DNA of 64,000 nt from Orbilia blumenaviensis (lineage: Eukaryota > Ascomycota > Orbiliomycetes > Orbiliales > Orbiliaceae), in contig JAVHNS010000016.1 of NCBI GenBank assembly GCA_036872755.1, forward strand, positions 496,001 to 560,000. Reading direction: 5' to 3'. The notes beneath the pieces were generated by a model, which made no database searches, was not told the DNA's origin, and saw only the letters and a list, made by a program, of their open reading frames with translations. Made by a program: the position numbers and the translations under genes. Position 1 is the stretch's first letter; each line of letters begins with the position of its first letter. Shown in pieces: positions 1-64,000 of this stretch.

Positions 1-1956
1 ATCTAGCGGTAATAAAAATATATTGACAGGTATGAGGGATGATCCTGCAAAAAAGTCTAGAATACATTCGACATCGGAAAAGACCCATCCAATTTATACT
101 TTTGTCTCACCTCGCAGCACCGGGTGTCATCAACGAACCGGGTACCGCATCTGTCATACAGGTGCTTACTTGACCGGTCACCGCTATCCACCGATATAGC
201 ATATCCTGTCCGCAGCCCTTCTGATCTGATATCGGGCGGCCACTGTGACACAAATGATTATCCAATGCACAAATAAACCCTGTCGACCAAAGTTACGATA
301 GTAGCAATATTAGACGAAGCCAAGACTTCACCGACATTCATATATCCTTGCTGAAATCCTCGCTTCTCGCTGCTTTCGGACTGGAATATCCGCCGGCCCG
401 ATTCCTTGGAATACCGCAAGTAAGTCGGCACTTAATTGGACTGTATACAGCTGTAAATTTACGTTAGTTGGGTATAAATCTAGTGAGAAATTCGTAGAAA
501 ATGAATGGAAGGAGTCGGAGAATAAGAACTCCAAACATTATAAATACGTAGCTATGTAGCAACTATCTACTAGGTACCGTATACCATACGATCGTCAAAC
601 TTTAACTTAAATATTTTCCCCACTTGCTTACAAAATCTCCTAGTGCCATCTAATCCCTCTACTATCCAAGAATCGGCGCAATTATAGGTAGACGGAGAGT
701 TCCATGAGCACGTGCGGGTTGTATGTGACTTAGGCTAAAATAAACATACGAATTTTGGAGGCCTTGAGGCCCTGCGCCAAATTCGATTAAAACTCAAAGA
801 GAACTCGCGTCTCGCCTGATGCACGTCCCTTTATGCAGAGCGATATTACGCCGTCTTTGCCTATATTACGCTTGCTGATATTGAAACAGAAAGCTTAGTC
901 ACACTCCGCTGTGAAACGGACGTTGTGTGTTATATGGGGAACCTTGGGAATGAGGACCGCCGCTCCGTTAGTCGGCTATAACTTATAATTGGGAGGAAAG
1001 GATCTTGAGAAAGATCTCTGAGATTTAAATTTTAAAGATCCTGGATCCTAATACTCTCTGGTCTTTGTATTATACTAGTCCCATACTGCAATGAATACTG
1101 AAAGCAAAAATGACTAACCAAGCTTTCTACCTGATTTATATTTCTTTTAGCTCCTCCACAGTTCCGGGCATTATATTAGCCAACTGACGATTGGATTTTC
1201 TTACCCACGATTAAAAGACAGCGATATATATTGAGGTGGAGACTTTATCCGCTAGTGGACTAGTGATCCTAACGAACAAGTACCCAGGTACATATCGCCC
1301 TCATGCTATATTAAGCTAAGGTTAACACCTGGCTCAGACTAGGACTAAGCCCGGGTAACAAAACCCAAGGCTCGCTTTTATAAACCGGGAGTTGGGGCGG
1401 TAGTATACTAAATATGCACGCAGATACTGCCGATGGGCGAGTGGACCGGAATAGGCTGCATTTTCACACTAGGATCAACGATGTTAGGTCCACCATCCCT
1501 TAACATTCCACCTTAGGCGATATATTAGTAAGTTATCCCGCTAGGCTTCTGAAATTCCGCAGAATATGGCAACAATTAATTGAAAGCGAAGAGGTCGACC
1601 GATCTCTCTCTCTATATATATACTCAAATATAAATGATGAGATATCAACTTTATGGCAATGACTCAAGTACTATATGGGACTTTGGTAAACTTGGGAAAT
1701 GTTCTTAAAACTTTTAAGCTGACTTGTAACTTCTTCCCATTGACCACCAAATAGACTAAACCGCATAAAATTTCGGCCAAACCTACCATTTTCCCTAACA
1801 GTCAGTGTCTTGACCTGGGCATTTTTTTTTTTTTTTTAAAAAAAGAGTTCAATTATACTAGTATATGCTTTTATACAAAAAAATACTCTATCGCCCTGAA
1901 ATATAATACATGTAGAAGTATAAATCACCGTCCTGAAGGAGAGTAAACAACTGTAC
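1..1956. other. Gene-free AT-rich stretch
   Basis: No ORF with coding character is visible on either strand. The stretch contains a CT/TA microsatellite near 1605-1622. It also contains a run of about 16 T followed by 7 A at 1822-1844, which could fold as a simple hairpin. It ends at the 3' end of the mitoribosomal gene. Nothing else is recognised. Confidence 0.6.
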
Positions 1957-2992
1957 TTAATGTCTCTCTTCCGTTATCCTAGTAACCGTCCTTGCAGCGG
2001 ATAATATCCGTTCCTCCATGACCCTTCTCGCCGCATCTCCGCCCTTTTGAAGCGCCAACGCACCAACAATTGCCATAATTGTATCCTCTGCCACCTTAAT
2101 CACACCGGAATCTGTCAAATTTGCGGGCTAAACGTATGATATTAGCAACTGTATCGTAGCGAATACGCCCCTGACAACTGGATGTGGCTTACGTTTCTAG
2201 GTTTCCACCTTAAGCACGGAATCATCCCTGACGCCTGTGCAATACCGTATAGATTGGTTGAATTCAGATGATTATGTACTGACATATAGCTAACTCGGTT
2301 TATAGGGTTTCTCTTAGCAATGACGGGTAGTTTTAGGGTGGGATCGTTGGATATCGTTGGTCCTGTATTTGTAGCGATTGCGGCGTCTGCCTGTGGCGCT
2401 GGTACGACGGGTTGATGTATCATGGATAGTGTGGTATGGAGGTATGCTATTCTACGGCCTGCACGTAGAAGTAAATTAAAACCATTGAGTTCTAGAGATG
2501 AAGTTATCTGATCTGCCACTAACCGTAGAAAGAAAGCTTCGTATTATAAGGTTGCAACCCGTGATCGAAGCTCTTGTGTGTGACACACTGCCATTTTATG
2601 TCATCCGGCAGAGCATTCGCACCGCCCTCCCCGAGAAGCTTATTGTACATTTCGTTGAGAACATCTAATGAAGTGTTCACGGCGTAGGGCACTCGCATGT
2701 GTGTTGCGACTGGAACGAATGGACGGGTGACCTTGTTCATGCGATATCCAGTAGGTGGGGTATTGATTTGTGGGGGTACAGGTTGTTGTTGGACCTGTTG
2801 GAGAGGCCTATTGATAGCTGGGGATGTAGAAACATGGAATTGACGACTTGAAGAGCTATTCGAGGTAGATGGCCGCTGGTGGTTGGTGGGGAGAGTATGT
2901 GGACGTGGGGTGGAGGGGCGTTGGGCGCAGATTGTGCGGGATTGGCGAGAGGAAGAGAGAATTGGACGAAGGCAGGACCGTGAAGAGGCCAT
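1957..2992 (-). CDS. MRPL15: Mitochondrial large-subunit ribosomal protein mL57 (MrpL15-like, RNase III fold)
   Basis: Three exons, 2992-2524, 2458-2193 and 2127-1957, join in phase to give 301 residues. The donors are GTTAGT and GTAAGC and the acceptors end GCAG and TTAG. The N-terminus is rich in Arg and Ser and lacks acidic residues, as expected for a mitochondrial presequence. The central WQCVTHKSFDHG and LSFYGRRIAYLH segments match the degenerate RNase III-like domain of yeast MrpL15. RWKPRN and the last exon (VAEDTIMAIVGALALQKGG) match its C-terminal half. The inferred role is a structural component of the mitochondrial 54S subunit. It needs splicing because a stop follows exon 1 in frame. 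The family call is firm; splice sites are inferred from consensus and phase. Confidence 0.85.
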
Positions 2993-3428
2993 TGCGACGG
3001 TGGGCGGCCTTCCCGGCTGCAGGTTTATGCGATTTGAAGGGGGTGTTGGGAGATATAAAGGAATGGTGCGAAGTCAGAAGTTCAAAGTTGAAGCTCTGAA
3101 GTTGTGGAATTTTGCGAGTTGGAAGAGTTTTGGCGGAGATTAGATTAGATTGGATTTTCAGTCGGAGATTAATCAGATTAGATCGGACCAACCCACGCTA
3201 GCAAGGCCACCCCTCAGAATCACGAGAGGCAGAACATGCACGAAACCATGCCAGGTTCCATTTATTTGCCCAACAGTTGCTTAAGTCAGATAAGTACCTA
3301 AGTGAGTACTTAAGTAGGCGGCCGGTAGCACGATGCTTAATTAACAGGTGGTGTTCGTCTGAATCCAATCCAATCCAATTCACAACAGCCAGGTTTCTCA
3401 AAATATCAGATTGAATTTATATATAAAA

Positions 3429-3734
3429 ATGCCCTGCTCAGCCTTCTCATCGCCAGTGCCTGTTGCAGATGCAAAGTTTGGCACCAACTATGCCCGTCTC
3501 TGGGGCCAGCACGTTCGCACCGAACGCCGGATGGAGATCCAGGCAGAAATAGATAGGCTGTATCGCACGATGGCATCCGGTCCCCGCCGCCCAGAAGATA
3601 CCATGCCATCATTGCTAGATATGATCCACTGGGTCAATGGTCAGTACGTCCCCTCTGGCGAGACGGAACAGTGGTGGGAGAAGGTCAACATGCGGATGGT
3701 AAAGCTCAAGAGGATGTCCAGAGCGCTGTGGTGA
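3429..3734 (+). CDS. MPC/RIR small-protein family member 1 (101 aa)
   Basis: Single-exon ORF starting MPCSAF, of unknown function. An earlier in-frame ATG at 3411 would add MNLYIK. I chose the MPC start because 17 other ORFs in the window begin this way. A TATATAAAA stretch lies directly before the ATG. The middle has a basic/aromatic helix-like segment (LWGQHVRTERRMEIQ). The family motif appears as SLLDMIHWVNG, followed by an unusually long tail of about 28 residues (EQWWEKVNMRM). There is no signal peptide or membrane segment. It is the outlier of the family by position, lying between mL57 and Rtt109, and is one of only two members on the plus strand. Confidence 0.5.
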   Translation: MPCSAFSSPVPVADAKFGTNYARLWGQHVRTERRMEIQAEIDRLYRTMASGPRRPEDTMPSLLDMIHWVNGQYVPSGETEQWWEKVNMRMVKLKRMSRALW

Positions 3735-4083
3735 ACTCTCACTATCACGTCAAATTGGTATCTACCCTTCATGGCTGTATTTGCTTCTGTCTGCGAGTTA
3801 CATCGATGATTCTTGTGACTTCTCGGCTGTCTGTTCTGTCGAAGCTATAGATTATCGATAATAGGGTATCATGGTTGGAGTACATGCGGTTAGGTTTCCC
3901 TTAGCATAATCTTTTGTGTTGCGTGTATTTGCGACAACACATTCATCAACACGCTCCCTATCGCAACCTCCTGAGGAGCCCAGCCGACATTCGCCAACTG
4001 CGACCCAGCTCTTCCCTTCATCATCAGCTGCGCCGAGAGCTTCTATCTTGTTATCAAATACGCTTATCATCCCTTCCTTCCTG

Positions 4084-5874
4084 ATGGCATCTCCTCAGAA
4101 CTCTGTCTCAGTGGAAGTAGCTCCTGCTAGTCCTCTGGAGAATTCCTCTCACCAACCTTCACCTCTTGCGGTCGCCCTCTCAGGCCTCCTCCCGTTGGGC
4201 TTTAACATCCACCATATTTCCCATCCTCCAACCCGCTGTGACCCCCTCTATGCTGCTCCCCATGGCCAGAAGCCATTAAGCACAAGGTTGATTCGCCATT
4301 TCCTTGCTGTATCTTCTGTTGCTACATCGACCATCGTATACGCGATCGAAGTCCATATCTACACCACCAAGTCTTCCACTACAATCTTCGTCTCGAAAGC
4401 CGATAGCACAGGGTTTTTCCCAAAGCCAGCCTCCCCTGTGCCGAAGGGCTCGGCATCCCCAATTCGTGCTACCACCACGGCTTTCCTCGAATATCTTATT
4501 ACCGAATACAATCGTCCCGGTATCCCAACTCACCTGACGCTCTTTGCCAGAGCGCAGGATCAATACCTCTTCCCGAACTCCGTCAATAACAAATCGAAGC
4601 ATGTCCTCTCCGACATTCAGTTGATCCGCTGGTGGGCACGAGTCTTTGATCCTCTCACAAGGTCAATCTCGGCCCTCGAACAACTTTCGGAACCACCCAA
4701 GAGCTACCTCCTCGTTCCTGGCCTCGAAGCATCCGATCTTCGGAACGTTATACCGTCCAAAGAATGGATTCATGGGCATCCATACTCTCACCCTTCCAAG
4801 CCCGTGAGGGAATGTATCCCTCAGTTCGAAGATGATCCGAAGGCGCGGTTTTTGAACGAGCTTGAGGAGGAGGGATGGAAAGGTTGTAGGAACATGAAGG
4901 ACTTCTGGGAGCTGATGTCTTTCCGGCAAGAATGTAGTGTGGGGAAGAGTGTGGGTTTTTTGAGTCTGATCTTTAAGTCCGGAAGGCCCGTGGCGGGTGA
5001 CGAAGAAAGGGAAGCAGAAGCTCTCGGCGAAATGCAGAGCAGTAGCCAAGACAGTCAGCCGTCGACAATGTCGACAGGCTCCCCAGATTCGAAGAAAAGA
5101 AGATCACCGAATCCAGACTCTGGCGCTAGCACACCTAAGAGGCGAAAAGTGAAACTACCAAAGGACATTCAATCCGCATCCACGCACACGATCGCATCTT
5201 TGTTACGAAATCCAACAACAAGGGAATATATCACCAGGCGCTCAATCTCACTGAGCCGCCGTTCGAGTAGCTTTTCTAGCTTAGATCAGACGAACGACCA
5301 GTACGGGAGAAAGGGCAAACTGCTAAGCCAAAAGGACTACGACCGTTTGATGAACAGCTTGTTGGATAGTGATTTTCAAGGGAAAAAATGTGCACGGGAG
5401 AGTTCAGAGTTGTGGATCAAGATGGCAGGGAAGGAGGAGTTACCAGAGGGCGCCAGGGATCAGGAAGCTTTGGTACTTCCGAGCGAGCCCAGAGTGCAGG
5501 TCAATCTCTTGACAACCATAAGGAAGAGGAAAAGCGAAGAGGAGTTAGGGGGTGTCGTCACTAATATCCTAACGCCAAGAAAGAAATCCAAGGGCGAGGA
5601 TATGCCTGTTGACGTTTTGCTGCCTCAACAGAAAGGGGAGAGTACCGGTGATATAACAACGGTGAATATCCTCCAACCGAGGAAGAAGAGCAGCGAAATT
5701 ACCAGCCCCGCAATCAACGTGCTCCAACCGCGGAAAAAGCCGAAGGAGCCCGAGGCGGCACCAAAGAACGAACCTGAGCCGGCAGTCAATATCCTACAGC
5801 CTAGAAAGAAGCCAAAAGCGAGCGATGATGGGCAAGCAAGCAATGGTGTCGCACAAGACAAGTCCCCGGCTTGA
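4084..5874 (+). CDS. RTT109: Histone acetyltransferase Rtt109 (H3K56/H3K9 acetylation)
   Basis: Single-exon ORF of 596 residues from the first ATG; the reading frame is open further upstream but has no ATG. The Rtt109/KAT11 fold is recognisable throughout. YAIEVHIYTT and FVSKADSTGFF surround the conserved Asp107. LSDIQLIRWWARVFDP and LLVPGLEASDLRNVIP follow. EDDPKARFLNELEEEG carries the acidic pair D250/D251 and K253, the lysine that corresponds to the autoacetylated K290 of yeast. DFWELMSFRQECS and VGFLSLIF close the catalytic part. Known role: with Asf1 and Vps75 it acetylates newly made H3 for nucleosome assembly and genome stability. The tail (nt about 5497-5823) is lysine-rich and carries repeated VNILQPRKK units, described under findings. 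Confidence 0.93.
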   Translation: MASPQNSVSVEVAPASPLENSSHQPSPLAVALSGLLPLGFNIHHISHPPTRCDPLYAAPHGQKPLSTRLIRHFLAVSSVATSTIVYAIEVHIYTTKSSTTIFVSKADSTGFFPKPASPVPKGSASPIRATTTAFLEYLITEYNRPGIPTHLTLFARAQDQYLFPNSVNNKSKHVLSDIQLIRWWARVFDPLTRSISALEQLSEPPKSYLLVPGLEASDLRNVIPSKEWIHGHPYSHPSKPVRECIPQFEDDPKARFLNELEEEGWKGCRNMKDFWELMSFRQECSVGKSVGFLSLIFKSGRPVAGDEEREAEALGEMQSSSQDSQPSTMSTGSPDSKKRRSPNPDSGASTPKRRKVKLPKDIQSASTHTIASLLRNPTTREYITRRSISLSRRSSSFSSLDQTNDQYGRKGKLLSQKDYDRLMNSLLDSDFQGKKCARESSELWIKMAGKEELPEGARDQEALVLPSEPRVQVNLLTTIRKRKSEEELGGVVTNILTPRKKSKGEDMPVDVLLPQQKGESTGDITTVNILQPRKKSSEITSPAINVLQPRKKPKEPEAAPKNEPEPAVNILQPRKKPKASDDGQASNGVAQDKSPA

Positions 5875-6727
5875 ATGGGGTTACAATATTGTTTAAGGAC
5901 TGTCAATTTTTTCTTTCTTTTTTCTTTGTACTCTTTGTTATCCGTAGCATAGCGGCGGCGTTAAGCTGGTTTAGTCGATTTTTTTCCATTCTCAGAGCTC
6001 AATTTTCCTCCTGCCCACACTTCTTCTAAGACCAATATTTGAACAAGGGGATTCCATTAATTACGATGACAAAGAATCGAGAATAATAAATATAAGTTGG
6101 TAGAAGATCTACAATATTGAGATATCCTAATCGAGAGTTCGTCGTAGGTCATGAGGTTTGGCTGACTTCAAAGAAACCCCCCCATGTTATATATAGGTTG
6201 ACAAAGACCTGGCTGTGGGGTCGGGTGGCTGCCTGATCGACACATAGCAAGAAAATTTTCTCGGTCAAGGAATCTATTTCCCAAAACTCTAAGATCCAAT
6301 CAGTTCTGGTAAGTGCAGATATGGAACGTCAACAAATTCGGTTCCACAAGGACCCCGCAATGCTAACTTCATCAGCTGAGGATTCCTGATCACCATGAAT
6401 GTATTCTTTACCTGCAGGCGCGGACACCTACACAAAAGAGCAATCATGACCGCGGCATGACTTCAAGATCTCGTATTTTTAGTCTGCACCCGCCTGCAAA
6501 TAAACCTTTGCTATATGTATATATAACGTATTATCAGATTGCCTGCGGCTTGGGGTCCGGTAGTTTGCAGATGAATTCATATAAAATTGGTAGAAGGTTA
6601 TTTATATCTACAAAATCTATCCTATTAACTAATACTATCTTATATTACAATACAATATCTCCGAATCTAACTTGGAGAAGTAAGAAGGCTGAGCAGGTTT
6701 AGGCCTCTACAGCTCAGCAACTGTCTA
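5875..6727. other. Convergent intergenic region
   Basis: Lies between the 3' ends of Rtt109 (plus) and the phosphatase (minus). It holds a T/C-rich stretch just after the Rtt109 stop, a likely 3' processing region, and a TATATATA stretch near 6190. No supportable gene was seen. Confidence 0.5.
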
Positions 6728-8868
6728 TTAGACCTTAAGGTATTTCTTAGCAGACCCCGAGTTGACTTTGTAGCCCCCGGCAGGTCTGTGCACCCTATTC
6801 TCGTCCTTGCGGACTTCAAACTCGCCCATGACGAATTCATCCCTATTGCGGCTCATGACGGATGGGATGCCGAAGTAAGTGGTCTTGACCTTCTCGTGAG
6901 TGATATCAAGCTCTAGATAGCCACGATGGTGTTGCTCCGTCCACTGCAAACTAGGGTTGATCTTAACAGCAAAGTCAGACCTCTCCTGTGTTACTTCAAG
7001 CTTAGGATTCCAACCACCGGTACCTGGAGATGTAACAGCAGTCGAAGCAAATTCAACACCGATAGCACCGCGTCCAGTTCTTGGGTCATAGTCTGGGTGG
7101 TCCTCTGGCCGTGGGTCAGGGTCGGTCGAGTTCAGCCAAACAAGGTCGGAAACCCAACTTGCATGCGAGTCGCCGGCGAGGACAATGTTGTTCTGGATGT
7201 TGTTGCTGTACATATGGTGAAGCGTACGGTTGCGAGAGGCAGTGTATCCCTGCCATGAGTCATAACGGAAGACGTAGTTGAAGTCGCTTGGGGTGGGTTT
7301 GGTATTGTTCAGGTAGGAGAACACAGTTTGAGAGCCGACAAGTCGCCACGAAGCACCACGCTTTTGAGACTCAGAGAGTTGACGGAAGAACCAATTTTCC
7401 TGACGACCACCCATTTGGGACCTATTTGGCTCATCGGCAATACTTCCAATGTAGTCGTCGTTGTAGTAAAGTGTGGTGATAGAGCGATCGTAATGTCGGG
7501 TATCCAACATAACTAAATCGACAAGGTCTCCGAAGGCAGTTGATCTCCAGATACGAAGATTATCTGTGGCAAATGAATTAGTTTCTAGTATCTCAAAGTG
7601 CAAACTTTGAAGCCGGTGAATCGAGAGCTTACCATCCATATCAACCTGCCTAATAGGCATCCATTCGAAGTAAGCACGGACGGCGTTCATTTTCCTTTGA
7701 TCAACAGACACCGGGTCGTCTTCAATGAAGGAGTTTTCAGTGTTGTTCAACTTGGTGTAACCATCGCGCCAGGAGTTATCGGCAACCTCTGTAAGCTAAT
7801 CGTCAATATGGTGTTTCTGTGGAGCTTTGATTGGTGTTGTGATTTTATTTACCATGATCATCCCAAGTCGGGATCCAAGGGAACGTCCTGTGGGACAGAA
7901 GAAGATCTTCGTCCGTTCTATGGGTGGCATACCTCAGACGGTAGTCGTACAGCGTAAAGAGCTCGTGTTCAGGCTGAGGGACACGACCAATATCAGGGCC
8001 TTCACCGGTATTGCCATATCGTGCATACTCGTAGATATAATCACCCAGATGGAGAACGTAGTCTACGGAGTCTTTCCTAGCAGAATGGCCATAGGCGTTG
8101 AAGTAGCCATAAGCTAATAACATTTAAGTCAGAGTCAAGATATAAATTCGAATTCGGGGCTAGGTCTTACCATAGAAGGCGCAAGAGTACACAGCGAAAC
8201 GAGCCCTCGAAACGTGATCACCCGGTCTTGGGGCAGTCTTAGTTCTACCAATTGGGCTCTTTACATTTGAGTTGCAGATATTGAATTGGTAGTAGTAATA
8301 GGTAAACGGTTTTAAGTGTGTGGCTTCAACCTATATTCAATCGCGAATGTTAATATAATGAAATTTCTAGCTGTGGTATAACCTTGCACGTTTATGTGAA
8401 TTTAAACCAGCTGTTTGCAAATTTGGGGCAAATTCTTACCTTGACTGTAAAGTCGATATCAGAGCTGGTATAGGCTTTTCCATTGGAAACAACCTGTTTC
8501 ATTGCTTTATCCTTTGCTACTTTCCACTCCACACAAACTGGGGCTGTAGAAGTAACTTCAGGTCCGTGCCAGTACATTGGTGATAGCCCAGTAACGCCGC
8601 CGTCGTCATTAACTGAGTCCATCATTGGTGCAGCTCTAGTCCACAGAATAACCGAAGTAGCATATGGGTCGCCGCTTGCAACTCCATGTGTAAAATTGAG
8701 CTGCTGAGGTGTGTATTCTGTTCCTGGGACACTTCGCTTTGCTACACGCCGTATAGATATACCGAGAGATGGATGATGGACAGAGGGGGAAAGGTAATTG
8801 ATATTCCCGGCCCAAGAGGCAAAGCTGCCGACGGGTAGCAGTGAGAGAATCGCGAGAGCTGACTTCAT
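6728..8868 (-). CDS. Secreted PhoD-type alkaline phosphatase / phosphodiesterase
   Basis: Five exons, 8868-8440, 8330-8171, 8113-7853, 7788-7633 and 7563-6728, give 613 residues in phase. Donors are GTAAGA, GTAAGA, GTAAAT and GTAAGC. The N-terminus MKSALAILSLLPVGSFA is a signal peptide, followed by KR dibasic sites. The PhoD N-terminal domain shows FTHGVASGDPYATSVILWTR. The metal-binding core shows LHLGDYIYEY, PTWDDHE (split by an intron), VMLDTRHYDR and AGDSHASWVSDL, all typical of the family. The activity expected is hydrolysis of phosphate mono/diesters with Ca and Fe at the active site, outside the cell, for phosphate scavenging. A TATATAAG box sits at 8989-8996. No truncation or missing catalytic motif was noticed. 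Confidence 0.9.
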
Positions 8869-9417
8869 CTTGATGTCGATATTCGATATTCAAGAAGTTT
8901 TACAAGTCCTTTTGAGAGGCTTTAGGCCAGAAATGATAGTGCTGCGGAATAACAATTATTCTTCACTTGTATTCGCGCGGGTACCAGCCTTATATAACAA
9001 AAAAAGATTTCCCCAGGTATGTAAATTTGAAGGTGGAACTTTCGGCGATGCACCCGCTCCCGTCCCAACTAATCTAAGTTAAGACGAGACCTATCAAGAC
9101 ATCCGGGAGACCCCATCCTTTCTAGTGTCTACGAAGGCATTATCGTAGTGACTGCCTGCTGGTAGATCTGGGAATTCCAAAAAATCAATATACAACCCGC
9201 GTCTAAAACCGGGATAGTGGCACACGACTAATTTCCTGATTCGAAAATTGTGTTGACCCTGTTGCATCACCTTCTCACATTCGGGAAAGTACACCGAGCT
9301 GGGCAGCTACCAGCCTGTGCAGCATGCAAAGCGAATCCTGGAGACCTGTAAATGCCATCTTGGGGTCCATTCCGACGGCGACTTGGTGGAAATTGGCATA
9401 GTATCGCCATTGCTTCC
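8869..9417. promoter_or_regulatory. Upstream region of the PhoD-like phosphatase gene
   Basis: On the minus strand a TATATAAG element lies at 8989-8996, about 120 bases before the ATG. No other motif is recognised. Short ORFs here overlap on both strands and have no family resemblance. Confidence 0.4.
8989..8996 (-). promoter_or_regulatory. TATA box of the PhoD-like gene
   Basis: TATATAAG read on the minus strand, about 120 bases before the ATG at 8868. Confidence 0.45.
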
Positions 9418-9657
9418 TCAAGCTGAAATGTTACGGCTTGAACCCGGTTGGTCGTTCTTTCCGCTTCGAATCCTCTCGATGATGGCCTGCCCTGGCGGGT
9501 CAATCCTAGGCGTATGGAACTCTTTCCACCTTCTTTCGAGAAGTTCGGGACCCCTCTGTAAATGCTTATACATAAGTTCTCGGTACCAGAATTCATCCTG
9601 GCGGAGGCGTAGGCCGAGGGGAACGGGTAGCCACGGGGAATAAGCACTGCATGGCAT
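9418..9657 (-). CDS. MPC/RIR small-protein family member 2 (79 aa)
   Basis: Single-exon ORF beginning MPCSAYSPW, of unknown function. An upstream in-frame ATG at 9699 would add 14 residues, but the shared start is the MPC. The middle segment EFWYRELMYKHL is aromatic and charged, as in other members. The family C-terminal motif is clear as AIIERIRSGKND, followed by a short Ser-rich tail. There is no signal peptide and no transmembrane segment. It is the first of the minus-strand members of the cluster. Confidence 0.55.
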   Translation of the reverse strand: MPCSAYSPWLPVPLGLRLRQDEFWYRELMYKHLQRGPELLERRWKEFHTPRIDPPGQAIIERIRSGKNDQPGSSRNISA

Positions 9658-10905
9658 GGTTGGATCCAACGGAGCTGATTGCGAAGACTCTTGGGGCAAG
9701 ACCTTTCGGGTGGTTTTTTGTTCTAAATATTCACAACTCTATGTATGCACCCGCCTCTTGGACAATTGAGCCGGGATCGATCTTTCAGGAAGGCATTACA
9801 TTGGAGGTGGAAAAGATAAGTAAATAGGTACTCGAATAGTACTTGAGGGCACATAGGCTTAGGTTCGGCCATATGCGTAGGCCGGCCGGATCTTGCTATC
9901 AAGATATCTTGCACCGACCGGTTTCTTCCGGGCCGTCACGTCCCGGCTGTGACTTGAAGCTTTGAGGGGACTCTTGTTTTGTTGGGCAAGCCGCACTTGT
10001 GGGTCTGTTGATTTGGAAGCTTCGAAGGTTGCTGTTCAGCTGCATTGATGTCGACATGTCCCACAGCGATGTTAATCGGTTCAACTATCAACTACTACTC
10101 AAAGGTGATGGACTTCTTAGGCTAACCTAACGTATACGTATCCCTAATAATACGAGAATCAATTGATCGAACGATAAAATGGGTAATTCTTGTTTCAATC
10201 ATGACAAAATATCAAGCTATCTAATAGCCAATGAGAAAAAAGTGAAGGGTAAAAGCGAAAACAAGACGTCAAGAGGACTGGCATCTAGATATCTGTATAT
10301 TTAAAAGCATTAGAAGCTATCTGCTGCGGAAAATCGATCTATCTATCTATGTGCCCTCCCATGCAACCGACCAAAAGTTACTCCAAAATCCCTGTGGTGG
10401 CAATTCTCGAAATCCCAGAACGTCCTCTAATAAAGCTCAACGGAGCAATACCTCTACCCCTATTAGCTTCATTCAAAACACGTGATTCTAAACCGTTGTG
10501 ACAAATGCAGTGTTGGTGGGAAACAAAAAAAAAAAAAAAAACTGGTCTCGTAAAATCATTAGAAAATCTGAGGAAGCCTTCCCGTGTTGTCATAACCCGC
10601 TCGAATAGGTGTACAATAGTCACGTCGTTGGTTTGTGGTTGTATCATCTTGGTATATTGAATTGGGAAACCGTTGCTTTCGTCGGTTCTAAGGTATATAT
10701 GAACGCTTGCAAATGGAGAATAAAAGGGTATCGAGTTTGGTTTCGGCGCAATTGGGCTAAATGGAGAGATGGGGGTAGGGAAGCATGGTTACTCCCGAGG
10801 AACGGGTATCCAGCCTAACAATAGAATGTGAAAGTATCGGACGCTCGAAGATATAATTTAAGGAGGCGAATATTTAATATTCGAGGGGTACTGTGGTTTG
10901 GGGTT
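9658..10905. other. Intergenic stretch with A-run
   Basis: No supportable gene. It contains an A homopolymer of about 17 bases near 10526-10542. ORFs of 60-90 codons occur on both strands but show no recognisable motif and mutually overlap. Confidence 0.45.
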
Positions 10906-11139
10906 CTACAGCGCCGAGGTGCGTGCGATGACTTTCGTAATGTCCCGGTTGATGCTTCTAATTCTGTCGAGGAGTCCGTCTCCGACTTGGCCGATATGCC
11001 ATGCGCCTCCCCAGACGAGCCTGCGAAGCTTCGCCGCCATAACCCCGTACTGCCAGGTAAATTCCCATCTTCTAACCTCGTCTTGTACAGAGACTGCGGT
11101 TCGGTTTGCCGCTGGTGGAGGATGAGATTTGCAAGGCAT
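10906..11139 (-). CDS. MPC/RIR small-protein family member 3 (77 aa)
   Basis: Starts MPCKSHPPPA and ends with GLLDRIRSINRD plus a short tail. It is the closest relative of the next member at 11749-11982. Both are exactly 77 residues, share MPCK(A/S)HPPP at the start and have a W-E-F-x-W motif in the middle (RRWEFTWQ here). The two lie about 610 bases apart in the same orientation, so a local tandem duplication is likely. There is no signal peptide. Function is unknown. The identity of these two, with divergence between them, is good evidence that the ORF is real. Confidence 0.62.
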   Translation of the reverse strand: MPCKSHPPPAANRTAVSVQDEVRRWEFTWQYGVMAAKLRRLVWGGAWHIGQVGDGLLDRIRSINRDITKVIARTSAL

Positions 11140-11748
11140 CGTCTAAAGTTTGATTCTCGAAGGGGGGTATAATTGATGTTAATTGCGAATTAGGTCTGCG
11201 GCGGAGAAGGTTATGCGTAATGTTGCAACATACGTTGAGAAGGCCGGGAGGTTTGGAGGTTTGCAGCAACCATACTGGGAATTTAAAGGCTCCATTGAGG
11301 GTCCTAGCGTCTATCTCCTAATCCGGTCCAGAAATGCCACCTTATCCGCTGAATATGTGCCAACGGGTCCACTCCTCCAGGTGCCGATAGAAACCCATTA
11401 GTCTGCTCCAGACGACCGCCAGGTCAGACATTCGGATGCAGCCCACGGAGAACCCTCACTGGTCAAATGCAAATGTTCGGCACGGCCTCGTGTCGCACTT
11501 TCCCAGGGGTAGCTGGAAGATCCAGGGTCCAGCTGATCTGGAGGTACATGTATGTACAGCTAGGACAGCTGTCAACAGTGGGGGCCTCTTGTACTGGTGC
11601 GTTGGGGGTGCTAATAGTGCCGAACGCCATTAATCCGAGGAAGTGGCAAAGGGCTAGAAATCGGTGATCTTTCGAACTTTTGGGCGGTTCAACTACCATG
11701 GGCCCGTGACTGGGAAAGGTTAGGGAGACGGTCTGGCGCATAGAAATC
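11140..11748. other. Spacer between paralogous small ORFs
   Basis: Overlapping ORFs occur on both strands here, including a 92-codon minus-strand ORF starting at 11741. None has a recognisable family, so no gene is called. Confidence 0.4.
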
Positions 11749-11982
11749 TCAACCCCTATCCTTCGCTCGTCTGATCTTGTCTATCAAGGAGCTATTTGCC
11801 TCTTTAGTGCGGGATTCTGTGTCCGCCGCTCGCCAAGACGGCCCCTCGACGCGCTGAAAAGGTGGTGTTGAGTGTGTCCATCTGAACTCCCATAGTCTCA
11901 TTTGCGTGTGCACGTCAAATTCGAGGAAATCTGCGGCTGAATCTAAGGCGGGGTAAGGCGGCGGGTGAGCTTTGCAGGGCAT
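11749..11982 (-). CDS. MPC/RIR small-protein family member 4 (77 aa)
   Basis: Starts MPCKAHPPPY, contains RLWEFRWTH in the middle and ends SSLIDKIRRAKDRG. It is the tandem paralogue of the member at 10906-11139, with the same length and conserved ends. The start and end are much better preserved than the middle, which is the family pattern. No secretion signal; function unknown. Confidence 0.62.
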   Translation of the reverse strand: MPCKAHPPPYPALDSAADFLEFDVHTQMRLWEFRWTHSTPPFQRVEGPSWRAADTESRTKEANSSLIDKIRRAKDRG

Positions 11983-14900
11983 CTTTACGATCCTGTGGAC
12001 AGTTAGAGAGGCAAAGCGAAGACTGGGTCGTGTGTTCGAGAGATCAAAAGTGGGAAAACAAATGCCACAAAGGTAGATGGCAGTAGTATAGTCTTAACGT
12101 TATAACTGCATGCTCAGCGGAGCAGCTTGTTGCGAATAAACTGAAAGAAAACTTGTGCACCAAGGATGTCGAGACGAAAAGGAAGTTTTGCAAGGTATCT
12201 GGGGAAGGGAGTAACTCCTTTGGTAGCGCTTCGGCAAAACAGGTTGAGCTTGGTCTCCAACTCGAGCTCTGTCTTCGAATTCTAGTGCGAATACATGCAT
12301 ACATTTAGAGTCGTACAAGGTACTAATTAATATGCAGGTTGAATGATACGGTTTTGAACCTTACTAAACCCAACGGTCTCAAGAGCTGGGACATATCACA
12401 ACCGTGGTAGAATAAATATGCTCGAGTAAGTTTCAAAACAATTTCTGCATGTGCATGCATGCTTTGGTAAATTTAATGGAGAACCAGGCGCACTTGAAAC
12501 TTCCTTTCCAGGTTGCGAAACCTCGATGTTGGCAGCTGGTCGTTGGGTTGGCTGTTCATAATTGATTCGTCAAAAATCGTACAGTGCTAGATATCTAGGA
12601 CTCATGTACAAGAGGACATTTATAATTTTTACCGGTCAAAGCAAAGAGCCTGTCGTAATTTAGCACAATATATTCACATATCAATATTTAGAGGTTGAAT
12701 GTCAGACGTCTAGACTAGACTAAAAGCCCGAAAGCAGTATATTGTTGTAGTGATTTCGCGCAATAACATCTTAACACATACTATTGATTCTAGGAGCTAA
12801 ATTTCCGCGGCTATATATACCTGCTGCATACCTAATCACATCCAATTCGGAGCATTTGACAGTTAAGCCAGGCTCAATTTCGATTTGTCGATATGTTTAA
12901 ATAGAAACTCGAACCCATTATACCACATACCCAACGCACAACGTAACATCTGGTCGGGTTGACGGAATCGTCGATCGATTCCCTTGACGCAAGCTAGCAG
13001 CTAGCTGGCATATTACTCATGTATTGGGACTAATTATCATCATATGGTCGTTATCTACTTAACGTTGGAACTGAGATACGTTCAAAACTCCAAACATTAA
13101 ACTAAGGCCCGTTATTGGTCTCGTTGGCTCGTTATCGATATATCTTGGATTACTCAATATTAATTGCAAGACCCGTGCATTTCCACAACATGTGCAGCTT
13201 AACAGTAAAGGGATCTCTAGCCTGATCCTACTAGGGAAAAGTAATATTCATCTAAGGTTTGTTTAAGTTTACTAGTTGAAGCTATGCAGTTGTAACCAGC
13301 GTTTCAATTGAATAACATGCAGGCAGTATACGTCGGTTCAAGTTTCTGTCGAGCGTTCTTGCCAACTTGAAATTGATGGCGCGCCGGCGGTGATTGCATG
13401 TATATTCTACCCAGCCGCTGCCTAGTTTGTTGAGGGATGTGTTCTTCGTGACTCGGTTTTGCGTATCTACAAATGGGTTTTCCAACATCTTTTAACAGCA
13501 GTGTCCATTCGTATACATTCATATACACGAAACTTAGGTGGCAGAACGTAGCCGGATTAATGAAAACCTTGAATTCCTTCTAGGAACGAGTCTAGATAGG
13601 ACACAAATACGTGTAAAAATACAATAGGAGGAAAAAGAAAGAAGATAAAGAGCAGAAATATATTGATGATGTTCCGTTCGTGATATTGTGAACATCTTGC
13701 AGCGCTATATTACGCTAGTTGTTTGCAAATACAAGTAAGCTGGATGATTAAGGAACGCCGTTATTAGTGTTAAATTATCGAGCTTTCAATGGTACCCATT
13801 ACTATTCAAACGCCGCAAGACCTATAAGAAGTAATGCTATGGTTCTTGGCTATATATATATGTGAAAACCTCATATAAATAGAAACATAAGCCATGCTGT
13901 GTATACGGAGATACAAGACAAGGTAGAGGTACCTGGCGATATATCGATAGGAGACGGGAGTCGTTCCCGATGGGACCATAATAATTAGCCTAGGACACTC
14001 GCGTATTTCATTGCTCGCTTGTTAGATTTTGGGATATTAGATTTGTATATTTTATGGTATCTTAGCTGAATTCGCGAATTATCCGTGGCTAGACTTTCTA
14101 ACGTATATGTGGTTAGGGCGCACCTGAGAATATGCGAACACGGACATTTTGCAACGACTTTAGAAACAGGTTTTCCTGCCTGTCAAAGCACTCTGCTGCC
14201 TTGTTTGGCTATTCCCCCCAATCGACAAAGAGAAATTCCGCTCTGAAGGAATTACGGTTTCGAAATGTCTGGAATGTTGAAGGAATGTGGTTGACGGATG
14301 TGAACTAGGTACCGCACCAGTCCGACCGTGATTTGTTTCCCCAAGCTTAAGGGATCAAGGAACAGGAGCATGACAGTCCACAGAATAGGGAACGGAATCG
14401 AAGTATCTGAGCGATGGGGGGGGGCCGGCTCTCAAGACAATTCGCTACATGCAGGAGCTTTCTAGGGGGAGGCTGTTAGGGGCGGTACCAACCCTATCAC
14501 GCGAGACATTGAGGTGCTTGGGTACCTCTACCCTGTTGATTGCGGGGTGCTTGCGAGCGATTGTTTGGAAACTTGAGATAGAGACCTGCATTTGCGTTTG
14601 ACAAGCATCCCGGAATTACTCGACCGACTACGGTAATGTTGTATAAATAATCTAACAAAGAAATCAACGACTGAGTCCCAGAGGCTTTAAATTTCGGTAT
14701 ACATTCGCTAAGATTTTCTAAGTCACCTGCTAGCCAGCCGGTGGGGGCACCTCCGACCGAGCTGCGAGTTCGAGGAAAGACAAGAAAGGCTGAAAGCAAA
14801 CCTTGTAGGTAGTAATTAATATGGCATCCTAGCATTGCATTTGCGCTCCGGTCGGCATTCCAAGCAGGAGAAACAACAGAAACAAAATGCAACAGCTGTC

Positions 14901-15699
14901 ATATCGGTGATGTTGCGGAACCAACAACTCTACCCCGGCTCTGACATGATCATGAGCTTTAGTTGTCTAACAGTAGGCCGGCCAAAGGTCTGGCTACGAG
15001 GCAGGCTACCACTTACGCACGCGACCTGGGGGATCACTAATTCATGCCCTCCTTGATTCGAGGTTAGAGAACCACCATCTCTTTGTTCCGGGGCTAGACC
15101 AGGTTAATTCCAATGGATCTTTCCTTTCTTTTCCTTTCTGGGACCATAGTTGGCTAGCCAGGGTTCACCAGGCCAGGCTCCTTCAATCCTGGGTGTCGGC
15201 AGCGGGAGTAACCTTCTCAGTCCTACCTGTGTGTTTAATGTGTTATGCAATGGCGTTAACGAATGTAGCACACGAATTCGAAAGCATGCCTGTGTACGAA
15301 TATTCGAATCGGAGGGGGCTGCGCTGCGAATCAGTAGGGATTTATATAATCTTTGGTGATTCCCCCACCGAGTATAGACGTTTCCAGCGTGGATCTCCTG
15401 GGCCTTTGCACTTATAGTTGATTATCTCGTGTGAATCGATCCTACAATTCACCAATCTTTGACATCACATTCCATTAGGTGAAGCCGCTTCCCAGCCGTC
15501 TAACAGCCTCCTGTACTTGTCCCTTGGGCAAAACATAAATCTAAACAACCCCGCTGCAACAGCATCCCCCCATCAGATAGGTTAGATCCACTTATTCATT
15601 TGCCGGATGCTTGATTCCATTCTATATTGCTCAATACTAAAAAATTCTTATCAGGGTCTAGTCGATCTCACACCCCGCAGTCTCACCATACCTACAATA
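11983..15699. other. Long gene-poor AT-rich region
   Basis: About 3.7 kb without a supportable gene. Near 12180 the minus strand reads IPCKTS where a family start would read MPCK, a possible relic with ATG changed to ATA. No C-terminal motif follows, so it is not called. A 131-codon minus-strand ORF at 14497-14892 has no recognisable domain. Several TATATATA runs occur, for example near 13850. Confidence 0.5.
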
Positions 15700-15972
15700 A
15701 TGCCTTGCAGAGCCCACGCCTGGCCTCTTGAAGAGACTGAAAGATGTCTGGAGTACATAGATCGCACCCATGAAATCACACACGGCACTCAAGTAGCATT
15801 TTCGAGACATGCAACAGAGTCCCGATGGTGTCGTCGGATTTCCGAGCATCGAGAGACTGAGGCTAGACGAGATATTTTCAAAAGCTGGAATTATAAACTG
15901 GCTACTGGAACACCGATTATCAAAAAGATCAGAGGGAACACGAGCATAGACACCGCTATCTCTACAAAGTAA
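15700..15972 (+). CDS. MPC/RIR small-protein family member 5 (90 aa)
   Basis: Plus-strand member, MPCRAHAWPL at the start. I chose this ATG rather than the in-frame one at 15607 because of the family start. The middle is rich in His, Arg and Glu (CLEYIDRTHEITHG). The C-terminal motif is TPIIKKIRGNTS, with Lys in place of the usual first Arg, followed by a short tail. There is no signal peptide. Function unknown. With the copy at 3429 it is one of only two members in this orientation. Confidence 0.55.
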   Translation: MPCRAHAWPLEETERCLEYIDRTHEITHGTQVAFSRHATESRWCRRISEHRETEARRDIFKSWNYKLATGTPIIKKIRGNTSIDTAISTK

Positions 15973-16887
15973 CTGGATAGGCATCATCGTCCGGTTGGTG
16001 GAGCGAGAAGTTGGTGGGTGCAGTGATACCTCAAAATCGATCTCCAGGCACAAGGGAACCGGGTTCCTGGGAATTGGAGAATACCCTTACGAAATCCGAT
16101 AGGCATACCTCATCAGGTTTAATATTTTCTCTGTATCGGTTTTATACGAGTTTAAAGCCGCTGTTAGCGGCAGTACGGGAAGTGGATGCACGATTTAATA
16201 TGTATGTTCAATCCCTGTCTCGTCCAATGCTAGCGTGCTACGACGAAAGAAGGCTACTAATATTAGTACAGTCTTGGTGTTCGAAGATATAACACCGTAG
16301 CTCCAAGCTAGTTTACCGACCTGAATTGCCTATCTTTCATGGCTGTGGGGATGCAGATATTTCTTTCGTTTTCGACCTTGTCGCATTGATTGCGATAACT
16401 CGCTCAACAGGGCTAAATGGGGCTATACCTGGCACCTGTTAGAACTTTTACTTCGAGGCTTAAAGCATAATTCTTTATTATAATTAAATACCTAAATAGA
16501 TTTTGGAAAACGAATTCAAATATACGTTCACCCCCCAAACACTAAACATAAGAAACCGAGACCAAGGCTCAAGCTGATTAAGATGCCGCCCTGGAAATCT
16601 GCAGTACTCTCTATTAAGAAAAAAAAAAAAAAGGGTGCTTCATCCATACAGCACAATTATGAGGCGCAAAAACCAAGGGATGCTCGCGCTATGGGTGCAC
16701 TGTGGTGTTTGCACGAGCATACACATGCAGTTATTCACTCACTGCGGCGGCTAGTCTACTCGTTCCTATCCAAATAGCTAGCTCCCATAATTTGTATCCA
16801 TACCCAAGCCAACATAGTCTTGCTTAGATTCCATAAAAGTCGATATCTTCGACCGAGTTGGGATTCCCTGAATCGCCGTATCTAGCG
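15973..16887. other. Intergenic stretch
   Basis: No gene recognised. An A-run of about 14 bases lies at 16620-16633. Small ORFs present show no motif. Confidence 0.45.
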
Positions 16888-17130
16888 CTAACTCGCAGCT
16901 ACTGCTGCCCGAATCCTCTCTACCAAAGACGTAGAACTCGGGCTCGTTGACGAGAATTTCCAAGCTTTAGAGCTCTCCGATATTGCGATTGATCTTTGTT
17001 CGGTTTCCATCCGCTTCCTCGAGCTCACTCGGAAAAAAAATTCAATCTCGATCATGCGACTTAATTCGTATCGCTTGTGCGCGCGATCGTAAAATTGCAG
17101 GAGCTCAGTAGAGGAGGCCTTACAAGGCAT
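16888..17130 (-). CDS. MPC/RIR small-protein family member 6 (80 aa)
   Basis: Starts MPCKASSTELLQF and ends TSLVERIRAAVAAS, a clear family motif right at the stop. The middle holds two charged, helix-like segments (YDRAHKRYELSRM and SRKRMETEQRS). No signal peptide or membrane segment. Function unknown. Confidence 0.6.
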   Translation of the reverse strand: MPCKASSTELLQFYDRAHKRYELSRMIEIEFFFRVSSRKRMETEQRSIAISESSKAWKFSSTSPSSTSLVERIRAAVAAS

Positions 17131-17574
17131 TTGGTGGTACGAGAAACTTTATTGAACCCGATCTGCTGTGCTCTGCCGTGAAATTAAACGTTGATGCGGA
17201 CGTTGAAATTTGCAAGTTTTGGTATTGCAAACTTCGACGCGAGGATGGGTGGACTTGAGAGCGAGTGGCCGAGATGAATGTCGAGGGCTTGAGGCAGGCA
17301 CTAGTAGATTTCGCAGAAACCTAACGAGCAGCAGTAACGTAAACCGCTGTACTTGTGCAGTATAGATGTCGTTTTTGCGAACGTAGAAATACTAGGCCAA
17401 GAATGTGCAGTAACCCAGATCTTGCACAGTTTCGAACATTCAACGTCGGGACGTCAAACAATGAATCGATGGAAGGATGAAAGGTCGGTAACGCACAAGG
17501 ATCTGGTTATTGTAATAGAGAAGGTTGAATTACCACCACCGCCACCGCGACTCGCTTGAGAATGTTTGTCTTAA
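17131..17574. other. Intergenic stretch
   Basis: Nothing supportable seen. It is the spacer between two minus-strand MPC/RIR members. Confidence 0.4.
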
Positions 17575-17835
17575 CTAGAGCTTGGATTCGGACGCCCGCC
17601 GTAATCTCTGAATCAGCGGCTCTGGCGTGCAGTCCTCGCTTGAACTTTGGAGTGTTGCAGATTCTCTTGTCTCCATTTGATATATTTGAGCGACCCTCAG
17701 GATGGCATATTCTTCATTGATCATTTCTTTCATTCTTGCCCACCAAAACGTTTGAGAAGGCTGGAATTGCGGGTAGCTCAGAATACTTCCTTCGTAAAGG
17801 TCGAAGAAAGGATATGCGGTTGCTGTGCAAGGCAT
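17575..17835 (-). CDS. MPC/RIR small-protein family member 7 (86 aa)
   Basis: Starts MPCTATAYPFF and ends PEPLIQRLRRASESKL. The middle contains FWWARMKEMINEE, the aromatic/charged segment typical of the family. A long homopolymer (A on the plus strand, about 17871-17903) lies roughly 40 bases upstream of the start and would read as a T tract in the gene's orientation. Function unknown; no secretion signal. Confidence 0.6.
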   Translation of the reverse strand: MPCTATAYPFFDLYEGSILSYPQFQPSQTFWWARMKEMINEEYAILRVAQIYQMETRESATLQSSSEDCTPEPLIQRLRRASESKL

Positions 17836-17869
17836 TCTTAAGAATTCTTGTGGGCGTGGGTTTGACTTC

Positions 17870-17906
<37 letters not shown>

Positions 17907-18845
17907 GGGAATCAGGTCAACCAGACCTTCCAATTGGGGTCCGCGCCCACTAATATATCAACCACCCTAAAAAATAAAGGCTGAAGGGGAAGATAGGCTG
18001 TTATCAACGGTAGTTTCGATCACGACTCTCATTGGAATGAAGAAGCCACCAACGTCACCCCTACTGCTGTAGCCCGTGCACTGTTCGTTGGCCAATCCTG
18101 CTTCTTGTAATTTGGTTCAGGCCAGGTGGCCTGCTTCTGCAGATGGAGTTCTGGCTGACAGGTACTTCTTGACTTATCTATACTTTCGCGGTCGGGGGCG
18201 GGAAGACCCTGGAATGGCTTCAGGCTTCTCTGAGTCCCCCTACGGCTGAACAAGTACCAAGGATGTATTGATCCACTGACGAGTACGTGTGTGTATAGAC
18301 CGTACGCAATATAGAGATATCAATACGTTTGAAAAGGCGGCCTAATCAACTACTTAGACTTACTTAAGTAGATCTTGATTCTTGAGATCAGAGATGTCTT
18401 CAACCCCAGAAAACAGCCTGGGATCGTCTTCTTATCTACCTAGCTGGGACTCTAATTATCAGCTTTGATAGCTGCTTAAGTAAGGTAGCTGGTTAATGGT
18501 TTGGCTGCGACCAGGTGGGTCCAATGTAACTTTGGGAAAGATTGCAGGGACTAGCCATACGCACCAGCCAGGTTTCCCAACAGCCGGGTTTCTTACCGGA
18601 ATGCATATCCAGACAACCTAGCTGGGCTTTGGATGGCTAGCCGAATGCCGACAAACTTAAACATTCAAACGTCGGGACAATTTAATTTACAAGCAGATGC
18701 ACTGGACTGGGAAACCCGGGAGACCTGTATAGCTGTGGATCTGAATTAACGAATTGTTGGCTTTGGCATACATTTCGGTTAGTTCCTAGCCCAGTGCGAC
18801 ATGGTATTTGATAATATGGATCAAGCCCTAAAGGTCTCAACGTCT
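17836..18845. other. Intergenic stretch with 33-base A-run
   Basis: The A homopolymer at about 17871-17903 is among the longest runs in the window. No gene recognised in the rest. Confidence 0.45.
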
Positions 18846-19053
18846 CTAAGATTTCCGTGTTCGCTCAAGTATAGGCTCTCCAATAGCAAGCCATCGGTAC
18901 CCTTCGTTGGGTAACTAGCATATAGCTTCCAACGAGAGGCTGTAGGTCCCTCATGGATACTATCCTTTTAGCAGAGTCGCATGTCGCCGTCGCGTCAAAA
19001 CGTTTATTGAACGATTCGCCTGCCCGGTCGAATGTCATAGGGTCACAGGGCAT
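18846..19053 (-). pseudogene. MPC/RIR family member 8, probably frameshifted
   Basis: The ORF starts MPCDPMTF and runs 62 codons to a stop at 18865, without the family C-terminal motif. In the neighbouring frame, overlapping the end of this ORF, the sequence reads GEPILERTRKS followed by a stop at 18846. That closely resembles the family ending (PEPLIQRLRR in member 7). The simplest reading is a one-base indel between start and end, so a broken gene. A sequencing error or chance match are alternatives. Confidence 0.4.
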
Positions 19054-19151
19054 ACTAGCTTTCGATTATGGCGCTAGTGCCGAGAACCTGAATCTATTTG
19101 TTCGGTCCCCTGTCCTCGGCCAATTAACTTATCGGGCAATTTTCTCCCCAG

Positions 19152-19418
19152 TTATTGGGTTTTGAATGAATTCTGGGCTTGGTGTATCCTTCCTAACAAC
19201 GAGCCCTTTGGCTGGTCAAACGGCAGGCTGACGTTTGAATCCCAAAACTGCCCACCTAACATGCGGGAACGAAATAGCTGGAGCCCAATGATTCTTCGGA
19301 CAGTGTTATGCACGTGAGTTCTCATGCTCTGCCCCGCAACTCCTTCATGAGATGTGATATATTCGAAACGTAATCGGAAGTGAGGGTCCTTCGGCTCCCC
19401 AAACGGTTGGCAAGGCAT
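19152..19418 (-). CDS. MPC/RIR small-protein family member 9 (88 aa)
   Basis: Starts MPCQPFGEPK and carries GSLLGRIHQAQNSF close to the end. The middle is Arg-rich (HNTVRRIIGLQLFRSRM). A T-run of about 15 bases at 19450-19464 on the plus strand lies just upstream of the start. No signal peptide. Function unknown. Confidence 0.58.
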   Translation of the reverse strand: MPCQPFGEPKDPHFRLRFEYITSHEGVAGQSMRTHVHNTVRRIIGLQLFRSRMLGGQFWDSNVSLPFDQPKGSLLGRIHQAQNSFKTQ

Positions 19419-19745
19419 ATGAGAATGTCGATCGCGGTCAACAGGATGGTTTTTTTTTTTTTTTTCAGATTTTGTGTGGCTCTATATGCGTGCGTGTATG
19501 CATCTGTAGACGGTGTCGCAGGTGCTGAAATTTGAGGTTACTGAGCGGGGTTCGAATGCTCCTGATGGTGTAAATGAGAGGACGCACTAACTACTGTTTG
19601 CTGGCAGATTCACTCAGCTAAGCTAAACTAAGCGAAGAGCGATGGTTATAGCTATCAATCTTGCTTAAAATCGACGGCTGAGGTGAATGTCGGATGTTTC
19701 GTATAACAATATATCAAGCCTCGTTGCAAAATGGGTTGACTGATA
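19419..19745. other. Intergenic stretch with T-run
   Basis: T homopolymer at about 19450-19464. No supportable gene. Confidence 0.4.
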
Positions 19746-20273
19746 CTATGCATGGCGTGCCTTGTCGCCAAGAGGGTTATAAATATTTGGTAATATTGTA
19801 ATACATATCAAGAGATTTCCACTATTATATCGATTCGAACTCCTGACCACAAGGAAGGCTGAAAGCTTTCTGGGACCCGAAAATATGCATGTATGTATGC
19901 AAGAACGGTTTTTTTCTTCACGGTAGAAGAGCAATAGGCAGATTAAATCGAGCTTACCTTGCAAAGCCCGGAAAGAAATACAACATTGCATGATAGAGCG
20001 GATCCCCAATCGCAACCCCGCTTGTGGCAATTGCTGGTTGCCAGCCTCGTCGCCGCTCCGATCGTGCACTGTTAAGGGCGCAAGAAGCCCCCCCCCCCCA
20101 CACACATATATATATACAAGTTGTATATACATAGGCTGAAAATTTTGATGCATGTGCTGGCCGGATTCCATCCAGACTTCTGTTAGAGCCTCAATGTCTT
20201 CAAGGCAAGAGAGTGCCCAGGCGTGAAGAATAATTGGCATTACGTGCGGTAATAGGACGGTTATCTTTGCCAT
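19746..20273 (-). CDS. Putative small gene, unrecognised
   Basis: A 175-codon minus-strand ORF starting MAKITVLLPHVMPIILHAW. It is supported by a palindromic CTTATATAAG at 20295-20304, about 22 bases before its ATG. Inside it, good donor sequences occur: GTATAT after IQL and GTAAGC at 19957. The real product is therefore probably spliced and shorter than the open frame. A hydrophobic N-terminal stretch could be a weak signal. I recognise no family. It sits head to head with the Cys-rich gene at 20422. Confidence 0.3.
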   Translation of the reverse strand: MAKITVLLPHVMPIILHAWALSCLEDIEALTEVWMESGQHMHQNFQPMYIQLVYIYVCGGGGLLAPLTVHDRSGDEAGNQQLPQAGLRLGIRSIMQCCISFRALQGKLDLICLLLFYREEKNRSCIHTCIFSGPRKLSAFLVVRSSNRYNSGNLLICITILPNIYNPLGDKARHA

Positions 20274-20421
20274 CTGTTTTTCTGGAATGAAACTCTTATA
20301 TAAGCCCCGTGGGAGCCCCTTCTAGTTATGCCTTATCCAGACATACCGCCAACAGTGCGATGGAGAGCCAATGTTAGCTGAAACCAATTCTTATCTATGG
20401 TTATAATATAAAACGAACTCA
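20274..20421. promoter_or_regulatory. Short divergent promoter region with palindromic TATA
   Basis: CTTATATAAG at 20295-20304 reads the same on both strands. It stands 22 bases from the minus-strand ATG (20273) and about 118 bases from the plus-strand ATG (20422). If both genes are real they share this 148-base region. Confidence 0.35.
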
Positions 20422-22943
20422 ATGATGCTCATTAACCTTTTTACTTTGCTACTATTTTCCCACTATGCGATCGTCGAATCCAAGAATAATGCTGATCCAT
20501 GGTCAGAAGCTGTAAAGCAGCTCCGGGAGCCTGGTGTCAAAGCCTTGGCTCCCGGTGTCGAGGAAGGAACCGGAGAACCGGCAGAACGAGCTTGGGATCC
20601 ACTTGGAGAGCTGGGGGGGAGGGGGCTGCCACGTTTAAATCCCAATGTTACGCTATCGATCCCGAGACGCCCATCGCTTTTTCGAAGACAACTGAGAAGA
20701 TGTCCAGTTGGCTCACGTATGTCAGTCCTATAGTTGCAAATTTTTCACCAGGTACACCGTAAATGGTAAAAGTATGAACTCTAACAGGGCCTCAAACAAT
20801 ATCGATCACATGTAGATGCTTGCGAGGAACCCGGTTCCTGTTGTGAAACGGGTTATGATTGCGTCGAGGATGGTTGCTGCCGCCAAGGCTATCTCCAATG
20901 CGGGACAGAGAATTGCTATGACCCGCGTTCGAAGGTGTGCTGCGACGATGGTACATTTTGCTCTGTCGGCTACAACTGCATGGGTCCCGGAACTGAGGTA
21001 TGTTGTTTGCCGGGGCGTCGTCTCTGTGGTAACGATAGGTGCTATAGTCCAGATACGCAAATCTGCTGCAGCCGTACTGGAAGCATCTGTGGAAAAGATA
21101 GCAGCTGCCCATCTACAAAGGGATGTTGTAATTCAGGGAAAAGGCCTTGCGGAACGGGCTGTTATGACCCCAGCACACACAGTTGCTGTAGTGATGGGTT
21201 GACTTGTAGGAAGGGATATGAGTGTACCATTGGTACAATATGTTGTCGTGCTGGAGCCAAGCTTTGCGGAAGGGACGGATGTTATGACCCAGAAACCCAG
21301 GTGTGCTGTGGTAGCTCGGGGGGTGTCTGCAACAAGGGCAGCGTCTGCGCTGGCGCTGGGCTATGCTGTTTATCCGGCAGGCGGCTGTGCGGTTTGGATC
21401 ACTGCTATGATCCTAGCTTCCAAAAGTGCTGTACTTCAGGAACATTTTCATGGACCTGTGGTACCGAGGCGACCTGTGGGGAACCCGGGACATGTCCTCT
21501 TTCTACATCGACATGGACGCTTCCTACTACTACAAGATCTGTTCTAGTAACTACGACATCTACTACTACTTCGGCTACTACCTCCACTACTAGCCCCAAT
21601 ACAGCCTCTACTACTACTTCTACTTCTGCTTCTTCTACTATTACTACCACTTCTACTACCACTTCTACTACTTCCAGAGGTGGCACTACAAAGGAAAGGC
21701 CATGTACTATACCAACGCCCAACCCACCACAAACTAAAACCCAGACGATATCGTTTGCGTACGTCACACCCCTTCCGTAGGACACTGACTGATATGAGGT
21801 TGACAATATTCTATGCATTAGCTATGACCCATATCGTGTTTCGATTCCCAAAGAGGGCCAGTACAGTGGCCAGAGGGTCCCTCACACAAATAAAGCAATC
21901 ATATGGAACATTTGTAAAGGAATAAAAAACTATAACGGTGGCCTTGGTGGGAATAGTCTAACTCTAACTCATGGCGGGAAATGTTTCCAAACCTGGAACC
22001 ACGGGGAGGTATGCACGGGAAATGCGGATACATTTTGCAGGAACGGCTTGAACGAATATATCAGCTCGTTTTATGATTCCGTGGAACGGGCGAGGGTACA
22101 AGCTGCTATCACTCTTGCAGGCGGACTAACTTGTGTCGAGTTCCCATTTGCAGCGTCTCTAGAAGGAGGTGATTTAGCAAGAGGTGCCAGACTCTGTGTT
22201 CCATTGATAGATCAAAGTTTCCAAGGAATAGCAATGGGTAGATTTTTCAACCCTCTGATCGCAGGGGGGGATGTTATTCGACCAGGTGAGAAGTACGTGG
22301 TTCGAATCATAGGATGGGATTGCGATAGCGATTCACCGGACTCGACATTTGCGCGCTCGTTACCGGGAGTCCAAAAGAGAGATGCATTTTCAGCCCAAGG
22401 TGTTAGTTTGGTTGGTGGTAAGTCTGATACACATATATTGATATCCACTTGGTCTGTTAGCTCAACTAAACGTTGATACTTAGACGAAATGTGGCGGGGG
22501 GTATTCCCGGAGAGCTCAGCAACAAATGTTATGCCTATGCCGCTTGGTGATTTGGATCCTGGAATGTAAGCTTGATCCAAAGTTCATGCATGATACCACC
22601 ATTAAGACTCTGATAGCTAATGATCCCCAGATACCTCGTCAACCTTAATATCACAAAGGGCAACGCGAATTTAACTCTTATCGACTATAATGGCTCTCCA
22701 TACGACTCTAGTTTGAATGGTAACGGTGGGGTTACGTTTCAACTAGGCGAAGAGGCGAGTGGAATGATACTAAGTGGTGAAACATTCGATGACGACCTCG
22801 AGGTATCATACCAGGCTGCTTCTATCACGTCCACTCCTTTCCCCAGCCCCACCCCGTCAGTTGCATCTAATCACAATCAACCGCCATTATATTTACTATT
22901 TGTCTGCATAGCATTCAGTATTTATACAGTAATCCGGAGGTGA
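20422..22943 (+). CDS. Secreted Cys-rich repeat / mucin protein with C-terminal NucA/NucB-like domain
   Basis: Five exons, 20422-20716, 20816-21776, 21822-22417, 22484-22565 and 22631-22943, join in phase to 748 residues. A signal peptide (MMLINLFTLLLFSHYAIV) is followed by a Pro/Glu spacer. Granulin-like Cys repeats of the pattern CCxxGxxLCGxxxCYDPxxxxCC come next. Then come a Ser/Thr mucin stretch (about 21505-21680) and a C-terminal region. That region contains LTCVEFPFAASLEGG and RLCVPLIDQSFQG, resembling the NucA/NucB deoxyribonuclease domain that follows chitinase domains in some fungal proteins. The usual CDEYPFA motif has Val in place of Asp, so activity is doubtful. The end is hydrophobic (LYLLFVCIAFSIYTVI), suggesting a membrane or GPI anchor. 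The join across 21777-21821 (45-base intron) is the weakest; two separate genes are possible. Confidence 0.6.
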
Positions 22944-23254
22944 ATTATATGAATGCAGTCGCCGCCACCGCTTACATTTTGGATTTCTATATAACTGTTA
23001 ATTATAACTATGTATATAGTTACAGCGGTAGAAAATTATATATATACAGGTAGTAACTAGTAGTATCGAATGCGCCGAGCACAAATTTCTCTAGATAATC
23101 TTTTCGTATATAGGGATGTTTTACCCAGATGGTGTCATGCATCTCCAAGATGATCAGTATTCAAGGTTGATTGGATAATAATCATGCTGAGGTTTGCATT
23201 AATCAAGGCAGAAGAAGATAAAGGGAAAATGACCTGATCTTCTGTAATTCTCCT
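22944..23254. other. Intergenic stretch
   Basis: AT-rich, with short TATATATA runs. No gene recognised. Confidence 0.4.
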
Positions 23255-23563
23255 TTATTTAGTAATCTGTATTCTTTTTGTATTCTCAAGGTCCTGAATA
23301 TTCCCGACTTCTTCGTGTTCCCGTTTTCGTTTTCGTTGCCTATTCTGATGATTTGCATTGTTGATTCTTTCGAGAAGAGACTCTCCGGGTAGACGATCAA
23401 GTATGGAGCTATATTCCCGGATTTTGTTCATCAAGAACTCCTTATCGTGCCAATAAAGTATAAGCTGACCGATACGTACTCCAATATTGGACTCGTCTGC
23501 GGCGGCGGCGTAAAGGTCGCCAACCATGTCGGGTTGAAGAGCGGGATGGATCTTGCAGGGCAT
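23255..23563 (-). CDS. MPC/RIR small-protein family member 10 (102 aa)
   Basis: Starts MPCKIHPALQPDM. The middle segment QLILYWHDKEFLMNKIREY fits the family's aromatic/charged helix. The motif GESLLERINNANHQN is followed by an extended basic tail containing RQRKRKREHEE, which looks like a nuclear localisation signal. That tail is unlike other members, so this copy may act in the nucleus. No secretion signal. Function unknown. Confidence 0.6.
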   Translation of the reverse strand: MPCKIHPALQPDMVGDLYAAAADESNIGVRIGQLILYWHDKEFLMNKIREYSSILDRLPGESLLERINNANHQNRQRKRKREHEEVGNIQDLENTKRIQITK

Positions 23564-23993
23564 GGTTTTTAATTTAATTTGATAGTATCAGATTGGTCTC
23601 GTTGTATCAGATCTTGTATTTGGTAGTCTATAGTTTAGGGGCAGCGCCATATGTGCGTATGCTCGGAGAATTAATTATGACCAGAGAGGAGAATATACGG
23701 CCCTGCAAACCCATCGCGAGCTGCAGCTTGAACCTCTAAAGATTGTAGACCATATCAATTATTGCCTTGGGAAACATGATCGGGATTTAAGGCTCGAGAG
23801 CATCAATCCCTTTTATACTAGTTTGTGTTGGATCCTTCTAACCATCGTTGTCCGATTGGTTTGTACCAGTGCCGAGACCCATTTGATTTCCAAGAATGAT
23901 ACCAATTGTTGCATAAGAGGACAATGGTTCGTCGTCAGCGTCACCCACCCCCTCGATTTCGATAGGCAGGTTCCATCCTTGCTGCCAATCGGC
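23564..23993. other. Intergenic stretch
   Basis: Nothing supportable seen between two minus-strand MPC/RIR members. Confidence 0.4.
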
Positions 23994-24224
23994 TCAACCT
24001 AAATGCTCTGGTGTCGTAGACTGCAATTTGGTCTTACGATAAGTATATATCCGTTGGAGCAAAGTAACACCTTCGTTGGGACCAAGACCTGCCCACGGAG
24101 GTGTACGCGCGATGGCCCTTTTCCGCCCTTCAAGCTGGAAACGTGATACCCTGTCCGTCAGGCCTTTGCTGGGTGGAACATAGTCCACATAGTCTGCAGG
24201 AGTAATCCAAATCTTACACGGCAT
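23994..24224 (-). CDS. MPC/RIR small-protein family member 11 (76 aa)
   Basis: Starts MPCKIWITPADYV and ends GVTLLQRIYTYRKTK plus a short tail. It shares MPCKI with the neighbouring member at 23255-23563, 430 bases away in the same orientation, but the middles differ. No signal peptide; function unknown. Confidence 0.58.
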   Translation of the reverse strand: MPCKIWITPADYVDYVPPSKGLTDRVSRFQLEGRKRAIARTPPWAGLGPNEGVTLLQRIYTYRKTKLQSTTPEHLG

Positions 24225-25075
24225 TTGGCACTCTTTTTATGAATATGATGTCTAAGTATAGTTATAATGCAATACAATCGAGAGGACTGATATCGACGCG
24301 GGTCGATCGAAGCGTGGGATGTGAATGGCTGGTTGAATCGATGGAATGGAATCCCATTCGTCAACTCTCACAGCGCAACACATTTATACTAAAACTATCC
24401 CAACAAAAACAACGCAGTTACAATTAACTCGGCAATCTGCATTAGTAGTTAGCATTATAGAGGTGCACATTGCGGCCAGTGTGCTTTTTTCTTTAGGCTG
24501 TTCTATCTATTTACTAACAGGCAAGCTATTTGTTCAAAACCTCTAGAATACGTGGCAGACCGGCTCATATTTTTCTTTCCCTTCATCCGGTCTGGCCAAA
24601 TAATCGAATGGCCAGGCCTATAGTCCTATTTGTTGCTTACGCTAATAATTCGTCGAGTTGTTGCATGTTAACCTGGCTGCTTTAAACCGCATGCTCGATG
24701 AAATGAACCTCTGTAAACGCTCTCCCATGAGCTTTGGGCACAAGGCAGTAACTCATAGGCGTTTCCACAGAGGCAACAAAAATACTATTTAATATAGTTT
24801 ATGATGATGTATGTAACGTACGTTGCATCCGAAGTGTTGAGTAGCCAAATCCTCCCTGGCAGTTTTGACCAACGAGACCAGTTCTGACAAATAACAATAT
24901 GTCACCGCATTTTGCGGGGATAATACCATAAGTATGAACACATACATATAAAATTCCCCCTTTGAGCAGTGGGAGACTTGAAGCTAAGCTTTGACTACCG
25001 CTGCGGTGTCAAGCATTTCCCGACGAGCCGGCTTACCGAATGCACCCCGCAACAGTTTCATCTTATAACTCTATA

Positions 25076-25082
25076 GGCTAAA
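25076..25082 (+). promoter_or_regulatory. Candidate XlnR/Xyr1 site, distal
   Basis: GGCTAAA, matching GGCTAR of the xylanolytic regulator, 468 bases upstream of the xylanase start. Confidence 0.35.
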
Positions 25083-25410
25083 AGGAAAAAGTCATTTTGC
25101 CTATGAAACATACCATCTGGATATACATCATCAAAATAAAATCTCCCATTTTTCTTGGTTCCGATCACGAAACAGGTATACGTATAGAGGTTTCGACGCT
25201 ATGAAATTTTGCGGCCAAACGTTCTCCAGCTGCCCGCTTCTATATATCCTCGCCGGAGGACAATGTCATACATGCCTAAATAGATCCTAGAAGATCTGCT
25301 CATCTTACCCACCTCCTCTGGAGTCGTCATAGCTTGTATCTATGTATATCATCATCAGAAATAGCAGCTTCCATTGCCCCGGTTTCATGGAACCAAAACC
25401 TGGATTTTCA

Positions 25411-25417
25411 GGCTAAA
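25411..25417 (+). promoter_or_regulatory. Candidate XlnR/Xyr1 site, proximal
   Basis: GGCTAAA, 133 bases upstream of the xylanase start and about 42 bases upstream of TATAAAG. This is the better placed of the two sites. Confidence 0.45.
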
Positions 25418-25549
25418 TTACTTTCCAAGACCACCATGTGGCATCGTCTCCAAAACCTATAAAGCTTGACCAACTTGGCGAGCTTGGCCTGTTTTCTGGG
25501 CATTATATCGACAAGCTTCTGCTTCCTAATACCGCTTGCTATAGCCAGA

Positions 25550-26513
25550 ATGGTTGCCTTCTCTACCCTTGCCTTCGGGCTCTCAAGCGTTGCGCTTGCC
25601 CTCGCTGCACCGGCCACGAATACCGAGAATACGCTCGAAAAGCGCGGCGACTTCAATTTTTTGTTCGGGCCAGACCACCCACTCGCTATTGCTCGTCGCA
25701 ATGAGACCATAGCTCGTCGTTCTAATACGAACTACAACCAAGACTATACCACTGGTGGGTCTGTCAATTTTTCACCAAGAACCAATGGGTTTTCAGTTAA
25801 CTGGAATACCCAAAACGACTTTGTTGTTGGAGTGGGCTGGAACCCTGGTAGCACTGCGTACGAAATTTCTACTGTCTGCTTTTATCTTTCTATGGGCTCG
25901 TGCGTTCTAACTAGCCTATAGCCCGATCACATACTCCGGCACTTTCTCCGTCTCCAGTGGGCTGGGTAGCCTTGGTGTTTATGGCTGGACTACCAATCCA
26001 CTTATTGAATACTACGTTATGGAAACAAACGTTGGTATTAGTGGACTTGGTAGTGTTAAGGGTTCTGTTACCAGCGATGGTGGCTCATACACCATTTACA
26101 CAAACACTCGTGTAAACCAACCCTCTATCCAGGGCACATCGACGTTCACCCAGTTCATCTCCGTCAGGAATGGAGCACGAAGCAGCGGTACTGTGACGCT
26201 TCAAAATCACTTCCAGGCCTGGGCAAATCTGGGTATGAAGCTTGGAACTATGAACTTCCAAGTTATTGCTGTCGAGAGCTGGAGCGGTAGTGGATCGGCT
26301 TCACAGTCCGTCAGTAATACTGGTGGAAGTGGGACTGGGACCGGAACAGGAGGTAATCCGACCACCACCCCGAGCAATAATGGTGGTGGCAGCGGCAGTG
26401 GAAGTTGCTCAGCGATGTGGGGCCAATGTGGAGGTATTGGCTGGACTGGACCTACCTGCTGTTCTTCTGGAAGTTGCAAATCCTCGAATGCTTACTATTC
26501 CCAATGTCTCTGA
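25550..26513 (+). CDS. Secreted GH11 endo-1,4-beta-xylanase with CBM1 cellulose-binding module
   Basis: Two exons, 25550-25857 and 25922-26513, give 299 residues; the intron starts GTACGA and ends CTATAG. The start at 25550 gives a good signal peptide ([20 protein letters not shown]) and a Kex2-type site (TLEKR). An upstream in-frame ATG at 25466 is less likely. The GH11 fold is plain: [23 protein letters not shown] with the nucleophile Glu132, the thumb [11 protein letters not shown], and [14 protein letters not shown] with the acid/base Glu221. Their spacing of 89 is normal. A Gly/Thr/Ser linker leads to a CBM1 ([16 protein letters not shown] to YYSQCL). It cleaves xylan outside the cell and is probably induced by xylose signals through the upstream GGCTAAA sites. 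Confidence 0.95.
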
Positions 26514-26665
26514 TGGATTCAATGGGGTATAGCTATATGAGATTTCGTCCACTATTGAGGCAAATATACAATTGAGCATGTAGTATATGTGTACCGTACT
26601 TAAGCAACCCTCTATTATTCTTGCAGTCGATATCACAACCATTTTGTTTGCTCGGTTAACATCTA

Positions 26666-27092
26666 TGGCGGTCAAAATGTGTTAAAACGATATAAAATAC
26701 AAACCGTGCAAAATATATGTATTATAACTTAAGCGAGGCATAAGTGTGTTAATTTACATTAGTTATGCTCAACTATCAGCCTGCCACTGGCCTGCCACTA
26801 ATCAGACAGCCAGTGTAATCCTTTGCAATTATTTCATATTCGTTAGCTATTTAACACTTATATATTATTATCTATAGTTATATTAATAAAAAGAAGTAGC
26901 CTGCAGCTGAACCTCTCGCTGTTTAGCTGTCTGTCTTTTCTCTAGCTTCTGACTAGACAGGTGGGCAGGCAGGTGGCAGGCAGATAGTTGAGCATAACTA
27001 ATGTAAATTAACACACTTATGCCTCGCTTAAGTTGTAATGTATATATTGTGCACGGCCTGTATTATATATCGTTGACACATTTTGGCCGCCA
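26666..27092. mobile_element. Tc1/mariner-type MITE with about 110-bp terminal inverted repeats
   Basis: The left arm (26666-26777) begins TGGCGGTCAAAATGTGT. The right arm (26983-27092) is its near-perfect reverse complement, ending ACACATTTTGGCCGCCA. TA flanks both ends (26664-26665 and 27093-27094), which is the target duplication of Tc1/mariner transposons. The 427-base element has no ORF, so it is non-autonomous and would be moved in trans. Arms differ mainly at scattered sites near the outer ends. It lies about 150 bases beyond the xylanase stop. Confidence 0.85.
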
Positions 27093-27337
27093 TAAACATC
27101 ATTAAATTAATTTCAACATCTGCTTTTCAATAATTTCTTTAACCGTAACTACAAATTGATCATAAAATCCGATAGCAAATTTTGGAATGACTTCAAGTAT
27201 CGAAAATCAGTCTATTCGAGTATGGTTATGAGCCCAGATAGTCCAATTCTGACTTCTGTAAAAAGATTATTTTTTTTTAGATGTTTAGAAAAATAGTTTT
27301 GCTTCATTTAAGGTAATGTCCAACTTGGCGAAAAGTC

Positions 27338-27692
27338 GTCGCTGCAATGACACCGCAACGTCGTTCTCCATAATTCATATCCATATGATATATAACTATA
27401 ATATATAGCAGAATAATGCAGGCTAGCATATAGCAAGCTGGGGATTCACTATAGCAGCTCGCAGGTTTGCAGTTCATAAATAACTCGCGGATTAGTAGTC
27501 TAATGTTAACTTGCTCATGGTCTATTTTGCAAAAATAAAGCTAAAAGAAGATAAGGAATGTGACAAGATATCAATGCAATGTTGCTGCGCTGTAACCTCA
27601 GTACCACCGCAGAGTCGCCACGGTGTTGCTGCAGTGTCATTCTTCATATTACGTAGCTAGTAGCAGTGTCGCCGCAGTGTCGTTGCAGCGAC
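27338..27692. repeat. Second inverted-repeat element (possible degenerate MITE)
   Basis: GTCGCTGCAATGACACC at 27338 and its imperfect reverse complement ending at 27692 form arms of about 25 bases with roughly 20 of 25 matches. GTTGCTGCAGTGTC-like units recur inside (about 27580-27700). No ORF and no clear target duplication was seen. Confidence 0.4.
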
Positions 27693-28184
27693 TGTCTTTT
27701 TTGCTCAGCTTAGATATCTGCTTAGGCCAGAGAAAAGATATTGTAGAAGTATCTTGTTTTTCTGACAACAGCAGGTACTTTTAACCATCATATACGGGAC
27801 GAAAAATATATGTATGTTGACCTACTTTGAAGCGAAGAACACACGACGTTGTTAAGGAGTGAGCAAGTTGATGTTATGAGGATGGAATTCACCCCTTAAG
27901 CTTTAAGTCTAGATTTTAAGTCGCCTGAGAAAGTACACTAATATCGTTCAAAAAGCATACTCTTCTGAATTCATGAAAGAATTTCCGCGTCATACTCTGG
28001 ATAAACAGGTTCAATTGAGTTTACACGATCCTTCATTGTGTCATAGATACTTTGGACAATATAAACTTTGCAAAGTTATCAATTATCAACTATCGCGATT
28101 AGTACTTAGTCATCTTCCATATATGGAGCTAGCCGGCTCATGCTTGACATTCTTTATGTGTCCACTAGTCGACCAATCCTTATT
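27693..28184. other. Intergenic stretch
   Basis: Downstream of the inverted-repeat element and of the cupin gene's 3' end. No gene recognised. Confidence 0.4.
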
Positions 28185-28827
28185 TCATTTCTGCTTGAGC
28201 CATTCCGCATGTTCATCTGCGCCTTGAATATCTTCCCCCAAAACCTTCCCCCCGATTTTGATTTCCTCTGACGATGCAAGCACAAAAAACATCCGAGCCC
28301 ACCCGTTATCTGGTGTTACGTTACGCCACGCTACTGCAGTTAGCCCTCATTTTGAGTCATGATGTCATCTATATATGGTTACACTCACCATGATTGGTGC
28401 CCCTCTGCACGGCCACGTCTCCCCGTTTCAAGACCCTCTTCTCATTTTCTCCTCCGTCCAAGCACAATTCTACCTCGCCCTCTAAAACAACACCAAAGTC
28501 GAGACTCTGAGTCCGATGCATAACTGGTTCTACCCCTGGCCCAAAATCTACAATTCGGCAGACGTTACCGCCGTTTATTGTAAGTCCCGGTCCACCATTC
28601 TGCATCAGTGTTGAGTATGCTTCGATATCGGCGGTAGTGGAGAGCTGGGGTGGAACCGTATTGGTGTAGACGACATTGAAGCTCATTTTGTTATCGAGGA
28701 GGGAAGCCCATGTCGCTGGGGTCGAAGAATGAATCACGCTTTTTCCCTCTTCATTGTTGGCTGTGATATGGTGCGTAAGTCCGGGCAAAGGGGATATCTG
28801 TGTCTCGTTTCCAACGCGGGTAGTCAT
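28185..28827 (-). CDS. Cupin-2 domain protein
   Basis: Two exons, 28827-28389 and 28330-28185, give 194 residues. The donor is GTGAGT and the acceptor GTAG; the junction restores the typical GTNHAWRN motif of the family. The cupin core shows GPGVEPVMHRTQSLDFGVVLEGEVELCLDGG, with the metal-binding His/Glu of motif 1 partly conserved, then LKRGDVAVQRGTNHAW for motif 2. The C-terminus reads WARMFFVLASSEEI. There is no signal peptide, so it is cytosolic. Fungal homologues are annotated as small cupins of unknown substrate; I infer a metal-dependent enzyme but no reaction can be assigned. Confidence 0.85.
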
Positions 28828-30332
28828 TTTAGATATATTTTGAACCTGATAGATTTGCTCTACAATATATATATGTTAAAGGTCAGTGTCATAAAATTCT
28901 TTTAAGCTAATATCAACAAATATATATTGAAAATTTAAAGGGGATTAGTTCAAACTGCGAAACCCCGCATCCTCGATTTGCAGATCCCACGCGAACAAAG
29001 CAAGTTATAAAAGTTGACCAAACAGATAGCGTAGAAGTAGTTTGCATCCATGGAGGGGGCTAAATTTATATAATTTGCGGTATTCGATAGGAATGAGAAT
29101 GGGTAAATTCATTTAAGTTCCCAACCACCGAAGGTTGCCTCACCACCCCAGACTTGTGCCATCTTCCATGGCTTTTTAAGCAGTAAATATCATGGTAATA
29201 AAAGTTTTTTACCTGTAGGCCGTAAAGTATTTGAAAAAGAAATTAGCCTAGTGAGCTCGAGACCGACAATGGCAAATTAGACAATGGAACCGGAGCGACA
29301 ACTCTCGAAATAGTCGATATCTTTTATGATCAATGTAGTCAAACTAGGTGGTGTATGAAAATGTGGTTGGACCCTCCAAAGGATTGTTATATACCTAGTT
29401 TATATAAGGCTACGAGAGTACTCTCCATATATGTCGGCAAATGGCAAGATGACTGATCTGCTCTGTATCTTCATGAAAGGGTCCGGCTCCGAGATCAGGT
29501 CCGACGGAATGTCGACATGTCATACCAGCTAGCCTCTCCAATAACATTTGTATCAGATGCAATCTTGGGGTCAATTATGTGTTTGTAGGTATATATACAT
29601 GTGTGCACAAATTATATCCATCAACGTATGAGAGGTTAAACCCCAATAGCGTTGTTGACCTATCGGCTTCGCACTGGGCGACATCAGTTCGGATTTAATC
29701 TCTGCTATTGCAATTGCCGGACTTGCAAATCTCGAATTTTTGGCCGTGTAATGCTGAGTAACCAGTGTTATACTCTTGATGAGGCCACGAGTTTGAAATT
29801 GGTGGCAACCGTTCAATTAAATTGACAGCTGCAGCTGTATATTGTAAGAAAATTCGCTGGGCGTATTATTTTAGCCAAATTTGGAGAGAACTCTAGCCAG
29901 CTGGGAAAAGCAAGTTGTAGGTCGATCTAGATCCGGATCGATCCAGATTTAAGAATCAATTGCATGGGCTGGGAAGCTGTCGTCAATGGAGTTCCGCGAG
30001 AATGTCCCATCGTGGCATGGGCTGCATTGCATCTCTGACAAAAAAATTGCAGGGGTTGTAACTGTTTTGAAAGGGGATCCAGTTGATACTTGCCGGTACT
30101 GTGCTGGTTGCACGCGCACAATCGTAAAAGGGTTTTTATTCCAACTATCACGGACTTTTGAAGGGAACTCGACACTCGCGCTACCATGCATTACTTTCGA
30201 TAGCGTCCTAGGACCGTTTAGAAACACACCTATCGTCAAACCTCGCGGGCCTTCGGGACGAAGTTTTCCTGTCCCTAGTTCCCTTGCGATCCCTGGGGTC
30301 TTGTCGCGCATGTCAACGTTTCGAAATACAAC
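28828..30332. other. Upstream region between cupin and ankyrin genes
   Basis: A region of about 390 bases (29949-30341) is open on both strands but contains no recognisable domain and no splice pattern that I could support. The rest is AT-rich with no visible gene. Confidence 0.4.
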
Positions 30333-33300
30333 ATGCAACACAAATGTAGGTCATCCCCACCGTTAGCCTTTATTAATCTGGGCTCGCAAACAGCTACTAA
30401 TCAGAAACCATATTTTTCTTAGACCTGCAACCCGTTTTACTCCTCTTGATAGCGCCATGCGCATATGCGCTGGACTGGGAGGAGTTTACAAATAATTTTG
30501 CCACTGACTTGGTATATTTATAATCTTTGACCTGATTTTGATCGAATCAAAACTAACAACATTGTCACAAGGCTCCACTTATAACACTCTTTGGCGAACA
30601 AGTATCGAAGCAGTTTCTGAGTGAATCTTTGAGCATATGGGATAATTTAATCTTCGCAATGGCCCCGTTGGGCCTGCTAACCGCCGTTGTGTCAGCAATC
30701 CGGGTGTGCGGCACCCCTTCCATGCGTGCATTTATAGGAAGGGCACAAGAGAGTCCTGGTACGGCTGAAGTAGAGTTGTTATCATGCACGTCAGAGACTA
30801 CCGCGGAGCTCTTCAATGAAGGCGGTATAGCCCGGGTCTTTGGGGAACCTCGGATCCTCGAAGTCATGGTCAAAGCACGGGATGACGGTTCTAATGCCTT
30901 GACTGTTGGGCTATTCTCCGATGTTCGCGGTCCATATTGGAAAGAAATCGGTATCTCAAGTCGGGATCTACTTATGCGATTGAGAGGGGGTGTCGGGCAC
31001 ATGGACCTTGAAAAGAAGTTGAAGTCGAGGTATCACAGACCAAATCTTTCTCTAAATGTAGGGATTACTCAACTGCCCAAGCTGGTAACATATAGCGCTG
31101 CCGTTTTTGGTGTTATTTTGCAAACAGGTAATTAATAGCTAAGCAAAACCAAGTCCGTGGTACGCAAGGATACTGACACAGCTATATCTAGGCATGTTAA
31201 TATTCGCGGCCCTCACAGTCTACACCTACCCAAATACGTTTTTGACCGCTGCAGAAAAGCCAGCAGAGCCCTATGCCTTCCCTATGACGTTCTCTGGCAC
31301 TGTTTTAGTCTGCATTGGCATGTTCCTTTGCGCTTTTATAATTGAACGCAGCACCGACGAGGTCCACTATCAACAGCGTGACACAGACCCCAGAAATAAG
31401 TGTAAGATATACTGGGTTCAACCTGGTGGGCAGAGTATTGGAGATCAAGTATTCGGGTCTTTCATTGGGTATTCCGAAAAGCCATACTATATAAGGTCCA
31501 CGAAAGCCGACCAAGGGGGTGGGGATGTGATAATATTATGGGTTGCAGTTATTACCTCCGTGCTTGGCTTCATCCTACAATTCGTTGGATTGCGAGCCAT
31601 GCATGCCAGTGTGATTCTGTTCCAGGTCGGGGCAACAATATTAATGGCGATAATTCGAGCAATGTTGCGAACTCAACGATTGGATAGCATACAGAACGTA
31701 CTAGGCTCCTATGATAGCCGAAATGGAGGGAAACATCCGTTCTCGCAGAACCCAAGGCTCCTCCATGGCCATGAGTTGGATTTACTCGCTTTACATTTGT
31801 TTAAGGCCGACACGATGACTATGAGTCTCGAAAAGACAGCTAAATTAGATGGTATGTCATCATCAAAGCCGGCGTGCTGATTGTGAAATCCAACTAAATT
31901 TTGATTTATTCATAGTTGTCCCAAGACAAAAACGGAAATCGTCGAATGTGCGGAGCAACAGTCTTGAAATCAATTTCGATATTGGTCGAGGTTCACCGGA
32001 GAACGTCACACAGCCTCTGGAAGCCCGGGAACAACTAACCGATATCACCAGCAGTGTCAAAGGCCCTTCGTGGGATGACTTAGACGTTAGAGTTGCCTCT
32101 AAGCAGCTCTCCACCGCTATCGAAGGTGTTATGGAGGTTCTTATTGCGCTTAAGGAGTCTATTATCCCACCCGGGGAAATCTTGAGATGGGAAGTTTGCG
32201 TGAATACAACTGCTGTATCGAGCCTAAATCGTCCTACGATTCTTTCGCACGGCGAAGGTACAGCGGTTGCTCGCCAGTACGATAGAGATGCGTATCCACT
32301 TTCTACTTTATCACACGGCCGGAGTCGTGCACAAGAAGACCCCGGTGGCGTCCCGATGTCCGACACATATGCCCTATTCATAGAAAAAGGCGAAGGTCTA
32401 TCCTGGAAGGCGAGATTATCGCAATTAGAGGCTCTGATCGGGCTTTGGGCTTTATCGATAACCATCTACGACATTCGGGATGGGAAAGAAGATGAAATCA
32501 TCCCAAACCATCGCATAATTTCCACCAAAGACTTCGTGAAAACGAATACGTGGTACCATGTCTGGGTGCAAAGGAGGATGACAGGGGTATGCGGACCAGT
32601 TCATAAAGACCTTATTTACAAAACCCGGAATTGTACCGTCGACAAACATTTATTCGGAAGATTAGGCCCTCTAACAGCTGGTGAACCGGACCCTGAGGTA
32701 TTCGCTGTCAAAACCCAAAACTCAACGATCGAAATGTGTGCCCAGGATCTCTTCATGTTTTTCCTGTCCGCCGCGCTTCAGGATATCGACGACATAAAGG
32801 GAAACACAGAAACGAGAGACCACGCAGGGAGGAATTCTATCGCTATGGCTCTTCAAAATAGCACTGTTGAGTTACTAGCAGATCGATTCGAAACAAGCGG
32901 CCTAGGATCTCGGGAAGATGCATATATGTGCATTTTCCCAGTCCTTCAGCATCTCAATAAGATGCCAAACGTGAGCGATGTCCTAGATGCTGTTCTCACG
33001 CAATGCGAGACCTACAAACGCCACGGGAAGTGGTTGGATGCGGAAGGTCTACTACAATGGCTATCGAAAACCTCTGTCGTGGTTGAATCTCATACAGCAC
33101 TTGAAGCACTCGCAGAGCTGTATTACGCTGCAATGCGAGAACTTGACGCATCGGTTTCTAATCTCGGATTTACGGGTTTATCCAAGATGTTGAAGGAGAA
33201 TAGTGATCCGGATATTTTGCCAAAGATCCGAGAGTATGCGTGGATCGGGCTTCGAATCGCAGAAGAAAGGGGGCTTGATGATCAAAAGGCGCAGCTGTTA

Positions 33301-35391
33301 GCAAGTGGAGCAAGAGATGACCTGGTTCCCGGCTATCGCTATACACCAGAAGCAAACTTGAACCCAATCGAGTGGGCGAAGAAGAACAATCTTGTGATGA
33401 TGAAGTACCTTGCTGGTCAGAAAAATGTTAATCTAAACGTTCGCGATGACGACGATGGGCTTTCTGCAATCTTCTGGGCTATAATTCACGAAAACACCGA
33501 CATGGCAATACTCCTTTTCCAGCATAATGTCGAAACCAACGTATCAGACAAGGAAGGCAAGATGTTGCTATCGTATGCAGCTGAACATGGCCTCCCCACT
33601 GTTCTCGAAATCCTGTTGAAGAATAATACTTTAAACGTCAATGCGCCTGATAACCTAGCGGGCATGACCCCACTAATGTTTGCAGCCGAGAAAGGGTTCA
33701 TCGAATGTGTAAGACTTCTTCTAGCAGAACAATATCTTGCTATCGACCGACGCGACCGGTACGGACTTACAGCTTTTCACCTTGCGACTATGAAGGGTCA
33801 CCTCGAGGTTGTACAGCTGCTGCTGTCCCACGGTGCTGAAATAACATCTGAAGAACCACTAAAGAAATTAACGGCCTTACATATGGCGGCGAACCGCGGT
33901 AGTACTAGTATTGTCGAATTCTTGCTGGATCGGGGACTGGATGTGGATCGGCCAGATGCAACAGGTCGGACTCCACTGGACCTGGCTTCTGGGTCTGGCC
34001 ACATCGAGGTGGTAAATATTCTTCTAAAGAAAGGAGCGAGGGTCTTTGCAACTCCTTGGACAACCCGTGACCGCCAGCATGGACGATCGGCTATACGCTC
34101 AGCAGCTACTAATGGACACCTGCAAGTCTTGAAACTGTTATTTGGACAGCAACAAAGCGGGACCCCAGCTGAAAAATCTCAAGGGTGGGAGGATAACAGG
34201 GGGATATGCCTTTACGAGGGCATAATCAACCGACACGAAGACATCGTCGAGTATATCATGGACCCGATAGCAGAGCAGCATTTAGGACAAATATACTTAA
34301 AGACGACAGTTGTGCAGGTGGCAATAAGGACTGAAAACTTACGCATGGTTCAATTATTGCTCAGAAAACGTACGATTGTTGACGAGACTAAAAGGACCTG
34401 GGAGCTTCATTCTGCGCTAGGGAAAGGCAATTTAGATATTGTCAATCTGATTGTTGATAATGGCGCCGATATAAACGCCAGAAGCGAAAGGGGAGACGTT
34501 GCTATTCATATCGCGGCGAAACGGGGGGATAATCACATCGTCAACTTTTTATTAGAACGAGGAGCGGTGGTGAGCGCAGCTTCCCAAAATGAACAAACGG
34601 CGCTTCATTATGCAGCAATGTACGATCGGGTTGAAATAGCCCGGATACTAATAGCACACGGCGCAGATGTTCATGCAATGGATATATCTGGGAAGACGCC
34701 ATTGTATTGCGCAGCTGAAGCTGGGAGATCAGCGGTTTTGGACGTTCTTGTTGGGGCAGGAGCAGACGGTCATGCTGTCATTTCATCTGGAGAAACAGCA
34801 CTTTACGTTGCATCATCCAAAGGCCACGAGATGATTGTTAAAACATTGCTTCAACATGGCGGCCATGTTGGTCTCAATGCCTACGAAACTAGAGGCCTAC
34901 GAACTCCCCTAATCGCAGCCACAGACAATGTTTCGCCAGCCGATGGTATTGTTAAACTACTTCTTGAGGCCGGGGCATCGCCGAACTTAAAGGATGCAAG
35001 CGGAGAAACTGCGATCTTCAAGGCCACCAGGCAGGGACATTATGATACCATTCAACTTTTGTTGAAGGCCGGGGCAGAACTCGGGATTGTTGATCATAAT
35101 GGGAGAAGCGTCCTATTTTCCGCTGTAGAAACGGGGCAGTATGCTATTTCAAAGCAACTTATCGATGCGGGCGCTTCCGTCAATGCCCAAGATAATATTG
35201 GACAGACGCCGCTGTTTGTGTGTCTGAAAGACGAAGTGAAATTTTACAAAGTGGCGGAACTGTTGCTCGAGAACGGGGCTCTCGTCAGCAGAGAGGATAA
35301 ACTTGGCCGAACAGCACTTCACCTTGCCATAGCAGCAGGCCTTCGAGATTTTGAGATTTTGCTTCGTCGTGAGCTCGAGAGACAAGAGTAA
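30333..35391 (+). CDS. Large membrane-linked ankyrin-repeat protein
   Basis: Five exons, 30333-30345, 30423-30511, 30572-31127, 31192-31851 and 31916-35391, give 1,597 residues in phase. The first exon encodes only MQHK plus one base. The N-terminus is hydrophobic (LQPVLLLLIAPCAYALDW). FTNNFATDLAPLITLFGEQVSKQFLSES and IWDNLIFAMAPLGLLTAVVSAIRV follow, the membrane-associated head of a widespread fungal ankyrin family. Further membrane segments lie in exon 4 (LVCIGMFLCAFII, VILWVAVITSVLGFILQFV). A middle domain without a known fold precedes about 15-18 ankyrin repeats (roughly nt 33370-35370) with clear G-TALHYAA and LL-GA units. Likely a scaffold or sensor; the substrate is unknown. No NACHT or P-loop motif was seen. 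Confidence 0.8.
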
Positions 35392-35588
35392 CATGGGCGT
35401 TCGAACTAACAAGCCGGCCAAAAATTGTAACATAGTTTTTAAAAGTAACAATAGATTTGTTTAATATATATAATTGTCAGAATAAAAAGCCTGGCCCTTG
35501 GGGTCATTCCAACCAAACTTCCCCCTAAGAGGCACTTAAATATCCAAAGCAGTGGCTTCTTGATAAACGAGTTGTTTAGATTCTGATA

Positions 35589-35834
35589 TCATGTATGAGA
35601 ATGGCTAAAGACTGTCGCTCCCGGTCCTAGAAACCTCCACCGCCACATACACCGCATATAGAGCGATCTGTAAAAATCCATTCCGTTAAGGCTTGTGGTT
35701 TTTTGAGTATCAACTGGAGGATCGCAGACCCAAGATAACTGTCTCTTTCGGTGGATTATTGTATCCCAGACTATCGGAGGCGTTGTGTCCTGGACTTTGA
35801 AGTCAAAGGGTGCTGTGGAGGCTTTGCAGGGCAT
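35589..35834 (-). CDS. MPC/RIR small-protein family member 12 (81 aa)
   Basis: Starts MPCKASTAPFDF. TTPPIVWDTIIHRKRQLSW aligns with members 13 and 14 (PKEVWDWLMRR and PKALWDQITRTKRR), so these three neighbours form a subgroup. The usual C-terminal motif is not seen; instead the end is Met/Arg/Trp-rich (SLYMRCMWRWRF). Either this copy has diverged or its end is frameshifted. Function unknown. Confidence 0.5.
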   Translation of the reverse strand: MPCKASTAPFDFKVQDTTPPIVWDTIIHRKRQLSWVCDPPVDTQKTTSLNGMDFYRSLYMRCMWRWRFLGPGATVFSHSHT

Positions 35835-36079
35835 GGCGCTGGACCTGGGGAATCAATTTGAATCTGAGAATTGGCTAAACAGATCATTTCCGAACCTGCG
35901 CTTATGGCCTCATAGCGATGTAGAGAGAGAAAAATAACTGATAGGATGGTGATTATTGAAGATCCGATCGAGGTAATCAATACAGAGATGGTGGTGGGGT
36001 GGTTTGCATTCGCGGGGTTCGTGTTGGTTCGATGCAACCCTGACCTTGGTATTCTTGTTTGGGATTCCTATGTTTCGTT

Positions 36080-36283
36080 TTAAAGCTGACGTATAGCTCG
36101 AGCGCTGGCCATTTGGTTTGCGTACGACATAATTTCGACAATTGGCTCGGGAGGCGGAATCAAGATGCCACTGATTTTATAGACTTCTATTGTGAAAGCT
36201 CTCCTCATAAGCCAGTCCCATACTTCCTTGGGTGTTTCGTCTCGGGCAACTTCAGAAGGATAGAGGGTACTGCCACAAGGCAT
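36080..36283 (-). CDS. MPC/RIR small-protein family member 13 (67 aa)
   Basis: Starts MPCGSTLYPS; an in-frame ATG seven codons earlier (36304) is ignored in favour of the family start. The middle ETPKEVWDWLMRRAFTIEVYK matches its neighbours. The motif is PEPIVEIMSYANQ, a variant with the Arg lost, then a short tail. No signal peptide; function unknown. Confidence 0.52.
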   Translation of the reverse strand: MPCGSTLYPSEVARDETPKEVWDWLMRRAFTIEVYKISGILIPPPEPIVEIMSYANQMASARAIRQL

Positions 36284-36988
36284 TTTAATTGCCACAGATT
36301 CCAAAAACTATGAGTTCGTATGTTCTCTGAAGAATAATATTAATATTGCAACGCTGAGAGCATGCAACTACAGCCCTGACTTAACTCTCGCAATTGGTTT
36401 GACGACGCTACTTAAACTAAGGGACTCACGACTCCCACATATACAAAGGATTGGAGGGTCATGATGATTATTATATTGACAGAGACGCGCAAAACCAAGT
36501 AAGACTATTAATTGCCGATTCCTGGAATTCCGGAATTTTTCACCTACAACCTGAACCTTCGTGTATTATTGACATCGAGTCGAGGTAAGCGAGCATCACA
36601 TAACTTGGCGCTGGCAGCTGTCTTCAGCCGTTGGCGATGTCCGAGACAAGCTGGAAAAGTTGCTCAAGCTGACATGTTGACATTGAAGGTCGCATTATGC
36701 TTCCGTATATGGAACCAGATATTATTATAGGTATCGGTAATGTCACATCGCGGACTGAAATTTGGAAATAGAAATCGCTAGTAATATGTGTCTACATGCG
36801 CATGCGAGGTTCTTTCGCAAAATTTGCCAGAAAAGCGTAAGTTTTTGTCCTTCTTTCCCTGCAGCGCGGGCGGCGTTCAACCAAACGTCACACGCTTAAG
36901 GGCCCACCTGGGCAGGTTTGCATGCACAGCCCAATACAGCCCAACTTTGGTGAGGGAAAAGTTTCAGGTCGCAACGGTAGAAGCCGTT
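36284..36988. other. Intergenic stretch
   Basis: Plus-strand ORFs at 36512-36730 and 36788-37063 have no recognisable domain; the second overlaps member 14 in antisense. No gene is called. Confidence 0.4.
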
Positions 36989-37234
36989 TTAGTTTCGTAC
37001 AGGTCGCTGTCGTGCCTTATTTCCGTAGAATCTTTTTCGGAAACGATACTGTGCGATTTCTGATTGGAGTCGTCTCTCAAGTTGGAGAGGGCTAGGTACG
37101 CCTTCACCTTTTGCGGCTCTCATGACAAAGGTAGCCTCGATGCGACGTTTTGTTCTCGTTATCTGGTCCCAGAGAGCCTTTGGTAGCTCTTGTGAGATAT
37201 GCTCTGAAGGGGTCCCCAACGATTTGCAAGGCAT
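36989..37234 (-). CDS. MPC/RIR small-protein family member 14 (81 aa)
   Basis: Starts MPCKSLGTPSEH, five codons into a frame that opens at 37249. ELPKALWDQITRTKRRIEATF aligns with members 12 and 13. The ending PSPLQLERRLQSEI resembles member 17 (RVELERRLRVLL), a variant of the family motif. A basic tail follows (RFRKRFYGNKARQR). Function unknown. Confidence 0.55.
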   Translation of the reverse strand: MPCKSLGTPSEHISQELPKALWDQITRTKRRIEATFVMRAAKGEGVPSPLQLERRLQSEIAQYRFRKRFYGNKARQRPVRN

Positions 37235-38296
37235 GTTGCTCGGGGTCACTGAAATATATATCGATTATGAATCTATGGAGAATAGTAGAGGTAAAGGAAT
37301 CGGGGGATATTATCAGACCAGACGTTTACTTGAGTCGGAACCGATCGGGAATCGATATCTATAGCTTAATTATAATTGCCCGGGCTTCGGTGCAGTTTGT
37401 GTCTGTTGTGATATGTCAATCTTCTAGCCGGAACCGTACTATCCCAACGTTCGATTGCAGCCTGACCTCATCAAGTTCCTCATCCGTGCGAAGAGCCGTC
37501 ACCCGTTGTTTGGCATCAACTCGCCCAGCTTAGGGTAGTCAAGGTGTTACGCTGCCACCAGTTTTCCGCTCAGCTTTTGAGAAAAGCCCGTTGGTTGAGA
37601 ACGTTATGATTGCGCCTTTACACAGAATCGTATGAAGGCTTTGAAGGTTCGTCAATATCTGGTCAAGGTCATGTAGATGTTTGGTTGAGTATATTCGAAT
37701 ACATAGTATCGTGGCATTCGGTGCTACTTAACTTGGCTCTGTATGTATTACCGTCCTGGACTCCCCGCTTCCGGATATCAATAGGTGCACTTCGGGCCCA
37801 ATAGTATAGCTGGGCATTTGATAACATGTCTGTATTCCTGTTTTTGATTATGGATTTCTAGAATCGAACTAAATCTCCCTAGCAAAGCTTAAACCATACA
37901 AACTCTTGCTAGATCATTCGTTTACATTATTGGATACTTATTCCCAGACTATTAATTTCTGGACATAAACGTCGGTTGTGGTCAGAGCGTTGGGTTCAAT
38001 ACAGCCAACACAAGATATCCCACAGGCTGCGATTGCCAATCCGATATTGCATTAAACTTGGTCGAATCGAAAGCAATATTGATCGTGATAATAATCTCAG
38101 GGCAATGGCTTGAAAATATTAAAAACATCCTCGATTAAACCTGCAATTACAGAATACGTGACTAAACCCCAATATAAATATCTTACACTCTATGCAGGGC
38201 TGGAAATAAACCAATTAATAAATACACGCACAGATATATGTAGCAAACGTAGATGGCAATCGGCTAAAACTGGGATATCGGTATAAGTTTCTATGC
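37235..38296. other. Intergenic stretch
   Basis: About 1 kb between member 14 and the CFEM gene's 3' end. A 127-codon plus-strand ORF at 37150-37533 has a Ser-rich end but no recognisable feature and overlaps member 14. No gene is called. Confidence 0.4.
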
Positions 38297-39896
38297 TCAT
38301 TTTCCGCAGTACTTGCGGCCCCGGGAATCATATCCGCATTTGTTCCCATTCGCAGGCTGGGGCTTCTTATATGCCTTTGTGGTTGGCACTACCTTCTTTG
38401 TGCAGGGTTTTGTGGCCTTTTTAGTGGTAGACTTTTTAGTGGTAGACTTTTTAGTGGTATGCTTCTTAGTGGTTACTGTTCTAATTGTAGTTTTGCATTT
38501 TGTAGGCGTGGGCTTCGGAGCATATTTAGCAGTAGTTGTCTTTTTGCACGTAGTCGAAGGTTTCTTCGTGGATGATGTCTTCCGTGTCGTTGTAGACTTT
38601 GTTGTCGTCCTCATGGAGGTCTTAGGAGTGGTCCTAGCACTAGTGCTTGATCGGGTGGTTGATGGCACTCCTGTCGTCGACAAAGTTGTCTGGGAAGAAC
38701 ACGGTGGAGGCGTGAATGTTGGAATAGATTGACCGATGCAGCTTGGAATACAGGTACCCCAGAGCGACCCACAATCGTTAATGAAGTCGATACAGAGCGT
38801 GGGACATTCTGTCGTCGTCGTCGTCGTCGTCGTCGTCGTAGTTATTACGCGAGATGTTGTAGTTGTGACAGTTGTAGATGGTGTCGTCACCGTGCTGGCC
38901 GTGGTCGTGGTAGATTCAGGAGTGGTTGTCGTAGGTTCTGTAGTTGAAGTTGTGGTTGATTGAGTAGTGGATGCAGTGGTAGAGGCAGTGGTAGATTCAG
39001 TAGTTGATATAGTAGTTGAAGGTGTAGTTGATGCAGTAGTTGAAGTCGTAGTCGACGTAGTAGTTGATGTAGTAGTTGATATAGTAGTTGATGCAGTAGT
39101 TGATGCAGTAGTTGATGCAGTAGTTGAAGCAGTAGTTGAAGCAGTAGTTGAAGCAGTAGTTGATGCAGTAGTTGAAGCAGTAGTCGATGTAGTCGTAGAC
39201 TCAGTAGTTGATGCAGTAGTCGATGTAGTCGTAGACTCAGTAGTTGATGTAGTAGTCGATGTAGTCGTGGACTCAGTAGTTGATGTAGTAGTCGATGTAG
39301 TCGTAGACTCAGTGGTTGATGCAGTAGTAGACTCGGTAGTCGAAGTCGTAGTGGATTCGGACGTTGTGGTAGACTCCGAAGTAGTGGGAGATGTAGTAGG
39401 GGTCGCTGTAGTCGTAGTTGTAGTCGTAGTTGTAGTCGTACTAGTAGGGGTTTCTGAGGTTGTAGAAGTTGTAGTCGTGGTAGTTGTGGTTGTAGTTGTA
39501 GTTGTAGTCGTAGTAGTCGTCGAAGTCCCCCCGGGAATGTCCACACCAGCCTCTGAGCATAGGGCAATGCCAGCCCCGACGGTCTGTGTATACTCTTCCG
39601 GGGTACAGCTTGTTACAATACATTCCGTTACCGCCGCTAGGAAGCCGGGCGCGCTGCAGATACAGCTGAAGTCGGTTTGTGAGCACCCCGAGCTACCTAT
39701 ATTTGTTATCCCACAAACGAGCTACACATTTATATCAATGCGGAACTAATGTTAGCTTCTGCAACTTCGCCCCGTACAATAAGACTAAGTGAATATCATA
39801 TTTCCTTACAGCACATGTGGGAATCTGATCGATTTGAGCGAGGGCGAGGCCGGGTATCAGCCCCGCCACAAGTGATAACAATAGAACGCGGACCAT
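38297..39896 (-). CDS. CFEM-domain secreted mucin with basic Cys tail
   Basis: Two exons, 39896-39810 and 39721-38297, give 503 residues; the donor is GTAAGG and the acceptor TGTAG. The signal peptide is MVRVLLLSLVAGLIPGLALA. A CFEM domain with all eight Cys follows: IPTC, LVCG, SSGC, DFSCICS, TECIVTSC and ALCSEAG. A very long Thr/Ser mucin stretch comes next (about 38870-39540), made of TTSTT and ASTT units. Then come a second Cys region (CPTLCIDFINDCGSLWGTC) and a Lys/Thr tail with repeated TTKKS, ending CGYDSRGRKYCGK. CFEM proteins bind haem or sit at the cell wall. No GPI signal is visible, so it may be secreted or held by charge. TATATAAG lies at 40070-40077. Confidence 0.85.
38950..39520. 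repeat. Minisatellite coding for the mucin region
   Basis: Short units of 9-24 bases built on AGTAGTTGATGCAGT-type words repeat dozens of times with small changes, on the strand opposite to the coding strand. They encode the Ser/Thr mucin stretch. A pure GTC run at about 38812-38838 encodes a Thr tract nearby. Confidence 0.85.
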
Positions 39897-40649
39897 CTTC
39901 AAAAATCTTTGGCTTCAACTCGCTAGACACTGGTCGACCAGAAAGATTGGAATGAATAGAACTCGGTCGCGATATATGGTGTTAATATAGGAAATACAAA
40001 AGAATGTCTACCGGTATACCGATCAATTGCCCAGAAATCTGGCAATGCGAACGATGTCTTGGATGGAAGCTTATATACATTAAGCCTCTTCCAAATACAT
40101 ATATTTGGATAGACGCGGGCTGGGCCCTGGAATATATTTATGTACAATGCCATCCCCCTTAAACACATTTTCGATATTAGAATTCCATCCGCCTGCGGGC
40201 CATCTTTCTGTGAAGAAGTGCGGCTGAACTTTAAAGTTAAGTGCCACTTCGATGCGCAAGGCCAATGAACAAAGGGCGAAAACGCCAACAGCAATCTTAG
40301 GGCCTCGTCAACTTGCTAGCCCAATCATTGTGTAGGTCTGGCCGACTGAACGTGTAAATTGGTTATGCCCAAAGTAGACGCCATCCCCGTGCACTGAATA
40401 AAGTTTTTTTTTTTTCGCAAGCATTCTTAGATTACGAATTTTCGAATTCGCCTTTTGCATCGAAGCGAGGCGACCAGCAGAAAGAATTGATTGTGTGTCG
40501 CGTTGTTCGGGACAAATTCAGGGATTCGACGGTTCGAAACTAGTGCGCCGACGTAGACATACAAATGGGCGTAAAATGCATCGTCTGCCGGACCTGGCTG
40601 CCTTTGGCATCTCGAAGCCACGATAAATGATCTGGCTATGGCTGCGCAC
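39897..40649. promoter_or_regulatory. Upstream region of the CFEM gene
   Basis: Contains a TATATAAG element on the minus strand (40070-40077), about 174 bases before the ATG, and a T-run near 40405. No gene recognised. Confidence 0.4.
40070..40077 (-). promoter_or_regulatory. TATA box of the CFEM gene
   Basis: TATATAAG read on the minus strand, about 174 bases before the ATG at 39896. Confidence 0.4.
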
Positions 40650-40871
40650 TCAGTGGTAGCGATTCAGGGCTCGGATTCTTTGGAGAAGACATGGCTTTGA
40701 GGTAGACCTGTGGTAATGGGCTAACAAATCGACCAACATCTCGTACTTGAATGCTTCCAGTTTTCGGTATGATTCTATGAGGCCGCCGTAGTCTCTGGAG
40801 ACCACCTGAACACCGTCTTTGATCCGGAGGGGAAGCTGGTTTAAAAGCGGTGGGGATATCGAGCAAGGCAT
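40650..40871 (-). CDS. MPC/RIR small-protein family member 15 (73 aa)
   Basis: Starts MPCSISPPLL. The middle is LIESYRKLEAFKYEMLVDLL, a likely amphipathic helix. It ends SKPCLLQRIRALNRYH, a near-perfect family motif at the very end. No signal peptide; function unknown. Confidence 0.62.
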   Translation of the reverse strand: MPCSISPPLLNQLPLRIKDGVQVVSRDYGGLIESYRKLEAFKYEMLVDLLAHYHRSTSKPCLLQRIRALNRYH

Positions 40872-41031
40872 GGTAACCTAGGTCGCGGTTGGAATTGAAC
40901 TGGATAGATGTCAGGGGTTTGGAGCATGGCCAGAATTGTGTACTGTCCCGGTTAAGCTTGAGGTTTTACGTTATGAACGACGAAACAGTCAACAGCACGA
41001 CATCATTGCATTGCCGGCAGGCCTGAGCAAC

Positions 41032-41064
<33 letters not shown>

Positions 41065-41084
41065 ATCGGGCAGCGCAGTCAATA

Positions 41085-41387
41085 TTAATATCCCGGGCAG
41101 AGCGGAGAATTACTAAGATATGGGCCTCCATTGCATTCCGGTATTCTAATCCCGTTCAGCTGGCGGATTCTCCATACAAGCGGTATCCCCCGAGCGCTCT
41201 TTTCCAGAAGTGCCTTCCCGATGTAGCGAACTCTCCTGCGCATAATTTCCTGTCTCCGTTCATAGCCCTTGACGTCCTTCGTGTTGTGGTAGAAGATATA
41301 AGATAGTGTGTGTCTCTGGAGGTTGCTTACGGAGAAATCACTGGCATTCTCAATATGAATGGGATGTTCAAGCCCGACGCACGGCAT
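41085..41387 (-). CDS. MPC/RIR small-protein family member 16 (100 aa)
   Basis: Starts MPCVGLEHPIH; the frame opens six codons earlier with another Met at 41405. A basic middle (YERRQEIMRRRVRYIG) leads to IPLVWRIRQLNGIR and a longer tail (PECNGGPYLSNS). An A-run of about 29 bases lies downstream at 41031-41059. Function unknown. Confidence 0.58.
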   Translation of the reverse strand: MPCVGLEHPIHIENASDFSVSNLQRHTLSYIFYHNTKDVKGYERRQEIMRRRVRYIGKALLEKSARGIPLVWRIRQLNGIRIPECNGGPYLSNSPLCPGY

Positions 41388-42413
41388 TTTGAAATTTCCG
41401 GTCAATCGACGTTAATTGAATATGGGCAAATGTTCCTCAGGATAATTCGAAGTGTCGGTATAATTAATTTTAAGCTTAGATTCCAAAGCGGGGATGTTAT
41501 TTGGCCAAGATTCCAGGTACCGGCTGTCAATCTAAAAGTGAAATATCTGAGGGGACAGGAGGCCGCTTGCACAAAATATCGAAACCCCGTGGTCTCAAGC
41601 GATATTCTCTCAACCATTAGTCGTGTTGCTTCCCATGCAAAGAAAAAAAAAAAAAAAAAAAAAAAAAGATAGATGACCTTTACACCTACGGTCATATACC
41701 ATCGTCAGCCACGGAGACCTTTCCAAAGAGCTTGAAATATTTTTATTTCGATGTTTCAACTTTACGATTACAAGTGCGTTAACGTGCCCCTGTACAGGTT
41801 CTGGAACGGGATGTGCAGATGGGGAAGCCCATCGCCCCCTTGTCTCAAGATGAGGCAAGAGTTCGCGAGCAAAATCCAACGGTTGAAATCCCAAGTAGAC
41901 GCCCGCCTGCACTTGGCGGCGACCCAGTATTCGATTGGAAGCAGATGCAATTCCCCGATCAGAATTTCGTCTACCAGAGGAAGGTTGCATGACAGCAAGA
42001 AGCGTGGTGGCGGAAGTCGACAGGGCTCCTTACACAGAACCGTGGTTTCGGAATTTGAATACAACCCGGCGTTTAAGCACAGCCATACCTCTCAGAGAAT
42101 GTCGACCCGCAACAGAAGTTGGTTGATCTCATTAATTTCAAGAATGCGACAGGAGAGATCTCTAGATCGCGGCTATGTAATAATGGACTGTCAATTGCCA
42201 AAGAACGTTGTTATAAAAACCCCTCTATGTCCCGCAGACCCACTTCATTATCACCAGCCAACTTAACTAGTCCCCCACAAGGCCATCTGATACCACCACA
42301 TTCCTTTAGCTTGCAAGCTTGCCGGCAAGCCCCTCTGGACCAAAAACATACACTCTTTTACGTCACAGTATACCAATCTCAATCGCCAGTTAGCCGGTCG
42401 TCACTCTCTCTCT

Positions 42414-42450
<37 letters not shown>

Positions 42451-42570
42451 AAACTTCTTTATCGTTTCGACGTTTCTTGATCCCATTGAACTTTGGCGCT
42501 ATCCCTGCCGGTCAGGTTTTGTTATACAAACACACACATTTACGAGATTAGATCTTATATCAAACTAAAA
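41388..42570. other. Intergenic stretch with homopolymers and coding-like fragment
   Basis: A-run at about 41641-41667 and T-run at about 42418-42445 just upstream of the CAP gene, preceded by CTCTCTCTC. On the plus strand a 58-codon frame from ATG 41819 to a stop at 41992 (MGKPIAPLSQDEARVREQ) looks protein-like in composition but has no recognised family. It may be a gene fragment. Confidence 0.35.
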
Positions 42571-43775
42571 ATGAAGGTTTCAGTGATCTTGTCTACCCTT
42601 GTAGCGGGTACCGCGGTGTTTGCAGCCCCGGTTGACGTTGCGCCGGAGGGAATTATGGTTGGCGAGCCTGTAGGAATCAAATCGTCGTCGTTCCACTTCA
42701 CGGAAGCTGAGATGGAAAAGCGATCCTCGCCATCTGGGAATTACTACATGCCGCCATACAACCCCGCCAGCTACAGGCCACCATCCGATACCTCGAGTTT
42801 TCTCCCCGAAGCTCAATATAGAGATGCCATGCTCAGGGTTCACAACAATTGTCGTGCAGCTCACGGTGTCCCCGCCTTGAAATGGTCTCAAGATATGGTC
42901 AACTATGCTCAAACAAATACCCCAACATGCGCCTTTGCACATACTCAGACTCTTGGGAGAGACGGAATTGGTGAGAACATCCTGTATGGACCTGGAAGTC
43001 CTGAAGGGATGGTCCAGGACATGTGGTACGAGAAGGAGCTCAAGCTGTACAATTTTGCCCGCCAGGGCTTTGCTATGTCTACTGGCCATATGACCCAGAT
43101 GGTATGGAAAGCCACGACCGAAGTTGGCTGCGCGGTCAAGAAGTGCCCCCAAGGTACCTATGTCAAGTGCAACTATCGCCGTCCGGTAAGTCTAAATATA
43201 TTATATATACAGCAGTTGCTTCATACGCCCAGATATACTAACAGCATTATTTACAGGGTAATGTCATGGGACAATTCGAAGGCAACGTTCCCGCGCCCAA
43301 GAGTGCTGTGAAGAGTGTCCCTCCATCGAATTACAATACTCCAGCCCCTAAGAACAACAATACTCCTCCAGCCCCTAAGAACAACAATACTCCTCCAGCT
43401 CCTAAGAACAACTACACCCCTCCCGCACCCAAAAACAACTATAGCCCCCCAGCCCCTAAGAATAACTACAACCCTGCTCCAAAGAGTAGTCCAGCTCCAA
43501 AGAACAACCCTGCTCCAAATAACAACGGCTACTACTACAAGGCGAGCAACGGATATTACTACTACCGCCCACAAAGCAACGGAAACAACCGCGGTGGATC
43601 TGTCCCTCAGTCAAACAATGGCAATAATCAAAACCGCAGGCCTACTACCTACACTTATACCTACACTTACCGACGACCAAGCAACCAGAACAACCAGAAC
43701 CGTAAGCCGAGTGCTGCCAACAGCGGCAATGGATATAGCCGCCCTCAGAGCAAGCCGACAACCAATTACTATTAA
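42571..43775 (+). CDS. Secreted CAP (PR-1-like) protein with PAPKNN-repeat tail
   Basis: Two exons, 42571-43185 and 43257-43775, give 377 residues; GTAAGT donor, CTAACA branch and TTACAG acceptor. The signal peptide is MKVSVILSTLVAGTAVFA, followed by a propeptide ending in the Kex2 site EMEKR. The CAP domain starts at YRDAMLRVHNNCRAAHGVPAL. It shows GENILYG, STGHMTQMVWKATTEVGCAVKKC and KCNYRRPGNV, the last split by the intron. The tail has about seven PAPKNN(N/Y) units, then an Asn/Tyr/Arg-rich low-complexity end (TYTYTYTYRRPSNQNNQN). CAP proteins bind sterols or lipids outside the cell and often act in host interaction; the tail suggests wall attachment. The first two CAP His are present. 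Confidence 0.92.
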
Positions 43776-44533
43776 TCTTATTAAATCGACTCCCCACCTT
43801 GGTTAATATAGAAGGGGCACTAAGATTAACTTTCGCTAGATATATTACTCAGCTGTGCACGGACTAGCATGTATAACTAGTTACAAATTTTCTTTAGACA
43901 CATTTAGACCTATCCGAAATGCTGTTTATATGATTGATCCACAGTAATAGGCAGGCCCTGAAGGCCTTAACCGGAAAGCTCGCCTAAATAACCATGTGAA
44001 AAACAAAACAAAATAAATACAGAACAGAATAGCACGCACAGCTAAGTTTAAGCAAGTTGTAGGACTGTTGCATTTTATGCGTTGTAGAATCAGTCGAGGC
44101 TGATGATGTATCGGAAATTTGTCCTGTTACTGCGACTGTTGATACATGGGCCTCAGGATTTGAATCATAGCTGCTCAAAGCCACCGTCAACGAGAGTCCT
44201 ATTCTACATGCCCTGGTGACAGTCCTTGCTGAGGTCTCAAACTTTTAAGCATAATGAAGTTACTGATTGGGCTGCAAATCATTACAAAGGATAAAGCCTA
44301 GCTAAAATGTCGGACCGGGATTGCAATTGATATCTCCTGGCTGTAAAGTTGCTAGGTTTCCATGCGCGTTACCCTCAGCTGAATGTAATTCGCAAAGAGT
44401 GAAGTGTCGGGCCGATAGCACAACATCAATAATCAACTTGAGATAACCTCGAAAAGGGTTTCGAAAACTCGGATATTGCATAACCATGATAGAAAACCCC
44501 GTTCAGGTTATCGAAACGGATACATATCATGTA
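43776..44533. other. Intergenic stretch
   Basis: No supportable gene. Short minus-strand ORFs at 43984 and 44302 have no recognisable features. Confidence 0.4.
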
Positions 44534-44734
44534 TTAACGAGCGCTGAGCAAAACCCGAAGCCTGCGCTCCAGCTCGACTCGTGGGGGCTGCGGGGTCAAC
44601 GCCTTGTCCGCCAGCATTTTTGTGAGCTGCCGCTCGAAAATTATGGCTTTGTGTAGAATCACAGAGAGTTGGTCCATGTTTTCGATTCTATCGAGGAATG
44701 GATAAAGGGCTCTTGACGTGGCTTTGCACGGCAT
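44534..44734 (-). CDS. MPC/RIR small-protein family member 17 (66 aa)
   Basis: Starts MPCKATSRALYPFL and ends QPPRVELERRLRVLLSAR. It is among the shortest members. The middle KAIIFERQLTKMLADKAL is a likely helix. The ending resembles that of member 14 more than the usual LLxRIR form. No signal peptide; function unknown. Confidence 0.55.
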   Translation of the reverse strand: MPCKATSRALYPFLDRIENMDQLSVILHKAIIFERQLTKMLADKALTPQPPRVELERRLRVLLSAR

Positions 44735-45103
44735 GATACTTGAAGAAAATTGGGTTGAGACAAATAAACAATGTCGGATTTTTTATAATTTGGAGAAACT
44801 TGTGAAGATAAGTTTGAGATCGAGAGGGTGTTGATTGGTGAATGGTTTGATCAAGTCGTTTTATTATGACTGTTTGTGGATCCTGATTATACCATGAGAC
44901 GACCCCTCTACCTTGACCAAAATGCAATGTAATGCAATACCGAGGTGCCAGATTTCTAGGGTGGTCCGATTGTGTTGCCTGTCTAGCATGCTCTATGTTT
45001 CGAGGGGACTTGTCAATCTCATTCAGTGTCTATGTCGTTGTTGATATTTCGTTTAAAGTATGGCATGTAGAAGTCCTCAAATATAAAAAATCCATTCGAT
45101 ATT
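44735..45103. other. Intergenic stretch
   Basis: Spacer between two family members; nothing else seen. Confidence 0.4.
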
Positions 45104-45331
45104 CTAAGACATATGTAACAACTCATCCGGATACAAGTCCCCATTCGAAGATTCCGCAGTCGAGCCGCCATCCCAATCGAATTCTGAATTCTGGGAGAAC
45201 GGTAGTTGGCTCAGGAAAGCTGCCCTTAACCTGTCCAGCCGTTCCGGTGTGAGGCCATACTGAAATAATATTTGGGTACTGGGCGTTGGCGAATTCGCCG
45301 TCGGTATGTGGTAGATCCCTTTGCACGGCAT
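45104..45331 (-). CDS. MPC/RIR small-protein family member 18 (75 aa), atypical end
   Basis: Starts MPCKGIYHIPTA and contains LTPERLDRLRAAFLSQL in the middle. It ends in an acidic segment (DWDGGSTAESSNGDLYPDELL) without the family motif. The end may be frameshifted or truly different. Membership rests on the start alone, so confidence is lower. Confidence 0.42.
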   Translation of the reverse strand: MPCKGIYHIPTANSPTPSTQILFQYGLTPERLDRLRAAFLSQLPFSQNSEFDWDGGSTAESSNGDLYPDELLHMS

Positions 45332-46326
45332 TGTGAGTCGACAGTATTGCAGTGGGTGGCTGCAGACTGATGTGCGCTATTGGGTATAAATCGATCTGTT
45401 GTCTAATTCATAGAACTTGAAAGGGTTCGCTGTAGAGGCTAGACTAGCATCTAGAGTTTAGGTTTGAAGAAAAAAAGGATGTTCTGGAAGGGGGAGCTGG
45501 CATTTGCTTGGGAATTCCCGTATGTTCCGCTTACAAACCAAATGTTGCAATTGGCCGCCGTATTGGCAGGATGGTAGGCTGGTTCCCCGCACTCTAGGAC
45601 GGGGATAACCGAGTGTGTCGTTGCAGTCTCAGTAAAGCAGTTTCCTCATTCGGCCGACGAGGAAAGCTTGTGCGACATGAGGCTAGCCGTTTCGACGTCA
45701 CTCATATGCAGGAATGTCGACATGCACTTGCCTTGCGATCGAAAGACTCGCCTGGAAGGTGTATTTTTGTCTTCCTGCTTTCTAATCGAATAATTAGAAG
45801 CTGTGGATGCACCTCAGCCTTCTTGGGTATTATTCAGCATCCAGTTCCTTATGCGGAATTCGCGGAATTCAAGATTCGACTATGCTGGGTTTTTGATACA
45901 GACTCGATTGATGAAGCCGAGCTCGCATTAACTTAAAGTAATCGGCCGAAACAGCACGCCGCTTGGCTCGAGTGAATATCAAAGTATGATAAATATTCCC
46001 GAAGTTGGTGCAGTTATCGGGTTGACCTAACGTTATTATTACTAAGTTGCTTATTAGACCAAATGCCTGCCAACTTTAAAATTATCCCTAGTTTTGGTTC
46101 TCGAACATTGGTCGGACGGAGCTGAGTTATGCTATATTCGGTATATATAATTACTTTCCTTCCCTCGGTTGGAACTGCCAAAGGTTTTTCATAAGACAAC
46201 TGAGAGAAGCCTCTTCACCTTTCGCTGAACTATAATTAAACCTAAACTTCCAGGGCTTCGAAGTTTTTAATCAAAGGGCTTTCAGGTCTATATTTCGTAG
46301 TGCGGCTACGTGTATATTTCGGAATC
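45332..46326. other. Intergenic stretch
   Basis: A 107-codon plus-strand frame (45613-45936) lacks an ATG start and any recognised domain. No gene is called. Confidence 0.4.
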
Positions 46327-47703
46327 ATGTCGGCTTCGCCATCAAAGATTTCTCTGACGGGTCTACCAGACTCCAGCGCCACCCTTCGAGACCCAACCGA
46401 AGAAAGCACGAAGAAGGTAAACGATTTATTACAACAAAACCATGACAGTTTTCACATCTTTTGGGAGTTCCAGGACCGTCTACACAATCATGTGGCCCAC
46501 CACCTCCTCGCTGTTTACGCCCTCGGGGCTACCGCGGATGAGATTCAGTTTGCCTATGACACCAATGTTGACACGCAAATCCCTATCGGAGACAAGAAAC
46601 CACCCGTGCTCCAAGACCTTTCCAATTCGGATGATTGGAAAAAATACTTAGCGGGTGCTGAAAACTATGCCACGTTTCTACAGTACTTCCAGGACTCTAT
46701 TGGGAAGATTGGCTGGCAGGAAGCAGTTAAGAAGTATATCTTCTCAGAAAAGGCGATAGAGGACGGGATGCCTGAACGTCTCGTTTCTGGCTTTTTGCAT
46801 CCTTGGATCCATCTTGGCTACGGTATAGAATTCGAGCAGCCGGCAATTGTTGCTGAGGGACTTGCACAAACAGCCGTGCATGACGACTGGCCGGGGAGGT
46901 ATTTAAAAGCGTGTATGGCCGTAGCAACAGATGCTGGGAGCAAAGACACTGAATATGGAAAGGGAATAACAATGGTGTCACTCTTCCATGAGGCACATGG
47001 TTCCGAAAAGCTCAGAAAATCGACGAAATGGTCGGACCCACAGAAGAATAAAGCTGTGTATGCTAATGCTTTTGACGAAATGGTCGCTCTTGCATCGAAA
47101 TGGTATATCCCCCCGACAGCTACAGATGACGACATAGCCAGAGCATCGGCAGAGTTAGCGTCGGCTGCCGCATTCATCTGCGCTGCTACCCCTCGACTGG
47201 ATAAGAAAGTCAGATTTGACTTCTTTCTTATGCATACCGTCACCAGTAGTGTCTTTTTAGACGTCTGGGCTCGACAAAAATGGATTGGAAATACTGAAAA
47301 ATCTATTTTAATAAATTATTTCGGTTGGATGGTAATCAACTTGTATGTGTCAAGGGGATGCGGAAATATCAACTTTGACCAGGTGGCAAGCTACAAACCT
47401 AAGGAAAAGGGCGTCGAGTGGAAGGACATCGCTGCTAGGGTTACACGTTTGAAGGATGATGGGCATGTGAACAAGACTGTACGGGCGTTGATAAATGCTG
47501 AAAGAGTTACACGGCCTTACACGCCTTCGGATGGATTTGAGGTTGGAACGGGTTTGTACATAAAAATTGCGGAAATGGTAGTCGACGCGGCAGAAGATCA
47601 TGCTCAGGTTGATGGGGACGAGCCACTTTGGATTCGAAGTAACGGCCACCCCGAAGCATGGGCCAAAGTTGGGCCAAGAGTTGAATATACGGCTGAGCCC
47701 TAA
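46327..47703 (+). CDS. Questin-oxidase-like protein (AflY/GedK family)
   Basis: Single-exon ORF of 458 residues from the first ATG. It matches the questin oxidase-like family throughout: HNHVAHHLLAVYALGATADEI near the start, LHPWIHLGYGIEFEQPAIVAEGLAQTAVHD in the middle, and FFLMHTVTSSVFL with LINYFGWMVINLYVSRG later. The His-rich HHLL and HPWIHLGYG segments are the conserved core. Family members include the Baeyer-Villiger-type questin oxidase of geodin synthesis and AflY of aflatoxin synthesis, but most copies in fungi lie outside clusters. No polyketide synthase is in this window, so the substrate is unknown. No signal peptide; cytosolic. Confidence 0.9.
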   Translation: MSASPSKISLTGLPDSSATLRDPTEESTKKVNDLLQQNHDSFHIFWEFQDRLHNHVAHHLLAVYALGATADEIQFAYDTNVDTQIPIGDKKPPVLQDLSNSDDWKKYLAGAENYATFLQYFQDSIGKIGWQEAVKKYIFSEKAIEDGMPERLVSGFLHPWIHLGYGIEFEQPAIVAEGLAQTAVHDDWPGRYLKACMAVATDAGSKDTEYGKGITMVSLFHEAHGSEKLRKSTKWSDPQKNKAVYANAFDEMVALASKWYIPPTATDDDIARASAELASAAAFICAATPRLDKKVRFDFFLMHTVTSSVFLDVWARQKWIGNTEKSILINYFGWMVINLYVSRGCGNINFDQVASYKPKEKGVEWKDIAARVTRLKDDGHVNKTVRALINAERVTRPYTPSDGFEVGTGLYIKIAEMVVDAAEDHAQVDGDEPLWIRSNGHPEAWAKVGPRVEYTAEP

Positions 47704-49660
47704 TGTAATTAGTGGTTTATGTGGAGCCAGAAGGGTGAGAAGGATCTGTGCGGATATTGCGATATGTTGTTTCGTTATGCCAAAACGTTCAAACAACCCA
47801 ATCTATGCATCGCGGGACTAAAGCTTTAAATATGAGACAATATTTTATATGTTCTACCGTAAAACTGCCTTTAGGGAACATTATAGGAGCCAATAACCGT
47901 TTTTAGGTTTTGTGCTATGCGATACGGGTACGATTGTATCTACGAAAACTTCAGGTGGCTAAATGGAGCCCATCTTTGACATTGTTGGACATTGAAAGAG
48001 TTGGCCATGGGTCCGGGTATCCACATGGTTTCGAACGCTGGTGACCCAGTGGTCTAAATTCTCACACGAATACTTAAGTATATACCGAAAAACCAAACCT
48101 AATATTACAATTAGTGGCAGTGCATGTGCTGTGGTCTATTGGGCCTAACTAAGTCGTGTTATTATAGCCGCTTTCTGGCGGAATATTAACTTGCTATATA
48201 TCAATAGCGGGTCGGCGAGGATCACATTTACGGTTGTTTCAGCTGATCAGAATGACGCCCCAAAACAATTTGATGAGATTTACTCCTTCCTCGATCTTTT
48301 GTTCTTCTTGGTCCCCCGCTTTGGAGCTTCACTGGGGCCAGTTTAAGATTAATCTATAAAATACAACTTAGTAGCATTAGTAAATACGTAGCGTAGTCTC
48401 CATAAAAACTTATTGGACGTCAAGGCATATACCGAGGTTGAGGTATATTATAACTACCTTTGATTCGGATAGCTACATCAGGATTTGGGCATTTGAGTAC
48501 AGACAATAGAGGCTCGAGGCCAAAATACACAGAAGGTCCCACCCACAAATGGATCCAACATGGAATGTGGGACGAAGCATCCAACTGTCATTGTTAATAT
48601 TTGGTGGGTCGGCGGGTCGTTTATGCCCCACCAACCAAGTCTGGTTCTCGCTTCGAGAGGGACCCGGCCGCCACTCTGCAAGGAATTCGGCGAGCCAGCC
48701 ATCATTCTGACTGCCGATCAGCCCTCTACGGGCTCACGGACTTTCTGCCTACTTTGGGCTGCAAAACGAGAAGAATGGTCAACCTGCGACAAGGCTCGCG
48801 CACCAATGAATTTCTTGCACTGACGGCACGTCTAAAACCATCGGGAATTCTGTACCTATTCATTTGCTCTCCGACAACGATCCCAACTCTGTGGTTTCAT
48901 AGTGTAGATATATGTTGTCTGCGCTTTGGAATTCCGGAAATAAATTTACTGGCTGACTGTGCGAGTGACGATCCCAGCTAGTTAACTGGGTGGTGGGCTC
49001 TTGCGGCCCTACGTTCGTGAAAATTTCGGTGCAGTAGGACCTGGAAGGCTTTCGAAGGTTGCTTCAAGGTCAACCCCACCCCGCAATATTGATAGGTCTA
49101 CAAGAACCTTTTCCTGAATAGGTTTGCGCGACCTTCTTTTTCTTTCTAATTTTTTCTTTTAATGAGTTCAGTGGATCCCAATTTAAATTGTGGGGAAAGG
49201 GATGCTAGGCATGCACATTTGCAATTGGAATGCACAGCGATTGCAATTAGGAGTGCCTGCTCACAACGCAGCCGAGATGTTGCAACATACAGCGATCAAG
49301 TTAATGGCGCGACAATGCGACACGAATACGCAGAATCTGCCACGGACACCATGAAGGTAACTTTAATTTCGAGGCTTCATGGGCGTAGGGTAGTTCTCGC
49401 AAAGGTAGGCAAAGGGAACAAAGGAAAACTTACAGAGACCCACCTAAAGTCCTGCTTCTGGGCCCTTTCATTTCTCGTGTGTGGGGCAGCTCCCATGTTT
49501 TAGAGTTACATTCCCGTAGCTGATCCTAGGTGGCGATATTTATAAAGCCCTCGTATCGGCCCAAAAATCTGAAATGTTGAAATCTTACTTGCTGCCAATC
49601 TTGCCTCATATTCAAACTTTACGCCCCAGGCTACAGTCGCAACTTATTCTCTAGTTCACC
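47704..49660. other. Intergenic stretch
   Basis: About 2 kb. ORFs at 48560-48981 (plus) and 48478-48705 (minus) overlap one another and have no recognised domains. A 113-codon plus-strand ORF starts at 49162 with an ATG after a T/C-rich tract but has no recognised family. No gene is called with confidence. Confidence 0.4.
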
Positions 49661-50419
49661 ATGTTCCGCAGGAACCTCTTTCGGCTCGTCATATTCGCAA
49701 CTCTTACAGTTTCTTCGCAGGCATTACCTGCCAACTCTATTCCGTCAGATATAGAATTGAAATATGCAAAATTGAAGGCAGAGAACCCTTTCCCGGCAAA
49801 GGAACCATATATCCATATTGAGAACGCAAACGATAAACCCCTCGCGACCCGGCGCTTCCTTGATACGTTAAAGTCATCTTCTGATTTGATAGGTGCTGGG
49901 AACGACAAGGATAACAAACCTCGCGACGTCAAAGACCCATCATGCAGCAGCGATGCCGAGTGTTGGACAAATACCGCAATTTTCAATACTGATTTGAATG
50001 ACTTCATAGAAAATCATCGGAACAAGGGATTAAATTCCCCTCCATTAATCTATGAGTCTGATGGCTGCTCCGTCCCCCCAGAAGTTGCCAAGTTGTTCAA
50101 AATCGACAAGGACTTCCCGTATGGTTACGAGTTTCTCAATTCCTGCTATCGCCATGATTTTGGCTATAGAAACTACAAGGCACAAGATCGTTTTACACCC
50201 GGGAACCGCGAGCGCATCGATAAACAGTTTGAGGAGGATCTGTTGGCGCAGTGTAAATCACAATTTCCGAAAGCCAATATCTTACACCCCGATCAATTTT
50301 TCAAAAAGAAATGGTGTGATACCGTTGCAAAAGTATACTATAAATTTGTGAGGTTGTGTGGAGGTGGTGAATGTAAGGTTGACGAGGTGGTCAATCTTTT
50401 TAAACAAATTGTACACTAA
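49661..50419 (+). CDS. Secreted fungal/bacterial-type phospholipase A2
   Basis: Single-exon ORF of 252 residues. The start gives a signal peptide (LFRLVIFATLTVSSQA), then an Arg-containing propeptide. The catalytic region reads SDGCSVPPEVAK, then YGYEFLNSCYRHDFGYRNYK, with the His-Asp pair of the group XIV (prokaryotic/fungal) phospholipase A2 family. The pattern Cys-x-x-His-Asp-Phe-Gly-x-Arg-Asn is intact. Four or more further Cys, including WCDTVAKVYYKFVRLCG near the end, would form disulphides. It should cleave the sn-2 ester of phospholipids with Ca outside the cell. Possible role in nutrition or host attack is inference. Confidence 0.9.
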   Translation: MFRRNLFRLVIFATLTVSSQALPANSIPSDIELKYAKLKAENPFPAKEPYIHIENANDKPLATRRFLDTLKSSSDLIGAGNDKDNKPRDVKDPSCSSDAECWTNTAIFNTDLNDFIENHRNKGLNSPPLIYESDGCSVPPEVAKLFKIDKDFPYGYEFLNSCYRHDFGYRNYKAQDRFTPGNRERIDKQFEEDLLAQCKSQFPKANILHPDQFFKKKWCDTVAKVYYKFVRLCGGGECKVDEVVNLFKQIVH

Positions 50420-51858
50420 ATTTTTAACGGTCTGTCTTATATAAATACCAAGTACTTTGTGGTTTTGGGTTTGGCGCAAGTGGTGCGTGGGATTAATTTA
50501 TGTATTTTCTACGTTTTGTCCTAAGTCTTCGCTCTCCCCAAATATTTCTTTTATTCTGTTGTCACTTTAAAGGGTTTTATTATTTCAAAACTAGACATTT
50601 TACTACACAATGGCACACCTAAAACCATGCGGCAGTGCCTAATTAGCTAAGTCTGGTCAGAAAGGTCAAATGATTATTAATATTCAGTAACTAGGTTTTT
50701 TTGTTTTTTGTTTTTTGGAATACTCAACGCTTAAGCCCGTTCATAAAGTGCATCCATGGGTTTTATTACCCCGCAGCCGTCGGCCATCGGCGAACAAAAA
50801 CATCAACGTTGTCCGAACCGTTCTATCGGACCGATGGGCCCTGTTCCCATTAGGAGCAGGTGACGTAAATTCTGGAAATAGCGTCTCTATTCTTATCGGC
50901 CCAAGACCGCGACCCCACATAATCAAGGTTTTAACTGTGAAAATTGACTCGGAATGGTGCATTGCCATGGTGTTGAGGGAGGAGTTCGCGCTTCGGAAAC
51001 TTAAAACCCGCTCGCGCGCACTCGTCTCGGCAGATGCTTTTGATAAAACTCCGTTATCGGCTTTATCAGATCAAAAGCCCCAGCATTCAAGTGCGGCCCA
51101 CCCGAACAGCCGAAATATCCTCTGTTCTCGATCCATAAGTGCAATATATTGTCTGGCCTCTCTCCAAACTTATGACAGAAATACATCCGTGCGTTGTTAC
51201 CTGTTGTATTTTTTGCTGGCTTTCGGCTGGGCCGGGAATCAATGCAAAGCTGCAAAGATAACAAATTTAATTTGCTGCATGCAGCTGAGATAGATGTCGA
51301 TGCAATATCCTTCTCTCCCCATACATCGAATTGAAGCGTCAAACAAGTAAATTGTATTGGAGGATTTCAGGAAGAACCAGTGTATAACGTTATGAACATC
51401 TAAGCTTAGGCTCTAGATAAGTAGCGCCGTCTTATATTATTTTGGCTTGGAGAAGCTTACCAATGATATTATGCACTGCAGGCCGCAATGCATCGATATA
51501 GTCATAGTGCGCCTGCCGGCCGGCGCATCATTAACTTTCGGAGAACAGCCAAGCCCAGGCTACTTACTAGCAACGGAGGCTCCCTTGACAGGTGTGCGGC
51601 TGAGCTCGAGGCGGGCTAGCTCAGGAAATAGTATTTAGTGAGTGGAATCTAACCTACGGTAGCCGTGGATTAGTATTAATGGTACCGTTCGCATCCTCTA
51701 TTAAATAGCAGATGCGGGGACATCGCCTTTCAATCCCAAAACTCATAACGACTCTCTTCAACGAAACTATTTTCCAATCTCTACGAGGCCCCCACTCCAA
51801 GCTTAAGATCCCCAGAAATATATCACCAACATTAACTCAGAGCAACTGTACCTTGGCA
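50420..51858. other. Intergenic stretch and methyltransferase upstream region
   Basis: A 192-codon plus-strand frame at 50715-51293 lacks an ATG start and any recognised domain. The reading frame before the methyltransferase ATG is open from 51712. T/G homopolymer words (TTTTTTGTTTTTTG) occur near 50697. No gene is called. Confidence 0.4.
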
Positions 51859-52680
51859 ATGTCTGAGCAAGCTCCCAATCCTCTCGCTGGCAGGTTCGCT
51901 GCTGCGGATATTTATGACAAGTTAACCGGCGGCTGGCCCGCTCGTGTCGCGAAGAGTGTCGTTGAAGGCCTTCCCACTCCTATCACCCAGGAATCAGTAA
52001 TCCTCGACAATTGCTGCGGGTCTGGTGCGATCACTACCGCTATTATAAATTCCACAAAGGACAAAGCTTTCGTCCCTAAGATCAACTCTACTGATATCTC
52101 GCCTGGCATGATTGAGCATGTCACACATATCTACAAAGATATCCCCGAAGTACAAACCAAAATTATGGACGCCCAGGCCCTGGAATTCGCTGAAAACACA
52201 TTCTCTCATGTTATTTGTGCCTTCGGTGTCTTCTTCTGCCCCGATTACGAAGCCGGATACCGCGAAATGTATCGTGTCGCCGCCCCAGGTTCGGTCACTG
52301 TCGTTACGTCCTGGAAGGTAGTTGGGTGGCTACCAGTGGTAAATTACGTCATCAAGAAGGTTAAGCCAGAACAGAAGGACTGGGATTTTCCGGCCCCCCC
52401 TGGCTTCGCAGACCCTGAATGGGTGAAGGAAAGGATGATCAATGCGGGATGGAAGGATGTAGAAGTTAGAGAGATTGAGGATTATACATCCGCTACGCCG
52501 GAATCAAGAGATGCACTGCTGCCAGTCATGAAGGATGCATTTGAGGGGTGGACCGATGAGGAAAAGTCAAGGTGGGGAGATCTTTTCACAGAAGCTTCCG
52601 ACACCTTTGGGATTCCAAAGACCCCAGAGGGTGGTTGGAAGATTCCAATGATTGCTCTAGCTGTAACGGGGCGCAAATAG
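51859..52680 (+). CDS. SAM-dependent class I methyltransferase
   Basis: Single-exon ORF of 273 residues from the ATG at 51859; an in-frame ATG at 51712 would add 49 residues lacking family character. Motif I is VILDNCCGSGAITTAI, with the Gly-rich SAM loop. Motif II is INSTDISPGMIEHV, and the later FSHVICAFGVFFCPDYEAGYREMYRVAAPG is the acidic/post-motif region. This is the Methyltransf_25/11 type common in fungal secondary metabolism. The substrate cannot be inferred; the neighbouring questin-oxidase-like gene is suggestive but not linked by operon logic. No signal peptide. Confidence 0.88.
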   Translation: MSEQAPNPLAGRFAAADIYDKLTGGWPARVAKSVVEGLPTPITQESVILDNCCGSGAITTAIINSTKDKAFVPKINSTDISPGMIEHVTHIYKDIPEVQTKIMDAQALEFAENTFSHVICAFGVFFCPDYEAGYREMYRVAAPGSVTVVTSWKVVGWLPVVNYVIKKVKPEQKDWDFPAPPGFADPEWVKERMINAGWKDVEVREIEDYTSATPESRDALLPVMKDAFEGWTDEEKSRWGDLFTEASDTFGIPKTPEGGWKIPMIALAVTGRK

Positions 52681-52956
52681 GGCGCAAACGGAAAAGGCCA
52701 CTTGTATGCTAGCCAGGACTACTTCGTCGCGTTGAGGCCGGCTTACCAGACCGATCATACTAGCAAGCTAACTACGATCGGTATCCGATAATGAAAATAA
52801 TTGCTGGAGGATACTAATAATAAAAACTAATTCTATGGCTACCTCTTCGACGCTCATGATCTAGTAAACCTCTCAAGATTTTTTGTAAATATGCACTCTA
52901 AAAGTTTTCATCGACTAGTCAACAGTTGCCGATAATAGTTGATTTGAATATCCGAA
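52681..52956. other. Convergent intergenic region
   Basis: 3' ends of the methyltransferase (plus) and the subtilisin (minus) meet here. Nothing else seen. Confidence 0.4.
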
Positions 52957-55356
52957 TCAGCATAATCTATTTCGCTTTGCTTCACTACTGCATTCACCAC
53001 CAGCATAATGAGGATCAGATGAGCCTAGACCCGAACCATCTGTACTCTCCAATGCTGCCCCTTCCCACTTATCTTTAGTGATTCCATTCCAAACAACCTT
53101 TGGTTCCCCATACGCTCTCTGGTATGCCCATTCTTCCATCTTCTTAAGGGGATCTTCGAATCCGTGAGTAAGTATAGCTGCGAATACACCTGCAACTAAG
53201 GGAGTAGCTATGGATTTCAAAGGTCATAGGATGATTTAGTATTGGTATCTTTAAGCTCTTCATAAGTCATATGCTTAGCGCGATACCCTTTCCTAGGATA
53301 TAATCGGTCGTATAGACCTGCCCCCTGAGTCCAAGCACATATAGATTTGCTATGCATGATTATATATATATTGGCACCGAAGACTAAGGGGGCAAAAGGG
53401 ATGGGGGGTAGATCAGTTTCCAAGAGAAACCAATTAAAAGAAAGCTTACCATATGAAGTTCCCGCAACGAACTTTGGATCTTTAGGATTCTGAACCTGAG
53501 CCGTAAAATCTTCTATATGGGTGGCAGGTCCATGGAGTTGCACGAAGTTTCCTGTCTGGAACTCGTTCTTTCCAGTATAAGAATTGACACCTCCTACCAC
53601 CACCAAATTCTTGAAGTCGCCGGGATATTTCTCTCTTAGGACGGCTGGAAAGTGGGTTATAGGTTCATTCTGATGTAAATTTCCAGACAAGCGTCTACGA
53701 GTCAACCAACAATTCAAACTGGATGCCCACTATACACTTACCATCCGAAAAAGCAACGGTGTGTAGTCCGGAGGACCCGAGGGGACGGGGGCACTTTACC
53801 GGATACCCATTCCCAGCTGTAGTAAACACATAACCCTTATATTTCATGAATTCAATCATCAGTTCTTTGAAGAGGGCATCCAATGTATCTGAAAACTTCC
53901 CAGATGGACGCGCCCTATTATAGGCAAAGACGGCTACAAACCCCGGCCAATAGGAACGAAAGCTCGGCGTCTTCAGCAGTTGGTCACGCATATGATCGTA
54001 AACTCTGAGGAAGGCCTCGATCTCACTCAGACCGTGACCAATATTACGACCAGGGAGTATTTTGACGACTACTAAAATTCCCCCAGGTGCGGTACCATGC
54101 AACCTACCGACAATATGCCCTGCAACAAGCGTGCCATGGTATCTAACATGATTATCATCGTTACCATAGATAGTTCCGAGTCTGTTAGCGTCATCCTTCT
54201 CCCCATCTGAGATATCACCGCAGAATATCCAATCGACAGTAGACTGGTCGATATGATCAAAATCCTATTTTGATGTCACGAAGTGTTAGGGAGTTTTAGC
54301 ATGGATTCCTAGGTGTGTATATGTAAAAAAGGGACGAAAGCGATCGCTATATAAACGGCCAATACTTGCAATCATGCGCGAATCTATCGCGTAGCTGCCA
54401 AACGAGATTCGCTTACCTCAAATCCAAGGTCGCAACCGGAGTCCATCACATATATTAATACACCTCCACCAGAATTAGAGTACGTGTAAAATGTAGATAG
54501 CATATCCGACATGGCGGTGCCCGGAGGTTGTGCGATTTGTTTCAGCTGCCTAGAGGGTGGGGGCCAATTACGAGCTACAATGCCCGAGAATTGGAAAATA
54601 GCTTTGACTCTGGGTCTGAGGAGCCTTCGCACCATAGGAGTTCGTCGAGATTCCATAGATGTCCTCGGGCTGTTATATTCTGCATCTAAGCCTTGGCTAA
54701 AGGTTGACTCCATTGACTCTTCCTCCTTAAATCCATTTTCAGCCTTAAAACGCCTAGAGGCCGCATTATACATCCCTGGCCCGAAAGTCCCCGTTGTTTT
54801 TACCTCAAAACATTGCTCTACTGCGATCTGGTTTGGAAGGACGCGAGCACAAGATTGAAATTAATATGTCTCCTGTATTTGCAAGTGAATTTCAGGCATG
54901 ACTGCGCAGGGTTCTAGAGAAATCCCCGAGGATAAATATAAAACGTACAAGTTTAGTATACTGTGAAATGATACTTTTATAGTGGTTGTAGGTGGCCTCA
55001 GAGTACAAAGCAGTTAAGTGGAGACCCCATGTTCCAAGATAACTGCTGCTGATTTCTTGGACGCTTTGTTTCCGGGGGGGCCACCCGACCATTTTGAGGG
55101 CTTCCCGTAAACTTCTGAGGGTGTAATTACTCCGCTCGCTGGACGGGGCACCTTTGTCTAACGCTGAGGTACGAATCTTTCGATAATCCCGGTAGGGAAT
55201 AATGGAACAGTGCATATACCGACTTTTTTCATAGGTGCCAATCTTCGGGGCTCCGGGTGGGGGAGTGAGCCGCGTGTCTGCATCGTGGATTATCGAAGAA
55301 ATTATGTATATATATAGTGGGAAGATAATCCACCAAATTTCTAGAATACTTTTCAT
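52957..55356 (-). CDS. Subtilisin-like serine protease (S8)
   Basis: Five exons, 55356-54975, 54820-54417, 54264-53738, 53694-53450 and 53207-52957, fit in phase to 602 residues. The first exon has a hydrophobic signal-like N-terminus (IWWIIFPLYIYIISSII) and a probable propeptide. Catalytic residues are intact: Asp in YVMDSGCDLGFE, His in YHGTLVAGHIVG, the oxyanion Asn in FTTAGNGYP, and Ser in AGTSYATPLVAG, which is split by the last intron. NLVVVGGVNSYTG is also typical. It would cleave proteins outside the cell or in the vacuole. Two junctions are weak: the first intron, and the third, which needs a GTGTAT donor and a 43-base intron to keep frame. A damaged gene is the alternative. Confidence 0.72.
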
Positions 55357-58300
55357 GGTATATGTGTGGGTCACATGTACAGTGAATGGTCTCCTGCTGA
55401 TACCAATGGCAAGGATATTAGTATTATGTGACAGGGTTAAAGATCAGTACTATAGTGATTCCTGGCCTTATAAGGAATCAATCTGAGATCCAGCTCTGCA
55501 GGCGGTAACGCTTATAATTAACATAAGACTACATTGGTTCCAATAAAGTTATAGAAATACCTAGGTACTTACTTGGGCATGTACTACTTTCTAGTTCAAC
55601 GTCCTGAAAACAAAATGCTAAGGGAAATAATTGGGGTGTGGTCTCATATTGAGGTGGGACCTTACAATTTGTCTTGTAGTAAAGTTTTCTACTCTCTGAG
55701 CATGAGGCATCAAGTCACTAGCTTTGAGGTGTGCCCGACACACTAAAGAGGCCATGTGTATCACTATATTCCCTTGCCTTCAGCGCCATTCTCTGAGGGA
55801 AACATCTACAAACTTATCAGTATGAAAATATTATGCACGAGTCACATTGGCAACTGGCCTTACTCTGATTCGTGAAAATGTTGTTTTCCGTGGGGGTGTA
55901 TGGCGCAGCAAAATCCCAACCCAACATGGCCACTGTACCGCCACTGACTGACCAAATTGACTATCAAATTAACATTTTCAAACTGCCTTGGCACATGGGC
56001 AACAAGTGCCGTCATGTTCTCGACAGTTAGGAAGAGCCCCGACATGTTCGAGAAGTCTTAGTCTAGGGTAACTCCGAGATGAATCTTGTGCATGCAGCAT
56101 CTAGATCCGGAGTTCCTCCGAGCTCGAATTATCAGAATCGCATGTTTTGAGAGATGTTAAGATTTGTATACACTCTCTGGGGGTTCTGACGTGGTGCCAT
56201 CTTCACTTCCATATGAGTCTATCGCGCTACGCTGGGCAAAATGACCTAGCGGGTGTCTGATTGCTTCCCGAATGTGGGAGCCTGGGTGCAGAAAATTGAT
56301 TGCCCTATCTGTTAGGTGCATGCTGATATGTTGTATGTAACACTTCTCGCAAACTAGTCTCCACGGGGTGGCTCAGTGCATATGTACAGTACTGTATAGT
56401 GCATATCGTCTCCCTAATTATTCAAATAGATTAGGTAACAGGTAATTAGGTAAAGGGAGTCGTCGAATCGTATGATATTATGAGCGTCTGGCAGGCTTGA
56501 GGGAGTATGTATCGTTTGTACCTGGTACCTATAAGCCCATATGCATCAATGTCCCGAGCTCTTGATAACCACAGATATCGTTCTCACCAACACATCTTCA
56601 GCATCAAATTACAACATCAGCTTGCTGGGCACGAAGTTTCTTCAGATGTTGTCCAGGTACTAGTACCGAAGAAAGTTAATTTATACACTCCGGTCCAACG
56701 GTTAAACTCGAAGCTAAGCCCAAGCTGATGATATCACAATAAGTTAATGCAATTGCTCAAGGTATAACTTAGGGAAGTAATGTAAGTCTTACCTGTTTGA
56801 TTTGGGAGGCACTCTGGAACACTATCCCACCCCTCCGTAGTGTCGGCTCGGAAGAGAGAACCTCTTGATACCCTTTTGCAGCTCTGCCACGATCCATACT
56901 GACCCACTAACCCAAATAATGTCACTAGAGGTCTCATATATTCTTGCAACCCTCCCTCTAGCCGCTGTCGAGGAAGGCGGGGTCATCCATGACCAATCTG
57001 CACGCCAAGGCTAATAGACGGGATGGCTCGCATGAACTTGAAGTCACATGACCAAAGGTGTGGATCTGTTTCCCCTCTTTTTCAGTGGCGAAAACGGGAA
57101 GATAACGGTCGATAGTCTTTAGGCAGTGATAGGTGAATGGAACGTGGATTCCTCACAAAATTTTCTACTACTCTATTTTGCCATTCTTGAAGATTCTGGC
57201 CTTGCATAGTTCTTCATACCTGGGGATCGAGTGTTCTTGCGCGGGAACGGCGGCCAAATCTCGTGGGTAGCCGTCGGTTCGGGTGGGCCTGTGGCCCTTA
57301 TTTTCCACCTTCGTGCCAAAAGAAACAGGAATAGAATCTCGAGTAGCCAACCAAATTGCAAGACCCTTGTGATTGGCCCCTCCGAGATTTCTCTCCCAGC
57401 GATTCGTTCAGCTTAGCATGGTGGGCTCTTCCAGCTTTTGGGCTCAAGTGAGACGGTTCGCTTGAAGGGCCAATCAAGCGGTGACAACTCATCGCTGCAC
57501 CCACCCTTGACCCCTCGGCCACCCTCCCAAATTTTCCTTCAACGACCTGGCCTCCCAAGGATCTTTACCAAAAATCATAGGTCTTTTCACCCCGCCACTA
57601 ATGCTAGCTATACCAGCGCATGGCAAGATGGGAGGAATCTCTTGCGAAAGCGAAGTCCCTTTTATTGGGAGAGATATGGCTGCAGCTAGAGCCCTTGGTT
57701 TTGACCGTCTTCATGTGCATTATTGCAAAACCGTGCATGTCGCTGCAGTACCTTCTTCATGCAAGCTTTTTTCACATCTCACCGAAGTCACTATCGGCTG
57801 CAGCCTGCCATTTAGTCTCCAAAGCCGCTTGTCGCAAGTGAAGTCGTCAGTCGCGGACAGTTGGTGAGAGAAGTTACCTACCAACCTCGTTGAAGCTAGG
57901 AGCACCCTCGGAATTTTCAGGGTTGGTTGACAGGCTCGATTTGGGGCACGGCGAGGATCTTCAAATCGACGAAGCGGGCGTCTTTTAGCTATAACGGGGT
58001 CGCCTCCTCCTTCTTCAGGACTTTCGCATTCTGCTGAGTTGTCCACGCTTTAAATTTACTATCCTAGTCTATCCTCAGATAGACAGACACGAAAAGCAAA
58101 GCTTGGGAATTTTAAACCCCCAATTTTGCCCCCAGTGACAACAAACAATCTATTGCCCGAGCTACGACACGGTATATATATTTATATATTTTTTTCTACG
58201 AGAGTTATCAAAAACTAGTCGAAGTGGTAAGAAAGGGAAGGAAAAAATAAAAAGAATAAGAAGCATTAAGAAGCATAAGTCTGCAAAAGGTAGTGGGATC

Positions 58301-58898
58301 TCTGATTTGCCCCACGGACAGCTCACCGAACCAATCCCGATTCTACACGAGATATTTTGATATTCTGAAAGGGCTACTGTTTCCGTTCGAACTTCGTAGT
58401 CACGCATTCTTTTTCAGTTCGTTCGACCGTGTATAGCCAGCCAACGATATTGATTCTTTGAGGTCTACCCCCATCATTGTCGTCGAATAGGATAATTACG
58501 GTCACGACCTCCACAAAGGCTGAAGGCCCTCTAGCCAACGAGAAGAGCAGGAATTTTCTGTAGCTAGGGTCTAGCTCCGAATATATCGAAAACCTCACAG
58601 GAAGGCCCATCGTCATCCCGAAACTCTTTACGAAAAAGAAATACAAAAGCCTCAAATCGACTTTTGCTGGAGATCCCGTTTCATTGGGTCACCTTTTACC
58701 CAGAGCCGTTTCTCCAGTTTTTCTCGAATTAGTGGGTTTCTCGCAGACTTCCCTTGTCGCAATTCGATGCTGTTTCCCGCAGTTGGGTTATAGCGACTTC
58801 ATCGATAATAGATCGCCCTGCGCTTCTTGCGCCAATATTACGATAGGGTACCCAGGTTTTCTACACCTTTTTTTTTTTTTTTTTTTTTTTTGATATAG
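55357..58898. other. Gene-poor region
   Basis: About 3.5 kb. Many ORFs of 60-110 codons occur on both strands, but none has a recognised domain. The T-run of about 22 bases at 58870-58891 is the polypyrimidine tract of the orphan exon that follows. 55,400-57,100 is AT-rich and appears empty. Confidence 0.45.
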
Positions 58899-59130
58899 GT
58901 CGAAGAGCTACTGGACTAGGTTTAAAGCTTGAATTTGCGAAACAATCTGAGATTGTTCTATTTACGGATCTAACCTCTCAAAAGAACGATCGTGACGATA
59001 AAGTTGGAATTCGACAAGGTCGCCATACTGGATTATCCAAAGAAATCGAAGACTGGTGGGCCGGATCCTATCCGTCAGAGAGCCGATGGATCGATGAAAA
59101 CGACATCAACTACATCTCCCCTGTCATCTC
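58899..59130 (+). CDS. Orphan coding exon, gene unknown
   Basis: A long T tract ending GATATAG gives a strong acceptor at 58898, and TCGTAAGT a strong donor at 59131. Between them one frame is open for 77 codons with protein-like composition: GRRATGLGLKLEF, DLTSQKNDRDDKVG, then KEIEDWWAGSYPSESRWIDENDINYISPVIS. It has no ATG, so it is an internal exon. Its phase does not fit the acceptors I could see before the large gene at 60 kb. It may belong to that gene through an exon I missed, or to another gene. No family recognised. Confidence 0.4.
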
Positions 59131-60122
59131 GTAAGTCCACCATCCTGTGATGATGATGACCAGTCTACTGCCTCTGCTGCCTCTGCTGCATCTCCGCTGC
59201 TGCTCTTCTCTCTTCCTCAGCTCTGCACCACGCGTGTGGTGGCATAAATTCTCGTCAGTGAGAAAGCGAGATTACCTTTTTCGACTGCATGCTGAGTGGC
59301 GATTCGCTCGCTTTTTTAATTTTTTGAATTGGAAATCTTGTTTTTTTTTTTTTTTTTTTTTTTGACTTTCTCTCTTGGGCTCCCATGCATCTTCTTTTCA
59401 TGCTGCTCGTCTTATATGTCACAGCACGAGGGCGCTATCTCTGACAGCGGAGGATTCTTTCCTGGCTTCTCTGCCTCGAAGGTGGACCCGAGTCAGGAAT
59501 AGCCAGCAGGCTGCATGCTGCTTTGCTGGCCGAGGGACTTTCCTCACTGGCCAACCATCCTGCATGATGTGTTGTCCACCATCAACCGACAGCATGCTGC
59601 AGACACCTCACGACTGTTCCTCCCCCCCTCGTCTGATCTGATCTTGTCTTGTCCTCCTTTCTCTTTCTCTCTTTTTTTCTTCTTCTCTTGTCTGGCCTTG
59701 TCTTGTTCCCCTCGAGCTCGCCTTTCCCCCGAGTCTAATATTGCCCAAGTCTGTTGCTGTTAGCTGTTGTTCTGCGCAGTCGCTGTTCGAGCTGTACAGG
59801 TTGTTCCTGTCAACTTCTGATATTATTACTACTGCCAGTCACCTGCCCGCCCGCCATTCTGTTTTTCTCTACTCTCGAGATTCTCCATTTCCTCATATTT
59901 CTGACCTTCTCGATCACTCGCATTTAATTTTTTTTTCTATTTGGCATTTGGATACCAGCATACAGCATACAGCGTACATCATACATTATACATCATACAT
60001 ACATACATATCACCTGCATATAGCCCTTACTGTACTTTGGAAGCTTCAATCGATGTGCTAACTGCTTCTGTTCCCCGGCCTTGACTTATTCGAAGAAGGC
60101 CCTCGTTCGACATCTAATACAG
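59131..60122. other. Leader/intron region upstream of the large 3' gene
   Basis: T-run of about 23 bases at 59341-59363, long C/T-rich tracts (59560-59760) and a CATA microsatellite near 59980-60006. This fits a long 5' leader or UTR introns rather than coding sequence. Confidence 0.4.
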
Positions 60123-60292
60123 CCCCCTCACCTCATTCTGCAACCTCTCAACCTTCATCTCGAGCCTCCTCTCCTTCTTCTTCTTCTCGCCTGCGACGTT
60201 CATCGTCTGCTACCTCTCTATCTCTGAACGTCTCCAGCCCGGTCTTGCCTGCCAAACCAGTTGTTGACCCAGTACCACAACCAGCTGCCAAG

Positions 60293-63200
60293 ATGGGTGT
60301 AGCACAGGATGAGTATAGCCACAAGCCAGAGGCCAAGTCCAGGGCAAAATCTCGAACACGCCGGGCAAGGTCCAAATCGAGGGGTGCCCTCGCCCGTCAT
60401 AACACCGGCAACAGTGAATCCAAGGAAATCAAGCTATCGCGGCATCAAACTGGGAATAGCGAGCCAAAGGAAAGCCGGATACGAAAACATGACACAGGTA
60501 ACAGCGACAGCAAGCTGCAAAAGCAGAACACTGGAGGAAGCGACAGCCAGACTGCCATTATTGCTCGTGCTGCGACCTACACAAAACCGCTAATTAGCTC
60601 AGCGACTTACCATCTTCCTCCGCCGCCGTCTGGGACCTTTGGATGCAACACTACTTCTTTGGCGGAGCTTGCCCACCTTGTTAGACTTCAATCTTATCAA
60701 CAACTCAAACATACACAATCCAGGATACGGCTGCACCGCCAATTAATATCTACTGGTATTTCAGCACGCCTGGAGAGATGTGGCGCCCTAGCTAGGACCC
60801 ATATGGTCGATTATTTTAAGGACGACAAGAAGAGAGAATTTGCCGTGCTATACAATGCTGTTCACGACCTTAAGGATTCCTGCGAGCGATTGGCCATGCT
60901 CCAGCCTGAACTGGACGTTACCAAGATTTCTTACGGAGAGTCGGAGTCGGAGCGTCCCAGATCCCTACATACATTCCTTCAAGATATCCCCATACAAACA
61001 AGGGACACAATACTCCGCTTCATCTCTACACTACGATCTAATCCAAAATTCCTTGCGGATAGACTATGCAAGCTCCCTCCTAGTGACCTGGACGCCATTG
61101 CCAAATCAAATCAAATCACACAGACTCAAGAATCTGTACTTCCTACCAACCGAAAGAATGTCACTCCTAACCCAATAGCTCCAATCCCGACCCTTGCCGT
61201 TGATAAGCTACTGGCCTTCCATAGACTTGACCCTCTCCACACCCTCATCCACACTATTTTTGCAAACTCCAGCGGGCCGGATTCCGAGGAGGACCGTCGA
61301 CGAACTGATGTTTGGTCTACAGTTTGTGCTCGACTTCTCAGCGAGAAGCGGGGTGAAAAGTTTTTGTATGCTGTTATGGACTCATGGTCTTCCATGAGAG
61401 AATGGCCCGCCAGGAACAACATCGAGGTCTGCCTCATGAAAATGCTCCAGGACGGCGCCGCAGTGTTGCAACTGGACCGACAGGAGGATACTTCCAACGA
61501 CAAGGTCCGACAAGAACTTATCCGTAAACAGGAAGAGGAATTTTACGTCAAGGCATCCAGGTCGCTCTTCCAGACTCTTGACGACGAACCATGTGCTGGT
61601 GGTATTCCCGAGGGTATCCTGGAGCTTGGACATGCTATCCTGGAGAAGATAGAGGATCCCAAGAGAAAGAAGCTCGCTGAAGTCTTCATCGTCGCAAAAT
61701 GGTTCTTTGGTAGATATCTCAATACTGCCATTCAGTATCCTGAAGTACGTTGTCGCGGCCCCACTTTTAATTGTTTATTTGCTAACAATGAGCGTAGTAT
61801 CATGGTATTATGGTGGGTCATTACATTAGTGAGTACGCTCGTCAAGCAATTCTACGTCGGGTAATCCAACGGATGTGCACCGACGTATTCAGCATCTGCT
61901 TTGTTGAATTGTAAGTTTCGTCTTCTCTCTAGGGCACAGTCATGAATGGGATCTAATAAACCTGCAAATAGGAAATCAAGCAGACCAATTGACCCCATCG
62001 TTCGCAACCATGTTGAGAGCATCATGGCTCGATTCCGTAACCCTCGTCCAAAGGACAGCAACCCAATTCTCCTTCCTGTCAAGGCTGTCACCTCCCCTCG
62101 TGAGACTATCGAAGTTCAACCCTACCTCGTTCTGTGCCCGACCGATGTTGTTACCGTCTTCCACGCCCTCTTCCCTCAAGCCTCCCAGAGACCAGTTACT
62201 TCCTCATCTGAGAAAGACTTCGGCTCTAAGAAGTTTGGTCGGTCAATTAATGCCGGTCGCCCAGCTGTCTCCCGTCCTCCTAGCATCTTTGAAACAACCA
62301 ATGCCTCGTTTAAGAGTAGCTCTTCAATCACTAGCGACAGCGGGCTCTCTAGCATGAATGCTCCGTTACTTGAGAATCAATATGGCAGCATGGACGAGAA
62401 GTACGCCGGTTCCCTCGTTGGCTCTCCAAATTCGTTTACCATTGCTCCAAACATCAAATCTTCACAAGCATCTATCTACTCGATCCAATCTATCACATCG
62501 GAGCCAGATGACGAGCTCGAAGTATTCATGATGGATGTCAAAGTGGCAATTACCGAAATGACTCGCAAACTCGGCGCAGAGGCAACATCTGGAAGGACGC
62601 ACCCATGCGCTGAGAAGTGGGCTGTCGTATTTGTCTCTGCTGATGGCAAGACTGTGTCTGCTCGCATGAAGACTGATTGGGAGGACGACGATGAGGACGA
62701 CAGCGACAGCAGCAGCGACAACGATAGCGACGATGACGCCCCAGGCGAAGTATCCAGGGACTATAACCAAGTCAAACAAGCTATCATGAAGTTGATTGAG
62801 GAGTACGAAGTGCCGGAAGAACTGATCGAAGAAGATGAGAATCAGTCCAAGAAGTTTAGTAACAGAACATCAGTTGCGACTAACCGAAAGCACGCCGCTC
62901 CGGTCGCTTCCGCTGTTAATAGCTACTTGATTCAAGATCAAAACCCGTACTACCAAGCCACTGGTGGTGGCTTGAGCGCCCTCTTTGGTAGCCCAGAGCG
63001 AGAACGTCAGCGACTTGACCTCCCGCGGGATAGCAGTGACCGCCTTCGCCAAGCTGGAAAAGAGGGCAATGCTGATGTCCTCTTGACCATGTTGTCCGCC
63101 GCCCAATCTCAATGTATGGCTCGTGGGGCCTACGTTGACGGTCAGATCTTTCATCGCGCGGTTACCATTCTCCTCCGCAAGTTGGAACCCTCCCTCACTC

Positions 63201-64000
63201 GCAATGGGTTTGCACCTCTTCTTCACATTCTCTCTCGCAGCTCTCGTCTTTCTATCGAGAAGTCTGCCGGATGCATCGAACATCTTGAGGCTTGGTTTGT
63301 GTGGTTGACTATGGCGCAAGAAAGACACGACTCTGCGACCACTGACATGCTTGCTCTTGTCAAGGCACTTCGCGTTAAGATGTGGTATGTTACTGATGTC
63401 CGCAACTCCGCCGCCTACGATGATGCTCGCAACGTTGCTATGGCGCTGAAGAAGATGGCTATTCCACCCAAGACAAAGGATGGTCGTCCTATTCCTCAAC
63501 AGCGTGTCAAAACTGGCCTCACGCATCGAATGTCGACTAGCAGCTTCTCTCTTCTCAAGGGGGACAGCTTGATTGATACCCTGGCCGCTCCAGTTGACAA
63601 TGGTGGTCCAAACAAGCTTAGCGACGAGCAGGCTGAGATTACGAGTGCCTGGTTGAAGCGCTACGCTGTCACAAACTTTTGCACTGGAGAGGAAAGGATT
63701 CATCGTTTCTGCTGCGAGATTGACAAGTGCGTCAACAAACTCGTTGGCAAGGAAATTCTTACTGGCCCCGTCCTCTGGTCCAGCGAGTTGTTCGCAAGAG
63801 ACGAGAGGGAACTTGCTAATGTTAGGAAAAAGGGAGAGTTCCATCTTGCTGGTGTTGGTGGGTTGAATATGACTATGGATGATGTTGATGCCGATAGCGA
63901 AAAGGCCAACAAGCTTAGACCAAAGGCGAGCGCAAGCGATCTCTTCGGTTTGGGCATTGGTCGTCCAAGGTCTCAAAGCATCGTCAGCACCTTGTCTGCC
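60293..64000 (+). CDS. Large conserved-looking intracellular protein, partial (runs off window)
   Basis: Exons 60293-61744, 61798-61910 and 61972-64000 join in phase to 1,198 residues and remain open at the window end. The frame is open and Ser-rich back to about 60062, and ACAG at 60119-60122 is a possible acceptor, so the true start may lie in an earlier exon. The N-terminus is basic and has four repeated HNTGNS/HQTGNS/HDTGNS/NTGGS words. A helical domain follows (FLQDIPIQTRDTILRFISTLRSNPKFLADRL). AIQYPEYHGIMVGHYISEYARQ spans intron 1. Later come a Ser-rich linker, an acidic run (DDDEDDSDSSS) and a helical C-terminal part (GLSALFGSPERERQRL). No signal peptide or membrane segment. I do not recognise the family; a signalling or GTPase-regulating protein is only a guess. 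Confidence 0.7.

Follow-up and report, generated by a model that had tools for sequence, protein, structure and literature searches.

An apparent family of tiny proteins with an N-terminal Met-Pro-Cys head in Orbilia blumenaviensis and other Orbiliomycetes

A 64-kb stretch of the Orbilia blumenaviensis genome (the window) contains 18 small ORFs that all begin with Met-Pro-Cys (MPC), which raises the question of whether they form a genuine protein family and, if so, what such tiny proteins might do. The start coordinates of all 18, with lengths of 62–102 codons, were verified (Table 1; members are named by their start position); the members were read as single-exon ORFs, which is an assumed structure, and 2 lie on the plus strand and 16 on the minus strand. 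Residue 4 was Lys in nine and Arg in one, confirming the ten MPCK or MPCR starts counted in the preliminary description. When Markov-shuffled copies of the window were generated (50 per order), MPC ORFs of 62–102 codons appeared at a mean of 0.1 and a maximum of 1 per copy for order 2, and at a mean of 0.26 and a maximum of 2 for order 3. In the 18 heads, Pro was encoded by CCT, CCC, CCG, and CCA and Cys by TGC and TGT, bearing out the earlier proposal that the shared start is kept at the protein level. Shorter MPC ORFs (<60 codons) were located at 10996, 42824, and 54115; that at 10996 is antisense to member 11139.

Table 1. MPC ORFs of 62–102 codons in the window
Coordinates	Strand	Length (aa)	Assignment	End motif or mark	Relatives and profile result
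3429..3734	+	101	Type A member		Orthologues in O. oligospora, O. javanica, A. musiformis; 0/313 controls above
9418..9657	-	79	Type A member	IIERIR	Orthologues in O. oligospora, D. haptotyla; 1/313 controls above
10906..11139	-	77	Type A member	LLDRIR	Orthologue TWF569_001109; head-free profile above all controls
11749..11982	-	77	Type A member	LIDKIR	Head-free profile above all controls
15700..15972	+	90	Type A member	IIKKIR	Orthologues in O. oligospora, A. flagrans, O. brochopaga
16888..17130	-	80	Type A member	LVERIR	Head-free profile above all controls
17575..17835	-	86	Type A member	LIQRLR	Orthologues in O. oligospora, O. brochopaga
18865..19053	-	62	Doubtful MPC ORF	No end motif	Controls above: 3/313 (profile B), 194/313 (profile A)
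19152..19418	-	88	Type A member	LLGRIH	Head-free profile above all controls
23255..23563	-	102	Type A member	LLERIN	Database protein P0017
23994..24224	-	76	Probable type A member	LLQRIY	17/313 controls above, head-free leave-one-out
35589..35834	-	81	Type B member	TP..VWD	Type B genome search and head-free profile
36080..36283	-	67	Type B member		Type B genome search and head-free profile
36989..37234	-	81	Type B member		Database protein P0010
40650..40871	-	73	Type A member	LLQRIR	Head-free profile above all controls
41085..41387	-	100	Type A member	LVWRIR	Head-free profile above all controls
44534..44734	-	66	Doubtful MPC ORF	LERRLR close to C-terminus	14/313 controls above
45104..45331	-	75	Doubtful MPC ORF	No end motif	94/313 controls above

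Position −3 was A in 14 of the 18 members, compared with 24 of 67 non-family MPCK sites in the same genome (Fisher p = 0.0026), and codon usage showed only a weak lean toward a coding-like pattern (p = 0.03, 18 members versus 214 control ORFs). Kyte-Doolittle means over 19 residues reached at most 0.92 in the 18 members; no hydrophobic stretch resembling a signal peptide or a membrane helix was detected by this measure, in agreement with the absence of a signal peptide noted earlier. Among the 200-base upstream regions of 30 members, no common promoter word was spread more widely than in shuffled sequence, and no RNA family or tRNA was found in the 64-kb window. In 33 MPC ORFs tallied, Lys4 was present in 20, Trp was absent from three, and Cys after Cys3 accounted for 0.6% of residues versus 2.7% in 316 controls.

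Relatedness outside the head was assessed by leave-one-out profiles built without the first four residues and compared with 313 control ORFs. Thirteen of the 18 ORFs outscored every control, and a single control ranked higher than 9657. By this comparison 14 of the 18 look related outside the shared start; 24224 is a probable member on account of its end motif, and 44734 and 45331, which lack support past the first residues, and 19053, which is barely supported, are doubtful, the last being perhaps a decayed copy or a chance ORF. Ranks shifted with the training set and the controls: after three true members were dropped from the 316 controls (leaving 313) and 44734 from type A training, the number of controls above changed from 17 to 0 for 3429, from 6 to 17 for 24224, and from 13 to 15 for C1:7252. 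An L[LI]xRIR-like motif toward the end, in line with the RIR-type motif first reported, was found in 12 of the 18 members and 6 of the 313 controls (10 and 3, respectively, in a stricter form). Three window members without the RIR end, marked by TP..WD, constitute a sister type (type B). Profile-to-profile alignment of types A and B over the head and the Trp helix gave a probability of 87%, to which the head itself contributes, and on these alignments the family comprises at least two types, one of them without RIR.

More members were located on contigs C1, C10, C20, and C7, outside the window cluster (C16), so that the family, undescribed as first proposed, is not a local expansion alone. Three members of the C1 array start with MTC or MVC; these rule out a strict MPC rule and put the weight on Cys3 rather than on Pro2. 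The N-terminus described earlier is therefore conserved in protein, with Pro2 not strict, and the fixed feature, as read from these starts, is Cys3 behind a small residue. A genome-wide enrichment of MTCK was considered and rejected (61 sites versus 45 for the reversed pattern). Searching the 42 Mb genome with a type B query at E ≤ 10 produced ten matches, all from query residue 1, representing nine members (query included) and one decayed copy. No other convincing member was obtained from own-genome searches with three single type A queries, and a search with 11982 yielded 11139 and two weak matches with stops; because of the poor yield of such single-member searches, type A counts are lower bounds. 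Extension of the C16 cluster by 80 kb on each side, in 10-kb pieces, revealed no further MPC ORF of ≥60 aa. Of the 71 MPCK sites lying beyond the window and the clusters on C1, C10, and C20, 68 did not belong to the family, and MPC followed by TGGGA at 48–63 bases occurred at 53 sites (19 for the reversed pattern), nine of which are known members.

In protein database searches, all named relatives from other genomes were from Orbiliomycetes. They amounted to 18 proteins: in 15 the annotated start is itself MPC, and in the other 3 the MPC lies within a longer gene model. Gene order, judged from locus-tag numbers, also supported the relationship, TWF569_001109 and TWF569_001112 matching 11139 and 3429, and TWF696_003742 and TWF696_003743 matching 15700 and 17835. 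Since relatives exist in other species of this fungal group, the MPC genes look like a real protein family with homologues outside the locus; conservation of start and end also exceeded chance, as judged by A at −3, the end motif, and the head-free profiles. In the 9657, 15700, and 17835 groups, conservation dropped shortly past the end motif, but it ran approximately 14 residues further in the 11139 group and through the last residue in the 3429 group, and the tail was partly conserved in the C1:4792 group; across these alignments conservation does not break off sharply at the motif. When 24 own-genome members were used as queries, at least three were found as database proteins (P0010, P0015, and P0017), each search covering at most 100 words and 23563, present in one query, being listed only by another; many members may perhaps be missing from gene catalogues. 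Taken together, these results support an old family, so far found only in Orbiliomycetes, of tiny proteins whose genes are clustered mostly on one strand. They likewise support a head of Met-(Pro, rarely Thr or Val)-Cys, a middle that is paralogue-specific and kept between species, and, in most type A members, an L[LI]x[RK]IR motif toward the C-terminal end.

Database comparisons established no relative in Pfam (34 type A and 11 type B rows at E ≤ 0.1), or in NCBIfam (type A rows), and no clear one in the PDB, and no description of the MPC family was found in literature titles and abstract openings. The type B model was helical with a pLDDT of 81 (64 for the first ten residues); the type A model was poor (pLDDT 67, pTM 0.32) and contained helices only. 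Complex1_LYR (LYRM) proteins are small, helical, Arg-rich mitochondrial proteins, and the MPC members resemble them in these properties, the letters LYR occurring in 3429, C20:4980, and C10:6766; however, LYR is not common to the family, and the LYR profile was absent from the type A and B Pfam matches at E ≤ 0.1. The N-terminal-Pro tautomerases MIF and 4-OT have a fold with strands; they were rejected, as there was no Pfam match at E ≤ 0.1 and both models, that of type A being weak, showed helices only.

Our tentative choice, which falls somewhat short of being probable, is that the MPC proteins are small cytosolic helical adaptor or regulatory proteins with a shared Cys head, derived from one old Orbiliomycete family. 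Methionine aminopeptidase would take off Met because residue 2 is small, and the MTC and MVC members fit such removal; the mature protein would begin with X-Cys. A Lys often follows the conserved Cys, which could be an attachment or docking point common to the members, either through a lipid on Cys or through a common partner. Which target a given paralogue binds may depend on its helical middle, which contains Trp in most members; in type A, the RIR helix may provide a second contact. Inside the cell, such subunits would most likely recruit a variety of targets to a single partner or membrane that they all share. Several points argue against this picture, including type B without the RIR end, the poor type A model, and the weak codon bias.

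Several other explanations are possible. That the ORFs merely share a short start by chance is hardly credible: codon bias is weak, most scattered MPCK sites are unrelated, and up to 4 of the 18 may be chance ORFs, but the shuffles, the orthologues, the end motif, and the head-free profiles oppose it, and similarity outside the head contradicts it for 14 of the 18. A lipid anchor would make the proteins peripheral membrane factors: once Met has been cleaved off, Cys3 would be S-acylated, and the basic Trp helix would lie on a membrane. The single fixed Cys near the N-terminus, the frequent Lys4, the scarcity of other Cys, and the Arg-rich, Trp-containing helix of type B are consistent with this, yet S-acylation near the N-terminus usually requires earlier membrane contact and a second lipid signal was not seen, leaving this explanation unlikely. 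Met is removed before Pro, and N-terminal Pro is recognised by Gid4; the occurrence of Pro2 in nearly all members would therefore suit short-lived regulators targeted to a GID-type ubiquitin ligase, but such an N-degron leaves the fixed Cys and the Thr/Val variants unexplained and is quite improbable.

The clusters may also belong to intracellular non-self response loci, with the MPC proteins as partners of fungal NLR-type receptors. With ankyrin positions taken from among the matches listed and the extent of one contig assumed, permutation showed NACHT, PNP, ankyrin, or TPR genes within 10 kb of 4 of 6 sites (p = 0.0014) and within 5 kb of 3 of 6 (p = 0.006). These gene classes, however, were picked after the neighbours had been seen, the window cluster has an ankyrin gene rather than a demonstrated NLR, the nearest such genes lie 86 and 226 kb from the C7 and C5 sites, and the MPC genes keep their orthologues, whereas recognition genes are polymorphic. 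Fungal NLRs have effector partners with C-terminal signalling motifs (PMC9815663); some MPC members resemble these in lying near NLR-type genes and having a C-terminal motif but differ in having no known effector domain, HeLo and similar domains being absent from the type A and B Pfam matches at E ≤ 0.1. Overall this reading is improbable. Nematode-trapping fungi, the group of the present host, have small secreted proteins (SSPs) that are short, lineage-specific, often tandem, and without Pfam domains, and that carry signal peptides and diverge fast (PMC3828140). The MPC members share the former traits, which would suit peptide precursors or unconventionally secreted effectors against nematodes; in contrast, they have no signal-peptide-like stretch by hydropathy, on which basis an assignment to the SSPs was rejected, contain few Cys, show no conserved core peptide, and have orthologues that are kept rather than fast evolving, making this decidedly improbable. 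DUF3129 proteins, or Trap Enriched Proteins (TEPs; PF11327), are likewise expanded in nematode-trapping fungi, and of the 27 in A. oligospora all but one carry a predicted signal peptide (PMC10662756); they were rejected as relatives since PF11327 was absent from the Pfam matches of both types at E ≤ 0.1.

If the adaptor reading is extended, the Orbiliomycetes might possess a mostly overlooked repertoire of approximately 30 to 40 tiny intracellular X-Cys proteins, an undescribed kind of adaptor possibly tied to NLR-type receptors sensing prey or non-self, although we regard this as speculative and improbable. Lineage-restricted small-protein families are a common kind in fungi. What is new here is the MPC family and its signature, which do not by themselves prove a new mechanism. 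The clustered gene layout eases deletion tests, and a family of this size that is kept across carnivorous fungi and matches no known domain points to a part of their cell biology not yet studied.

The preliminary description had placed 18 tiny ORFs opening with MPC in the window, and all proved correct: 2 lie on the plus strand and 16 on the minus strand, with lengths of 62–102 codons (members are named here by start position). Markov copies of the window, 50 of order 2 and 50 of order 3, contained a mean of 0.1 and 0.26 such ORFs, respectively, against the 18 observed. A was found at position −3 in 14 of the 18, compared with 24 of 67 non-family MPCK sites in the same genome, and codon usage differed only slightly from that of 214 control ORFs not overlapping long ORFs (p = 0.03).

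Two types were distinguished, type A, mostly ending in L[LI]x[RK]IR, and type B, marked by TP..WD and without the RIR end. Type B comprises 35834, 36283 and 37234 in the window, with the consensus MPCKASxxPSExxxDxTPxxVWDxxMR. With variants allowed, the end motif occurred in 12 of the 18 members, compared with 6 of 313 controls (ORFs of similar length), and a stricter form in 10 and 3, respectively; as the motif was derived from the members themselves, these comparisons show its rarity, not its independence. Membership was also tested free of the head (Met-X-Cys, often followed by Lys), using profiles that omitted the tested member and the first four residues; each ORF was scored with both a type A and a type B profile, and the higher result counted. 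Thirteen of the 18 outscored all 313 controls, and 9657 all but one. The test was failed by 24224, 44734 and 45331 (17, 14 and 94 controls above, respectively); for 19053, 3 controls scored higher with the type B profile and 194 with the type A profile. Ranks vary with the training set, 3429 having 17 controls above it in one version; its orthologues are 75–84% identical across the full length. Profile-profile alignment of the two types matched the head and a Trp helix with 87% probability, to which the head contributes.

The 42.46-Mb fungal genome, of which the window is C16:496001–560000, holds at least roughly 30 supported members, and there are several doubtful candidates besides. The figure is a minimum, since the whole genome was searched only with individual members and a small number of patterns. 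MPCK sites numbered 88, compared with 30 for the reversed pattern; 20 belonged to the family or to candidates (9 in the window, 4 on C10, 2 each on C1, C20 and C7, and 1 on C5), and of the 71 that fall neither in the window nor in the clusters on C1, C10 and C20, 68 were non-family. Locus C1:7252 has an RRIR end, yet failed the head-free test. C10 member L025:9082 is the O. blumenaviensis database protein TWF730_001700.

Family loci and adjoining features
Contig	Position	Feature
C1	182.1–187.8 kb	array of seven consecutive members, one strand (4 MPC, 2 MTC, 1 MVC)
C10	about 1.5676–1.5717 Mb	cluster of four type B members
C10	about 1.5725–1.5729 Mb	two doubtful MPC ORFs
C20	near 22 kb	two members
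C7	2.338 Mb	one type B member
C7	2339047–2339166	L107, decayed type B copy adjoining a typical one; MPR replaces MPC, TP and WD marks gone
C7	2.331 Mb	doubtful MPC ORF
C5	1.702 Mb	one doubtful member
Window	10996–11172	MPC ORF, 58 codons, opposite strand of 11139; apparently chance
Window	about 17871–17903	33-T run, minus strand; ends 35 bases upstream of the 17835 start
Window	20785–22476	Cys-rich repeat ORF adjoining ORF with NucA/NucB DNase domain; perhaps a single gene
Window	30557–35391	ankyrin-repeat gene (Ank_2, eight stretches) within the MPC cluster
Window	42490–43311	CAP-domain protein
Window	49655–50419	phospholipase A2 (Phospholip_A2_3 type)

Absence of homologues beyond this locus had been named among the joint grounds for rejecting the family; they were found in other Orbiliomycetes as well as on other contigs. 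Protein searches of 5.8 billion sequences (E ≤ 1) returned 13, 4 and 5 matches, representing 21 distinct proteins, three from the same genome. Two (P0009 and P0021) carried no name, and the named relatives were all Orbiliomycetes (O. oligospora, O. javanica, O. brochopaga, O. ellipsospora, O. blumenaviensis, A. musiformis, A. flagrans, A. megalospora and D. haptotyla); the search depends on common five-residue words and may thus miss remote relatives. The MPC head was conserved in 9 of 9 aligned orthologue groups. Conservation dropped shortly past the end motif in groups 9657, 15700 and 17835, continued for about 14 residues in group 11139, reached partly into the tail in group C1:4792 and extended through the last residue in group 3429, so the end motif does not mark a sharp boundary in every group. 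Locus-tag numbers place the orthologues of 3429 and 11139 close together in other species, and likewise those of 15700 and 17835, indicating that part of the gene order is probably old.

When 34 type A and 11 type B rows were compared with Pfam, the matches were all weak and scattered, with E = 0.002 at best, each in 1–2 of the type A rows and one among the type B rows; those of one query row fell below the families' cut-offs. NCBIfam gave zero matches for the type A rows, PDB no sequence match, and structure comparison no clear fold match. The type B model is a loop and helix pair (pLDDT 81) with the head lacking confident placement; the type A model (pLDDT 67) is too weak to read.

NACHT, PNP, ankyrin or TPR genes, among the ankyrin matches listed, lie within 10 kb of 4 of 6 sites (permutation p = 0.0014, gene classes picked post hoc), and none is near the C7 and C5 sites among those matches; the association is for these reasons a lead only. 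Near the C10 cluster, PNP, NACHT and ankyrin matches stand in one row, probably a single gene; a PNP match lies near the C20 site and a TPR ORF near the C1 array.

This is a real protein family, undescribed in the literature as far as searched. The N-terminal Met is typically removed before a small second residue; Pro, Thr and Val are all small, so Met is very probably removed here, which would expose an X-Cys N-terminus. Cys residues other than that of the head are rare, and the head's lack of confident placement in the type B model would suit a terminus that docks or carries a modification. We infer that the members may act as adaptor or regulatory subunits, combining the common head contact with a paralogue-specific middle, the leading variant being that a lipid would be attached to the head Cys.
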